Below are positions 1-64,000 of a stretch of 64,000 nt of DNA, in pieces. This stretch comes from Caenorhabditis remanei. Lineage: Eukaryota > Nematoda > Chromadorea > Rhabditida > Rhabditidae. The position numbers were made by a program, and so were the translations under genes. The stretch is taken from contig NC_071331.1 of assembly GCF_010183535.1 (NCBI RefSeq), positions 8,184,001 to 8,248,000 of the forward strand, given 5' to 3'. The stretch's first letter is position 1. Each line of letters starts with the position of its first letter. Below the pieces are notes generated by a model, which did no database searches, was not told the DNA's origin, and saw nothing but the letters and a program-made list of their open reading frames with translations.

Positions 1-393
1 AGAGGTTCAGAATCCTCACGGCGTCAATTTCGTCTGGAAATCGAGAAATGTTTAGCTGGAAATTTTTTTTTTTGAGAAATTCTATTAGGTCGGGCTTTTT
101 TTGGCCAGCTATTTGGTAATCTAGCTTTAACGAATTTCCAGACTTTTAAAACATGTGTGTTCTGTGAAAAGTACAGTTTCAACTAGTTCACAAAAATACC
201 AAAGCAATATTGGAAACATTGAAACTACTGTAGGGTTTGCTAGCTGAAAAAATGAATTTGATGAAAATAAAAAGATTTCGATCAGAAAGAAGTCGGTTAA
301 ATGGTGTACATTTTCCTAATTATCAGGATTTTGAAGGAGAAAAATTCCTGTTTCAAAAATAACATTTTATAGCTCGAGCTCATTGCTCTATAG

Positions 394-414
394 TGGGTGA
401 CACGTATCGTTTCT
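394..414 (+). ncRNA. Predicted 21U-RNA (piRNA) locus
   Basis: The core CTGTTTCA lies at 348-355. The predicted 5' U is 39 nt after the core, in the YRNT context TAGT, and the RNA starts TGGGTGACAC. It sits in the intron just before the Vti1 last exon, on the same strand. Confidence 0.6.
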
Positions 415-465
415 ATTTTAAATCCTGGAAAAACTTTGAGTTCAACTATTCAAACCTAATTCCAG

Positions 466-678
466 ATCGGTACCGAAATGCTCTCTAACCTCGCCAGTCA
501 ACGTGAAACAATCGGTCGTTCACGTGATCGTCTCCGTCAATCGAATGCAGATTTGGGCAGAGCCAACAAGACATTGGGATCAATGATCCGTCGTGCTATC
601 CAGAATCGTCTTCTCCTTCTAATCGTCACTTTTCTTCTCTCATTCATGTTTTTGTATATCGTTTATAAGGCGATCTAA
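466..678 (+). CDS. vti-1: Vti1-type Qb-SNARE, last exon
   Basis: Vti1 SNAREs act in Golgi, endosome and lysosome membrane fusion as the Qb member of SNARE bundles. Only the last exon is visible: acceptor TTCCAG at 460-465, then 70 codons to TAA at 676-678. The translation starts I-G-T-E-M-L and contains the second half of the SNARE helix (QRETIGRSRDRLRQSN, LGRANKTLGSMIRRAIQNR) followed by a C-terminal membrane anchor rich in L, I, V and F, ending YKAI. Earlier exons must lie left of the window if this copy is functional. A polyadenylation signal AATAAA is at 909-914. The same exon occurs truncated at 12240-12302 and complete at 45754-45966. Family assignment is secure; which copy belongs to the working gene is not. 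Confidence 0.75.
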   Translation: MGTEMLSNLASQRETIGRSRDRLRQSNADLGRANKTLGSMIRRAIQNRLLLLIVTFLLSFMFLYIVYKAI

Positions 679-1193
679 TTTATTGAAATACGTATACTTG
701 CCTCCATTCTTCCCTTATTTATTTCCCATTTTCTAAATACCCATCCAGCCAAATTTTGAAACAAGTGACATATATTTTTGTATAGTTGTGATTGATTTTT
801 CTTAATTCTGACACGCCCCCTTTTCCCAAAATTCTAGTCGCTGCTCCCCGAGCAGTACCTTTCCCAATGTATATTTCTCTCCCAATGGATTAATATGAAA
901 TCTATTATAATAAAAATGGAATAATTGGATTCTTCCGATTCCATATATATTCCAAAATTGGGAAGGCGGAAGAACTGGGCGGCGGCTGACAGATATAAAG
1001 AAACTACTGGTTTCTCAGATTCAGGGGAAAATTATATGACCATCACATTTTCAGACGTAATAATTTTATTTCGGTTTCATAGTGGTTTCATTTTTTCAGG
1101 TGGTTTTTTTTAGTTGATCAGTTTGGGATAATATGTTTATAAATAAACTGTTTCAAAACGTTCGTATCCATTAACATGTTTGAGCTCTCTCAA

Positions 1194-1214
1194 TTGATCA
1201 TATATTGGCTGACC
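1194..1214 (+). ncRNA. Predicted 21U-RNA locus
   Basis: The core CTGTTTCA is at 1148-1155. The U lies 39 nt downstream in the context CAAT, and the RNA starts TGATCATATA. The same cassette occurs inverted at 46435-46501. Confidence 0.6.
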
Positions 1215-1219
1215 TATTC

Positions 1220-1524
1220 ACAATCTAGCAAAAAAGAAAACAACTATTTTTTGCTAATACATAGTAAAAAAATAGTTGTCTTTCTTTTTTCGCTATCTGG
1301 TGAATGGGTCCATAAGAAAGGAGAGGCTTGACAAATCTAGAAAACAGGATAGGAGTAAACTTTTGATGCCTTACGTTCTTGGGGAGCCAAAGCATTCGAA
1401 GAGTCCTTGTTGGAGACGGTCGGTGGAGCCAAGGGTTGATCGGGCAGAGCTTACGTTGGGTGACTTGAACTGACAATTTCGTTTTCTTATATGCAGCTAA
1501 TCCTGGGCGATCGTTATCTTGAGG
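1220..1524. other. Unassigned stretch with exon-like texture
   Basis: This stretch is less AT-rich than its surroundings. A 27-nt stretch at 1497-1523 looks like a small exon: it follows a good acceptor (TATATGCAG). The bases next to it read GAGGTGAGC when the inserted element at 1525-1714 is removed, which resembles a donor. No protein family is recognised. It may be a relic of an old gene. Confidence 0.2.
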
Positions 1525-1714
1525 CAAGGCTGTCAAAAAAGCCGTGGGCCGATTCTATATCTCAGTTCCCAGCCATGGAAAATTTCGCTTCTTCAGGCGG
1601 CCTTGTAGAGGACCAAAATATTAGTCGATGTACTAAAATTCAGCCCATTTAGTAAATCCGCGGCCTCGGCGGCCCTAAAAGCCGCGGGCCGCGGCTGGCC
1701 GTGCGACAGCCTTG
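1525..1714. mobile_element. GC-rich hAT-like MITE
   Basis: The element has 10-bp terminal inverted repeats CAAGGCTGTC...GACAGCCTTG and a GC-rich inside (GCCGCGGGCCGCGG). It is flanked by a perfect 8-bp target duplication TCTTGAGG at 1517-1524 and 1715-1722. An 8-bp duplication is the hallmark of hAT transposases. No coding capacity is present, so it is non-autonomous. Confidence 0.75.
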
Positions 1715-1749
1715 TCTTGAGGTGAGCACTATCTGAGGTCAGAGATCAC

Positions 1750-3860
1750 GAAAGTCCTCCGAATGGCAGAAGGTTATTGAATTTATTGCCGAATCATTTT
1801 GATTAGATATCTGTGAATTTAATAGACGCCATAGAGTTGTAAGGCTGGTTACTCAAGCTCGTGAATTAATGGCTAATCAACTCTATGAAATTCTGTTTCT
1901 TGTTCCCGTTAAGAAGTATTAATATTTAATGTCCTTTGATGCTCTGACTTTTTTTTTCAATTCAAAATTGATTTACTTATTCAGTCTTAAATACCACGTT
2001 CACAACTTTCGATATGTAGTCCACCTATGTCTAAAACGCTGTCAAGTTATACAGTTCTTGAATGTAAATTCCATGAAACAGTTAATTCTTTTTTTTAAAT
2101 TCACTGCTTCATTAGGCCGAGATAATTTTCATTTTTTGAAATGGTTGATGTTTCCTTTAGTTATCAGTTACAAGGGAACCCCAAGACCATGCAAATGCTA
2201 TTTTGCTGAAACTTTCAGGATAGGTTAAAAATGGTACAAAAAAACGATCCTGAGATTTTTGAAATCCGCCCGATACTTTCAGCCGAGTTATGAGCTCTCA
2301 AAGTTTTGTTCGGATTTAATACAGGAAACCTCATTTTCTCGCTCGGAAGCAATTCCCAAAATATCTCTGCCCTCTAGTTGGTGATTTTTCAGAAGTACCA
2401 CTTTGTATTCCAGAGAGAGATGTATTCCAGAGAGTCAACGTCTCCCAGAGAGACGTGTACCACTTTGTATTTTTTGAGGATATGTCTAGGAGTAGCCAAT
2501 GGATCTTTCTCGGTGACCTTGCCCATTTTGACGGTTTTTACTGAAAAAAAGGAATAATTATTAGGTTGGTAAATAATTTTCTGCAATTTTCGAGCTTGCC
2601 GGTTGTCGTTTTGTTTTCTCGGCACAGGAGTAGTTTTTCGATGTGGTTGTTTTTGTGTTTGGTAGACCTACTCAAGTACTTGTTACAGTGTCAAAGTTTT
2701 ACTCCTCGCTTTTTTTCTCGCCGAGAACGGAGCTTTGATTTACACGCAACTTTTTGCGTTTTTGAAACGTCTTTTTGTTTTCAATCGTTTCTGGTCTAAA
2801 AATTATTTCATTCAAAAGGAAGTTGCTGGTGTATGTTAACAGAGGTCTCTTTGTTTCAACGCAAATACATTTTAATTCCAAAGATTTGGCAAAAGAAACT
2901 TGGATCTGACTGAAAAAATTCTTCTCTTTCAGCAGTCAGTGCTAGATTTGGAGTTATTGCAGGGAATCGTAGAAGCGGATCTGTGTCAAACCACACGTAG
3001 GTTGTCAACTTCTTTAAGGGTGACTTATGTAACTGTAGTTCATGAATGGAAACAAATAATCGGAATGAGAAAATTCGTCGTTACATACCACTCGTTTTGA
3101 AACAACATAAGATGGCACATCACATGGACCTAAGTTGGTTCTTAGTACTTTTACACCCAACACACGTGTGGTCAAGCTGTTTATTTATTAGAAATAAATA
3201 GTTGAGTTGTTACTTTAACGATGTGAGGAAAGTACAGTGTGTGGACTAAGATTTACGCGTTCTGGATGTTCTCAAACCGAAAAAAGTGGTTTTTTAAATC
3301 TGGTACTCAGTACTCTGGGTGGAGTAGTGGGAACTCTTGAACGAAGATAAAAAAGTAACATCAGATGTTTACGTTTCTTATTTTAATAAATTTAAAATCA
3401 TGTGACTTCAGGACGGGGAGATATAACAAAACGGTGTTTTCAGTATGAAAAACCTTTTTCATGTGTTGGGAAAGTAACCCACAACAAACTGTTTCCATCT
3501 GGCTGGACAATACTTTTTTATTCATTATATTAATCCAACCTTCTTCTCTTTAAATACAAACATTTTGCCTGACTTCAGCGGCATTTTAATAGGAAAGAAT
3601 CCAAATAAAAAGGGGATATCAAAAGGAAGCAAGTTTCCTTTTCCAGTGATCTCGAATAGATGGTCTACGCAGAGAGAATCAGTAAGCTACCAAAATCTTG
3701 TCAGAAGACTACCGATGCTGATAAACAATATTCTGAATTTTAGAAACCTTTCTGGATTTGAAAAAATAAAACCAAAGTTTTATCGAAAAATTGCAGAAAA
3801 TTATGTACCAGCCTAATATAACAGTTTATAACTTGAGCTCACTCATTGCTCGATAATTGA
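1750..3860. other. Gene-poor stretch
   Basis: No coding region is recognised here. There is one exact piRNA core (2074-2081), one degenerate core (CTGTTTCC near 3489) and a small local repeat of AGAGAGA/CCAGAGAG words at 2395-2475. Confidence 0.5.
2015..2035 (-). ncRNA. Predicted 21U-RNA locus
   Basis: The core reads TGAAACAG on the plus strand at 2074-2081. The U lies 39 nt downstream on the minus strand in the context CGTT, and the RNA starts TTTAGACATA. Confidence 0.55.
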
Positions 3861-3870
3861 TGGTACGATT

Positions 3871-4294
3871 CATAGTTGTCCGGAATCCGGATTCCGAAAA
3901 TTCCGGATTCCGGAATTCCGGGTTTTTTGACATTCCGGTTCCGGAAAATGAAAATTTTCATTTCGGTTCCGGATTCCGGATTCCGGAAAATTAAAATTTT
4001 GATTCCGGATTCCGGATTCCGGTTTTTTTGAATTTTTTTCCGGAATTCTGAAGTTCAAATTTTAAATTTTTTTTTGAGTTTTAAAGACAACTGCATTACT
4101 TATTTTTCGGTTTTGAACCTCAAAAGTAGTCTTAAACTTTATATAGCATTAAAACCACTCGAAAAAATGACTTGGCCTTGCGAATTTATCGAATCATTCC
4201 GGATTCCGGATTCCGAAATTCCGGGTTTTTTTGTCATTCCGGTTCCGGATTCCGGATTCCGGTTTTTCGGAAAATGGCATTCCGTACAACTATG
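3871..4294. mobile_element. Heptamer-rich hAT-like MITE (ATTCCGG type)
   Basis: The terminal inverted repeats are CATAGTTGTCCGGAAT at the left and ATTCCGTACAACTATG at the right. The flanks GTACGATT and GTAGGGTT match at 6 of 8 bases, consistent with an aged 8-bp target duplication. Both arms are built from tandem ATTCCGG-type heptamers (about 3881-4030 and 4195-4275). The middle is AT-rich and non-coding. The architecture matches the elements at 12796-13260 and 18030-18555, but with a different heptamer. Confidence 0.6.
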
Positions 4295-4505
4295 GTAGGG
4301 TTGATTAGCTAAAAAAGAATTTGATGAAAATGAAAAGATTTCGATTAGAAAGAAGTCGCTTTCTCGGGGAAATCTAGAAAAAACGCTTATCTACAGTTTC
4401 TCTAGGATCAGGATTGTGAATTTAAAAGTAATAGAAATTTCTCTGAATTAGAAAAATTCCTGTTTCAAATATAACATTTTACAACTCGAGCTCATTTTTC
4501 GTTAC

Positions 4506-4526
4506 TAACCCTTGGCATGGTACTTC
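4506..4526 (+). ncRNA. Predicted 21U-RNA locus
   Basis: The core CTGTTTCA is at 4460-4467. The U lies 39 nt downstream in the context TACT, and the RNA starts TAACCCTTGG. It is paralogous to the loci at 394 and 12167: flanks and spacing are kept but the RNA body differs. Confidence 0.6.
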
Positions 4527-5071
4527 ATTCTTGAATTTTGCGAAAACTCTTTGATGGTTTTTTTCTAGTGGATCCACACATAAAGCTATTGATAGCTCTA
4601 ATCACAAGAATTTCTATGAATTGATCGAATGAATGACCATTACATTTTCAGACACACTGTTTTATATTCCAAGTTGTATTCTTTTTCTAGTTGATACATT
4701 TGCAATTCCAAAGCGAATAGTTTTATTATTGTTTCAAAATTTTCTCATCCATAAACATGATTGAACTCTACAGTAAATGGATTTCGGTAGAAATTAGCCG
4801 TTTCAGATGTATGATGAGTACATTGAACGAGTTACTCATATATTATACTCATATTATTCTTTAGTTCCGAATTCCGTTCAGAAAGTTTTCTCACGATTCA
4901 GAGGCTAGGTACACATATATTTTCGTTGATCTTCAGTAACTCGAAACAATGAAACCGAATAACGTAAATTTTATTTTATTTCAGTTTCACAATGATTTTT
5001 CAAACCTAATAATAATTTTATAACTGTTTCAAAACATTCAAAACATGCTTCACGTTTTCTTCTAATGCCGA

Positions 5072-5092
5072 TTATTAGATCTACACGGTATT
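5072..5092 (+). ncRNA. Predicted 21U-RNA locus
   Basis: The core CTGTTTCA is at 5024-5031. The best initiator is CGAT, with its T 41 nt downstream; the RNA starts TTATTAGATC. An alternative start lies at 35 nt (TAAT). Confidence 0.45.
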
Positions 5093-5180
5093 GAAATGTC
5101 ATTTTCTCAGATTGCAGTTCTAATACGTCACAGTTTGACGTGTTTCTGGTGTTTTCTGTGTTCTGCGGCACCCGCTTCAT

Positions 5181-6480
5181 AAAGCCTGAAACTTCCTGCC
5201 GTCCCTTTAACTAATTTCTTAAGTAACTTCAATCAATTGGAAATGTAAGTTTGTTGAATTAATTGTAAGCCTTGTTTCGAGCCTGTTTGTTTTTAGACTC
5301 GATATTTCGTTAGCTTCGAAAAAATGCCAATTCATTATTAAGTCGATCAAGTTCTACCAAAAATTTGAATTCATAGTAGTGTAGCCGAACAATTCTTGAA
5401 GTGCAGACCCGTTGCAAGTGTAAATTGAAGTCTACAGTACCACTTAAAGTATATGGTTTTTCAATTATAATGTTTATTTCCCCTCGTGTTTTTTCTCTTC
5501 ATCTTATACAGTTATAGTTCTCTCGGCGCCCTTAATGAACTTACTTCTTGAAATATCTGTCTGCTTTGAGTTGGAATTAAAACAAGGAACGAAAAAGAGT
5601 GGTTGACTCCGCAGGAGCGCCACATCTTACATGATTTTCCTAAAATCCTGAGAAGATTTTTCCCATCAATCCATTGATCGTTTGATCTTCCTTGACGAAA
5701 AAATCATAAATGAAAACAGAGATCCTCCAAGTCGAACAGAAAATCAAACCGATTGGTCATTGTGAAATCTGGAACTGGCTTGATAGAGAAGGGAGTAATT
5801 CAATCACAATAACCGATGTTCCTGGGAAAGTAACCAAAAATTAAAAATAAATCTGAATGGGATCCGAATCCCAGACTATTCGTGCTTGGGTGCAAAACCA
5901 ATAAGGGTAGCGCCCCGATCAGAATTTCGACTCTTATCCTTTATCCTAAACCAAATTCTAAGACCCTCCTTACCTTATCAAAAATCCAGAAAATCCTCCT
6001 CCAGCCAAACCATTCATAAGAAAATCGAGTATAGACGAGCAGGGAAACTGGTTGAATAGAGTGGATTAGAACGGGAGATCAATAAGATGCCACGTGGAGA
6101 TCGTGGAAAAATCCACGTGTTATTTCCCGACATCCGCAGTGATTGGAAAAAAAGTCACGTTTTAATTTGACGTTAAAAAACTTTTTTCGAGAATTTTTTC
6201 ACTTGAAAATTACACGTTTCTTTTAAAAATTATAAGTTACTGGCGCTACTTATTGTCACAGAAATTTTGACGATATCGCCGAGCAAATCGGCGCGAACGG
6301 ATCCACGCTCGAATAAAAAATTAGAAAAAAAAATCAGTTTCAAATCGATCACATTGTGATAAACCGATTCATCGAATAGTGTTTGCTTGAAATGGTTCTC
6401 TCTGTTTCGTTTCCTTTTTTGTATTGAATAAATTTATTTTTTGGTCAATTCTTGTTAATTGTTTTTCCCGAATCTGCAGA
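5181..6480. other. Gene-poor stretch
   Basis: No recognised gene. A 44-codon open frame (5709-5843, starting MKTEILQVEQ) ends in a possible donor (GGGAAAGTAACC), but it matches no family I know and has no visible partner exon. A GATCGTGG/CCACGTG-rich patch lies at 6080-6130. Confidence 0.4.
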
Positions 6481-6496
6481 AGATTCTCAAGATAAA

Positions 6497-6517
6497 CATA
6501 TGTCTTCGAAATCAAGA
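6497..6517 (-). ncRNA. Predicted 21U-RNA locus, degenerate core
   Basis: The core has one mismatch (CTGTTTTA on the minus strand, 6556-6563). The U lies 39 nt downstream in the context TGTT, and the RNA starts TCTTGATTTC. Confidence 0.4.
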
Positions 6518-6736
6518 ACATTCCAAAATATAATATTACCTCTTAAAAATGCATTTAAAACAGTAAAAAATTTTCTGTTCTGATTTCTTTATTTGAAGAC
6601 CGATCTTGTTTTTTTGCTCAATCCTAGCAATTTACAACCATTTTTAATTGTCTCTGTCAGGATTATTGAAGTTTCCCGTTAAAAAAATTTGAAACAGTAA
6701 AAAAATTCCAGACTTTTTTTGGAAGATACAAATAAT

Positions 6737-6757
6737 TTGTTGACACAATTAGTGGTA
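6737..6757 (-). ncRNA. Predicted 21U-RNA locus
   Basis: The core TGAAACAG is on plus at 6796-6803. The U lies 39 nt downstream on minus in the context CACT, and the RNA starts TACCACTAAT. The neighbouring core at 6690-6697 has its first YRNT (CAAT) only 43 nt downstream. Confidence 0.6.
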
Positions 6758-7084
6758 GTGCTAGAAGCATAACTGTTTTCAAAGTGAAGAAATTTTGAAA
6801 CAGTAACTTTATTTTTCTCACAATAGGTTTATTATCAAAATCACCCTTTTTCCTTTTTTCTTAAATAGACATTTCTGAAACAATTAAAAACACTGTTTCA
6901 GAATTTAATACCACTCGATGGGGGAGCATTGGTTTGCAAAACATGTTATTTTGATTTAAAAATTCTGAAATAGTAAAAATTTGGAGCTTATGCCATATCC
7001 TTGTTTTTCAGTCTCACTAAAAATTTTTCATTCACGTTTTTAAACAAAAAGTTTTGAAACAATAAATCCCGGGTTGAATTTCTA

Positions 7085-7165
7085 CAGTAGCGGGGCCGTT
7101 CGGGCCAACAGGCTGACCGGGCCGGGCTGAGGAAAATTTTTCAGTCGGCCCGGCCCGGCCCTGTC
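7085..7165. repeat. CGGGCC-rich inverted repeat
   Basis: Two GC-rich arms made of GGGCC/GGCCC words face each other around an AT-rich spacer. It resembles the better preserved element at 27619-27977. Confidence 0.45.
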
Positions 7166-8210
7166 CATAATTTCCCAACCCTGCAAATAATAAAGCGACC
7201 CAGAATGGTTACAACCAGTTGAACCTTCCAAATTGATTGAAAGATACTCTCTGAATGAATGTTTTTCAGACGGATTATGAGAATTCTGCTACATATATGT
7301 ACTTCGAACTATCGTGCTTCCATCCCAAAATCCAAAACATCTAAAAAGAAAGAAACTGTCTGAAACAGTATATGTTCAGAGAAAAACGAACCAATTCTGA
7401 AAAATTGTTGGTCTGAAGATACCCTGTTTCTGGCTCACATGAACTGATAACTGAATGATTATTGTCAGTTCGCTTCAGTTTTGAGATTCTGGGAAAATTG
7501 ATACATCAGCATGGAAAATGTCGGCAAAACCATACATTGTCAGAAATTGAAACATCTGCTTAACAGAAACACACAGTTTGATTTTAAAAGTTTTTTATAA
7601 ATTTACGAAAAGTGTTATACAAAAAATATTTAAAAACATTGTAACTAAGAAACAAACATCAAACTCATTTGATGTGTTTGAAACATTGAAAAATCGAATA
7701 GTCATAGGGGGAGCTCAGACTCAAGTTAAAATGAATCCAATTTAGTTGAATTGGGGTTTCATTTTCCATGTAATGTACTCCATCAAACAACACTTCTTGA
7801 TACTATTCCGTAACAGGAAATACAGCGCGTCCGATAATGTTAACACACCCCCCTAAATCGAAGATTCTGAGAAAATGGGATGTGATCTGAAAAAAACTGT
7901 GAATGCAGTTCGATTCAGCATTTTTGAAAACCCCTACAAACAAATTTCTGGAAAAAATAAACTATTCCTGGTTAATTCCCCATGCAATGTATTTTTTTTA
8001 TCAAACAACACTTCTTGTTACTGTTCCGTAACAGGAAATATTAGAAAAATGTTTCAGTAACATGATATTGGATCGGAAGTGGCTGTGGATCTGCTAAATA
8101 CTTTCTTCAGGAATCTCAGGATAAATTGAAAACTATCTCAGGAAAATTGTACCGCTTTTTCAGTATAGGGAATTTGTTAATCTGTTGATAATATTGTTTT
8201 TTATCCAAAC

Positions 8211-8231
8211 GGAACGTAATATTTCCTCCGA
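8211..8231 (-). ncRNA. Predicted 21U-RNA locus
   Basis: The core TGAAACAG is on plus at 8269-8276. The U lies 38 nt downstream in the context TATT, and the RNA starts TCGGAGGAAA. Paralogues at 43311 and 50115 use the same 38-nt spacing. Confidence 0.6.
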
Positions 8232-8789
8232 ATAAATAGAATTCGGAATCCCATAAAACTAAACAAATTGAAACAGTAATTCCAAAATTCCATCTCATTA
8301 TTATTCCTCCCTTCCGATTTCCTTTTATTCCTCACACCTGATTCATTCCAAAATAGGGTGGGGAGACGGAGGAATCAGGATGATATACTGGTTTCTCAGA
8401 TTGATACAATTTGAACAAATTAAACAGAAAAAGGGGAAAGTGATATAGATAGATTGATTGAATGACCATTACGTTTTCAGACACAATGTTTTGTATTCGA
8501 AGTTGTATTTCTTTTTCTAGTTGATACATTTGCAAAAGCGAATAGTTTTTTAACTGTTTCAATTCCTTGCAGTTTGAACACTTTTCGAATTGAAATGTAC
8601 CTTGGTCTAGTTTCAACTGGTTCTAAAACGTATTCCTCTTGAATCCCACACATTTTACAATCAGTACCAAAATTGGTTCTCAAAAAAAAGTTGTTGCCTC
8701 AGAAGATATTTCACTAATCCCTAACAATGCCATGAAAATGAAATAGTTACGACCACTGTGCTTTTTCATTTTTACGATCTATTTTTTTA

Positions 8790-8810
8790 AATAAATATTG
8801 CTCCAGAGCA
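8790..8810 (-). ncRNA. Predicted 21U-RNA locus
   Basis: The core TGAAACAG is on plus at 8849-8856. The U lies 39 nt downstream in the context TAAT, and the RNA starts TGCTCTGGAG. Paralogues at 44284 and 50999 keep the core, spacing and TAAT but differ in the body. Confidence 0.65.
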
Positions 8811-9764
8811 TTATGTAACACCTCTGAGAGCAGTTTTTAAAAACGGAATGAAACAGTAACTTTTCTCGAACAATTTAATGTTTCAATCAGCTAGATAGTT
8901 GTTACAGTTTTGAACTTTTTCCGAAAAAATGCGCACTTTTTTAAATGAAAAATAAAAAAAAATTGGTTAAAATGGATACACGTTTACCCGAAATCGTAGT
9001 TTCTCAAAAAATGTTTTGATAGACTGATGTAGTTTGAACTGTTTGAAGAGTCTGGGAAAAAAAGATTACCTTAAAGGCGCAGAGGAAAACGCGGAAAAGA
9101 AATGGCTACTTTGGACACTTTTTCCGCGCGGATTTTCCGCGGAAAAGTTACTTTGGACGGAGCATATCAATCAACTTAAAAATGAATTCGATAATAACTG
9201 GATTTTTTTGCTAAGCATGTCCGATGCAACGACCGACTTTCGTACTTTGACGATATACTTTAGTATATGAAAAAATTACGATTCCCTTCAATAACTCCAA
9301 AAACAGCTCTGACTGTTTACAGAGATGAGTTCTTCCAGTCAGATCTAATATGTTTGTTTCAAATCTGACTCGTATTGACGTACATCAGCAATTTTCTTTC
9401 GACTTACAGCATTTTTTTAGACCGGAAACGAATAAAATAACAGTTTCGAAAACGCAAAAAGTAGAAGAGAAATTAAGGCGGTGGCAAAAAGAGAGAGAAA
9501 TAAAATATTCGGCTGGAAGTACTTGACATGTTGGAAGTACTTGAATAGGTCTATCAAACACCAAAATAACCACAGTGAAACATAAGTTTTCTCTCTTAAA
9601 TAATGAAAGTTTATCTGCAGAAAATCTCTTAATAGTATTTTTTGCAACGTTTTTTAATTTTTTAAACGAAATGTCTGGAACATAATATTCTTCTCATTAT
9701 CAAAAAATTGTTTTTCCTCTGATTCAAAATCAGCACTTATTCATGTTTGATAAAACTTTATTGA

Positions 9765-11618
9765 TATAAGACAGGCCAAATTTGAAAATTTTTTTCCTCG
9801 ACAGTTTTCTCTTTGTATTTGGCAAAAAATGGGAAACTCATAATTGTTAAAATCTGGCGGATTTTTGAAAAGTATGTGATTTTTAACAGAGTTTTATGAA
9901 TTCTCAGCTAGTCGAATTTTTCTGGAAAAGTTAACTCATACTAGAAACTTTCTCTTTATTAGGATTTGATTAACGACAAGTTGGTAAGACTGGAACAATG
10001 TTCACAAAAATTTTATTAAAGGAATATAAAAAGACAAACACAGAAACGTAACAGTTACACTTTTGTGAAAAACAGAAAAGAAAGTACGTGAAAATTAGAA
10101 TAATTTTGATTTCACGTGACGAACTCGGGCCTCCCCAAAATCGAAACTGTTACAACTCTGGGAATTATCCACGTATCGTTGTGTATGAATTTCAGAGAGC
10201 TACCTGAAATTAAACGAATTGAACGTATTGACATATAAAAAGAAAACGACAAACCTCATTGTGACTTAGAAGACCATTTTGTAAGATATCAACATAAACC
10301 AATAGCTACGATAGATTGATATAAATAAAATTTCGCTCCAAACGCAATATAATATATCTGAAAATCTGGAAGGATCATTCTTGAAACCGTAATCGTTAAG
10401 TTACCTTCTTAACTGTATTGAGTAGACCAATTAGCATTAAAAAGCCAAGTAATAGAATTGGGAATTGAAAATTAGATGAAAAATCTGCAAATTTGTGGTT
10501 GTTTCTTACCTGGATTCAATAATTTTCTCTGGAATAGGCATATTTCAATGTATAGGGCTTTATCTCATATCAGCAAATTTACCAGCAAGAAGGAATAAAA
10601 CAAATCATCAAAACAAATGACGTGTCACTCAAAAAACAAAGGACGTTTTTCAACGTGGCTTGTTATTTTAAATTCTGCCACGTTTATAAAAAAATACATT
10701 CTGGAAAGAAAACCACGTTTTGATGATTTGTTTTATTCCTTCCTGTTGGTAAATTTGCTGATATGAGATAAAGCCCTATACATTGAAATATGCCTATTCC
10801 AGAGAAAATTATTGAATCCAGGTAAGAAACAACCACAAATTTGCAGATTTTTTATCTAATTTTCAATTCCCAATTCTATTACTTGGTTTTTTAAAATGCT
10901 AATTGGACTACTCAATACTGTTAAGAAGGTAACTTAACGATTACGATTTCAAGAATAATCCTTCCAGATTTTCAGATATATTATATTGTATTTGAAGCGA
11001 AATTTTATTTATATCAATCTATCGTAGCTATTGGTTTATGTTGATATCTTACAAAATGGTCTTCTAAGTCACAATGAGGCTTGTCGTTTTCTTTTTTTGT
11101 GTCAATACGTTCAATTCGTTTAATTTCAGGTAGCTCTCTGAAACTCATACACAACGATACGTGGATAATTTCCAGAGTTGTAACAGTTTCGATTTTGGGG
11201 AGGCCCGAGTTCGTCACGTGAAATAAAAATTATTCTAATTTTCACGTACTTTTTTTTTCTGTTTTTCACAAAAGTGTAACTGTTACGTTTCTGTGTTTGT
11301 CTTTTTCAATAAAAACTGGTCGAATTTTTACGTAACTCTTTTTGAAACTGTTTCAAAAAATCTAATTGACAGCTGACTTTAATCAGTTTCTACAAACCAG
11401 TTGAGGAAAAACTGTCATTTCGTGGAAATCCTGTTGAATTTCCCAGAAGTTCTAAAATTTTTCCGTTTTCTAACAATTTTGGGAGATTCATTCAATTTCC
11501 ACATCAATTCTTGGAATTTCGCAACACTCAATTTTTTCTGTAAAAACTCGCAGGAAAGTTGAAAATTTGTGAAAAAACAGACGACGAAAAAAAATTTTCA
11601 AATTTGGCCTGTCTTATA
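9765..11618. mobile_element. Nested palindromic transposon, outer element
   Basis: The outer ends are an inverted repeat of about 35 bp beginning TATAAGACAGGCC and ending GGCCTGTCTTATA, bounded by TA dinucleotides as in Tc1/mariner-type elements. No transposase frame is seen. A long internal palindrome (10029-11308) appears to be a second element inserted within it. Confidence 0.55.
10029..11308. repeat. 1.28-kb near-perfect palindrome
   Basis: Two arms of roughly 600 bp are inverted copies, for example GACAAACACAGAAACG at the left and CGTTTCTGTGTTTGTC at the right. The centre is near 10650. A transcript through it would fold into a very long hairpin. No coding frame is recognised. Confidence 0.8.
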
Positions 11619-12166
11619 TAACTGCTTCAAAAAATACTAAAGAATTTTTTTTGAAAAACTGTCCTGCACACTGTCACGGATCCCTCGGAGCTTGAGCTGA
11701 AATCTTTCTTCCAACTGATAATCATCGTGTCACTTTGTGAACATAGGTGATTTTTAGTCTGGAAATTCACAACTTTTTAGCTCGAATTTTTTTTGAGAAA
11801 TTCTTGGTCAGGATTTTTTTTTGGCCAGCTAGTACTCTAGCTCGAAATTTTTTTCAATGAATTTTCAGACTTTTGCTGTATGTGTTTTGTGAAAAATACA
11901 GTTTCAACTAGTCCACAAGTATACCAAAGCAAAATTAGAAACATTGAAATGCCTGTTGAAGTGATTAGCAGAAAACAAAAAACTTGAAGATTTCGATTAG
12001 AAAAAGGTCGGTTTCTTGAAGAAATTTAGATAACAACGCTTTACTACAGGTTCCCTAGGATCAGGAATTTTAATTTAAAAAAGAAAATTTCTTAGAAGAT
12101 TCTCTGAATGAAAAAAATCCCTGTTTCAAAAATAACATTTTATAATTCGAGCTCATTGCTCGATAG

Positions 12167-12187
12167 TAAGTGAGCCGGTTTCATTTG
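12167..12187 (+). ncRNA. Predicted 21U-RNA locus
   Basis: The core CTGTTTCA is at 12121-12128. The U lies 39 nt downstream in the context TAGT, and the RNA starts TAAGTGAGCC. It is the positional equivalent of the locus at 394, with a different body. Confidence 0.6.
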
Positions 12188-12239
12188 ATTTTTAAATCCT
12201 GCAAAACCTTTGAGTTCAACTAAACAAACCTAATTCCAG

Positions 12240-12302
12240 ATCGGCACTGAAATGCTGTCGAACCTTGCCAGTCAACGTGAAACAATCGGTCGTTCACGTG
12301 AT
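12240..12302 (+). pseudogene. Truncated Vti1 last exon
   Basis: After the acceptor ATTCCAG the first 21 codons of the Vti1 last exon are kept (IGTEMLSNLASQRETIGRSR and one further residue). The sequence then jumps directly into the 3' UTR (CTATAATTCTGACACGCC), deleting the rest of the SNARE helix and the membrane anchor. This copy cannot encode a functional SNARE end. Confidence 0.8.
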
Positions 12303-12571
12303 CTATAATTCTGACACGCCCCCTTTTTCCCAAAATTCTAGTCGCTGCTCCCCGAGCAGTCCCTTTCCCAATGTATATTACTCTCTCGATGGATTAATAT
12401 GAAATCTAATAAAAACGGAATAATTGGATTCTTTCAATTCCCATACATTTCAAAAAAGGCGGAAGAACTGGGCGGCGGCTGACAGGAATTTTTGCAATAA
12501 ATCTATTTCTTGAACAATTTTTCATATAAAACGCTCAAAATGCCCTATTTTGAATGTTTTTTTCGGTAAAA

Positions 12572-12706
12572 ATCCTATTTCCCCCCGTCCTTCATTTGTA
12601 TTTTTATTCTAATCGTATTTGGTACATTTCTTGAGAGTATCCTATTAAATGAATCACTCCGGAAGAAGATTTTCAGAGAGTACAGAAATTTATTTGAATA
12701 TGTTGC
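12572..12706 (-). repeat. Inverted copy of the sequence at 19440-19574
   Basis: About 125 bp here are the near-identical reverse complement of 19440-19574 (shared words include CCCCGTCCTTCATTTG and GAGAGTATCCTATTAAATG). It lies exactly where piRNA-cluster sequence ends and the central block begins. Confidence 0.8.
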
Positions 12707-12795
12707 TCATAATTGAGAAAAAGTTAATTGATATAATAGACAAAGAGCAAAAAATAGGATATAAATTGGGAGATATAACAAACTTTGGTATAGCC

Positions 12796-13260
12796 CAGAG
12801 TTGCATGGAATTCCGACTTCCGACTTCCGACTTCCGACTTCCGGGCATTTTTATCATTCCGACTTCCGACTTCCGCCTTCCGGATAAGAAAAATCACTTC
12901 CGACTTCCGATTTCCGGATAAGGAATTTTACTTCCGACTTCCGACTTCCGGATAAGGAATTTTATTTCCGACTTTCGACATTTCGTAACTGTGGAATTTT
13001 CGAAAAGTATATTTTGCAGAAATACTTGAAAAAATGGTCTAAAAGAAGAGAAAATAGGCTTTGCTTCACCCAAAAACTAATTTTTCACTGATTTCCGCCA
13101 ATTTTATGATATTTTCTCTTGGAGTTTTTGAAAGTTTGAGAAAAAATCTAATTCCGACTTCCGACTTCCGGACGTTTTTTCACTTCCGACTTCCGACTTC
13201 CGGTTAAGGGAATTCACTTCCGACTTCCGGTTAAGAAATTTTCACTTCCATGCAACTCTG
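12796..13260. mobile_element. Heptamer-rich hAT-like MITE (ACTTCCG type)
   Basis: The terminal inverted repeats are CAGAGTTGCATGGAA and TTCCATGCAACTCTG. The flanks GTATAGCC and GTACAGAC match at 6 of 8 bases. Both arms are tandem ACTTCCG heptamers (12812-12990 and 13152-13245), and the AT-rich middle contains GGTCTAAAAG. The same middle appears inverted at 18300-18440. Confidence 0.65.
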
Positions 13261-13470
13261 GTACAGACACAGAAATGTCGGGAAGTGTAAATAATCTCAT
13301 CCGGAAGTCGGAAGTGGATTTTTTTCACAAAAGTTCCAAAACTCCAAGAGAAAAGAGCGTAAAATTCGGAAAAATTGGTTTTTCGCAGTCAAAAGGCCTA
13401 TTTTCTGTCTTTTAGATCATTTTTTCCAAGTATTTCTGTCATTACGTAAATAAATTATTATTATAATCTT
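13261..13470. repeat. Fragment of the same heptamer MITE family
   Basis: This holds a short CGGAAGTCGGAAGT stretch (13301-13315) followed by the family's middle segment in inverted orientation (CTCCAAGAGAAAAG, TTTTAGATCATTTTTTCC). One end appears to be lost. Confidence 0.5.
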
Positions 13471-13773
13471 TACTAATAATATTCAACAGATTCCGTTTGT
13501 CCGTTTATTTGTTGCACGCCATAACTCCCTTCGTAGAGGACCGATTTTAATGAAACCTGGATAAATGGATTGGAAATTTGACTTAGATGATGCCCGAACT
13601 TTTCTTTTTTCAAAAATATCAAATTTGACGTCTTCTGGAGACGATGAGGTTTTTAGTGCTAAATTTCGTTGAAGAGGGTGTGTCCCGACAGGGTGGTAGA
13701 AAGCTCAAAGTACCAACCTAACACTACTGACTAGATGTTTCTTGACTGCACTCTCGACAGGCGCGGGCCGCGC

Positions 13774-13836
13774 GCGTGTGGTGTAGTGGTCTACACAGAT
13801 GACTCTTACGCGTGGGGTGGCGAGTTCGTTCCCATC
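13774..13836 (+). other. tRNA-Glu-like relic
   Basis: The sequence GTGGTGTAGTGGTCTACA resembles the D-arm/A-box of eukaryotic tRNA-Glu. GATGACTCTTACG resembles its anticodon arm, and GCGAGTTCGTTCCC resembles a B-box (consensus GGTTCGANTCC) with two changes. The acceptor stem does not pair well. It is probably a tRNA-derived repeat or dead tRNA rather than a working gene. Confidence 0.35.
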
Positions 13837-14164
13837 AAATTGGAAATATTTTTTTGCTTTTTTGTTATGGGAAAGTAATTTATTGAGGAGCTTTTGGATT
13901 TAAATGGAGGGAAAAACAGTGACTATGTTAAAAAAATTTGTCAATAAGTCTGCTCCGCATCTTGCATTTGAGAGAAAATTGAATGAAAATTTGGTCAAGA
14001 GCCCGAAAACTCCCGTTGGCTACGGGTCAAAAGATTACCGTAATCTTAGAATTCATATTTCATCATGAACGCGCCAGACCGATAGCATTCGGTATTTTCG
14101 GATTCGAAAGTTCTATTTGAGATTTGAATACCGCTCATCAGTGCTGTAAAATTTTCGATAGGGG

Positions 14165-14440
14165 AGCCGGAAGAAGGAAGAGGGAAGTACATTTTTGAAA
14201 AAGAAAAGCGGAAGAAGGAAGTCAGTCAAAAATTCCAAAATGTTTGTAAACTTTTTTGAAAGTCGGAAGTGGCAAAAAAGTTTCAACGGAAAACTGAAGC
14301 GGAAAGTCGGAAGTAAATTTTCTAAAAAGGAAAGTCGGAAGAAGGAGGAAGAAAGTGAAATTTTCAAAAGGGATGTCGGAAGAGAGAAGAAGGAAGTGAA
14401 AAAAGCCCGGAAGAAGAAAGAAGGTAGTCGGAGGAAGGAA
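14165..14440. repeat. Degenerate GGAAG-rich satellite
   Basis: This is an imperfect array of GTCGGAAG and GAAGGAAG words related to the heptamer arms of the local MITEs. Long open frames across it on both strands are by-products of low complexity and are not called as genes. Confidence 0.6.
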
Positions 14441-14559
14441 TTCCGCACAGCTCTGCCGCTCACATACATAATGGGAATCAAAGGAACCGGGAGACCATGT
14501 TTTCTGATAGCGAAGCCTAAAATAAATGGAAGACCACTACTCAAGAAGCTGATATGTGA

Positions 14560-15060
14560 ATAAGGACCCGTCGTAGCTCGGTTGCCTACAAAAAAATTAT
14601 GAATTCTTGGATGAGAATTTGATAAAGCACCGTCTTAGTCTGCCATATTCCGAGAAGGGAGGCGGCGTTGCCGCCGATCAGTTAAAAATAAAAAATATAT
14701 CGGCTTGATCACTCGTCTTTTGGGAACGGAAGAAAGAAAAGTTATCAAGTTCAAGTTCTTCTGTGAGATTGTTTTGAAATGAGGAAAACATAGGAAGAAA
14801 GTTCAAATCGGTAAATTCAAAAACAGCTCATTCTAAATTCCATACTCTATCAGGATAGAAAAAGTCATTGAGAAAGTTTGTAGAATTTGAGTCTGAAAAG
14901 GAGAGATTTTACAATTGTGCTTTATCGGAATGAACTGCTCGACTAAGAAGCGCCGCAGGCGCTGTAAAACTGAGAAGGGTGGTGTAGGGAAGGAGGTTTA
15001 GTCGCCGTTAGGCGACGTAAACCGACTGGTTATTATTATTTGGTAAATTCCACAGTTATG
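14560..15060. other. No recognised feature
   Basis: The stretch is non-coding as far as I can see. It contains short GC patches (CGCCGCAGGCGC near 14950, CGCCGTTAGGCG near 15003) that form small inverted repeats. Confidence 0.4.
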
Positions 15061-15137
15061 AAATGACGGAAATCGGAATTAACTTTCCTTATCCGGAAGT
15101 CGGAAGTCGGAAGTCGGAATTCCCGACAACACTGGTA
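15060..15137. repeat. End fragment of heptamer MITE
   Basis: The array CGGAAGTCGGAAGTCGG lies at about 15094-15118 and is followed by a degenerate terminus (CCCGACAACACTGG). It is a solo end of the family at 18030-18555. Confidence 0.45.
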
Positions 15138-15826
15138 CAGACACACAGACAGAAATGGATTAGTTCTCTTCGTCCTCTTCGAAGATTTGTTGCAGGTATT
15201 GGGCGTGGCTTTCTGAAGAAATAATAATTAGAGATTTTGAATTTTTAAGTTGGAATGTGCGCTCTATTGAGAATTAGGGGGGGGGGGGTATAGAACAGGT
15301 GGACAAGATTTAAAGTGTTTGAATGAGAAAAAAAAGGCTCCGGGACATTTCGAAACCGGACATTTTGAAACTGCGGCATTTCGAAACCGGTAAAGCGCGT
15401 ATAAATTTTGCTCTAGAAAAGAGGTAATATCACAGTCTCCCACACGCGAAATGCGCAAGCGTTTTCACGAGAAAAGCGACGATCTGCGTCCTCAAATCTC
15501 TAACGCATGTAGAGGGAGCGCGTTTGCACTAAAATTAATCGGAAATGAAAAATTTTGGAAAAATGTCTCGTACAACGAGTAGACAACGAATTTCGAAACG
15601 GTAAAAAAAGAATAAGATAGAAGATGATCTGAACTATAATTTTCATAAAAATCTCAAACGAACAACATTCAGAACACGACTTATGGACCACTGAAAATGG
15701 CGTTCAAAGAATAGTGTGTTTGAAGGACATGTCTAATTTGGAATGATAATTTTTTTCTTTAGATAGATTCTCTGATATCTGAAATACTTCATAAAGTTAG
15801 AAATTTCCTAAAAATAAAACAATTAG

Positions 15827-16078
15827 TACTGTCGAAAAAATAAAGTTTCGACAAGGATTTCAAAAAAAAATTTTGCGGGCTGGAACAAGCAAGTGCATAA
15901 AGTTCTGGGCGGAGCTTAAACTGCAATCGCCGCATTTCTAATTTCAGTTGTTTTTTTCCAAATTGAGAACCGCGCCGCTTGCAGATTTAAGCTCCGCCCA
16001 GAACTTTATGCGCTTGCTTGTTCCAGCCCGCAAAATTTTTTTTGAAATCCTTGTCGAAACTTTATTTTTTCGACAGTA
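15827..16078. mobile_element. Palindromic MITE with TA ends
   Basis: Terminal inverted repeats of about 105 bp begin TACTGTCGAAAAAATAAAG and end with the complement TTCGACAGTA. The element is almost entirely palindromic around 15950 (GGGCGGAGCTTAAA at the left, TTTAAGCTCCGCCC at the right). TA at both boundaries suggests a Tc1/mariner-type non-autonomous element. Confidence 0.65.
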
Positions 16079-16479
16079 ATCCATGTAATGGGCAATAACG
16101 GTATTTAGCACCTTTTTGATGGTTTTGGTCTGGAAACAAAAAAAATCGAATAAATAAAACAAAGCGATTGTAGAGGGTCCCAAAAGAAATATTTACCATT
16201 TTAGTTTGTTTGATTCCGTTCAGTACTCATTGAGTCAAGATCATATCAAATTTCAGTTGAAAAAGTTGAAAAAAACGTCATTTTTCGGACTTTTTTCTAT
16301 TTTTCAGCCGAATAAAAAATTTTCTCAAAAAAATAAAACGAAGGAAAAGTTTGAAATTTCAATGGGAATCTATTACTTTTTACATCTTGTGATTTCGTCC
16401 ACTACAGATTGATTGAGAATGCTTTTAAGTGTACCAACTTTTACCACTGATATTACTGTATGTAGAGAAAGTGATGCCA

Positions 16480-17215
16480 GAGGGTCAACTCTTTTTTGTT
16501 CTAAAACGCATAACTTTCACAAAAACGTAGATCAGGCATAAAACTTCACTTTTTCAGTTGACAACATTTTTGTACGAGACCTCCCTGAAAAGTTATGCTC
16601 CTCCTCCTATTTCAGTGCAATGCTGCGAGCTTGTCTATTGTGATAGACTGTAACTCGCTAGTATGCGCTTGTACAAAAAGGTTGTCAATTATGAAAATAA
16701 AGCCCTATACTTGATCTACGGTCCTAGTAAAAATTAACATCTCGCGACACGTATTTTATTCGTTATATACTCCTAAAAACTTCCGAGTTTGACAGTGCAT
16801 CACGTCTTCCCTGATTGTCAGTATAATCCAATTTTTAAAGGGTATGTAGATTAGACGTAGTGCTTCACTTTTGCAGTTGACAACTTTCTTGTATTTCTCT
16901 TCTCTGAAAAGTTATACTCCTCCATCGAATCTACCTAACTCTCCACGTGATTATGACTAAGTCGACTGTTTTAGATTGTAACTCGCGAGTAAGCGTCTAT
17001 AAAAAAAGTCATCAACTAAAAAAGTGAAGCTATATACCTGATCTACATATCCATCAAAAATTGGCTCCTTCTGACAAATTAGTGCTGTCGTGATGCTCTG
17101 TCTAATTTGGTAGTTTTTATGAGTTCATAACGAGTAAAATAATTGTCCCAGGATGTTAATTTTTACTAGGGTCGTAGATCAGACATAGGGCTTTATTTTC
17201 ACAGTTGACAACTTT
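16480..17215. repeat. Cluster of hairpin repeats
   Basis: Several inverted units share words such as AGTTGACAACTTT, GTAGATCAG and GAGTTACAGTC. Related hairpins occur at about 36185-36420, 43805-44025 and 50530-50745. They look like copies of one short non-autonomous element family. No coding content is seen. Confidence 0.5.
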
Positions 17216-17224
17216 TTTTTACAA

Positions 17225-18020
17225 ATGCTTGCTTGCCAGTTACAGTCTCTCAAAGATCTTCTACAGAACAGTTGAATTTGGTCTTGGCGGCGAGAGAGTG
17301 GAGAGTGCTAGAGAAAAATACAGTTTGCTTGCGCATTTCGCGTGTGGGAGACTGTGTAATATTATGGTTCCGAGGATCCTTGGTCTTCAGATTGGTTCCA
17401 AAAAGCTTTAAAAAAAAGTTTTGCCACCAGTGGGGATCGAACCCTGGTTGTCAGATTGGTACCAAAAAGCCAAAAACAAAAAACAAAAAAGTTTTGCCAG
17501 GCCCGGTGTCGAACCCCGGAATGTCCCGGAGCCAAAAAAACATGAAAATCGGGAAAAACAACATTTTTCATTCAAAAAAGCAACAAATCAAAGATTTTTA
17601 TATTTTTTTTTGCCAAAAAATTCGTTGAAATTTCAAATTTTCATTCAAAAAACTAAGTTTTGACTCATTTTTCGTGTTTTTTTCTACAAAAATATAGGTA
17701 GAAATCTCTATTTCTCTAAAAATCCCATAGAAACTTCTAAATTTCAAAGAAAATTGACGATTTTAAGCAATTTTGAGAATTTTTCACTGAGAAATGATAA
17801 TTTTCAGTCAAAAAGGTGAAAAAATGGTAAATTTTCTCAGATTTTCACATTTTTCTCATTCAAAACCCATCAATAAACGGTTTGAATTTTGTCCACGTGG
17901 ACTCCAATTTCCAATTCTCAATAGAGCACCTTTACTCACTTCTATTCTTCACCGGCTTAACTTTGGTACTCAATTTTGGAAAATTTTAGGAGAAATTACT
18001 AGAAATTGCCCTGATAGGAA
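17225..18020. other. AT-rich stretch with two B-box-like sites
   Basis: On the minus strand GGGTTCGATCCC (about 17435-17446) and GGGGTTCGACACC (about 17507-17519) look like tRNA B-boxes, but no matching A-box or cloverleaf is seen. The remainder is AT-rich, periodic and intron-like, with no gene. Confidence 0.3.
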
Positions 18021-18029
18021 TGTATGTAC

Positions 18030-18555
18030 CAGAGTTGCATGGAAGTGAAAAATTCTTATCCGGAAGTCGGAAGTCGGAAGTGATTTTTCTTATCCGGAAG
18101 TCGGAAGTCGGAAGTAAAATTCCTTATCCGGAAGTCGGAAGTAAAATTCCTTATCCGGAAGTCGGAAGTAAAATTCCTTATCCGGAAGTCGGAAGTAAAA
18201 TTCCTTATCCGGAAGTCGGAAGTAAAATTCCTTATCCGGAAGTCGGAAGTGATTTTTCTTATCCGGAAGGCGGAAGTCGGAATTAGATTTTTTCGCAAAT
18301 ATTCAAAAACAACAAGAGAAAAGATTATAAATTGGCAGAAATCAGTGGAAAATTAGGTTTTGGATGAAGAAAAGCCAATTTTCTCTCCTTTTAGACCATT
18401 TTTCCTTGTATCTCTGCGAAATATACTTTTCGGAAATTCCACAGTCACGGAATGACAGAAGTCGGAAGTAAAATTCCTTATCCGGAAGTCGGAAGTTGGA
18501 AGTCGGAATGATAAAAATGCCCGGAAGTCGGAAGTCGGAATTCCATCCAACTCTG
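18030..18555. mobile_element. Heptamer-rich hAT-like MITE with expanded arm
   Basis: The ends are CAGAGTTGCATGGAA and TTCCATCCAACTCTG. One arm contains an expanded array (18057-18285) whose unit is roughly CCGGAAGTCGGAAGTAAAA plus TTCCTTAT, repeated about seven times. The middle (18300-18440) is the inverted equivalent of 12990-13150. Open frames across the array are translation of the repeat and are not genes. Confidence 0.65.
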
Positions 18556-18562
18556 GTAAAAC

Positions 18563-18770
18563 ATATATTTGCACGACACGTGTCTTACAACCGCGCTCTA
18601 CCGAAATCAGCTTGAAAATAGTGTGCGAAATTGAGAGACGCAGAGAAAAAGAGACATTTTTCAATTTCGGTGGAGCGCAGTTGTAAGAACTGTGTCGAGC
18701 AGAGTTGCGCGGAATTCCGACTTCCGTTTTAGAAAAAATCACTTCCGCGCAACTCTGGTGTCGAGATATA
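18563..18770. mobile_element. GAGCGCAGTTGTAAGAAC-type MITE
   Basis: The inverted ends contain TGTCTTACAACCGCGCTC at the left and GAGCGCAGTTGTAAGAAC at the right, around a short AT-rich centre. Relatives lie at 45253-45380 and, as a fragment, at 19125-19165. The right end is interrupted by the 58-bp element at 18700-18757. Confidence 0.55.
18700..18757. mobile_element. 58-bp minimal hAT-like element
   Basis: The ends CAGAGTTGCGCGGA and TCCGCGCAACTCTG are inverted repeats with almost nothing between them. The flanks are a perfect 8-bp duplication GTGTCGAG (18692-18699 and 18758-18765). It belongs to the heptamer MITE family and is inserted into an older MITE. The perfect duplication implies recent mobility. 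Confidence 0.8.
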
Positions 18771-19189
18771 CAAGATTCATTATTCGTCGGAAAATCACAT
18801 TTTTCCATCAAAAATAGCAAGTTTCAAAAGAAAAATGCGGATCGAAAAGTGAGCTTTTCAATACAGAAACATAACATTTTTCAGCGGAAAACAACGAAAA
18901 TTTGGTCTAAAATAGGCTTTAATCGAGTTTTTCTGATATAAATTCGAGATTCTGAACGACTTTCAGACAAAGTTTTGGAAGTTTTTGAATGAAAATTGTT
19001 CGAAAAAGGCCGAATTTTCCATTAAATTCATCTTTTTTTCAAATTTTTCTAGCCATAATTCCAATTTTTGGCGTTTTTCGAACAATTTTCGTTCAAAAAC
19101 TGGAATTTTTATCAGAAAAACTCGATTATAGGTAGAGCGCAGTTGTCAGAACTGTGCGACGATGAGAACGAATCGCTGGATGCCAATGG

Positions 19190-19455
19190 GAAAAAGTGGA
19201 AAAAACCAAAGATTTCAAGCGTTGGAGCATTGATTAACTCGGAAATGTGTCTGAATGCGCTTAGTTTGGAGGATACGGTGATGGGGGCGGAGCCTGTTCA
19301 GGGGGAGGAGCCAATTCAAGAGGAGGAACCTATTCAGGAGGCGGAGCCTATTCTGGGGGCGGAGCCGGAGGATAAGGCGATTAGAGAAGAGGAGGAGCCT
19401 AAAGGGGCGGAGCCTATTCAAGAGGAGGAGCCAATTCAAGCCAAAAATTCAAATA
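19190..19455 (+). other. GGCGGAGCC minisatellite with open frame
   Basis: Repeated GGGGCGGAGCC, GAGGAGCC and ATTCAAGAG words give an open frame with an acidic repeat (EEPIQEEEPIQEAEPI). Upstream residues (NESLDANGKKWKKPKISS) look more protein-like. No start, splice pattern or family is recognised, so this is at most a gene fragment. Confidence 0.2.
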
Positions 19456-19703
19456 AATTTCTGTACTCTCTGAAAATCTTCTTCAGGAGTGATTCATTTA
19501 ATAGGATACTCTCAAGAAATGTACCAAATACGGTTAGAATAAAAATACAAATGAAGGACGGGGGAAAATAGAGATCACAATACAGAGAGAATTCCCGTCT
19601 TTTTCTTTTCTTTTTTGGATAAAACACGTTCAATTCGACAGGTAATTAAGGGGAGGGTAATTATGCAATTAAACAGACAATTAATGAGATTTCGAGTGAC
19701 GAA

Positions 19704-22700
19704 TCATTTCTTATTGCGGAGAGCCTTCACTGCGCCCATATCCGACGCGATTCCACCAATTTCACGTTTGATTCGCTCCTGCACGTCGGCGCCGAGATTC
19801 TGTAGAAAACAGAGATTGATTTTCTGGATTTTCTGGTGCCAAAATTGAGTTTTTTCGTATGTTTTTAATCATATTAAGAGCGAAAAATGACTAGAAATCC
19901 GAAAAAATTTGCTGGAAAATCAAAATTTCAGCCTTTTTCTGATTGAAAATAAGCGGGCAAAACGTACCGGAATGACATCTTTCGTGAGTTTCAACTCCTT
20001 CTTATACTTCTTAATCTGCTCTTCAAGAATCAAATTATCCTGAAGATATTGTGCGAGTTTCTCGACCAACTGATCCACCGAATCATTCTTCCACATCGTC
20101 ATATCGATTCCCTTGAAAAGGATCAACTTCTGATGGAGGAAGTCACGGAGTCCACGGGATTCAATGATCAAGTTTCCAATCGTTTCTTTGAGTTCTGCTC
20201 CCATTCCAGACATCGTATACGTCTTTTTCAGCTTCTGCACAATCGAGTCGACTGCCATCGTTGATTCGTGAAGGAGTTGACGAGTGGGACTGACAAAGTC
20301 TGAAAATGATGGAGGGTTTAGGAAAACTGAATTTTTCAGCCAAAAAATTGGATTTTTCAGCTGAACCTGGATTTTCAAGCAAGAAAACAGGATTCTTTAG
20401 CCAGGAAACTGGATGTTTCAGCCAAAAAAACAAGTTTTTCATCTAAAACTGGAGTTTCCAGCAAGAAAACTGGATTTTTCAGCCAAAAAACTGAATTGTT
20501 CAGCCAAAAAAGCACGTCAAACTTACTAGAAGCAGTTGTCGACGTCTTCTGACTGGATGATGGTGGAGCAGTGACTGGAGCCTCCGACGACGCCACTGGA
20601 GGCGGTGCGTTCTCCTTGTTATTAGAGATCGATGGCGATGACTTCTTTGAGACTCCTAGAGACTCTCTGATCTTTGATTGCATCTCGAGATTCTCCTTCT
20701 GCAGCTGCTCAATGTTGTCATTCACATATTTCATCGTTTTCTGCACTCTCGTGTTGAAGTTCACGTTCACGGGTCAGGCGGCGGCAGAGTTCATCGCATA
20801 CGAGGCGGATCGACGAGGCATTGCTGAAATTATTGGGTAATTTCACAAAAATTGAGAAATTGAACGCCGCAAAGGCTCAATAAGAACTGTGGCAACGCGT
20901 AGAACGTGAATTCTACGGAACAGGTATGTGCCCGGGTGGCGTTGAGCGCCTCGCATTTTCAGCCGAAATTTGAAAATGCGACAAGAAAGAGTGTGCGAAA
21001 TGGAGAGACGCAGACACACTCTCTCTCTCGTCGCATTTTCGCCCACTTTGAAATCTTTCAGCGCCCAAGAATTCACCTAAAACGCATAGATTTCCTTGGT
21101 AGCAAAACGCTCCAAAGACGCGCCAGTCTTCTCGGAAATGTGAACATGATTACCGTAAATACTGTATTTGAGGCGCATGCAACTATACTGTTCAAAAGGT
21201 TCGTCGGAGTGCAACTATATTAGAGGGGCACCTCAATTAGAGGGGAGGCGCGCCAGTCTTCCAAAAACAGAGGAAAATAAAGCAATTTGGGTCTTAAAAT
21301 CGCTGAAACTCGGCTTAAAAATGAACAAAAACTCCAAAAACGCTCCAAAAGGGTGCCAGATTCCAAAACCCGTGATTAAGGTTCAAAAATCATTGAAACA
21401 CGAGAATTCGGCCAAAAACTCTATCCACAAAACGCTTCAAAGACGCGCCAGCCTGCCTCAGTTCCTATTCCAACTCGGAAGTCTTCCAACTCACCCCAAA
21501 ATGATCTGTGTCTTCAACGTCTTCTTTGTCAATTCGACGACCTCCTTCCTGACTCTTTCTAGCCCTTCGATCGCCGCATTCACCATATCCTCTCGCTTCT
21601 TCGACACCTCAATCTCCTTCTTCCGAGCAGCAAGTTTCCCAGCATAGTCGGCGGATTCCTTCTCAAACGCCGCGGCTTTCTCCATCTTCTCCTCAAGTGA
21701 CACAATGTGTTCGACCATCTCGTGCTTCTCGTTCGCAGTCCGTTCCACTCGATCCTCTGCCTCTCGAGCACGTCTTCTGAGGAGCTCCATCTCATGCTCC
21801 ATCCTCCCCAGATGTTCTCTCACCGCGTTTTCCTCAGCGAGTGCCGTCTGCAACTCACTCGACAACGACTCGATGATCGCCTTTTTCTCTCGTTCGACGA
21901 GTTCTTTTGCCTCAGTCACTCGATAGTCCACCTCGATCATCATAGCATTTGCCTGCTCTCTCTTCAACACCTCAACCGAGCGCTTCGTGTCCTCCAGAAT
22001 CTCCTCGGCATTGAGACGAGCGTCTTGTTCGGCGGCACATCTGACGAGCGTGTTCTCCATCTGTCGTTTCGCCTCATCCAACTCGGCGACGAGTCGGCGA
22101 TGCGAGTCCTCGAGTCGAGAGAGCTCATTCATCAACTCTGCCTTCTCTGCCTCCACTTTGTTGAGTGTCGCTTGGCACACTTCGAGATCCTCAAAGTTCT
22201 GAGCAGCTTTGAGTTGAACATCGGAAAGTCGTCCGGATGAGTTCTGAAGTGGAGATTTCATATCTCCTCTCACTCTCGCCTTCTCCAACTCATTCCTCAA
22301 CTCGGCAACCTCATTCTGCAGTTTCTCAACCTCCATAACATTATTCGAGAACTTGAAGATCGGACTATACGAAGCGTTGAGAAGCGACGATGACGCCACA
22401 TCTGGAATCAAAATATTCAGAATTAGTCTCCAAGAATTCCCTTACCCTCAGCATCCGGCGCAATCGTGAATCGTCTCGACACATCTGCAATAAACGACTC
22501 GGCAACAATTGACTTTTCGAGGATCGAGAAGTTGACAGACATGTTGTTCAGATCTTTCTCGGCCGCCTCAAGGATGACCGACACGTCCGCGTGGTCGCAG
22601 ATACTCGTCTCGAACGCCAATTTCATTTGTTTGATACGATCGGCAAGTGGACTACTCGATCCCATCTGGAAATAGAGGATGAAGAGAGAATTGGTGTGCA

Positions 22701-25700
22701 TTTTTCAGTTTTTGGACAGAAAAATAGGATTTTCATAGGAAAATCCATAGTTTTTTGCCATTTTCCAGTGAAACTCGCTCAAATCTCAATATTATGAGCT
22801 GAAAAATAAACCAAAATGTAGATCTCAACGAGTTCTACGTCTGTGGCCAGCTATGGGGCAGGATTGCGCACCGCCAATATGCCGCGGACCTGCGGCACAT
22901 TATCAAATAGCCATATACATTCTGTAGTAAGCCACATAGATCTCACCGAGATCTACATTTTGGTATATTTTTCAGCAGCTCATAATATTGAGTTTGAAGC
23001 GAGTTACGGCCCGTGTTTCGGCACGGTTTGCAAGTGTGCCAAAAATCTTGTTTTGTTCATTTTGCAGCCAAAAAAAGCAGGAGAAATTCATGATTTTACG
23101 CCATTTTTCTATGAAAAATCATAATTTTTCGCAATACCTTCTCCAAAATATCCTCAAACAACGCAGCGGATGACTTCAATCGCTCGAAAAGTCTCGACAA
23201 CGCATCGCGTATCTGTGACATCTTCGCCTGCATCTTCTCCACATTCGCCGCTGCTTCGTGTTGCCCTTCGAGTAGAATTGCGGACGAATCGAGTATCTGT
23301 TGCACGTCGTGAAGAATTGGCAAATGAGATGGATGAGGAGACGGAGTGGCCTTTGTGGAGAACGAGTGATTCTGAATCTGATCGGCTCCTGACGACGTCA
23401 TCAGTTGTTGAAGTGGTTTCGGTCTCTGAGGAGCCGCGAGGGGAGAGTTTTTGAAGCTCTTTTGGCTCAAGAATGACTGGGTGGCATCACGATCCGGTGG
23501 TGGCATCGATGAGTTGAATGAACCTGAAAATTGGTAAAGAATATTTGTGAAAAATTAGTTTTTTCGTGTGATTTTAGGTAAAAACGCCAACTTTTGGTAT
23601 CTAATAGGATAAAGTACAGTAACCTGGATCCTGGAATGAGGATCCAGCATCCCTATATTGATTCTGAACTGAGGTTACGGTAGGTACAGCTAGGATAAGG
23701 TACAGTAACCCACAGGATACACCATCCCGCATAGATCCTGGATCGGGTTACTGTAACAACATCTAGAATACATTCTAGATATCCAAATTCCTAAGGGTTA
23801 CTGTAACTCATCCTCGAACTCCGTATCCAGGATCCAGGATCCAGTTGTTTTTTTTGCCCTCCCAAACTCACTTTCGAGTGTGTTATTGTCATTGTTCAGA
23901 AGACCGTCCTTGAGTGATTCAAAGTCGTCGTACGCGGCGTCGAACGCTTGTTTCTGGAAATGTTATAACGTCAATTTGATCGAAAAATGACGACTTTTAG
24001 CAAATTTTCAGACTTAAAATGCCAAGATTCATTGAATTTTTCACTAAAAATCTCTCTTTTGGATGAGAAAATACAAGCAAATGGGCATTTTGAACTGAAA
24101 AACAGTTATTTTTGACTGTTTTCTCAATTTTCAAACCTAAAATCAAGATTTTCAGCAAAAATTGATCTTTTTTTTTTTAGCAATTTCAGACGTAAAATCT
24201 ATATTTACAGCGGGTTTCAGGCCATTTTCGGTCCAAAATATCATATTTTCAGCATTTTCTACTAAAAAAACAAGAATTTTCAGCTAAAATTGATGATTCT
24301 CAGGCTATTTTCGGTTCAAAATTGCTTTTTTTTTTTTTAGAATTTTCGCTGAAAATAAGAGATTTTTGCCGTTTTCTCGACCAAAATTGCTTCAAAATCA
24401 TCAATTTTTGCTGAAAATCAGCATTTCCAGCTCATTTTCTCCGCAAAACTCACACTTCTCACCGCCGCACTCGTATCCATCAGTGGCAATTTGCTCTCCT
24501 CAAGCTCCGCCTCCAAGTGACTTGCTCCTCCACTGCTCGGCACAATTCTCATCGAAGTACCGCCCGTCTCATTCGAATCAGCGAGATCTGTGGACGAGAT
24601 TCCAGCCATAAGACGACTGTGACCGAGAAGTGATGAGCTGAGATTCCCATCGTCAGTCTCTCCATTCAACTGATGACAACGGATACGGAGTTCTCGGTTC
24701 TCTGCTCTCAGACTATTCAACTCTCCGTTCACTTTCGTGATCTGCGCCTTCAACTCTTCAGAAGTCTGTCCAATTAGGAGAGACGACGTGTCGAATGTCT
24801 GATTCTTCTTGATTCTGTGCATCTCATTCTCCAGTTTACTGCATTTATTCATGTACTCTACCAGGGCGAGACGAGCCTTCTCACTCTCTGATTTCGCGTC
24901 TGTCAGCTTCGTTTCCAACTCGTCGATGTACTGCAAAATAATGGGCTTTTGTGGGGTTTTTAACGGAAAATAGGGGATTTTGGGTTGAAAAACCGCAGTT
25001 TTGAGATTTTCAGGTTAAAAAACAAGTTTTTTGACTGAAAACAACTCAAAATTGAAATATTTTTAGGTTTTTTTTTTGACAAAATTTCGAAAAATCTCTA
25101 ATATTTCATGATTTTCACTTTCTTTCCGGTCATTTTTCTAGAAAAACCAGCCTATCTGCCATTTTTCCACCTCTCTTTCTCTTTCCCTTACTTTAATCTG
25201 TTGCTCCGTTTGTGATTGTCGAGCATTTCCAATAACAAACGTCGAGTTGGGCACCATGACTGAGACACCATGACTTGCAGCCTCCTCCAACTGAGCACGT
25301 GCATTTTCAGACTGTGCGAGTCGTGCCGATTGATTTTTGACTTCCTCCAACAGATTCTTCACTTGATCCTCCAATTCGGCCACTTTATCCATCTCACTCA
25401 TCAGTTTTCCCTCCAACTCTGCGATTTTCTCGTCGTAACCTGAAGTCAATGTGAAATCCGGGTCATTTCTCTTCATAATATCGTCGAGAGTGCCTCGAAG
25501 GCTTCCACACGTCGTATTATTCACATCTGACGTCACAGTAGCTCTCTGTTCTTGTTGCTCCGTCAATGAGATCTCCAACTCTCGAATCCGTTGCTCCATC
25601 TCCGTCTTCTGCCGTGAACACTCATCAATATCCATTTCCATCTGCTTAAACTGCCGCATCTTCTGTTCCCAATCATCCTGAGCAATCTTCATCTCCACAT

Positions 25701-26052
25701 ACTCATCCATCACATCCTGCACATTCCGATGGCACAGTCCCTTCGCTTCCAGATATTTTCGCTCGTGCATCTGCACTTCACACCGCAGAGTATAAATCTG
25801 CCCTTTCATCTCCTCATTCTCGTGCCACGTCTGTATAATTGGGATACTACGGACGTTCGAGGCGGAAAACGCGTTGGAAAGCCCTTTTTTTGGTTCGCCG
25901 AGACCAGCAAGAGACGGCTGAGACATTGACTTGCGAGGCGCCGACGCCGCTGAAAAATCGATAATTTTATTGAAAAATAAGGAAAAATCAATAAATTTAC
26001 CAGCGACATCCTCTAAATTCGAGTCCTCATTCAATACCGAGTTGTCCTCCAT
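19704..26052 (-). CDS. spd-5: SPD-5 centrosome scaffold, one apparent frameshift
   Basis: SPD-5 is the coiled-coil scaffold of nematode pericentriolar material; it assembles around centrioles and is phosphorylated by PLK-1. Ten exons on the minus strand: 26052-26001, 25949-25192, 24930-24454, 23953-23872, 23523-23138, 22665-22446, 22401-21495, 20823-20527, 20299-19968, 19799-19704. All junctions have GT/AG and fitting phases except within exon 8. The N-terminus starts MEDNSVLNEDSNLE. Other recognisable blocks are RSIPIIQTW, DDIMKRNDPDFTLTSGY, ALVEYMNKCSKLE, DATQSFLSQKSFKNSP and SPTRQLLHESTMAVD, ending in a short basic tail. Most of it is heptad-type coiled coil. The exons total 3607 nt, one more than a multiple of three; removing one base gives 1201 residues, close to C. 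elegans SPD-5 (about 1198). The extra base lies near 20737-20743 (about residue 988), where the frame moves from RRLTRERELQHESA to KTMKYVNDNIEQL. Read literally, translation stops nine codons later. Confidence 0.9.
20737..20744 (-). other. spd-5: Single-base frameshift in spd-5 exon 8
   Basis: On the coding strand the bases are GCAGAAAACG. Dropping one G restores continuous SPD-5-like sequence on both sides. The local motif cannot be rescued by an intron, because possible GT...AG pairs nearby are too short and divisible by three. Confidence 0.8.
22785..22994. mobile_element. Palindromic MITE in spd-5 intron 6
   Basis: The inverted ends share CAATATTATGAGCTG and AAAATGTAGATCTC. A related fragment (TGTAGATCTCAGCGAG) occurs at about 53550. 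It is non-coding and lies wholly inside the intron. Confidence 0.6.
23600..23860. repeat. GGATCC-rich repeat in spd-5 intron 4
   Basis: Recurrent GGATCC, AGTAACC and CCAGGATCC words are arranged as overlapping small palindromes. This is an intronic non-coding repeat. Confidence 0.5.
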
Positions 26053-26058
26053 TTAGAA

Positions 26059-26660
26059 ATGAGTTTTCTGCAATTTTCACCGATATTCACCGATTTTCAA
26101 GGGATTAAAGTGCGAAAATGAGCAAAAATGAATGAAAACCACGTATTTTTAACGGAAAATGCGAAAAATTGCGCGAAAGATGAGTTTTCTGCAGTTCTCA
26201 CCGATTTTCACCGATTTTCAAGGGATTAAAGTGCGAAAATGAGCAAAAATGAATGAAAACCACGTATTTTTAAGCGAATGCGAAAAAATCGCGCGAAAGA
26301 TGAGTTTTCTGCAGTTCTCACCGATTTTCACCGATTTTCAAGAGATTAAAGTGCGAAAATGAGCAAAAATGAATGAAAACCACGATTTTTAACTGAAAAT
26401 GCGAAAAAATCGCGCGAAAGATGAGTTTTCTGCAGTTCTCACCGATTTTCACCGATTTTCAAGAGATTAAAGTGCGAAAATGAGCAAAAACGAATGAAAA
26501 CCACGATTTTTAACTGAAAATGCGAAAAAATCGCACGAAAGATGAGTTTTCTGCAGTTCTCACCGATTTTCACCGATTTCAAGGAATTAAAGTGCGAAAA
26601 TGAGCAAAAATGAATGAAAACAACGATTTTTCAACCGAAAATGCGAAAAAATCTCGCCAA
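26059..26660. repeat. Five 121-bp tandem repeats between spd-5 and npp-6
   Basis: Units begin ATGAGTTTTCTGCA at 26059, 26180, 26300, 26421 and 26542, each 120-121 bp, and differ by a few substitutions. They start seven bases upstream of the spd-5 start codon and fill half of the 1.27-kb divergent intergenic region. The first unit includes the spd-5 leader, so the repeats may contain transcription start or control elements. Confidence 0.9.
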
Positions 26661-27322
26661 AATGTCACCATGACAACAAAAACATCAAAATTAGGCGCCC
26701 TAATTCCCCGAATTTTTTAAACTTCTCTGTTCCGCGCGTGTTTTTAGTGCGATAGAGCCCGTTTGCACCCTTGTGCGGTGCTTGCGAAAAGGCGTGCCGC
26801 ACACTTGCCAAACCACAGACTCCGCCCACTTTTTTGAATTCGAATGGATGCGTTTTGAGTTGTTTTAGAGGGATTATGGGGGTGATAAAAGGGGGTTTCG
26901 GTGTTTTTTGGCGTAAAATTGAGCGAAAATTATTGATTTTCAAGAAAAATCAGATGAAAACCAGATTGAATTACGAAAATCGGCCAAAAAAAACACTTCC
27001 TTTAAAATTTTTCAAAAAATTAATCTCTGGACACACTTTTCTTGAAATCTGGCTAGTTTATGTGCAAGAAATTCAGAAAATCCGCGAAAAATCAATGCGA
27101 AATCTTGATTTAATCGATTTTTCCCACCAAAATATGTTTTTTGACCGAAAAATTATATTTTTTCATTTTTTCATGGATTTATTATTTAAAAAGTCGTAAT
27201 AGCTCAATTTTTTGTTAATTTTTCCCTGTTTTCTCTGTTTTTCCTTATTCTCTTACCTATTTTTCCTCAAAATTTCGTCTTTTTTCAAAATTTTTCAATT
27301 TTTCATAAATTTCCAATTTCAG

Positions 27323-30300
27323 ATGGACCTGGTGTATGGTTCCGAGATAACTTTTGGCGATGGATTCGCCATAAAACCGTCAAGAACGTTCGTCGTCAAT
27401 ACTAGTAAGTTTTTATGCAGGTTTCAGATGCAATTTTTGATTTTTGGAGATTTTTTTTCAAAAAATTCAAAATTTCCCGATTTTTTCCCATCAAAACTAC
27501 GAATTTTTGGGTCCAAAACTTCAGTTGTTCGGTAAAAACCCGAAAACCACAATTTTTCCTTATTTTCAACGGAAAACCTTGATTTTGGCCAGTTTAGTAC
27601 CAAAAATATCTTTTTCCCCATACTTGTCACGGGCCGGGCCGGGCCGAAATCAGGAAAAATCTCGGCCCGGCCCGGCCCGGCCCGCTCGGCCCGTTTTGAA
27701 ACATTTTTTCAAAACATTTTGAGTTTTTGAACTTTTTTTTGGAAATTTTTGGAAATATTTTGAAAAAAGTATAGTTTTCGAATAAACATTCAAAATTGAA
27801 TCAAAATGTGAATATGTATGATAATTTAAGCATTTTTACTGTCTTTTTTCGAAAAATTTCAAAAAAAAATTGGTAAAAATGGGTACCCATTTTTGAATCC
27901 GGGCCGCCGGGCCGGGCCAAGAGAAATTTCGGCCCGGCCCGGCCCGGCCCGTGGCGGCCCGATTTTTGACAAGTATGTTTTTCCCCAAATTTTTAACTGA
28001 AAAATGTCAATTTTTATGATTTTTTTCCAAATTTTATTCCAAAACTACTGTTTTCTTGTCCGAACCCCCCAATTTTCTTCATTTTTTCAACAAAAACTCA
28101 TGATTTAGGTCAGTTTCCCCCCAAAAATTCGATTTTCAATTCCGAAAATTATGTTTTCCGCGATTTTTCCGCATTTTTGGTCCAAAAATTATGATTTTTC
28201 ATAGCTTATTCTCAAAAAAATATCCTTTTACTCAAATTTTTATTTGAAAAATGTCAATTTTAATGGAATTTTTCCAAATTTCCACCGAAAAATTCCAATT
28301 TTCCAGACGCTCCCCTTCACTCAAACGTGTTCGAAGCGAAACCATCTGGCGGCGTCGTCACATTTCCCCACTCTTCTCACTACGCTGACCGTATCTTCGT
28401 CTGGCGTGCCATCGGTCAGAAACTATTCATCGAGGAGCGTTCTTTTCTGTTTTCTATCACAGAGGGCTCTTTGTGCATTGATTTCACTCGTACTTCAATC
28501 ATTCCTGGCACTTCTATCACTATCTTTGAGGAGGGCGTCTTCAGTATCGTCGCCCCAACAGCCTCATCGATTCATCGCTTTTATACAAAGTTGAGCTTCA
28601 AAGGACGCGATGTAAGGGCTGAAAATTGGTCTTAAACAGCTATAAAATGCGAAAATTCTATGAAAATTGGATTAAAATGCTTGGAAAATGCGAAAATTCC
28701 TTGAAAATTGGTTCAGAATGGCCAGAAAATGCGAAAGTTCCGGCAATTTGGGGTTAAAAACTGCGTTTTTTCGAAGTGAAACAAGCAAAATTCACTCATC
28801 GTTTTTTTGTATTAAAAACCTCAAAAACCGTAATAAAAACCAATTTTTAACCTCAAAAATAGCTATTTTAGTCGGTTTTTTCATCTTAAAAACCTCAAAA
28901 AACATCAAAAATCATGGTTTCAATCGTTTTTCCTTTTAAAACCCTCAAAAATAACAATTTTTCACATCTAAAATTGCGATTTCTGTCGTTTTTTTGTATT
29001 AAAACCCTCAAAAATAGCAATTTTTAGCATCAAAAACCGTTTAAAACCCCATAAATTCCAGCAGAAGGCCAACTAGTCGTCGTCGCATTGGGTCTCCAGA
29101 AGTCATCAGGCGCCGAGAAACACGACGAATTCACGATTGGAGAAGTGGGACTACTCGGAAAACTATTGGGCGGAGTCGATAAACGAGTCAGTGATGCGTG
29201 TGTGATGAAGAATCTATCGGGTTACGGTAGAGAGAGGAAATCGTCGAAACCAGATATTGTGTATACTGTAACTCGGGATGGATGGGTTCAGGCATGGAAT
29301 GTTGATACCCGAAAGCAGTTATCCAGTACTATTGATTTGAATCAATACTTTGCTTCGGACACCTTCAGAATCTCGACTCCAGAAGGCTCTGACGATGACG
29401 ATGATCTAGAATTCATCAATGCCGTGGAGCCAATGGAGCAATTCTACTCGATCAACGCGTATACATTCGATATTGACACTCTTCTAGTCGTTGGATGTGA
29501 TATTGTGATTGGTGGGCGGAGTGTTGGAATGAGAACTCACTTGATTAAAGTGGCTGAGGATCAGATGTACCATATGCAGATGCATGAGACGAGTATGACT
29601 GCCGAGGAGAGATTAGTGCATTTGGAATTGATTCAGACGTATTTTCCACCGATAGATTGTGAAGAGTTGGAGGAGACGCAGGATTTGTAGGGTTTTTGAT
29701 TATGGAAAACAAGAAAATGGGATGATTTTAGAGAGAAACTTTTGAGTTTTTGGACTGAAAATGACATTTTCGAGCTAAAAATCGTGATTTTATATCGGAA
29801 AACCACTTTTAAAGCTGAAAATATTCTGTTTTCGCTATAATATTGGTAATTTGAGCATACCAGAAGAGGTAGGGTTTTCAATTATGGAAAACAAGAAAAT
29901 GGGATGATTTTAGAGAGAAATTCAGGATTTTCCAGTGAAATTGATGCTGAAAATACATTTTTCAGATCGAATTTTGAGTTTTGAGCAATTAGATTCAACA
30001 TTTAAGAACTAGACATTCGAATTTGCAAAAACTGAAAAATTAATCAAAATGAACTGAAAAATGCCATTTTCACCCTGAAAATGTGGGGTTTTCGATAGAA
30101 GAAACAGTTTTTACTGTAATTTTGAGAATTTGCAGTGGAGTTATTGAATTTTTGGGCTGAAAATGACATTTACGAGCTGAAAATCGGGATTCCACATGGA
30201 AAACCCGTTTTCAAAATGGTTAAGACACATTCTCTGTGAAACTCGAGCACCTAGCTGTTATCCACTGTACAGAAAAAAGTCAAACCGGTTTTTATGAGTT

Positions 30301-32226
30301 GGTATCATGCATAGGCGGTACCTAGACAACGAATAACACATTGGTCCATATTTCATTTGGCTCCGCCCCCTACCGTCTAAAATAGCCCCTATGGGGGGTG
30401 AAAGTTCTATTTAAAAACATGTAAGTTTTTTTCGATTAAATTTTGACGGGAACCAATAAAAAACGTTATTTTGAGCAATTTTTGTGTTCAGACCATATTT
30501 TTAGCGCTTCATTTTCACCGAGAAAAAATGACATTTTTATGAAATTTTCGGAATTTTTTCAAACTTTTGTTTATAACTCAAAAAACTATTATTTGTTTAA
30601 ATGAGATCTTTTCAGATTCGGAATTCACATAAAATTTGGAGTAATATAGGCAGTGTCCGGTTAAAAATCTCGGGGTACGTATTTTGCTACAGAGCAAAAT
30701 ATTCAATTTTTGAAAAATTTCAACGTATCCCTACTCATGGAGCAAAAATTCAATGTCGCCAAATCGTCTGAGATTTTGTCAGAATACTACACCAGATGTG
30801 ATCTATTCATTACCAAAATTTCAGCTCATTCGGTTTGACCCGCAGCTTTTTTGAAAATCACTATGTCAATTTTCAGTGTTCCAACCGGAAAAAATTCCAT
30901 CAACTTCGAGAGGCGGGGATCAAACCGAATGAGCTGAAATTTTGGGAATGAATAGATTACATCTGGTGTAGTATTCTGACAAAATCTCAAACGATTTGGT
31001 GACATTGAATTTTTGCTCCATGAGTAGGGATACGTTGAAATTTTTCAAAAAATTGCATATTTTGCTCTGTAGCAAAAATACGTACCCCGAGATTTTTAAC
31101 CGGACACTGCCTATATTACTCCAAATTTTATGTAGATTCCGAATCTAAAAAGATCTCATCTAAACAAATAATAGTTTTTTGAGTTATAAACAAAAGTTTG
31201 AAAAAATTCCGAAAATTTCCTAAAAATGTCATTTTTTCTCGGTGAAAATGAAGCGCTAAAAATATGGTCTGAACACAAAAATTGCTCAAAATAACGTTTT
31301 TTATTGGTTCCCGTCAAAATTTAATCGAAAAAACTTACATGTTTTTAAATAGAACTTTCACCCCCATAGGGGCTATTTTAGACGGTAGGGGGCGGAGCCA
31401 AATGAAATATGGACCAATGTGTTATTCGTTGTCTAGGTACCGCCTATGCATGATACCAACTCATAAAAATCGGTTTGACTTTTTTCTGTACATCGCCATG
31501 CTCGAGTTTCACAGAGAGTGTGTCTTAAAATTGCAGTAACTCTGGAAATTTTGAACTTTGAGACTGAAAATTTAAAGAAAGCACTCAAAAATTTTATTTT
31601 CATGCTGAAAATGACGGTTTTCGATAGAAAAATTATCAGATTCAACATTTTTGAGCTAAAAATCGAGATTTTAACTTGGAAAATGCAGAAATTTTCTGTG
31701 TTTTGTTGTAATTTTAGGAATTTTAGGAATTTGTAATAAAATCACATTAAAATTGACAATTTTAACGCGTTTTTATTGCAAATTTCCAAAATTACGGCGA
31801 AAACAGAAAAAGTTCAGTTTTAAAAATGATTTTCCGAGCTAAAATCTCGATTTTCTGCTCGAAAATTACAGCAAAACTGAAATTTTTCTCCCAAATTCCT
31901 TCAAATTTTGCAGCGAGGACTACAACCCACGCACATGTGCTCAATTCTCGCTCTCGGCTCTGTTCAAAAGCTCATCGGCCAACAAATCGTACTCTCTGAA
32001 ACGTCTTTCGTTCGCAATTCAATGGAGAACCGGAGAAGTTTTCACTAAATTCGATTGGCTTCGTCAGTTTTCTGGGAAATTGACTGGAAAAGGAGACAAC
32101 AAAAGTGACGTCATCGACACGGAGAGACCGTACAATCTGTCTGCTGATTCCAGTATTGAGACACTCATCGATGTTGTCTTTGACACTGATTTGTACTCGT
32201 TTGATATCGTTTTCAGAGCTATACAG
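27323..32226 (+). CDS. npp-6: NPP-6/Nup160, N-terminal part only
   Basis: Nup160 is a subunit of the Y (Nup107-160) complex of the nuclear pore; its N-terminal half is a beta-propeller. Visible exons are 27323-27404, 28307-28611, 29062-29686 and 31914-32226, with a donor GTGAGT after the last. Recognisable stretches are MDLVYGSEITFGDGF, RIFVWRAIGQKLFIEERSF and IVAPTASSIHRF (matching the Nup160 block that ends in a TVHR-like motif), DIVYTVTRDGWVQAW and VVFDTDLYSFDIVFRAIQ. The ATG follows an acceptor-like TTTCAG, suggesting trans-splicing or an upstream exon. Two problems are visible. Exon 2 ends in phase 0 while exon 3 needs one extra base, and about 75 residues expected between them are missing. 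Also only about 440 of roughly 1400-1500 residues are present, because nothing after 32226 continues the protein. In C. elegans npp-6 neighbours spd-5 head to head, as here. Confidence 0.8.
27619..27977. mobile_element. CGGGCC-rich hAT-like MITE in npp-6 intron 1
   Basis: The inverted ends are CATACTTGTCA and TGACAAGTATG, flanked by a perfect 8-bp duplication TTTTTCCC (27611-27618 and 27978-27985). Both subterminal regions are runs of CGGGC/GGCCC. It is non-coding and lies in npp-6 intron 1. Confidence 0.75.
30221..31528. mobile_element. 1.3-kb palindromic element in npp-6 intron
   Basis: Arms of about 620 bp (30221-30843 and 30910-31528) are near-perfect inverted copies around a spacer of about 65 bp. 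The ends are TTAAGACACA and TGTGTCTTAA; TTAA at both edges could be a target duplication of the piggyBac type. No transposase is seen. It lies in the last visible npp-6 intron and would form a very long hairpin in the pre-mRNA. Confidence 0.75.
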
Positions 32227-32615
32227 GTGAGTTTCAGCCTTGAAAACTGCAATTTTTCATGTAAAATGATGCGAAAAAAGAGATTTTTAAAGGTTTTCCA
32301 CCTTGAAATAAGTCAATTTTCATCAATTTTCTACGAATTTCAGCAGAAAAATCATATATTTGGATCTAAAACCATGTTTTTCCGGCTGTAAATGAGAGAG
32401 TTTTTACCTTTAAATGGGAACACTTTTCAGTCCGGATTTTCGGAATTCCCGTTCTGAAAATATGTTTTTCGTCTAAAAATACGTTTATTTTTTCATATAA
32501 CAATTTGTAACTCCGCCCCTTCCGGACCGGTTCTGTTCAATTTTTGAATAAAAAAAACGGTAATTTTTGTCAAATTCGCTCAAGAATCAGGTTTTAAAGA
32601 AAAGTCGGGGGAAAA

Positions 32616-33450
32616 TCAAAAACTTTCAAAGAGGTAGTATATACAACAACATGTAAAGAAAACCGCTTGAATTGTCAAGCCGAGGAAAACAACTAGAGCG
32701 GACGAACTAATATAAGCATCCCAGAAACCATCTTTGGCCGTGGCAAGTAGTTTTTCGGTGAAGAATTCTGTTGGTGGGCAGGGACACGTCTAAATAGTTT
32801 TATGAGTTACTCAATGATTTCTAATACAAAAATTACCGTCAATACCAACATCTTCGCTTCCATTTGATCTGGCATTTGAAACGCTGGCGGTAAAATTACT
32901 GTCATAAACCATAAAATATTCAGAAGAATCCAGAAAAACCTATAGGTAGTTGTTTTGATCCTGAATCTATTCCTTACAATTAAACTGTTTCTGTTCTCGA
33001 ATAAAATTGTGATGAACATGATAACTACTGAAAAGTTGAAAATTTTGCAAGATTTCTGAATGAAAAAAGAAACCTACGAATATTCACAATGTAGACGGCA
33101 TAAAAATTAATAAAAGTGGGGACACCCCAATCAGCGAGTAATCCTATTGTAAAACCAATTTTGTACGGATGAAAATAATATGCGCAGGCAAAAAATGCAT
33201 ATATTATAGAGGAGATCATACACCAAAAGTTCAAATTATTGATACTCCCTTTGATATTTTTCATATTTTCTGGAGTTTTCTTGAGGATACAGTAGGCAGT
33301 GAGTAGTTGGATAGGAAGAAACAGTAGGACAATCACACGACTTGTATTCACAAGCCCTTGCTTGGAAGATAGGAATCTGTTATCCGGAATACACAGATGT
33401 GGATAGACATTCTTGAAATACTGGGCCAAGGGATCAGTTTTTTCTGACAT
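32616..33450 (-). CDS. Class-H serpentine chemoreceptor, C-terminally truncated
   Basis: SRH proteins are nematode seven-helix receptors, mostly in chemosensory neurons. Three exons are visible: 33450-33078, 33027-32837 and 32789-32616, all with GT/AG borders and consistent phases, giving 245 residues. Family marks are TAYCILKKTPENMKNIKGS and NLNFWCMISSIIYAFF, then GVPTFINFYAVYIVN, TILFENRN, ILPPAFQMPDQ, CPCPPTEFF and CCCIYYL. Helices 1 to 5 are present. SRH proteins normally have about 320-350 residues; here the frame ends four residues after CCCIYYL, so helices 6 and 7 and the tail are missing. The end abuts npp-6 intron-like DNA. It is probably a pseudogene or a gene cut by a rearrangement. 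Confidence 0.75.
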
Positions 33451-34190
33451 TTATTCAAAAAATATAAGAAAAAAATGTGCAGACAGGTGTTAGTAGTGTT
33501 ACTAGACTAATTTCCTCTCTTTACTTCCTCTGACCAAAGTTTTTACTCATTAACGAGGGGGGACGTGTCACCGTCTGGAACAACAAACAGTTGTGATGCA
33601 CTAATAGTTCTGACGTCTATTTTGAAGACTTTTCGACCAATGGAACTGGTTTGTGAGAAACGTGTCTGGTAAACATTCTCACGACTTTTCTTATCACTGC
33701 GTGTCTATGAAGAGTCGTACGAAGAACATGTGGTAGATATAGAAAACTGTTTTGAGGAGAGACCAGCTGCGGAGCACAAAGCCTGATATCAAAATTATAA
33801 ATCTACTAGGGAAAAGTTGAAGTCTGACAAGCGCAATCATTTCTATCACTTCGCTGAATTCGTTGATCGATTAATCCTAATCCTACCCGTGTTCATTTTC
33901 TCATTATTCGTTAGACTGACCCGGTCAAACAAACAAAAAGACGGTGAGAACGAGAGACCGATGTCTGTTCGATGTTCTTTTTTGAGATTGTCACAATTAA
34001 AAAAACCTTGCTGAGTCAAAAGAAGACGACCGGTGTCTTTTCGATGTTCCAATTTTGGGATGTGTAAATGACAAAAGGATTGAATCCACAGGAACACGTA
34101 AAGACATGGATGGGAAAACACTTGCGGGTAAATAGCAGAATTAGCAGGGAACAATTGAAACATACGTACACGAAATAATAAAATAAAACT
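33451..34190. other. Intergenic, upstream of the srh gene
   Basis: No recognised gene. A short segment around 33950-34060 (GATGTTCTTTTTTGAG, AGAAGACGACCGGTGTC) recurs inverted at about 36020-36055. Confidence 0.4.
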
Positions 34191-34199
34191 GTTCGAACT

Positions 34200-34357
34200 T
34201 TTCATTGCAACTTTCAGATCACGTTTTAGTGGATATATTCCTGGATATACGAAATAACCTAAGCCAGATTTTGAAGATATACGTGATCTGGAGCGCATTT
34301 AATTGAGTAGACAGTTTCATAGTATTCGGAATGGTAGTTGGTAATATTTTCAGACAT
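34200..34357 (-). pseudogene. Possible srh N-terminal relic
   Basis: From an ATG at 34357 the frame reads MSENITNYHSEYYETVYSIK and then CAPDHVYLQNLA before a stop. After a shift of frame it continues SSKSGLGYFVYPGIYPL. The pattern of Tyr/Ser-rich N-terminus, Cys-x-Pro-Asp and a Gly-Leu before the first helix resembles SRH N-termini. No further exons are seen. Confidence 0.3.
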
Positions 34358-34699
34358 GATGAAATGATCGACCAAGAACTAGTGTGCATGAGGAACAGAT
34401 TAGCTCATTCATGTGTATCCAATGGTGGAATATTTTGATCTACATAGAACTCATTGATGATCTGTTTCAAAAGAAGGAAAATGAGTAAGGGCTCTCGGGG
34501 AGTGATTTGGAATGAATTCGTGGTAAACTTTAAATCTGAAATAAGTCACTCTTCTACCAGGAAATCCAGAAAAACCAACTCGCTAACTGCCATATTTTCA
34601 TATTCCCAGGTACCTGTCCCGCTTGACGTTTCACACTTTTCTGTGCATTCAAATCTGTGAGCACAGAGAGACCGCCGTTAACACTACAGTGAAATGGAA

Positions 34700-36180
34700 A
34701 AGTGTGAACTAGGAATCATTTCGGAAACTTGAAGTGTGAATCCCAACATATTCAGATGACAGGAAAGTGTGAACAGAGAATGGTAGAGAAACGCATATAC
34801 CATATTTCTTGGCTCCGTCATTTTCTCAGTTATCGGTTTCATTTTTGTCGTCGCACCCTTCTGATTATTTTGGTTTCACTATAGTAATCTGATGTTTAGA
34901 AGTTTCGTATCAATATTTGATAGGTAGATATGAATTTCACACTTTAAAAATTGACCAAAAATCGTCTATTTCATAGACGAAACGCGTCAATGACTGGCCA
35001 GACAGTAGTTTAATTTAAATACGCGTCAAAGGCACGCCAGCCCCGTCGCTATAACTTCCAATTGTTTCGAGTCCCGCGTCAAAGGCGCCCCAGCTTTTCA
35101 CCAATCTTGAAGTTAATAGAAAAAACGCGCCAAAGACACGCCAGCTCCATTGCTATCACTTCCAATTGTTTCAAATCCCCTCAACGGCACGACTGTATAA
35201 GGTTTTTCCCCCCTTCTGCCTATAGAATATCAGCTTGAAAATTTTATTCGCCTCCTGATATTTTTCGTGCTTTTTTGTCCGTAAACCTATCAGTTTTCAC
35301 CAAATAAAACCAAGTTTAACACAAATTTAACCATTTTCAAGGGCTAGTTACAACAAAATAAGATCTTCTTTCAAACGATTCAATAATTTGGCCCTTATAC
35401 TTTCCAGTCCGCAGATTCCGAAATAAAATTCTGCAATCCTTCTGTGAACCGAGTTATGAGCCGTCAAACTTAGTGCCAGTAGTGCCATACCGTTGTCGGA
35501 TGTGCCGCGCGGTCTTCAAGTCCGACAGTTTCATGTAGAAATCTGTTTCGATTCTGGTCTCAATTCCGAGATCAAAATCTCTTCATGCTTATTCCCCACT
35601 ACCTTCATTGTGCCCTCTTGAGCAGATCAATCTGGAATTCATAAGTCTTTGAATAGTGTAGTTCTTGATCCTAAATCAGCTGGTCCTGACAAATCTGTTA
35701 TTTTTGGTAGACGGTGTATCAAATACTGTTCATATACATATGTTACCAAAAAATTGAAACTCCGTTTTCAATCCTCAATTACTGATTGCGCCAAATTATT
35801 TGATGGGATTGAGAAGCTGGATCCCCCCCCCCCAAAGAGTCAATAATTCTCCAGGTGTGGCCAGTGTCTTTTCCCCACCACTTGCCGTCATCCATCATTG
35901 TCTTCCCACCCATTTCTTTTCACGTGTCACCCGTGTTCTTCACGTCTTCCCAACCATGTCTCCCAAATATGACGTGTGTTCCTTTAATGTAATCCTCATG
36001 TCATTTGAAAAAAAACTTGGAACATCGAAAAGACACCGGTCGTCTTCCTTTGACTCAACAATGATTTAGCAAATGAAGAATCGAGAATTATGATCTACGG
36101 TACTCATCAAATATATTTATACTACGTTTTTTCTTTTTCAGTTGAAAATGACCAACGTTGATTTACCCACAAAGTAAATT
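34700..36180. other. Gene-poor stretch with a small tandem repeat
   Basis: Three imperfect units with CGTCAAAGGCACGCCAG and CTTCCAATTGTTTC lie at 35021-35180. Open frames near 35650-36070 match no known family and show no convincing splice structure. A poly-C run is at 35824-35833. Confidence 0.45.
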
Positions 36181-36184
36181 TTTT

Positions 36185-36420
36185 ATAAATCAGAGAGATC
36201 AAAAGTAGAGCTTTATTTTTGTAGTTGAGCAATTTTTTGTCCGAGCACACCCTAGCAAGTTACATATCGATAAAGTAATTTCTCCCTCAAATTGTCCTGC
36301 AAAATAGAGTGATTTTTGTGCTGTCCCCTTCAAACCATAACTCTCTAGGGAGTGTCCGTACAAAAAAGCTGTCATCTACAAAACTGAAGCTCTACTTTTG
36401 ATGTGTGTGATTTGTAAAAG
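36185..36420. repeat. Hairpin repeat of the GAGCTTTA family
   Basis: The inverted arms share ATCAAAAGTAGAGCTTTA and its complement near 36385-36405. It is related to copies at 43805-44025 and 50530-50745. Confidence 0.5.
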
Positions 36421-37333
36421 TTTACTTTTTGGGGCATTCACGAGGAAGGGATTCCGGGTCGAGATATATATCACTAGTACGGAACTTTAGCGCTAATTTC
36501 AAAAACGTGCGGATAATCCACAAAAACGAAACTAACTTTTTTCACAAGATCGTTCAGCGAAAACAGAATACAGATTTGAAATCAGCGCAAAATTTCGGTT
36601 CTAGTGATACCTGTAACTCTATCTCGATCCGGAATCCATCCCTAGTCAGTTATACCATTACACACTCTTAAAGATGGGATTCACTTTCCAGACAAACTAT
36701 GTTACCTTTTTGGCCAGCACTGTAGCTTTAAACGATTTCAAAAAACTTAAGTTTTCTCGTTATTCGGATTACTGTATTCTTTTCAAGGATAAAATCGTTC
36801 CTTCTCAATTCCAGTCTTCATTCTTGATTCCTGATAAAGATCAATTGTGCTCGTGGTCTGAGGATCTCTCTGAAACCAAAGATACTGAGGAAAGCAAAAT
36901 TGAAATCTTGGCAGTTTCTGTATACTTGATAAAATAAAAATTTCATCCAGGCTGATGTACCTCTCTGCACTAAAATAACAAAAAATCAAAATTCTCGATT
37001 TTTTTTCAAGCCCGTTTGCCAGGAATTTTCAGTACTTGTAACATTTCCATAGTTGTCTTTATTAACTTTCTTTATTCACAATTAATTTGCATTCCAATTC
37101 TCACTCCTATTCCTAGTTCACAACTTATCGATCTTTCTCAACCCAATGCTCTAGATAGACGTGTTCACAGTTAATAAGCGTGTACCTTCTCATCCTCACA
37201 TATTGTTTACAATCATTTGGCCATTTGCCAGTAACCATAGGACAGATGGTCATTGGCGGGACCATCTCACAGTGGCTGGTGTCTATTTGGCTCCGCCCAT
37301 ATTTTTGCACAACATCGACGGATGTCTTTTCTC
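36421..37333. other. No recognised gene
   Basis: An open frame at 36674-36937 (starting MGFTFQTNYVTF) matches no family I know and has no splice partners. The rest is ordinary AT-rich intergenic DNA. Confidence 0.35.
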
Positions 37334-38549
37334 ACTAGGGAATGGCTCACACAATGGTTGGAGATACACAACATGATGTATATCGTTGGAAAGCTGACGT
37401 TTCCCTGATTCCGAATCTATATTCAGTTTTTGCAATGGCGCTCCCAGTTTTGAGAAATCCGGCTCCAAAGTTTGGGTAAATTTTAGTGCTAAAACTCGAT
37501 TTTCCAACCCGCGTGTTGCCCTAAGGCGTAAATCCATTCGGAGGAGAGTTAAATCAGCGGTTGAATGGTCGAGGGGGTTACAGGTGGGGTAGTAGGTGGA
37601 CACTCTATGGTTCGACTCCTTGCTTTTTCTTTCATTTTTTACTTTTTTGTAATCCTCGTTTTTCGGTTCCATGGTCATCACAATGTGTCAGAAATCGGTT
37701 TTTGAAGTTTTTCCAGTCCATATTGACTTTCTACGACGTTTTAAGATAAATAATTTTTTTCAAGAAAATTAACTTTTCTCTGACCACGTCCATGGTGAGA
37801 AAGCAGTCGGAACTTTTTTTTTCAAAAAACTTATATTTAATGGTTAGAAAATTTTGTAGCAAACTATAAAAATGATTTTTCCGAAGTTTACATTTCTTGT
37901 TACTCTGGTAGATTCTTTTTTGAAGCAACTACTCTGCTTCATATGTGGTGATTCAAAGTTAAAATCGTAGTCTGAAGATCTCTATCATGTAAACATGTTG
38001 GAATCTAATATCAAAACGCATTTTCTATTGTTTTTCTAACCATTAAATATAAGTTTTTTGAAAAAAAAAGTTCCGACTGCTTTCTCACCATGGACGTGGT
38101 CAGAGAAAAGTTAATTTTCTTGAAAAAAATTATTTATCTTAAAACGTCGTAGAAAGTCAATATGGACTGGAAAAACTTCAAAAACCGATTTCTGACACAT
38201 TGTGATGACCATGGAACCGAAAAACGAGGATTACAAAAAAGTAAAAAATGAAAGAAAAAGCAAGGAGTCGAACCATAGAGTGTCCACCTACTACCCCACC
38301 TGTAACCCCCTCGACCATTCAACCGCTGATTTAACTCTCCTCCGAATGGATTTACGCGTTAGGGCAACACGCGGGTTGGAAAATCGAGTTTTAGCACTAA
38401 AATTTACCCAAACTTTGGAGCCGGATTTCTCAAAACTGGGAGCGCCATTGCAAAAACTGAATATAGATTCGGAATCAGGGAAACGTCAGCTTTCCGGTGA
38501 TATATGTCATGTTGTGTATCTCCAACCATTGTGTGAGCCATTCCCTAGT
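37334..38549. mobile_element. 1.2-kb palindrome with tRNA-like boxes
   Basis: Arms 37334-37853 and 38031-38549 are near-perfect inverted copies, with ends ACTAGGGAATGGC and GCCATTCCCTAGT. Each arm contains a tRNA-like module: TGGTCGAGGGGGTTA (A-box-like) and about 43 bp later GGTTCGACTCC, a perfect B-box consensus. A diverged single-arm copy is at about 40790-41130. It could be a tRNA-derived, pol III-promoted repeat that became palindromic. Confidence 0.6.
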
Positions 38550-38761
38550 CAGTCATTTATTGCCCATTGCATCGTGGCAAACGGTCGTATTGTTCTCTCC
38601 TCTCGATTACCCATGCCAGTTCCTTCCTGTTCATATGAGCATCAGTAGAGGCTGGTGGTTGTCGATTCTATCTTCTCCAAATCTTCATTTTTCCTCTCCC
38701 TCTCCTTTTCTGATTTTCTTGTCTCTTGAAAATCGAACACTAACCTTAAATATATTCCAGA

Positions 38762-39191
38762 TAGGGCTGTTAAAACAGGCGTTTTCGGGCGGAAACGCCG
38801 GTTTCATTTCCGGCGATTGTCGCACACGCCGAAAATAAAACCGGCGATTGCGGCAAACACCGGAAATGAAACCGGCGATTGTCACACACGCCTGAAATGA
38901 AACCGGCGATTGCCGCCGCTTTCAAATAAAAACCGGCGAATGACGCCGGTTTTTCAGCATTTTTATTCATTTCCAGTATATTTTATACGAAAAAAACAGG
39001 CGTTTGACGCCGTTTTTTGAAATGAAAACCGGCGAATAACGCCGGTTCAGAAATGAAAACGGCGTTTGACGCCGGTTTGGAAATGAAACCGGCGATGGAA
39101 GCAAGTTTCGGAAATGAAATTGCTTTTTAGGCAATTAACGTGAAAATAAGCGGCGCCTGCTTGCCGGTGATTGCCGCAACTAACAGCCCTA
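38762..39191. mobile_element. hAT-like MITE inserted at the T-box splice acceptor
   Basis: The ends are TAGGGCTGTTA and TAACAGCCCTA. The inside is made of short GGCGATTG/CGCCGGTTT units facing each other. A perfect 8-bp duplication ATTCCAGA flanks it (38754-38761 and 39192-39199). That duplication contains the acceptor TTCCAG, so the acceptor and the first base of the ATG are present on both sides. Confidence 0.8.
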
Positions 39192-39198
39192 ATTCCAG

Positions 39199-40371
39199 AT
39201 GACCACCCCTTCCGGAATCGAAGTGTCTTTGAGCAATCAGGACCAATGGAAGAAGTTCCATCCGATGACCGAAATGGTTGTAACCAGAAAAGTAGGACGT
39301 CAGCTGTTCCCGCATTTGAATTACATTCTGAAAGGATTGGATCCAAATGAGCTGTATGGTGTCTTCATTCACTTCGAGAGAGTAGATAATAACAGGTGAG
39401 TAGATTGAGTTCAGAGGGAATGTCAAATTTATATCTCATTCTCAGATATCAATTCCTTCATAATAAGTGGAATGTGTTTGGTAAAGGCGATGAAGTTCGA
39501 CAGATTAAAGTGGAACAACATCTGGATGGGTGGAGAGCGGGAAGTTATTGGATGGCAAAACCAGTCTCATTCAAGCATGTCAGAATCACTAATGACACAG
39601 ATCTCAAAAAATCTAATACATTTGTGTTGCAAAGCATGCACAAATTTCTGCCTGTAATTGGTGTTCAGAAGATGGGAGATTCGAAAATTGAGGGGTTCCG
39701 ATTGGATGTCACTGAATTCATGGCTGTCACAGCTTATCAGGTTGGTTATATTTCTTTATCTAGTCCCAATTAAAATGTTTTAATTTCAGAACAAAGACAT
39801 CATCCAATTGAAAATTGAAATGAACCGATTTGCTTCCGGATTCAAGGAGACAGGAGGGCACAACAAATCACCGAATTCCGATTCGGGATCCTCACCACGC
39901 GGAGTCAAACGGCAATCCACATCACCAGAAGTGTATGGATCAGTGACTCCACCAACAGCTCCGTGGACCCCTCCGTATAATCCATTGACTCCATTGAGCT
40001 ACAACAATACTCCAGTGCCACCAATGCCTCAAACTGCCAGCACATTCCCGGGATATCAATATGGTGCTTTTGGAAACACACCAATTCCAGATAAGGAGAA
40101 CCGGACGGAGCAGATGCAGATGTACCCATGGCAGATGCCAATGGGAATGTATCCTATGGTTCCACCAATGAATTCAGGAATGGCTCCAGAGGTGCCTATG
40201 AATTCTAGCCTACCACTAGTTGCTGACGTCTCCCGAAACCCACAAGCAATGCAACATAACCCAATGTATATGAGCATGCCGATGAACAATATGGGACAAT
40301 GGAATATGGGAAATGGAAATGGAATGGGGAATCAGATGCCACAATCGGAACTCCCAAACTACACGTTTTAA
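39199..40371 (+). CDS. T-box transcription factor
   Basis: T-box proteins bind DNA as developmental regulators in the nucleus. Three exons are 39199-39395, 39446-39740 and 39790-40371, with introns of 50 and 49 bp and clean GT/AG borders, giving 357 residues. The T-box covers about residues 7-180: WKKFHPMTEMVVTRKVGRQL, then LDPNELYGVFIHFERVD, WMAKPVSFKHVRITND, VLQSMHKFLPVI, FMAVTAYQN and LKIEMNRFASGF, matching family positions including the TEM, NSMHK-like and AVTAYQN blocks. The C-terminal part is rich in Pro, Met and Asn and ends LPNYTF. The ATG sits directly after TTCCAG, as in trans-spliced nematode genes. It resembles the divergent nematode tbx genes rather than the conserved vertebrate classes; I cannot name the orthologue. 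Confidence 0.9.
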
Positions 40372-41150
40372 AAAGAAGAACAGTATTTCAAGGGGCTCTA
40401 ATGCACGGATACAACAAGGGGGGTCCATATCAAATTTCTACGGTTACGTTGTTTAAGATGTCATATTTTTGGTTACAAACTGGTTTTATTTTGAATTGTG
40501 ATAATAATTTTGGATTGAAAAATAATAATGACACCAAGTGAGGAATAAAAAAGTTTTTTTGAAATCCGTTTTGTGACTAATAGTACTGTTGAGGAGGGAG
40601 GTTTATCGGGCTGGTGAACCCAAACCACCTCAATGAGTGAGAGAGACAGTGACTTAGGAAACAAGACAACATTTAATATAAACGGTTTATTATCGTACTC
40701 CCAAAGGTCGAGCACCTTGGTTAGAGAGTTCTTGGATCTGGTGCCATGGTTGCAGTTGTTGGGAGCACGTCCTCTTGATGATGTAGAACTTTCGGTAGGC
40801 GAGTAACTTCTGATGGTCGATCGGTGGATGGTGGACACTCTGTGGTTCGACTCCTCGCCTTTTTTCCTTCCTTTTTACTTTTTTGTAATCCTCGTTTTTG
40901 GGTCCCATGGTCATTACAATGTGTCAGAATTCGGCTTTTGAAGCTTTTCGAGTCTATATTGACTTCCTGCGACGTTTTAAGAAAACAAATTTTTCTCAAG
41001 AAATTCAACTTTTCTGTGACCAAGTCCATGGTGGACAGTCGGAATTTTTTTTTGAAAATTTTTCGTTAAAAGTTAGAAAAACCATAGAAAATGTTATAGC
41101 AAGGTATAAAAATTGTTTTTTCCAAATGTTTATCTGATTTTAACCGTGAA
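40372..41150. repeat. T-box 3' flank and diverged palindrome arm
   Basis: The T-box 3' flank runs to about 40680 (AATAAA at 40543-40548). From about 40790 to 41130 the sequence is a diverged single copy of the arm at 37334-37853, including GGTTCGACTCC (40843-40853). Confidence 0.55.
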
Positions 41151-41179
41151 AAAAATTAAGTAATTCGTTTTTAACTTGT

Positions 41180-41900
41180 TCCGTGAAGAGATATTCTTAT
41201 GGTGATTATCTCGACTAAAAAGTATATCGAAGTCTATTTTCGAGCAGTTTTCCTATGGAACAGTTTTCCAATAAACATTGAAAAATTAGCGAAGTCTGAA
41301 ACTGAATTGTTTTCCTTCATGAAACTGAAGGAAAATCAATTGAAAATTTACGTCTTTCCCTGCTTTACAAGCGTAATTTCCGGCTCTATTAATCAAAAAG
41401 TGCGTATAATTTTTTTAGCAATTTCTCAAATTTCTCTGTTTCAAATTGGCATCATAAATAGTTGATAATCTGAGTTTTGGTAATTCCATTAAAATTGACT
41501 TTCTTCGAAAAAAATGAGACGTTATTCATGAATTAGTTCAAAATATCAACAAAAAAAAGATATTTGAGAATGAAAAACTATGTTTTCAATTTTGTATAAG
41601 TTTCAATGATTTTGGTAGACAAAAAGTGTTTTACAAAAATTAATGGAAAAAAAAAACATTATTCGCAGTAGTCTTTATGTTTTCAGTTGAAACTCGTAAT
41701 TGATAACATAAAGCAGTGCTGAAATCATAAAAGTTATAGGCAGCTTCGTTTATTTTTCGTACCAATACCCGAATCAAGCACTAATTCCCCCCCTGCAACT
41801 GATACAAGACAATCTGGAAACTGAAATGTTTTTCACAGTTTCACTTATTCGAAATAGCAGCTGTTTATGTCGAGGTTCCTTGTTCAAAAATCCACATGTT
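41180..41900 (+). repeat. Segmental duplication C, copy 1
   Basis: This matches 63250-63990 in the same orientation with indels (shared words ATTCTTATGGT, CTCGACTAAAAAGTAT against CTTGACTAAAAAGTAT, and CTGATACAAGA near the end). It marks the return of piRNA-cluster-type sequence. Confidence 0.65.
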
Positions 41901-42458
41901 TCATTCTTTACATAAAATTTTACAAACAAACCGTGAAGTATTCTTCAAAATTAAGACAAAATGAAAATATTTATGAAAAGTCACGTCTGTAATATCGTCT
42001 TGCGTTGGAAAGGAAACTAGTTTCCAAGTTTATAACCAGGATTACTGTAATCTCTTGGTTTACATCTCTGGTCCTAGATACTCAAGATTAGGTCTAGAAA
42101 AGTTGTAACGGATCAGGAAAACCAATTTTTGAAGAAACTTTCATTTTCATGGTGTTCATAGGAGAAATCAATTGTTCACAGTTTCTCAGTAGTTGTAATT
42201 TAACTTGTTAAAACGCGTTTTCAATTTGAACTTCCCCTACACCCAATCCATTTTCGGGTTCTGCATTTATCAGGGCAAAACTCTAGCATAGATGAGCCCA
42301 TATCTCCATCAAGATTTGAACATTTTTCGTTTCATAATCCTGTTCCAGTCTAATTCGGGTTCTTTCACGTGGAAACATGATTACAATTTTGAATTCAATA
42401 CAATTTATTTCCTGTTTCACCGTGTTCAAAAAATACGTAACTGAAACGTCAGATTCAG

Positions 42459-42479
42459 TGTTTGCGTGGCCCGAGGTGC
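42459..42479 (+). ncRNA. Predicted 21U-RNA locus
   Basis: The core CTGTTTCA is at 42412-42419. The U lies 40 nt downstream in the context CAGT, and the RNA starts TGTTTGCGTG. Confidence 0.5.
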
Positions 42480-43310
42480 AGTACAAAAATTTAAAAGTTT
42501 TCTGAATTTTTTTGCAAAACAGTTGAATTTCCGACTTCTATAAAAATTCGAATGTAAACAAAATCTTTTATTATTTTTGATAAAAACTTGAAACATTTTT
42601 GGAAAAACTTGAAAAATTTTTGGACCATTACTTTATTTTTTTAATTGGGTCTTCCCCTTTTTTAACTTCAAAAATACCTTCACTTCATCCCCTTTCTCAT
42701 CTGAATCACTCTTCAAAATTCTAGAAAATCTTACTTCCAACAACTAACGTGTGTTGTAATGTTTCAACGATTAGCACGAGTGAAAACAATGACTTTAACT
42801 TATCAAAAGTGAGAACACATCTCATAGATGTGTTCTCACTTTGTGTTTTTTCTGTTACAGTTAAAAAAAGTCCTTCTATCGTTGCTCTTTCTTTCCATAG
42901 CAATTTCCAGAAATGCGAGAGAAACATCTACTCCAACCTCTCTTAATGTTTCTTCGCGGCATTTCAGAGTTGATATTTTGTTCATGAGTGATATCTGGAA
43001 CAAAGTTGTCGAATGAGTCGTCTGAGGGGATAGCTGTGTTCATCTCATTGTTTGTTTAGAGAGGTTCTTCACCAGAGTTGCATGGATTGAAAGGCTAAAG
43101 TTAAAATCAATTGAATTTACTTGCATTGGGTTTACGTTATATTGATAGTCATTCAATGTATTTTCAATTGAAAAACACAGCTTGAAACTATTCCGTAACA
43201 GGAAATATTAGAAAAATGTTTCAGAAATATGATATATATATATATATAAATTCAAAATAGTGATGCTGCATCTGGTTTATCTCTTGATAATATTGAGTTC
43301 TTTTCTCAAA

Positions 43311-43331
43311 CTTGCTCGTATTTCCACCGGA
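43311..43331 (-). ncRNA. Predicted 21U-RNA locus
   Basis: The core TGAAACAG is on plus at 43369-43376. The U lies 38 nt downstream in the context TATT, and the RNA starts TCCGGTGGAA. Confidence 0.6.
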
Positions 43332-43706
43332 ATAAAAAGAATTCGGAATCCAATAAAACTGAATAAATTGAAACAGTAACATCACATATTCCATCTCATT
43401 ATTCTTCTTTCCTTCCGATTTCCTTTTATTTCTCACACCTCATTCATTCCAAAAAGGGCGGAAGAACAAGGAGACGGAGGGAATGAGGAGGATATACTGG
43501 TTTCTCAGATTGATACAATTTGAACAAATTAAACAGAAAAAGGGGAAAGTGATATGGATTGATTGATTGGATGACCATTACATTTTCAGACACAATGTTT
43601 TATATTCGAAGTCGTACTTTTTCTACAGTGATACATTTGCAAAAGTGAATAGTTTTTTAACTGTTTCAAAACGTTTTCATCCATAAACATGTTTGAGCTC
43701 TTTCGA

Positions 43707-43727
43707 TTCTTTGCAGTTTGAACACTT
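43707..43727 (+). ncRNA. Predicted 21U-RNA locus
   Basis: The core CTGTTTCA is at 43661-43668. The U lies 39 nt downstream in the context CGAT, and the RNA starts TCTTTGCAGT. Confidence 0.55.
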
Positions 43728-44283
43728 TTCGAATTGAAATGTCCTTCTAGTTTCATCTGGTTCTAAAACGCCCTTGTTCTATTCTGTCCCTCTTTCTTAC
43801 GAATTGCAGATCAAACCTAGAGCTTTACTTTTGTAATTGACAACATTTTTGTACAAGTCCGCTCTAAAAAGTTACAGATCGGCAAAGTGATTTCCTCCGC
43901 AAATTGTCATATTCCAGTTCAAAATAATGTGATTTAAATTGGGGAACTATTTTTCAGATCAGACTCGTTCAAAAGTGTTGTCAATATCAAAAGTGAAGCT
44001 CTAGGTTTGCTCTACATAAATTTGGCAAAACAGAGACACACTCTCAAAGAAATCAACAACGTTTTGACCGGTACTGTACTTAATTTTTTCAGTTTCACTT
44101 ATTCCTCTATTGTTCCTTGATCTGTGAATTATACTTCCACACTTTTCACACTCAGTACTAAAATTAGTTCTCAAAAAGAAGTTATTGCCTCAGAAGATAT
44201 TTCACTAATCCCTAACAATGTCATCAATAGTAATCAGTTACGATCACTGTGGGTTTTTTATTTTTACGATCTATTTTTTAAAT

Positions 44284-44304
44284 AAATGTTGCCACTCGTT
44301 AGCA
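44284..44304 (-). ncRNA. Predicted 21U-RNA locus
   Basis: The core TGAAACAG is on plus at 44343-44350. The U lies 39 nt downstream in the context TAAT, and the RNA starts TGCTAACGAG. It lies about 340 bp upstream of MSP and points away from it. Confidence 0.65.
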
Positions 44305-44569
44305 TTATGTAGCACCTCTGAAAGCAGTTTTTATAAACGGAATGAAACAGTAACTTTTCTCGAACAATTTAATGTTTCAATCAGCTAGATAGTTGTTACA
44401 GTTTGGAACTTTTTCCGAAAGAATATGCACTTTTTGAAATGAAAAATTGAAAAAAAAACAAAAAATTTGGTTAAAAATGGTAACACGTTCAAAATTGTAG
44501 TTTCTCAAAAAAATGTTTTGATAGACTGATGTAGTTTGAACTGTTTGAAGAGTCTGTGAAATTTCTTAC

Positions 44570-44577
44570 TATATATA
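44570..44577 (+). promoter_or_regulatory. TATA-like box of MSP
   Basis: TATATATA lies 68 bp before the MSP start codon. The upstream copies at 9 kb and 51 kb both break before reaching this box. Confidence 0.5.
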
Positions 44578-44644
44578 CCGTAAAAAACTGTATTAGAGCG
44601 AAACCTTTAATAGAACATCGAGTATCAACACTCAATCCAACGCC

Positions 44645-45028
44645 ATGGCTCAATCCGTCCCACCAGGAGACATCCAGACCCAACCAGGAACCAAGATCGT
44701 CTTCAACGCCCCATACGATGACAAGCACACCTACCACATCAAGGTGATCAACTCGTCTGCTCGTCGTATTGGATACGGTATCAAGACCACCAACATGAAG
44801 AGACTCGGAGTCGACCCACCATGTGGAGTCCTCGACCCAAAGGAGGCTGTTCTTCTCGCCGTCTCTTGCGACGCTTTCGCCTTTGGACAGGAGGACACCA
44901 ACAACGACCGTATCACTGTCGAATGGACCAACACTCCAGATGGAGCTGCCAAGCAATTCCGTCGTGAATGGTTCCAAGGAGACGGTATGGTTCGTCGCAA
45001 GAACTTGCCTATCGAATACAACCCATAG
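44645..45028 (+). CDS. Major sperm protein (MSP)
   Basis: MSP is the abundant nematode sperm protein. It polymerises to drive amoeboid sperm crawling and, when released, signals oocyte maturation. One intronless frame of 127 residues, the standard MSP length, starts [20 protein letters not shown] and ends [12 protein letters not shown]. It contains the conserved [20 protein letters not shown] and [20 protein letters not shown]. It forms an immunoglobulin-like beta sandwich with no signal peptide. Codon use is strongly biased to C-ending codons, unlike the surrounding DNA, as expected for very high expression. TATA-like box at 44570; AATAAA at 45094-45099. The gene lies within piRNA-cluster sequence, directly upstream of the orphan Vti1 exon. 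MSPs are a large, nearly identical family, so I assign no member number. Confidence 0.97.
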
Positions 45029-45093
45029 AAGATTCTGAGAACGAAAAGCACAGGACGTACACAATTTCTCTTACCTTTTTTTGTGATTTCTGT

Positions 45094-45099
45094 AATAAA
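45094..45099 (+). terminator. MSP polyadenylation signal
   Basis: AATAAA lies 66 bp after the MSP stop codon. Confidence 0.6.
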
Positions 45100-45252
45100 C
45101 TTGCGATCTCTGAGATCTAAAGTGTCATTTTTTGGTCAAAATTGATTTCTACTAAAGTTTGAAAAGAGGTTCAGAATCCTCACGACATTAATTTTGTCTG
45201 GAAATCGAGAAATGTTTAGCTCGAAAATTTTTTTGTTTCAGAAATTATATTA

Positions 45253-45380
45253 GCACGGCACAGTTCTTACAACTGCGCTCCACCGAAATACCCTGGAAAA
45301 ATGTCTATTTTTCTCTGAATCTCTCAATTTAGCACACAATTTTCTTTGGTTTCGGTAGAGCGCGGTTGTCAGAAGTGTGC
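45253..45380. mobile_element. MITE inserted in duplication A
   Basis: The inverted ends include GTTCTTACAACTGCGCTC at the left and GAGCGCGGTTGTCAGAA at the right. The insertion is absent from the otherwise matching sequence at 85-100, so it arrived after the duplication. It belongs to the family at 18563-18770. Confidence 0.7.
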
Positions 45381-45753
45381 CTTTTTTTGGCCAGCTATTT
45401 AGTAATCTAGCTGTCAACGAATTTCCAGACTTTTAAAACATGTGTGTTCTGTGAAAAGTACAGTTTCAACTAGTTCACAAAAATACCAAAGCAAAATTGG
45501 AAACATTGAAACTACTGTAGGGTTTTCTAGCTGAAAAAAAGAATTTGATGAAAATGAAAAAATTTCGATTAGAAAGAAGTCGGTTAAATGGTGTACATTT
45601 TCCCAATTATCTGGATTTTGAAGGAGAAAAATCGCGGTTTCTAATAACCCATTTTGTAGCTCGAGTTCATTGCTCGATAGTGGGTGAGCAATATTCACAT
45701 TTATTTTAAATCCTGGAAAAACTTTGAGTTCAACTATTCCAACCTAATTGCAG

Positions 45754-45966
45754 ATCGGCACCGAAATGCTCTCTAACCTCGCCAGTCAACGTGAAACAAT
45801 CGGTCGTTCACGTGATCGTCTCCGTCAATCGAATGCAGATTTGGGCAGAGCCAACAAGACATTGGGATCAATGATCCGTCGTGCTATTCAGAATCGTCTT
45901 CTCCTTCTAATCGTCACTTTTCTTCTCTCATTCATGTTTTTGTATATCGTTTATAAGGCCATCTAA
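45754..45966 (+). pseudogene. Orphan copy of the Vti1 last exon
   Basis: Seventy codons plus stop encode the same protein end as 466-678. It is preceded by an acceptor (ATTGCAG) instead of ATTCCAG. The 700 bp before it are MSP and its 3' flank, so no upstream Vti1 exon is adjacent. It could be expressed only if MSP sits within a long Vti1 intron. The frame is intact and the sequence almost unchanged, so the duplication is recent or the exon is under constraint. Confidence 0.65.
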
Positions 45967-46434
45967 TTTATTGAAATACGTATACTTGCCTCCATTCTTC
46001 CCTTATTTATTTCCCTTCTTCTAAATACTCATCCAGCCAAATTTTGAAACAAGTGACATATATTTTTGTATAGTTGTGATTGATTTTTCTTAATTCTGAC
46101 ACGCCCCCTTTTCCCAAAATTCTAGTCGCTGCTCCCCGAGCAGTACCTTTCCCAATGTATATTTCTCTCCCATCGGATTAATATGAAATCTAATAAAAAC
46201 GGAATAATTGGATTCTTTCAATTCCCATTCACTCCAAAATGAAGAACAGGGAGGAAGAAAATTATGAGAATATACTGGTTTCTCAGATTGATACAAAATT
46301 AAACAGAAAAGGGGAAAGTTATATGGATTGATTGATTGAATGACCATTACATTTTCAGACACAAAGTTTTATATTTCGGTTTCATAGTGGTTTCATTGTT
46401 TTAGGTGGTTTTTTCTAGTTGATCAGCTTGGGAA

Positions 46435-46455
46435 CCTTGACACGAATACTATCAA
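46435..46455 (-). ncRNA. Predicted 21U-RNA locus, inverted cassette
   Basis: The core TGAAACAG is on plus at 46494-46501. The U lies 39 nt downstream in the context CAAT, and the RNA starts TGATAGTATT. It is the inverted counterpart of 1148-1214. Confidence 0.6.
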
Positions 46456-46754
46456 TTGAGAGAGCTCAAACATGTTAATGGATACGAACGTTTTGAAACA
46501 GTTCATTTATAAACATATGACGTCCGCGGAAAATGGAAAAAGAAGGTCACGTTTTCAATTTGTCGTTTTAGAAAAAACAACTTTTGTTCAGAATTTTTTC
46601 ACTTGAAAATCACGCGCTTCTTTAAAAAAAGTTTAAAAAAGTTAAAAAAGACAAAACAGTTAAAAATGTTCTGTTCTGATCTGTTTATTTATTTGAGAAC
46701 CGATCTTGTTTTTTGCTCAATCCTTTCAACAATAATTGTCTGTCCGTCATTATG

Positions 46755-46775
46755 ATTGAAGTTTCCCTTGCATGA
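46755..46775 (-). ncRNA. Predicted 21U-RNA locus
   Basis: The core TGAAACAG is on plus at 46814-46821. The U lies 39 nt downstream in the context TACT, and the RNA starts TCATGCAAGG. The locus at 47900 predicts the same RNA. Confidence 0.6.
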
Positions 46776-46895
46776 GTATGTTTCGTTGCAACACTCTCCT
46801 AACACAAATGAAATGAAACAGTATCCATGTACATATTTTAATGAATTTTCTGTTTCGGTAAACCATGATATTCTGATATACGGATTGAATACTAA

Positions 46896-46916
46896 TGGTT
46901 CTGTGAAAATGATTAC
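46896..46916 (+). ncRNA. Predicted 21U-RNA locus, core variant
   Basis: The variant core CTGTTTCG is at 46850-46857. The U lies 39 nt downstream in the context TAAT, and the RNA starts TGGTTCTGTG. Confidence 0.45.
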
Positions 46917-47769
46917 TCTCAATCTGTTTCTAAAAAGGGTATTGAGCCTGATTTTCAGATACTCAAACAGGAAAAATAATTTGATTGAAATGAAAAGAGA
47001 CTAAGAAACAAAATAATTTGAAAATACCCTTTAAAGTCATTGATAATTCTAATACGGCTGTTAGTAGTTACTATTTATTTTGACCCAATAGAACAGTAAC
47101 TTTTTTTTCAAAAAATGTTTCAACAAGTTTGCAGTAAACTTCAGTGTCGATTTCTATCCCTTGGCTATGTCAAACCATATCCCGCTCCCCGATTTCGGAT
47201 GAATATAGAATCTAAACTTTAACAAAAAGTTTCAGTTTCGTTCTTTCCTAGTCTTGTGAATTAATCACCTGTCTATTACTACATTAGGTGTGTATTTTTT
47301 ATGCCGTTTTTGAGTTTTTTTTCAACATTTATAACCGATTTGCAATGATTCCAAAACGGATCAGCTAGAATAAAAAACACCTCAAACAATGAGGCCACCT
47401 GGTTACAACCAGTCGAACCTTCAAAATTGATTAAAATATACTATCACTGCGTTTTCAGAACTCAAATCGATATCCAAACAAAAGATCTTCTTTAATGGAA
47501 GATTTTCAGGAATTCAGATGGATACGGCGAATTAGAAGAGGAAAAAAAAGAAACTTAAGTCTTAAGAAGAGGAAAATTAAAACGCGATGTTGGGGCAATC
47601 AGAAAAAATGAATATTTTTCAGAACGGATTATGAGAATTCTGCTACATATGTATTTCTACTTCGTTCTAAATGCAAGTTTGATACGATCCCATGCACTTT
47701 TCAAACCTCCAGAATGTGCTCAATAGAAGTGTACTCTCTCTCTATTCCTGAACATTCTAAGAACATTAC

Positions 47770-48130
47770 ATCTTGAAAACGCATTCAACAAAACAGTAAA
47801 AAATTTTCTGTTCTTATCCGTATCTTTATTTGAAAACCGATCTTCTTTTTGCTCAATCCTATCAATAAACAACCATTTTTGTCTGCCTCCGTCATTATGA
47901 TTGAAGTTTCCCTTGCATGAGTATGTTTCGTTGCAACACTCTCCTAACACAAATGAAATGAAACAGTATCTATGTACATATTCTGATATACGGATTGAAT
48001 ACTAATCCGTCTGTTCTCTGAAAACGATTACTCTCAATCACAATCTGCTTCTAAAAAAGGTATTGATCCTGGTTTTCAGATACTCAGCAGGATAAATAAT
48101 TTGATTGAAACGAAAGGAGACTAAGAAACA
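47770..48130 (+). repeat. Direct repeat D, copy 2
   Basis: Second copy of 46640-47000, with small indels. Confidence 0.7.
47900..47920 (-). ncRNA. Predicted 21U-RNA locus
   Basis: The core TGAAACAG is on plus at 47959-47966. The U lies 39 nt downstream in the context TACT, and the RNA starts TCATGCAAGG, the same as at 46755. Confidence 0.6.
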
Positions 48131-48379
48131 AAAAAAATTCAGAAAAATACCCTGAAAAAGAGAAAAATTTGTCAGACTACACCCAAAACGCTGTCTCCGT
48201 CAGAATAATTGTAAAACGCATTCGTTAGTTTCAAATCAAATCTACGTTACTCGATTTCATTGTTTCGAGTTACTAAAGATCAACGAAAAAAATGTGTATA
48301 ATATATGAGCAACTCGTTCAATGTAATCATTATACATCTGAAACGGCTAATTTCTACCGAAATCAATTTATTGTAGAGT

Positions 48380-48650
48380 TCAAACATGTTTATGGATGAG
48401 AACGTTTCGAAACGGTAAAAAGAACTATTCGCTTTGGAATTGCAAATGTATCAACTAGAAAAAATACAAGTTCAAAATGAAAACAGTGTATCTGAAAATG
48501 TAATGGTCATTCAATCAATCAATCCATATCACTTTCCCCTTTTTCTGATTAATTTGTTCAAATTGTATCAATCTGAGAAACCAGTATATCCTCATCATTC
48601 CCTCCGTCTCCCCGTTCTTCCGCCCTTTTTCGAATGAATGAGGTGTGAGG
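48380..48650 (-). repeat. Inverted fragment of duplication B
   Basis: This is the reverse complement of parts of 8330-8540 and 50235-50500 (GTTGATACATTTGCAA, ACATTTTCAGACACA in the other copies). It shows that duplicated cluster segments have also been inverted. Confidence 0.65.
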
Positions 48651-50114
48651 GATGAATGGGAATATGAAAGAATTTATTCTCTTTCAGTTAGAGACCTGCG
48701 ACTCAATAAGGACGTCCTACGATTCGATTCGAGAACGATAAGATCACTCGTCGGAAAAGAACTCTTCGACTTTGTCGAAATACATAGATATAACGGAGCA
48801 GTTTACCTCCTTTTTTGCCTTTTCCGTTCCGCAAGTGAAATTTCTTGCTCGGTCCGGAAAACAATAAAGAAACCTTCTCAAATTCTGGTGGTTCAAATTG
48901 ACTTAGCCACACACTGATTACTACCAGTTGGCACTTGCAAATTGATTGAAATATAATCTCTTTCTGAGTTCTCAAATCCAAATCGATATGCAAACAGATC
49001 ATCGTCAATAATAAAAGGTTTACAGGAAATCAGATGGATAAGTCAAAACTATTGGGGCAATCAGAAAAAACATAATCATGGCAGCTCCTAACAGTAAAGA
49101 TTTTTTGTGTATGATTGTTTTTCAGACGGATTATTAGAATTCTGCTACATATGTACTTCAAACTATCGTGCTTCCATCCCAAAATCCAATACATCTAAAA
49201 AGAAAGAAACTGTCTGAAACAGTATATGTTCAGAGAAAAATCAACAAATTCTGAGTAAATGTTGGTCTGAAGACACCCTGTTTCTGGCTCACATGAACTG
49301 ATAAGTGAATGATCAATGCCAATCCGTTACAGTTTTTTTTTCTAGGAAAAAAAAAACATCGGCATGGAAAATGTTGTCGAAATCTTACAATATCAAAAGT
49401 TGAATAAGGAATTTGAAGATTTTTCTCATGTTCATTAACATCTGCTTATCAGAAACACACAATTTGATTTTAAAAGTTTTTGGTAAATTTACGAAAAGTG
49501 TAATACAAAGAAATCTCAAAGACAATTATAAATAATAAAAACATCCAACTGAATTGATGAATGTGAAACATTGAAAAATCGAATAGTCATACGAGAGGTC
49601 AACATTGACAGATTAAAGTTAAAATTAATTGAATTTACTTGCATTGGGTTTACGGTAAATTGATAGTCATTCAATGTATTTTCAATTGAAAAATACAGCT
49701 TGAAACTATTCCGTAACAAGAAATACAGTGCGTCCGATAATGTTAAGACACCCCCCTAAATCGAAGATTCTGAGAAAACGGAATGTGATCTGAAAAAAAT
49801 TGTGAATGCAGTTCGATTCAGCATCTTTGAAAACCCCTACAAACAAATTTCTAGAAAAAATAACCTATTCCTGGTTAATTTCCCCAATGTACTCTCCATC
49901 AAACAACAGAGCTTGATACTATTCCGTAACAGAAAATATTAGAAAAATGTTTTTCAGAAACATGATATTTGTCCGGAAGTGGCTGTGGATCTGTTAAATA
50001 CTTTCTTCAGGAATCTCAGGATAAATTAAAAACTATCTCAGGAAAGTTCAACCGCTTTTTCAGTATAGCGAAGTTGTTAATCTGTTGATAATATTGTTTT
50101 TTTTTATCCAAACG

Positions 50115-50135
50115 GAACGTAATAAATCCTCTGCA
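50115..50135 (-). ncRNA. Predicted 21U-RNA locus
   Basis: The core TGAAACAG is on plus at 50173-50180. The U lies 38 nt downstream in the context TATT, and the RNA starts TGCAGAGGAT. Confidence 0.6.
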
Positions 50136-50998
50136 ATAAATAGAATTCGGAATCCAATAAAACTAAATAAATTGAAACAGTAATTCCAAAATTACATCTC
50201 ATTATTCTTTTTCCCTTCCGATTTCCTTTTATCCCTCACACCTCATTCATTCCAAAAAGGGTGGAAGAACAGGGAGACGGAGGGAATGAGGAGGATATAC
50301 TGGTTTCTCAGATTGATACAATTTGAATAAATTAAACAGAAAAAGGGGAAAGTGATATGGATTGATTGATTGAATGGTCATTACATTTTCAGACACAATG
50401 TTTTTATTTTGAACTTGTATTTCTTTTTCTAGTTGATACATTTGCAATTCCAAAGCGAATAGTTTTATAACAGTTTCAAAACGTTCTTATCCATAAACAT
50501 TTTTGAACTCTCAGTTCTATTCTGTCCCTGTTTCTTACGAACTGTATATCTAACCTAGATCTTCGCTTTTGTAATTGATATCAAATGTGTACAAGTCCGG
50601 TCTGAAAGTTACAGATCGGCAAATTGTCAGTTCAAAATAATGTGATTTAAATTGGGGAACTGTAACTTTTCAGAGCGGAATCGTACAAAAAAATTGTCTG
50701 TTACAAAAGTGAAGCTCTAGGTTTGATCTACATAAATTTGGGGTTATGAGACACACTCTCAAAGAAATCAACAACGTTTTGACCGGTACTGTACTTAATT
50801 TTTTCAGTTTCACTTATTCCTCTATTGTTCCTTGATCTGTGAATTATACTTCCACACTTTTCACACTCAGTACTAAAATTAGTTCTCAAAAAGAAGTTAT
50901 TGCCTCAGAAGATATTTCACTAATCCCTAACAATGTCATCGATAGTAATCAGTTACGATCACTGTGGGTTTTTTATTTTTACGATCTATTTTTTAAAT

Positions 50999-51019
50999 AA
51001 ATGTTGCCATTCGTTAGCA
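50999..51019 (-). ncRNA. Predicted 21U-RNA locus
   Basis: The core TGAAACAG is on plus at 51058-51065. The U lies 39 nt downstream in the context TAAT, and the RNA starts TGCTAACGAA, one base different from the RNA start at 44284. Confidence 0.65.
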
Positions 51020-51319
51020 TTATGTAGCACCTCTGAAAGCAGTTTTTATGAACGGAATGAAACAGTAACTTTTCTCGAACAATTTACTGTTTCAATCAGC
51101 TAGATAGTTGTATCAGTTTCTTGGTTAAAAAAATTGGTTAAAAATGGTAACACGTTCAAAATCGTAGTTTCTCAAAAAAATGTTTCTGGAAGATAAAGAA
51201 TACCGAACATCTGCAATAAAATACATTGTCATAAAAAAATACAGGGAAACAGTGACTTTTTCTAGAAACTCGCTGTTTCAACAGTTTTATATATTTCTTA
51301 GTGTTTGGGATTACGATGG

Positions 51320-51340
51320 TGTAAACAATTTGTACTTTCA
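51320..51340 (+). ncRNA. Predicted 21U-RNA locus
   Basis: The core CTGTTTCA is at 51273-51280. The U lies 40 nt downstream in the context TGGT, and the RNA starts TGTAAACAAT. Confidence 0.45.
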
Positions 51341-51399
51341 TAGTTTCTTGTCTCACTTTTCGTTTTCTCCATAAATGTAAAAATGTATACTGAAACATA

Positions 51400-53950
51400 A
51401 AAAGTTTTCCATAAATTCACTAGTTTGGATTTCAAGTTACATGAGAATCAATTATTTTTCAACATCTAGATTAAAACCTAGTTTTATTATGAATTAAAAG
51501 TGTATGCGTTTTGTTTGAAAGTGATTGGATATAAAATCAAACAGAAAGTAGATCACGCTTTGATAAAGCCGCAGTTTTTTTTCTTCAAAATACGATCCGC
51601 AAAGATTGCGTCTTGCGGCTCCACTGGTCATCCACAGAATGCAGAAACGTTGAGGGCAAATGCCGGAGATTACGAGATTTGGGGACCCCTAGTTTTCGAA
51701 GATGTTGAGACAGTCCCAACACAAGTCAATTCTTCTAAAAAAATATTTGTAGTAAATCGTTTTTAAAAACCATAAAAGGAGTATGGTTTCTTACAAAAAG
51801 TTACAGTTTCATGAGTTTTTGATGCTTAATGATTTTATACTATCCACAATTTACATCCGTGTCGCCAAAACGAGTTAGACGTTCATTAATATGAAGCTAG
51901 GGAAATTTATAAAACTATCTGTCCATATGGATTATTTCCTCTACCCGTAACCTAATTGGGAATATACTTTCAGAAATGAAACAATATTGAATCTGCCATT
52001 TTTTCGAGAGATTTGCTGTTTCCACAATTGTTCATATTTATTGCGGTGTGAGATTCTGATAGTAGCTTTTCGGCCTAACATCTGGTATGTTCTCGTGAAA
52101 AATGTTCAATGAAACAGGTACATAAATAATTCAATCACTTTTTCAAAACTGTTTTTTCCTAACCAGTTTTGTTTTTAGCATTGAAAATCTACATACGGTT
52201 TCCAAAACTTCGAAAAATTTGATGATTACTAGTGTCTTCCCAGTGCAACATTCGTAATCGTATTGACCTCCTTTCACTTTTGAATTCATTTTTAAATTGA
52301 TTGATACAAATCCTATAAAACAGTATTTTTTCGAGGTTGTTCATTCGATCTGTAATACTAAAACCTCACCTTCAACTTTTTTTTCTGAACGTTCAAGAGT
52401 TGCCGGTGGCAAGGTACCCTCATAACCCTGTAGTCTCCGAGTCCTCACAATAAATACGCAACGACACTCCGCCAAAAGCTCACGCGCCTACCGTAATCTC
52501 AGCGCGTCAGTTCACGTGGACACGTGTACTCCACGTGGCAAAAGTAGTTTTCTGAAGTCGGTTGGCTTTCAGAGTTAGTTCTAGTTTTAGCGTTGGTGCT
52601 CTTCTTTTGTTTTGTAAGTTTATCGCTCTCTTATTGTATTTTCTTGCAATAAAGTAAATTTATTGTAAGAAACTGTGTATTTGTCGTCTTATTTTATCTG
52701 GACCCTATCACCCCGTATTCGTACGCGGGCAACTCAAGTGAATTTCAGTGTTTTCTGATTTTGAAAAAAAATTCCGGTTTCTGACCAATAAGAAATCAGC
52801 AATAAAGAAAAAGCTACTACTTGACTTCATATAAACTTTTTCAAAATATACGTAGTGACATCGATGAGAATACTACAAACCAGTCAGAATTTGAAAAGAA
52901 ATAGTTGTGCAGAGATGAGAAATTTATACGTGTACTATTATCAAAACAAAAAAATTGCGACATTGTATTTTATTTCGGCAATATGATCGTGTTTTACTAT
53001 TTTGAATAGTGTGCTTTCGTTGATGAGATCAAACCAAAGTATTTTGAGAAGTTCACTGTTCCAAGCGTAAGTAAATTATGGTGGTTTGAGAGCAGAGAGT
53101 ATTCTTGAGAATTGTGTTCCTGAATAAATTCTCGATTGTTTTAGAGCTATCCAACAGGAATAGTCATCTATTCTTCTGTTTCTATTTGTCTGTAATAGTG
53201 TGGTCTTGTTTTTCTGCATATTCCCTTCAGTAGTAACTTGTTAATGCTCATATTAGTGAATTAGATTTATCCAATAGTGGCTTGGAACTGCCTTTTCAAG
53301 ATTGTGCTCCGTATCTAGGCACATTGAAGAACAAAATAAAAAGTAGTCGTTCAAAGAAATGTTAGTTTTTTGAAAAACTTACTATTTCATGGAGTAAAGA
53401 TAGTACAAATTATACATGCTTTCATGTTTCGTTATGTCTATTTTCATTTTTGATTGTTTTCTATCATACTTGTCATCCAGGCCGAAACGGGGCAAAACGG
53501 GCCGGCACATAACTCGATTCAAAATGAATATAATGAGAAGAGATTACACCAAAGTGTAGATCTCAGCGAGTTCTATGCCTCTGATATAATTCGGACCGAC
53601 TTAGGATTCTTTTTACTTCCGTGGACCGGCCTAAAATTGGTTTCATTCTCCGGCTATGGCAAACATGTAATTGTTAAACAATGTTCCGAGTGTATTCGAA
53701 AGTTGTATCCTCAAGGCACTTGTTGAGAATCAGAATTTGAAAGGATAGACGAGCATTTTTCGAATAAAGACTGAAAATTAATTTGAGCTCAGTAGTAAAG
53801 ACAATCAACAGTCTTCTTTTTACCTATTCAGTCAAACTGACTATGAGTTCCCAAAGGTAACCCATAAAAATCGAATAATGCTAATCCGACTAAGTAATAA
53901 AAGTTCAATCCCTCCCTCCCTCCTCATCAAATTTCTTGTAGAAATGTGTA
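51400..53950. other. Gene-poor stretch
   Basis: No recognised gene. One exact core at 52110-52117 lacks a well-placed initiator. A less AT-rich patch at 52400-52735 begins near TTGCCGGTGG and ends near GCGGGCAA. A repeat related to 22800-23000 lies at 53480-53640. Confidence 0.4.
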
Positions 53951-53958
53951 GTTCAATC

Positions 53959-53979
53959 CCTTCCATTTTCGGTAAATCA
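53959..53979 (-). ncRNA. Predicted 21U-RNA locus
   Basis: The core TGAAACAG is on plus at 54017-54024. The U lies 38 nt downstream in the context TGAT, and the RNA starts TGATTTACCG. Confidence 0.55.
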
Positions 53980-54029
53980 TCAAAAATAAAGTTTCATTAG
54001 TATTACATGAACATATTGAAACAGTACTA

Positions 54030-55850
54030 TTCTAATAAACCTACTGCTTTAGAAAGTCTACATATTTCTACGTTTTTTGATTTTTATAATTGAAATGTTC
54101 CAATTTCTTGACAATATTCAATGAAGTTATAGCCAAAAGCTAATGAGAGACAATCTGCTTTTTATCTATTCAACGAAACTTTTGGAAAGTTAAGTTCCAA
54201 AAGAAAACCATAAAAATCAAATAACGTTAATCCGTGTATAAGTGATAAAAGTTCAATCACTCCCTCATCCAATTTCCAACCTATCCACCTCCTCTCACTT
54301 TCTGGCACCGTTCCAAAACCTTTTCTCGTCTCCTTCTCCAAGCCTTCTTTTTCTTCTTATTATTCTTCTGAATGCCTGCCGCAATCGGGATTAGCTGACC
54401 GGTCCTCGCTCTCCGTCTACCATGTGAGGAAAATCCGACGGAAAAAGAAAAGAGGAGGATAGTTCTATTCTCGTATAAAGAAATATATATACCGTGTCTT
54501 CTTCTTCTTCCTCTTTTATTATTTCGTTTTGTTATATTATTATGAATTGCTATGTAGCGAATAGGTTGGGATAAAAGGGGGCGTGGCTTGTTCCTGTGGT
54601 TTTCTAGAACGGAAAGATAGTCAAGTACTGTACGGAAACGGAAGTTTCCCCTGATGCCATTCATTCCTTTCTTTCTCAAAAATTAATTTACCGTCACGTT
54701 TTTTAAATGTGTTCTGTTGGATTACGATTTTATTTATTTCTATGTATTCAATTCAATTCTGCATTCAAAAAGGAATTGATTAAATCTAAAACGTGAAACA
54801 CTTTCCATGAGATTCAAAGTAGCAGTTGATACTAGACTTGCTTTCTTCAAACTTTACAAAAACTTCAGTAAGAAACGAACTAGTAGTGAGCTTCATGGTT
54901 TTGCTATAGTTATTGAAGACTCACTGAAATTTGAGCTTTAAGTTATCTTTATCAAAAGTTATTGAAACATTATAATTCTGATAAGAAAAACAATGTCCGA
55001 AATGTTTACTGTACCAAATAACATATTAGTCTGGAAAGGGTAGTTTTTTTGTTGGTCTTCGGATAATATTGTATTCAACACTAATTATATCTAGAATTTC
55101 CGGAAAAAGTAACAAGTGTACCATCTTTCCGTTACCTCGTGGTTTTGACATAAATATTTTGAAATGTGGGATTTCTGTCTTCAAAATGAAAATGGAAGCA
55201 TCTTCTGTTTTCTTCGAATCATTGATTCATTTTAATTACATGCCATTCTGCCGTTTTTAGTTGGGAACGCTCACTTTTGAGGTTTGGTTACCGAAAAGCG
55301 TTTTGCCCCAAATCGTTTTCAATCATTATGGCACAGCGCAGTACAAGACTATTGAATTTGGCATGCAAAAACGTTGTCATCTCTTTGTGCAAATGAATTA
55401 GTACTGACGGAAACAGTATTTTTGATTCTCCAAGCTTTGGTAGCATTCTCTTGAATTACGTCTCATTAATTTTCGGTTTCAGTTGCATCAGTTGATACCT
55501 AGTGCAGTTAAACTTTTCGCTATTCATAGCATCAGTTACACAATCACCTGCAACAGATAGCTTCCATGCTAACTTCGAGATAAATGACATTCAGCGATTC
55601 ATAAATTTTTGGAGTAAAACTATCTGAGAGAATCGATTTCTCATATAATTATTTTTACGGTTTCGAAGAGCACAGAAATAAGAAACCAACGAGATAATGC
55701 TTTGTTTGTTGTTCCGAACATTTATCAAGTAAATATTTATCTTGGAATTCTGAACAGGATTATTTCAGTTTCAACTTTAACATGAAAGCTTAATACATGT
55801 TCTCTGTTTAATTGTACCGCAGAATTCTGTATTTCAAAAGGGATCAGTGA
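54030..55850. other. No recognised gene
   Basis: AT-rich DNA. An open frame on the minus strand at 54281-54679 is low-complexity Arg/Lys-rich translation of CTTCTTCTTC-type sequence and is not called. Confidence 0.4.
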
Positions 55851-55851
55851 T

Positions 55852-55872
55852 ATCAATATATTTCAATTATTA
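55852..55872 (-). ncRNA. Predicted 21U-RNA locus
   Basis: The core TGAAACAG is on plus at 55911-55918. The U lies 39 nt downstream in the context TAAT, and the RNA starts TAATAATTGA. Confidence 0.5.
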
Positions 55873-56342
55873 TTATAAAAAGGAACCAACCGAACTGAAA
55901 ATGTTTTTAGTGAAACAGAGATTACTGATTCTTTTGGTTCCTCGTAATAATTTTCAAAACTCGACAATTAAAGTTTTTTTAATGATTATCTGGAAATTCA
56001 AGTTAGGAAATGGATTATAGGTGGAGAGTTGAACAAATTATTGATTAAAAGTAATCCTGGAGCTCAAATCGGTTATGATATAAGAAAGGCAGAATTTGGA
56101 AAGTTTTAATTTTGATTAACAAAATACGAAAAAGCTAAAAATTTCTGTGAATGCTCACAGGATAATTTCTTTTTTGCAAAAAATTGCATTTTACCTGAAA
56201 ATTCAATGTTTTTGCACAGAAAAAGTTGCGATCAGAGCAAATTAAGATAATTCTGTTGGGGAGTTCCAGTAAAATAACCACTATGGGTTGTTTCCAGTTC
56301 CACCTCATATAAAGCCTACGTTTTCTGAAACTTCACATCATT

Positions 56343-57561
56343 GATAAATACGTGAACTTTATTCGAATATCAGAAACAGAATCGGCAACGTCGCCAACTC
56401 TGTGAAAAACAATTGAACTGGAGGAAAAATATAAAAACACGTGAACTACACAGGGAAGAAAAGAATTTCCAGAATCGGCAAAGTTGCCGATCCTGTTATT
56501 AAAAGATATTCCAAAAAATTTAAAAACGTGAACTCGGTGACAGTAGAGAGGGTAGTTCGTGGATAGAATCGTTCTTAGAAATCGTGAAAACTGTCGATAA
56601 AATAAAGTATATGCCGACGATGTATATTCGATGCGTGTCATACAAGTCTAAGTTGTCTGAAATAATAATGGTTTATAAAAACTTTGTTTTCTGTTACTAA
56701 CCTTTCTGAAGTTTTATTCCAATTGTATCAAAATGAAGTGAGTGATAAACCAACACTTCTAGTTATTGATTCAAAAATAGACTGACAAACTGATAATTTG
56801 GGTCCTGCAATATGAATTTGTATAATGTTGTATACGACTTACCTGTCCGCGAGAAAAACGCTTTCAAATAGTTTTGCATTCAGATAGTGCGAGAATGAAA
56901 AACATTGCTCTAGAACCGCGTTTTTATAAATCTAGGGCACGTTGATATTTTTTCAACGGTTTTTATTCCGTGATATTTATTTGAATGCGAAGAAAATTCA
57001 TTTCTCATTCTGCGGTAGTGTTATGAGATATTTTTCGTTTTCTTTTGCGGCATAAAAGTAAGTCGTATACAACATTATACAAATTCATATTGCAGGACCC
57101 AAATTATCAGTTTGTCAGTCTATTTTTGAATCAATAACTAGAAGTGTTGGTTTATCACTCACTTCATTTTGATACAATTGGAATAAAACTTCACAAAGGT
57201 TAGTAACAGAAAACAAAGTTTTCTATAAACCATTATTATTTCAGACAACTTAGACGTGTATGACACCCATCTAATATATATCGTCGGCATCTACTTTATT
57301 TTATCGACAGTTTTCACGATTTCGAAGAACGATTCTATCCACGAACTACCCTCTCTACTGTCACCGAGTTCACGTTTCTAAATGTTTTGGAATATCTTTT
57401 TTTAATAACAGGATCGGCAAGCTTGCCGATTCTGGAAATCCTTTTCTTCCCTGTGTAGTTCACGTGTTTTTTATATTCCTTCTTCAGTTTATTTGCTTTT
57501 CACAGAGTTGGCGACGTTGCCGATTCTGTTTCTGATATTCGAATAAAGTTCACGTATTTAT
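56343..57561. mobile_element. 1.2-kb palindrome in the piRNA cluster
   Basis: Arms 56343-56843 and 57058-57561 are inverted copies (ATAAATACGTGAACTTTATT at the left end and its complement at the right). Smaller inverted units AATCGGCAACGTCGCC and TCGGCAAAGTTGCCGA lie within the arms. No exact piRNA core is inside, and no transposase is seen. Confidence 0.7.
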
Positions 57562-59080
57562 TTTGTCAATGGTGATAGGCTATAATACTGTATGCATAAT
57601 ACTGCACTTCAAAACTGAGAGAGCATCTCATGATTGGCGCATTTTTCTCGTTTTCTAGTTATTTCCTGATTTTTAACGCTTGCATACGAGAATTTTCTCA
57701 GTTTTGTTTAAAATTTTCATTTTGAGGAATTTTCTGGGCTTCAACATAAAAATTACAAAACTTCAAAGAAGTTAAAACAAAACAAAAATTTCCAAATTCT
57801 GGCTTTCTTATATTCTAGAAAATCCATAACGAGAAAATAATTAGAATTTTAATAAACTTATTAAGAACACCAATTCTAGATGAACTCATAATTTGTAGTT
57901 CTGCTCATTTTCCGTCTATTAGATGATGCATTTTTCTATTAATTATCCCAGTCATTAGTAGAACGCTGAAACTAAATTTGAAACTGTAAATAGCAGTGCT
58001 AAACGACTGTTCCATAATGATCTGATTGTGAGAAGAAGAAAACCTTTTTAATGCCGGTAGGGAATTTGATGAAACATGACACACATATACTTTCGAATGT
58101 GCTTAATTTAATGGTGTTGACAGAATTTGCAGAGTTATGCTCATTGGCCGAAAGCCTCATTTTGCACATCCCCTCTCTTCATTCTCCTTTTCTCAATAGA
58201 AAAGGAAAAACAACGATGCAATTTCAGACAAAAGAGTATGTATACCAAGTTTCATCAAATTCTTAACCGGCGCATGAAAAATGTTCCCTTATGTTGTGAA
58301 TCCATTGTCAGATGATGCCCCACTGGGACTGACACCTTACCGTTTTTTGGTTTCGGTAGAGCGCAGATTACTTTATTTTTTCTGCTCTATTCTCGAATAG
58401 GTTCAAAGTTTTCTTTGGTAATAATCGTCACTCCTTGTATTCCTTATTCATAATCTTTGAAACCGCTTCTTTTTCTTCTTCTTCTATACGAAAAAAAGTC
58501 GTAGAACTGACCACTAGTCCGGGATCTCCCAGTATTTCAGGTTTGATACAACTTCATTTTTTACACAATTTTTTCAATTTTTTTCTGCTCTCTGTTCGAA
58601 ATCTATCCCTTTTTTATTATCTACTTATCAACCACTCATCCTTCCATTCCTTATTCATAATCTTTGAAACCGCTTCTCCTTTATCTTCTTCTTTACAAAA
58701 AAATGACGTATATTATTCCCTCATCTTCTTGTTTTTTGTCCCCTGATCCCTTCCCATCTCATATTAGCCGAAAACCGCTCGTTGTAAAACTGTAAAATTA
58801 GCCTCTTGGTTTGTCACCCCTCTTTGAGAAGAAGGGGAAACGCGCAATTTGTTTTATTTTACGGTTCGTAAACCCTTACTTTCCCCCCTTTCGAAGAGAG
58901 AGGTGGTCTTTTGTTTTTCCAATGCCATCTGATGGATTCTATCTGAGTCACGGTGGAGGAATTCTGGAGAATAGAAGAATAGAGGATTCGCTTTCTCATT
59001 TGGATTAGTTCGGAATTTCAGTTGGCCTGATAATTAAGGTTTCAGAATGTACTTCAATGAAGACATTAATCCTGAAGAAT
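57562..59080. other. No recognised gene; short direct repeat
   Basis: A direct repeat of about 35 bp (TTCCTTATTCATAATCTTTG and following bases) occurs at about 58439 and 58648. A fragment GGTAGAGCGCAGA near 58357 matches the MITE family at 18563 and 45253. Confidence 0.4.
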
Positions 59081-59131
59081 GTTTTCTGTTTCGAAATGTT
59101 AACAAAAATTTTAAGTTCCAATTCTTCCCAA

Positions 59132-59152
59132 TTGTTGTTCTTCCCTTCTTTC
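59132..59152 (+). ncRNA. Predicted 21U-RNA locus, core variant
   Basis: The variant core CTGTTTCG is at 59086-59093. The U lies 39 nt downstream in the context CAAT, and the RNA starts TTGTTGTTCT. Confidence 0.4.
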
Positions 59153-59332
59153 AAGGTTCCTTTCTCCAACTTTTTAACATTTTGACATGTTGCATCGTTT
59201 AATTACTGTGTTCCGTAAATTATCGGTAATTAACAAGAACTGTAATCCTTATAGTTGACTTTGAAGAATGCATTTCCTAAAAAAATACTGTTTCGGTAGC
59301 ATGATCTATGTTATTATACTTTTAATTTATAC

Positions 59333-59353
59333 TGCGGTTTCTAGTTGCTGAAC
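59333..59353 (+). ncRNA. Predicted 21U-RNA locus, core variant
   Basis: The variant core CTGTTTCG (preceded by TA) is at 59288-59295. The U lies 38 nt downstream in the context TACT, and the RNA starts TGCGGTTTCT. Confidence 0.45.
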
Positions 59354-59590
59354 TTCCCCGACTTATTAAACAGAAGAAGCATGTTTCATAAAGTTATTAA
59401 AAACAACATTTTGTTTTAAGTTACGTTCTGGACTTAATTACTGCAACCATCACAAGTTTCATAAACACTACCTGTAGCACTTCCCTAGAAGCTTGTCACT
59501 GATAATTTACTATTCGAGGCATCCGAAATGCTAAGAGTGATTTTCTGTTTCACAACCCTGTACTCCTGTGAAAAATATTTTTCAAAACGT

Positions 59591-59611
59591 TTTTTTAACA
59601 AAATTTTCTTT
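59591..59611 (+). ncRNA. Predicted 21U-RNA locus
   Basis: The core CTGTTTCA is at 59545-59552. The U lies 39 nt downstream in the context CGTT, and the RNA starts TTTTTTAACA. Confidence 0.45.
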
Positions 59612-59838
59612 TCTGGACCATTGAAGAATGTTGGTGATCTCCATAATTTTTCTAATATCTTCAACAGTCCTGATTTCACTGAAGTCTTCTGTCCGGGAAT
59701 CTGAAATCTGAATAACCGGAGAAAGATTAGTTCGTTTCATATTTTAAATCAAAATTGTTGATGAAAAAGTAGAATTAAATAGATAAAACAGCTGTTTCGT
59801 AATGCTTTGATTAGTGGAAAAATATTATTTATAGACAT

Positions 59839-59859
59839 TCGGTGAATGCTGGCCAAATT
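59839..59859 (+). ncRNA. Predicted 21U-RNA locus, core variant
   Basis: The variant core CTGTTTCG is at 59792-59799. The U lies 40 nt downstream in the context CATT, and the RNA starts TCGGTGAATG. Confidence 0.4.
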
Positions 59860-59950
59860 TACATAATATTTCTCCGCAGATTTAATTCATTGTCATTCAA
59901 AATTTCTTCTGATATAACGGATCTTCCAATGAGAATAAATATTTTATCAT

Positions 59951-59971
59951 AGCCTGAGAGAGGTTTTATAA
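59951..59971 (-). ncRNA. Predicted 21U-RNA locus
   Basis: The core TGAAACAG is on plus at 60010-60017. The U lies 39 nt downstream in the context TAGT, and the RNA starts TTATAAAACC. A second core 11 bp away (59999-60006) has no matching initiator. Confidence 0.55.
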
Positions 59972-60085
59972 CTAAATTGAACATACGCTCCGAATTTCTG
60001 AAACAGCTGTGAAACAGAAAAAGTGTGTAACCTTAATTACTGTTTCAGTACAGTGATATGGGGTTCTAATGAGATTATTGAACAG

Positions 60086-60106
60086 TCAATCATGATTTTT
60101 TATTCA
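60086..60106 (+). ncRNA. Predicted 21U-RNA locus
   Basis: The core CTGTTTCA (preceded by TTA) is at 60040-60047. The U lies 39 nt downstream in the context CAGT, and the RNA starts TCAATCATGA. With the minus locus at 59951-60017 it forms a divergent pair only about 20 bp apart. Confidence 0.65.
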
Positions 60107-60109
60107 AGT

Positions 60110-61715
60110 TGAGAAATTCGGAATATTACTGTATTCCAAAGCCTTTCACATTTAAATTTGATGATCTATTTCTGCGAGGAAGTTTGCGTTTAGGATTGAA
60201 ACTGAAATTTTTAATCTGACAATTATGAATGTCGTGTTTCAGGTAGGACAAATTGTCTGCTTATGATTCTGTAAACACTCGTAGAACGACTAAATTAAAA
60301 CGAGTCAAATGTTTTAATACCACTAAAACATAAAACTATTAGAAATCATTAAAAAAAAACTCTGTTTAAAAAAATTTTCTTGATATACGTTGCTCGGATT
60401 AATTCTGCCTTTTTTCCGGTTTTACCTTGTCTGAATAGATCTTACTTTTTCGCTGCTATCGAAGACTAAAATATTGCCTCAAAATGTTTTAAAAAACAAA
60501 TTTTTCACATCAAAGTTCTTTTTAATTCAGAGTTCCGCTTTTGCAAACATGTTGAAACAGGTTAAATTTGTATCCTTGGGATGAAAATTTTGATTAATCC
60601 AAAATACAGTTTACCACCTTTTATTATCACTGCATAGTCGAAGTTTCGCTCTGTTTTTGGACCATTTTAACTGGTTCAAAATTGAAAGTTTCAGTTTCTG
60701 AATAACATCAGTTTTGTAAGTTGGTTAGTGCTCATAGACAGATTTTGTAACATTAGAGAAATGTTACTCACTTCTGAATTTTCGTCATATAGTTTCAGAA
60801 CCAGGACTTAAAAGTATAGTTCTCGGAGACAACGTTAGGTATTCTACACATACATGTACCTCGAAATTCTATAAATGGAGTTTCATACTTGCTTCGAGAC
60901 AGATCTCGACCCGGTCCTCTGACTGAACTTTTCTAAATCTCAAAATCTACTATTTCAGTTTCAATTCAATTAGTGGCAAAGATATTTCTTGCATTTCCCT
61001 GCATCTCTTTTTTCAAATCAAAATTCATCTGAAACCCACCTGTATCATCTCCTCAAATCGAATTGCATAAGCGAAAATAGTGTCGAGATTCTAATCTCAA
61101 AAAAATAATTGGCGACGCAAGAAGAGGGATTCTTGATAGAAAAGCGCATCATAATGAGAGACTTAGACACTCAAACATTCGCACTTTTTTGTCTTAATTT
61201 CATTCTCCGTGGAGGGTAAAAAGAAGAAGGAGAAGACGAGAAAAGGCATTGAAAGTGACAGATATTAATTAGTGATCGTTCGAATTTCACGGCAAAAAGA
61301 AGTTTCTAGAATATTTGAAGGCCTTTTTTGGCAGATGATAGGGATCTAGAAGATAGATTAACAGCATCCAACCTTGACGATTGGTTAGTTGTTCATTCAT
61401 TTGTATGCGTGACTTTTTGGTAGTTTCAAGTTTTTGAATTGTCTCTCATTACATTTTCTAGGACTAAATAAAATTCTAATAACTTTTAAAATTGTATCGA
61501 ATCCGAAATTTTTGTTAAACCTGTCAGGACGTTCATTATGTACCATTATAATACAGTTTTTCGATGGGATCTCTAAGCACCTAGTAGAGCGTCTAACAAG
61601 TTGCTCCATTTGTTTGTATTGTGAAGAAGTAATTTCTTTTGGAAAATCACCACTGAATTGAGACATTCATGAAATGACATTTCGAACTAGTCTAGCTATT
61701 GTTAATATCAAAAGT
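60110..61715. other. No recognised gene
   Basis: AT-rich DNA. One exact core (60553-60560, minus) lacks a YRNT at 38-41 nt. Open frames around 61397-61666 match no family. Confidence 0.4.
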
Positions 61716-61764
61716 TCACTGTTTCAATTCAATGATAATTTTAGTGAGTTTTGAAGAAATATAA

Positions 61765-61785
61765 TGAGTAATTCTCAAAATGGGG
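61765..61785 (+). ncRNA. Predicted 21U-RNA locus
   Basis: The core CTGTTTCA is at 61719-61726. The U lies 39 nt downstream in the context TAAT, and the RNA starts TGAGTAATTC. Confidence 0.6.
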
Positions 61786-61871
61786 AACATATTCTCATAA
61801 GTTTTTCATGTTTCCGAGTTTACACTGTTTCAGTTCTATGATAGTTTCCGTGGATTTTCGTAGATATTCGC

Positions 61872-61892
61872 TTGGATATTTTTTTCACAACC
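61872..61892 (+). ncRNA. Predicted 21U-RNA locus
   Basis: The core CTGTTTCA is at 61825-61832. The U lies 40 nt downstream in the context CGCT, and the RNA starts TTGGATATTT. It lies only 106 bp after the previous core, on the same strand. Confidence 0.5.
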
Positions 61893-62254
61893 AGCACTTA
61901 TTCATTTTTACTGAGTATCACAATTATGTGTGCCCTGATAATCCTCCCTCAAAAAGTACAAAAGTATATTTGAAACACCTGCCCTGCATAGCTTTTTTTC
62001 GGAATTATTCGAGTTTAGCTCTAGGGAACTTTTGAAATACTAGCAATTCGTTATTTTGATGTAGTGATTAATTGTGCAACAATATTTTTGAAATGAGATG
62101 TCTGAAATATGGGATTTTAAAATTATTGGACAGCGACATCGTGTCAATAATTAATCGATCGTTTTCCTACTCTTGAACATAAATCTCTGAAACGGTATAC
62201 GAATTTTTTAAAATACATTCCTCGCATTCTCCGCTTTAACACTTATTTAAATAG

Positions 62255-62275
62255 TTTGGCCAATTTCCGATATTA
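62255..62275 (-). ncRNA. Predicted 21U-RNA locus
   Basis: The core TGAAACAG is on plus at 62314-62321. The U lies 39 nt downstream in the context CAGT, and the RNA starts TAATATCGGA. Confidence 0.6.
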
Positions 62276-62329
62276 CTGTCATTTTCAATCCCTTCTCTTT
62301 CTTGATAATAGATTGAAACAGATAATCAT

Positions 62330-63245
62330 TCTCTCCGGATTCAATTCCGTTTTTTCTCGTTTCTCACTCAACAGATTCAAAGTTTTTACCACGTGGCTTG
62401 ATTATCTTTTTTTTCTACTTCCTGAAGCTTCATCAGAAACCAAAATTCAAATTTCAGTTCCAATTCCCTCTATAATTCATCTTCTTCACCAAAGTCTCGT
62501 GTCCTTCCAACATTGTAACAATTCGCTTTCGAAATGAAATTCCCGTTAATTTCACACACCGCCCATTTTCTTCTCGTTACCAGAAGAATATGACTAGATA
62601 TGAGAATGTTTGTACATGCATGCAAATGCGATATACTTCTTCTTTTTCATACACTGTTTGGTTTTCGTTTTCGTTTTTTCCTTTTCTTGTTCTTCTTGTG
62701 TTTCTGTGTACTTTGAAAGGATTACTATAGAGAGGGTGTCTGGGAGAAAGTTCTCAAGGCTAGCACTCTTCGGTTTCAGCAAATTTTGAATAACTTTTTT
62801 CGTCTGCTCATGAATTCGGGGGTTTTCGAAATTTTGAACACATAAATGATTTTGCTCCCGGTCGTTCAGACTTTCTTAATTGAAAATTATTCTCAGTTTC
62901 ATTTTGACATGATTGGTCAGAAAAATTAATTGACACTTTGATCTCTCAGGGTCTTTGTCTCCAAACTTCGGTACCGTTTTCTCCTGGTCGCGCTCGGTTT
63001 GAAAACTTCATCCTGTTACTGAATTTGGTTCCATTTTGACGGCATCTGGGGGGCGAGTATGGAAATTAAACGGGCTCCACTGGAGGCAAATTCAAATATT
63101 AATTGCTTCATTTGCTTTTTCATTGTGGCTTTTTGAAACGCACTTTCTTAGGAAGTTTTTCGACTGGCGCGTCATTTCAAATTCAGTTCTATCAAAAAAT
63201 GATTACAATTTTTAAAGAAAGCATTTACTATGAATTTAAGCGGAG
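62330..63245. other. No recognised feature
   Basis: Ordinary AT-rich DNA; no exact piRNA core and no coding frame that I can support. Confidence 0.4.
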
Positions 63246-63249
63246 CGCG

Positions 63250-63990
63250 GCTGATTTTAGAGCTATTCTTATGGTAATTGTCTTGACTAAAAAGTATCTA
63301 AAAGTCTAATTATCTGTTAAATATTAGTTTTCCCATAAACATCGGGAAATTTTTTAGCGGGATCTGAAACGGAATTATTTTTTCTGTTCTATTTCAGTTT
63401 GTAACAATATTACATATTATCTGGCTTCAGTGGAACAACTGTGATCAATTTATTGTGCTACACAATTTTTGGATTTTATGAAACTGAAGGAAAATCAATT
63501 GCAAATTTTTGTTACGAACGTATAATCACGGGCTCCATTAATCAAGAGGCGCGTTTTTAATACTCTCAAGTTTCTCAGTTCCAAATTGAAATCATAAAAA
63601 GTTGAGAAACTGATTTCTCGGTTACTCCCTCCAGTATAGCTCTCGTAGAAATAAAATGAGACGTTATTCATAAATAAGTTCAAAGTATCGAATAAAAATA
63701 ATAGAATTCGAGAACAAAAATTAAGAACACGTCAGGTAGAGACAAACCGTAGCTTTTGATCGGAAAAATACCTTATTCGCAGTAGCCTTGATGTTTTTAG
63801 TTGAAATTCAAAGTTGGCTGCCAAAAGCGGTGCTGAAATTATAAGTTTTAGTCAGCTTCATCCATTTCTCGACCGATTTTCTGGCATAACATTGATTTTA
63901 CCCTGTAACTGATACAAGAAAATCTGGAAACTGAAATGTCTTCACAGTTTCTCTTCATCGAAAAAGGAGCTGTTTTGTTGAGAGTACTTC
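63250..63990 (+). repeat. Segmental duplication C, copy 2
   Basis: Second copy of 41180-41900, diverged, in the same orientation. It runs to the window edge. Confidence 0.65.
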
Positions 63991-64000
63991 TTTGGGTGTC

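Follow-up and report, generated by a model that had tools for sequence, protein, structure and literature searches.

Predicted type-1 21U-RNA loci on Caenorhabditis remanei chromosome IV and the divergence of their guide sequences

Layout of the locus

We analyzed a 64-kb stretch of C. remanei PX506 chromosome IV (8.18 to 8.25 Mb; hereafter, the window), in which two dense blocks of candidate 21U-RNA (piRNA) loci, tiny genes predicted to encode small RNAs that protect the germ line, flank a 29-kb stretch with protein-coding exons. With the core relaxed to NNGTTTCA and a YRNT start required, the window holds 79 candidate loci: 25 in the first block (1 to 12300), 8 of them with CTGTTTCA; 48 in the second block (41401 to 64000), 19 of them with CTGTTTCA; and 6 in the piRNA-poor stretch between them (12301 to 41400), none with CTGTTTCA. 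The exons in that stretch belong to a Srh receptor and a T-box gene, and additional Nup120/160-like and coiled-coil-like matches there fall below the Pfam cut-off. A preliminary description had the cluster span positions 1 to 64000, an extent that does not hold, as only 1 of 39 exact CTGTTTCA cores lies between 12301 and 41400 (binomial p = 2.6e-9, with boundaries picked after looking). Scans of the window returned no Rfam family at gathering score and no tRNA.

In the first block, predicted CTGTTTCA loci on the forward strand occupy 348-414 (core 348-355, 21U 394-414), 1148-1214 (core 1148-1155, 21U 1194-1214), 4460-4526 (core 4460-4467, 21U 4506-4526), and 12121-12187 (core 12121-12128, 21U 12167-12187). 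Those on the reverse strand occupy 2015-2081 (core 2074-2081, 21U 2015-2035), 6737-6803 (core 6796-6803, 21U 6737-6757), and two members of duplicated families, 8211-8276 (core 8269-8276, 21U 8211-8231) and 8790-8856 (core 8849-8856, 21U 8790-8810), the latter with a changed body.

Forward-strand loci predicted in the second block are 41436-41501 (core 41436-41443, 21U 41481-41501), 42412-42479 (core 42412-42419, 21U 42459-42479), 43661-43727 (core 43661-43668, 21U 43707-43727), 51273-51340 (core 51273-51280, 21U 51320-51340), 59545-59611 (core 59545-59552, 21U 59591-59611), 60040-60106 (core 60040-60047, 21U 60086-60106), 61719-61785 (core 61719-61726, 21U 61765-61785), and 61825-61892 (core 61825-61832, 21U 61872-61892). 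On the reverse strand are 43311-43376 (core 43369-43376, 21U 43311-43331), 44284-44350 (core 44343-44350, 21U 44284-44304), 46435-46501 (core 46494-46501, 21U 46435-46455), 46755-46821 (core 46814-46821, 21U 46755-46775), 47900-47966 (core 47959-47966, 21U 47900-47920, identical to the 21U at 46755-46775), 50115-50180 (core 50173-50180, 21U 50115-50135), 50999-51065 (core 51058-51065, 21U 50999-51019), 53959-54024 (core 54017-54024, 21U 53959-53979), 55852-55918 (core 55911-55918, 21U 55852-55872), 59951-60017 (core 60010-60017, 21U 59951-59971), and 62255-62321 (core 62314-62321, 21U 62255-62275).

Core excess and start spacing

The preliminary description had reported at least 38 exact CTGTTTCA cores, far above the roughly 2 to 3 expected. 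We counted 39 (18 on the forward strand, 21 on the reverse), against 2.5 expected from base composition and 4.1 to 7.5 from Markov models of orders 1 to 3; orders 4 and 5, which partly include the word itself, expect 11.1 and 19.4. Among the 840 permutations of its letters, CTGTTTCA is the commonest in the window (permutation mean 2.8). Local duplication inflates the count, and the 39 cores collapse to 28 families. The extension to TACTGTTTCA, previously ascribed to most cores, is present in 15 of 39, and ACTGTTTCA in 25 of 39. The word CTGTTTCG occurs six times; a YRNT is found once at spacer 37, three times at spacer 38, and twice at spacer 39.

For 19 of the 39 cores, the T of a YRNT is the 39th nucleotide after the core (spacer 38), the number given earlier; off-target spacings average 3.5 (binomial p = 1.5e-10, a value that ignores duplication among cores). 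Enrichment of the U position over other spacings had been set beforehand as a check, and this is the peak it found. A YRNT stands at spacer 37 to 39 in 27 cores, the number given before for an initiator 38 to 41 nt downstream, and is absent from those spacers in 12. Weighted by family, 11.8 of 28 fall at spacer 38, compared to 0.7 to 4.7 at other spacings from 28 to 55. The spacing peak is thus kept after de-duplication. Chance and base composition were rejected as the source of the cores.

Our coverage of chromosome IV comprises the window and about 256 kb of sampled sequence. Samples from 0.8 to 13 Mb have a similar, patchy core density and the same spacing peak; thus, nothing sets the window apart within a large type-1 21U-RNA domain. 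In the 223.5 kb of domain sequence sampled beyond the window there are 127 cores; 40 of them have this spacing, versus 11 at background spacings. Degenerate cores (ATGTTTCA and CGGTTTCA) outside the window likewise peak near this spacing, which is expected for NNGTTTCA according to PMC7884074. Samples from 14 to 25 Mb hold a single CTGTTTCA core in 31.5 kb, lacking a YRNT, and 9 of 36 NNGTTTCA there have a YRNT at 37 to 39, near the decoy rate of 21%. Among eight core-centred loci sampled on chromosome I, two are at the piRNA spacing; on other chromosomes, four samples of 2.5 kb yielded only three cores, one of them with a YRNT at 37 to 39.

If the cores were a by-product of local composition or amplified repeats, they would need no promoter function. 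Such a reading can draw on the reality of local duplication in the window and on a dense TACTGTTTCA array on chromosome II, where only 1 of 51 cores has a match at the piRNA spacing. We rejected that array as a piRNA super-cluster on the same ground, and it suggests that the core does not by itself bring the spacing with it. Because the spacing peak survives de-duplication and recurs in independent domain samples, and because core and start T are kept between diverged copies but not at decoys (below), we consider the by-product reading highly improbable.

The preliminary description had recognized the type-1 piRNA promoter arrangement on both strands, and core, spacing, YRNT, strands, and chromosome IV location all agree with it. 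Loci of this type are characterized by PRG-1-bound 21-nt reads with 5' U, by occupancy of SNPC-4/PRDE-1, and by chromatin marked with H3K27me3. The assembly contains genes with a Piwi domain, as judged at the domain level. In C. elegans, type-1 loci on chromosome IV likewise have a CTGTTTCA/NNGTTTCA core, a spacer of about 35 to 42 nt, and a start T (PMC3597512), and they cluster within the chromosome (PMC6436959); the comparison covers core, spacing, start T, and clustering. The species differs, and the sampled C. remanei loci extend over roughly 0.8 to 13 Mb of a 25.8-Mb chromosome. PMC9683057 describes C. briggsae type-I clusters with CTGTTTCA and a YR initiator on both strands of chromosome IV, one of them at 0.02 to 7.1 Mb, and also a chromosome I cluster in C. 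briggsae. C. remanei 21U-RNAs have been profiled earlier, according to a review that also treats C. elegans and C. briggsae (PMC6468775); in the literature searched, we found no paper placing them on PX506 chromosomes.

Local duplication and rearranged copies

Four duplicated units used as queries against the 130-Mb genome matched only inside the window, with 3 to 6 matches there for each tested unit. For this reason, we prefer local duplication and rejected transposon-borne promoters. In a fifth query (1060-1260), the sequence outside the piRNA segment is similar to a dispersed repeat.

Some copies are rearranged. The 68-nt promoter-to-start segment at 46451-46518 is the inverted counterpart of 1131-1198 (98.5% identical), and the 94 bp adjoining it are collinear at 88%. 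We rejected the idea that this segment is a cassette copied into unrelated DNA, because the collinear sequence next to it shows that it was inverted in place; its promoter would consequently now read into other DNA. The core-to-start segment of the locus at 1148 is found again at 43661, where the flanks on either side are unrelated.

Divergence of paralogues and a possible origin of new guides

We compared paralogous loci in 70 gapped alignments from 37 families, which replaced an ungapped scan that overstated body divergence through indels. Across the 70 pairs, substitutions affected 5.0% of core positions, 11.5% of flanking positions, and 18.3% of the 20-nt body, and the 5' T was substituted in 2 pairs. 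At decoy sites, 14.6% of core positions were substituted, as was the T in 131 of 965 cases (Fisher p = 0.005 against 2/70). Judged from these alignments, conservation of the core and 5' T is a signature of function that is independent of motif count. At GTTTCA sites lacking a YRNT, the core was not conserved (15.6%) and the bodies were not fast (ratio 1.13, 0.87 to 1.35).

The divergence of the guide body relative to its flanks is 1.6, compared to 1.03 at decoys. The excess is largest at nt 2 to 8, the seed of the guide, where it reaches 1.96 times the flank rate overall and 2.6 times in CTGTTTCA loci. Body/flank ratios are 2.2 for CTGTTTCA loci and 1.25 for other cores (41 pairs). A second aligner run under three settings on 29 CTGTTTCA pairs gave 0.26 to 0.30 at nt 2 to 11 versus 0.12 to 0.15 at nt 28 to 95. 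By family, 17 were up, 5 down, and 3 tied outside the window alone (p = 0.001); within the window alone, the effect was not significant (5 up, 7 down, p = 0.73), with CTGTTTCA families there 3 up and 2 down.

This analysis was exploratory, and the fast-body effect was first noticed by eye in families of the window. An initial set built under stricter alignment criteria gave a ratio of 1.40 (1.17 to 1.76), a value reached by 5 of 46 decoy words; non-CTGTTTCA cores had a ratio of 1.14. Tested by family, this set gave a weak result, with 17 families up, 9 down, and 1 tied (Wilcoxon p = 0.046, sign test p = 0.17). The effect grew stronger when thresholds were later loosened (minimum length from 100 to 80 bases, E from 1e-12 to 1e-8) and two 411-base pieces, chosen for matching L013, were added. 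Taken as a pattern in aligned copies, fast body divergence behind a conserved core and T is the new observation here, mainly in CTGTTTCA loci. On this evidence, control switches seem to be held constant, and the guides, especially their target-finding part, may be changing unusually fast.

Besides selection, two processes could produce fast bodies. The first is mutational: Pol II pausing or terminating on a precursor of about 28 nt would expose the template, and the entire transcript would mutate faster. The raised rate in CTGTTTCA loci does seem to reach about nt 25 (0.18 at nt 22 to 26, 0.09 at nt 27 to 31), closer to the precursor than to the 21-mer, although this extent is based on few sites, and the body spectrum is near that of the flanks (transitions 0.41 versus 0.47). 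However, the excess peaks in nt 2 to 8, a pattern not expected if transcription acted uniformly, and the C/T values (0.19 in bodies, 0.23 in flanks) give no hint of single-strand deamination. We judge a mutational origin somewhat unlikely. The second process is micro-rearrangement, in which inversion, conversion, or template switching would swap the body as a block and leave the promoter in place. The segment inverted in place at 46.4 kb and the recurrence of the 1148 segment at 43661 are consistent with it, as is the clustering of differences between L013:8175 and L014, where all 5 in 150 aligned bases lie within body nt 2 to 7. The pooled profile, however, is raised over the entire body rather than one block. 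We judge block replacement quite unlikely.

The motif, its spacing, the strand mix, the two dense blocks, the local duplication, and the conservation of core and T are all present in the DNA examined, and very probably they have a joint explanation: the window belongs to the type-1 21U-RNA domain of chromosome IV, made up of tiny genes that duplicate locally and whose guides diverge fast. Each locus would be a separate small gene with a Ruby-motif core (CTGTTTCA or NNGTTTCA) that, by analogy, positions Pol II to begin transcription at a YR initiator some 38 nt downstream; the short transcript would be trimmed to a 21-nt RNA with a 5' U. Recruitment of SNPC-4/PRDE-1, transcription by Pol II, and loading onto PRG-1 would proceed as in C. 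elegans and C. briggsae. Loci would multiply through local duplication, after which promoter and start T would be kept and the body, above all nt 2 to 8, would outpace the surrounding DNA. From these divergence rates, we infer that new guide specificities may arise behind copied promoters.

We tentatively propose, as a possibility well short of established, that promoter-spacer-start cassettes are copied locally and micro-rearranged to give new piRNA genes in C. remanei, after which diversifying selection drives the body, above all the seed, to diverge at about twice the rate of neighbouring DNA. The cluster itself places an already known system on the chromosome map of an outcrossing species, and local duplication combined with fast seed change is a concrete hypothesis, testable with existing genomes and population data. 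If true, the proposed reading would run counter to the idea that selection on piRNA sequences is slight, and such loci would act as a repertoire generator, giving part of the answer to how new nematode piRNA genes arise.

Promoter cores and layout of the cluster

The window (G000:C4:8184001-8248000) lies on contig C4, taken as chromosome IV (25,790,997 bases), and contains 39 exact copies of the 8-nt piRNA promoter core CTGTTTCA, 18 on the plus strand and 21 on the minus strand, in agreement with the preliminary description of at least 38 on both strands. Base composition predicts 2.5 copies, and Markov models of orders 1, 2, and 3 predict 4.1, 6.2, and 7.5. Among the 840 permutations of its own letters, CTGTTTCA ranks first by count in the window; the runner-up, ACTGTTTC (n = 32), mostly overlaps it. 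Most cores had been described as extended to the longer form TACTGTTTCA, when in fact 15 of 39 are. The description of 19 cores with the U 39 nt downstream was reproduced: 19 of 39 cores have a spacer of 38 to the T of a YRNT initiator, compared to a mean of 3.5 across off-target spacings. Collapsing duplicates reduces the 39 cores to 28 families, and the proposed comparison of starts with other spacings again gives a peak (family-weighted, 11.8 versus 0.7 to 4.7 at the remaining spacings in the range 28 to 55). The piRNA gene cluster in the window is real and of an already known kind; C. remanei possesses 21U-RNAs, according to a review (PMC6468775).

The relaxed core NNGTTTCA occurs at 169 sites in the window, 79 of which (47%; 43 plus, 36 minus) have YRNT at a spacer of 37 to 39. 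Because letter-permuted relaxed cores also yield YRNT sites (mean 8.4, maximum 42, out of a mean of 39.9, or 21%), some of the 79 candidate 21U-RNA loci are chance occurrences. The candidates number 25 at 1-12300, 6 at 12301-41400, and 48 at 41401-64000. The middle stretch (12301-41400) holds 1 of the 39 CTGTTTCA cores; its exons match T-box (E 4e-26) and Srh receptor (2e-25) domains, and an exon match to a Nup120/160 propeller falls under the Pfam cut-off. This layout of dense blocks around a piRNA-poor stretch fits the sub-clusters separated by piRNA-poor regions that PMC6436959 calls "clusters-of-clusters." A Major sperm protein (MSP) gene (PF00635, E 3.9e-25) lies at 44597-45028, within the dense block at 41401-64000. 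The first base is C in 47 of the 79 candidate cores; in C. elegans, C at the core start is enriched at male 21U-RNAs (PMC3597512). The window also carries a tandem array at 26059-26661 (five copies of a 121-bp unit, 94% matches) and four long inverted repeats (37331-38552, 10076-11257, 30427-31333, and 56496-57405; arms of 195 to 521 nt, 92 to 99% complementary), which are perhaps DNA-transposon-like elements.

The motif elsewhere in the genome

Genome-wide, TACTGTTTCA occurs 3929 times versus 639 for the reversed word. Twenty 10-kb samples from 0.16 to 6.25 Mb of C4 contain 111 cores (0 to 12 per sample), 31 of them at spacer 38. Samples from 9 to 13 Mb (15.5 kb) contain 10 cores, with none in the 11-Mb sample, and those from 14 to 25 Mb (31.5 kb) a single core, without YRNT. 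Four small samples elsewhere in the genome (10 kb) contain three cores, one with YRNT, a number too small to interpret. As a control, we picked a chromosome II stretch for its high motif density (L029, G000:C2:1138001-1148000, 10 kb); it has 51 CTGTTTCA cores, 35 of them TACTGTTTCA, on both strands and with some inverted pairs, and 1 of the 51 is at piRNA spacing (Fisher p 7e-8 versus the window). On chromosome I, two of eight TACTGTTTCA-centred loci are at piRNA spacing, so some of these may also be piRNA loci. Outside the window, the variant cores ATGTTTCA (14/50), CGGTTTCA (9/30), and CTGTTCCA (8/18) have spacer-38 peaks; the signal is weaker or absent for the remaining variants, and none was seen there for CTTTTTCA.

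Local duplication and rearrangement

PMC9683057 poses the question of how new piRNA genes originate. In the window, piRNA-bearing stretches at about 0.1-1.0, 4.3-4.9, 7.2-9.0, 11.9-12.5, 43.1-46.4, and 48.3-51.1 kb have duplicated sequence in common, in various pairings. Four duplicated stretches queried genome-wide gave 3, 6, 3, and 3 matches, all within the window; the piRNA-bearing part of a further query (1060-1260) matched in the window only, with a dispersed repeat beyond that part. Relatives of L013, a chromosome IV sample, are numerous at 1.42-1.77 Mb; with 39 of 2961 first-look candidates scored, their list is a lower bound. Together, these matches indicate that local duplication multiplies piRNA loci. 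Across the 1.42-1.77 Mb region, which includes L013 and a second sample, L014, a piRNA-bearing block has been amplified locally into many copies (65 to 100% identity). Two dispersed repeats, at about 1985-2371 and 4305-4692 of L013, interrupt the block.

Rearrangement accompanies duplication at one locus, where 1036-1128 is collinear with 46340-46433 (88% identity) and the adjoining 68-nt segment, 1131-1198, is inverted in place at 46451-46518 (minus strand, 98.5% identical). The inverted segment contains the promoter core, spacer, initiator, and first 21U bases, and its inversion supplies the promoter with a new 21U body. A second case involves the copies of a duplicated unit at 8554-8561 and 43661-43668, which are set apart by some 37 nt just downstream of the core; the spacer is missing at 8554, so core and start there no longer fit.

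Divergence of 21U bodies

In the window families, the 21U body (the 20-nt guide after the 5' T) initially appeared less similar than the spacer. The window was compared with itself, with domain samples totalling 223.5 kb, and with two pieces of 411 bases by all-against-all blastn. Every unordered alignment counted once, pairs >99.9% identical were excluded, and a site was accepted if either or both copies of a pair carried the motif. The final set comprised 70 paralogue pairs in 37 families, and decoy cores gave 1004 pairs in 189 families.

Substitutions affected 5.0% of core positions and the T in 2 of 70 pairs, a constraint that argues, from sequence comparison, for functional promoters and starts. 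Bodies differed at 244 of 1330 positions (18.3%) versus 1117 of 9684 (11.5%) in the flanks, a ratio of 1.59 (1.57 adjusted for base composition), with 22 families up, 12 down, and 3 tied (Wilcoxon p 0.0075). Decoy cores gave a ratio of 1.03, with T substituted in 131 of 965. The ratio was 2.17 for CTGTTTCA cores alone (11 up, 2 down; p 0.0034) and 1.25 for other cores (41 pairs). With flanks taken from nt 27, it was 1.60 (family bootstrap 1.26-1.94; leave-one-out 1.51-1.67), and 1.96 (1.46-2.52) for nt 2-8; on these flanks, GTTTCA sites without YRNT gave 1.13 (0.87-1.35; 39 pairs). A global aligner at three settings agreed on the 29 CTGTTTCA pairs. In the clearest single case, L013:8175 versus L014, all 5 differences in 150 aligned bases fall in body nt 2-7. 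An earlier, stricter set gave a ratio of 1.40 for all differences (1.17-1.76), with 5 of 46 decoy words equally high, and was weak by family, with 17 up against 9 down and a single tie (p 0.046).

The window alone gave a ratio of 1.49 (5 families up, 7 down; p 0.73), and sequence outside it gave 1.66 (17 up versus 5 down, plus 3 ties; p 0.001). The divergence pattern is statistically supported outside the window, yet exploratory and small.

PMC9683057 reports almost no relation between the piRNA sequences of C. briggsae and those of C. elegans, and concludes that these sequences are under little selective pressure. A search by title or abstract start, with most subscription journals outside its scope, found no paper treating either selection acting on nematode piRNA bodies or their duplication. 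The same alignments differ by 10.8% (914/8429) outside candidate loci, so it is the body that is fast, not the flank that is slow. A body that outpaces its own flanks is more than a mere absence of selection. Diversifying selection acting on the guides may explain the fast bodies, as may a mutation hot spot along the short Pol II transcript or block replacement of the body behind a retained promoter. It is this divergence pattern that adds interest beyond a cluster of known kind.
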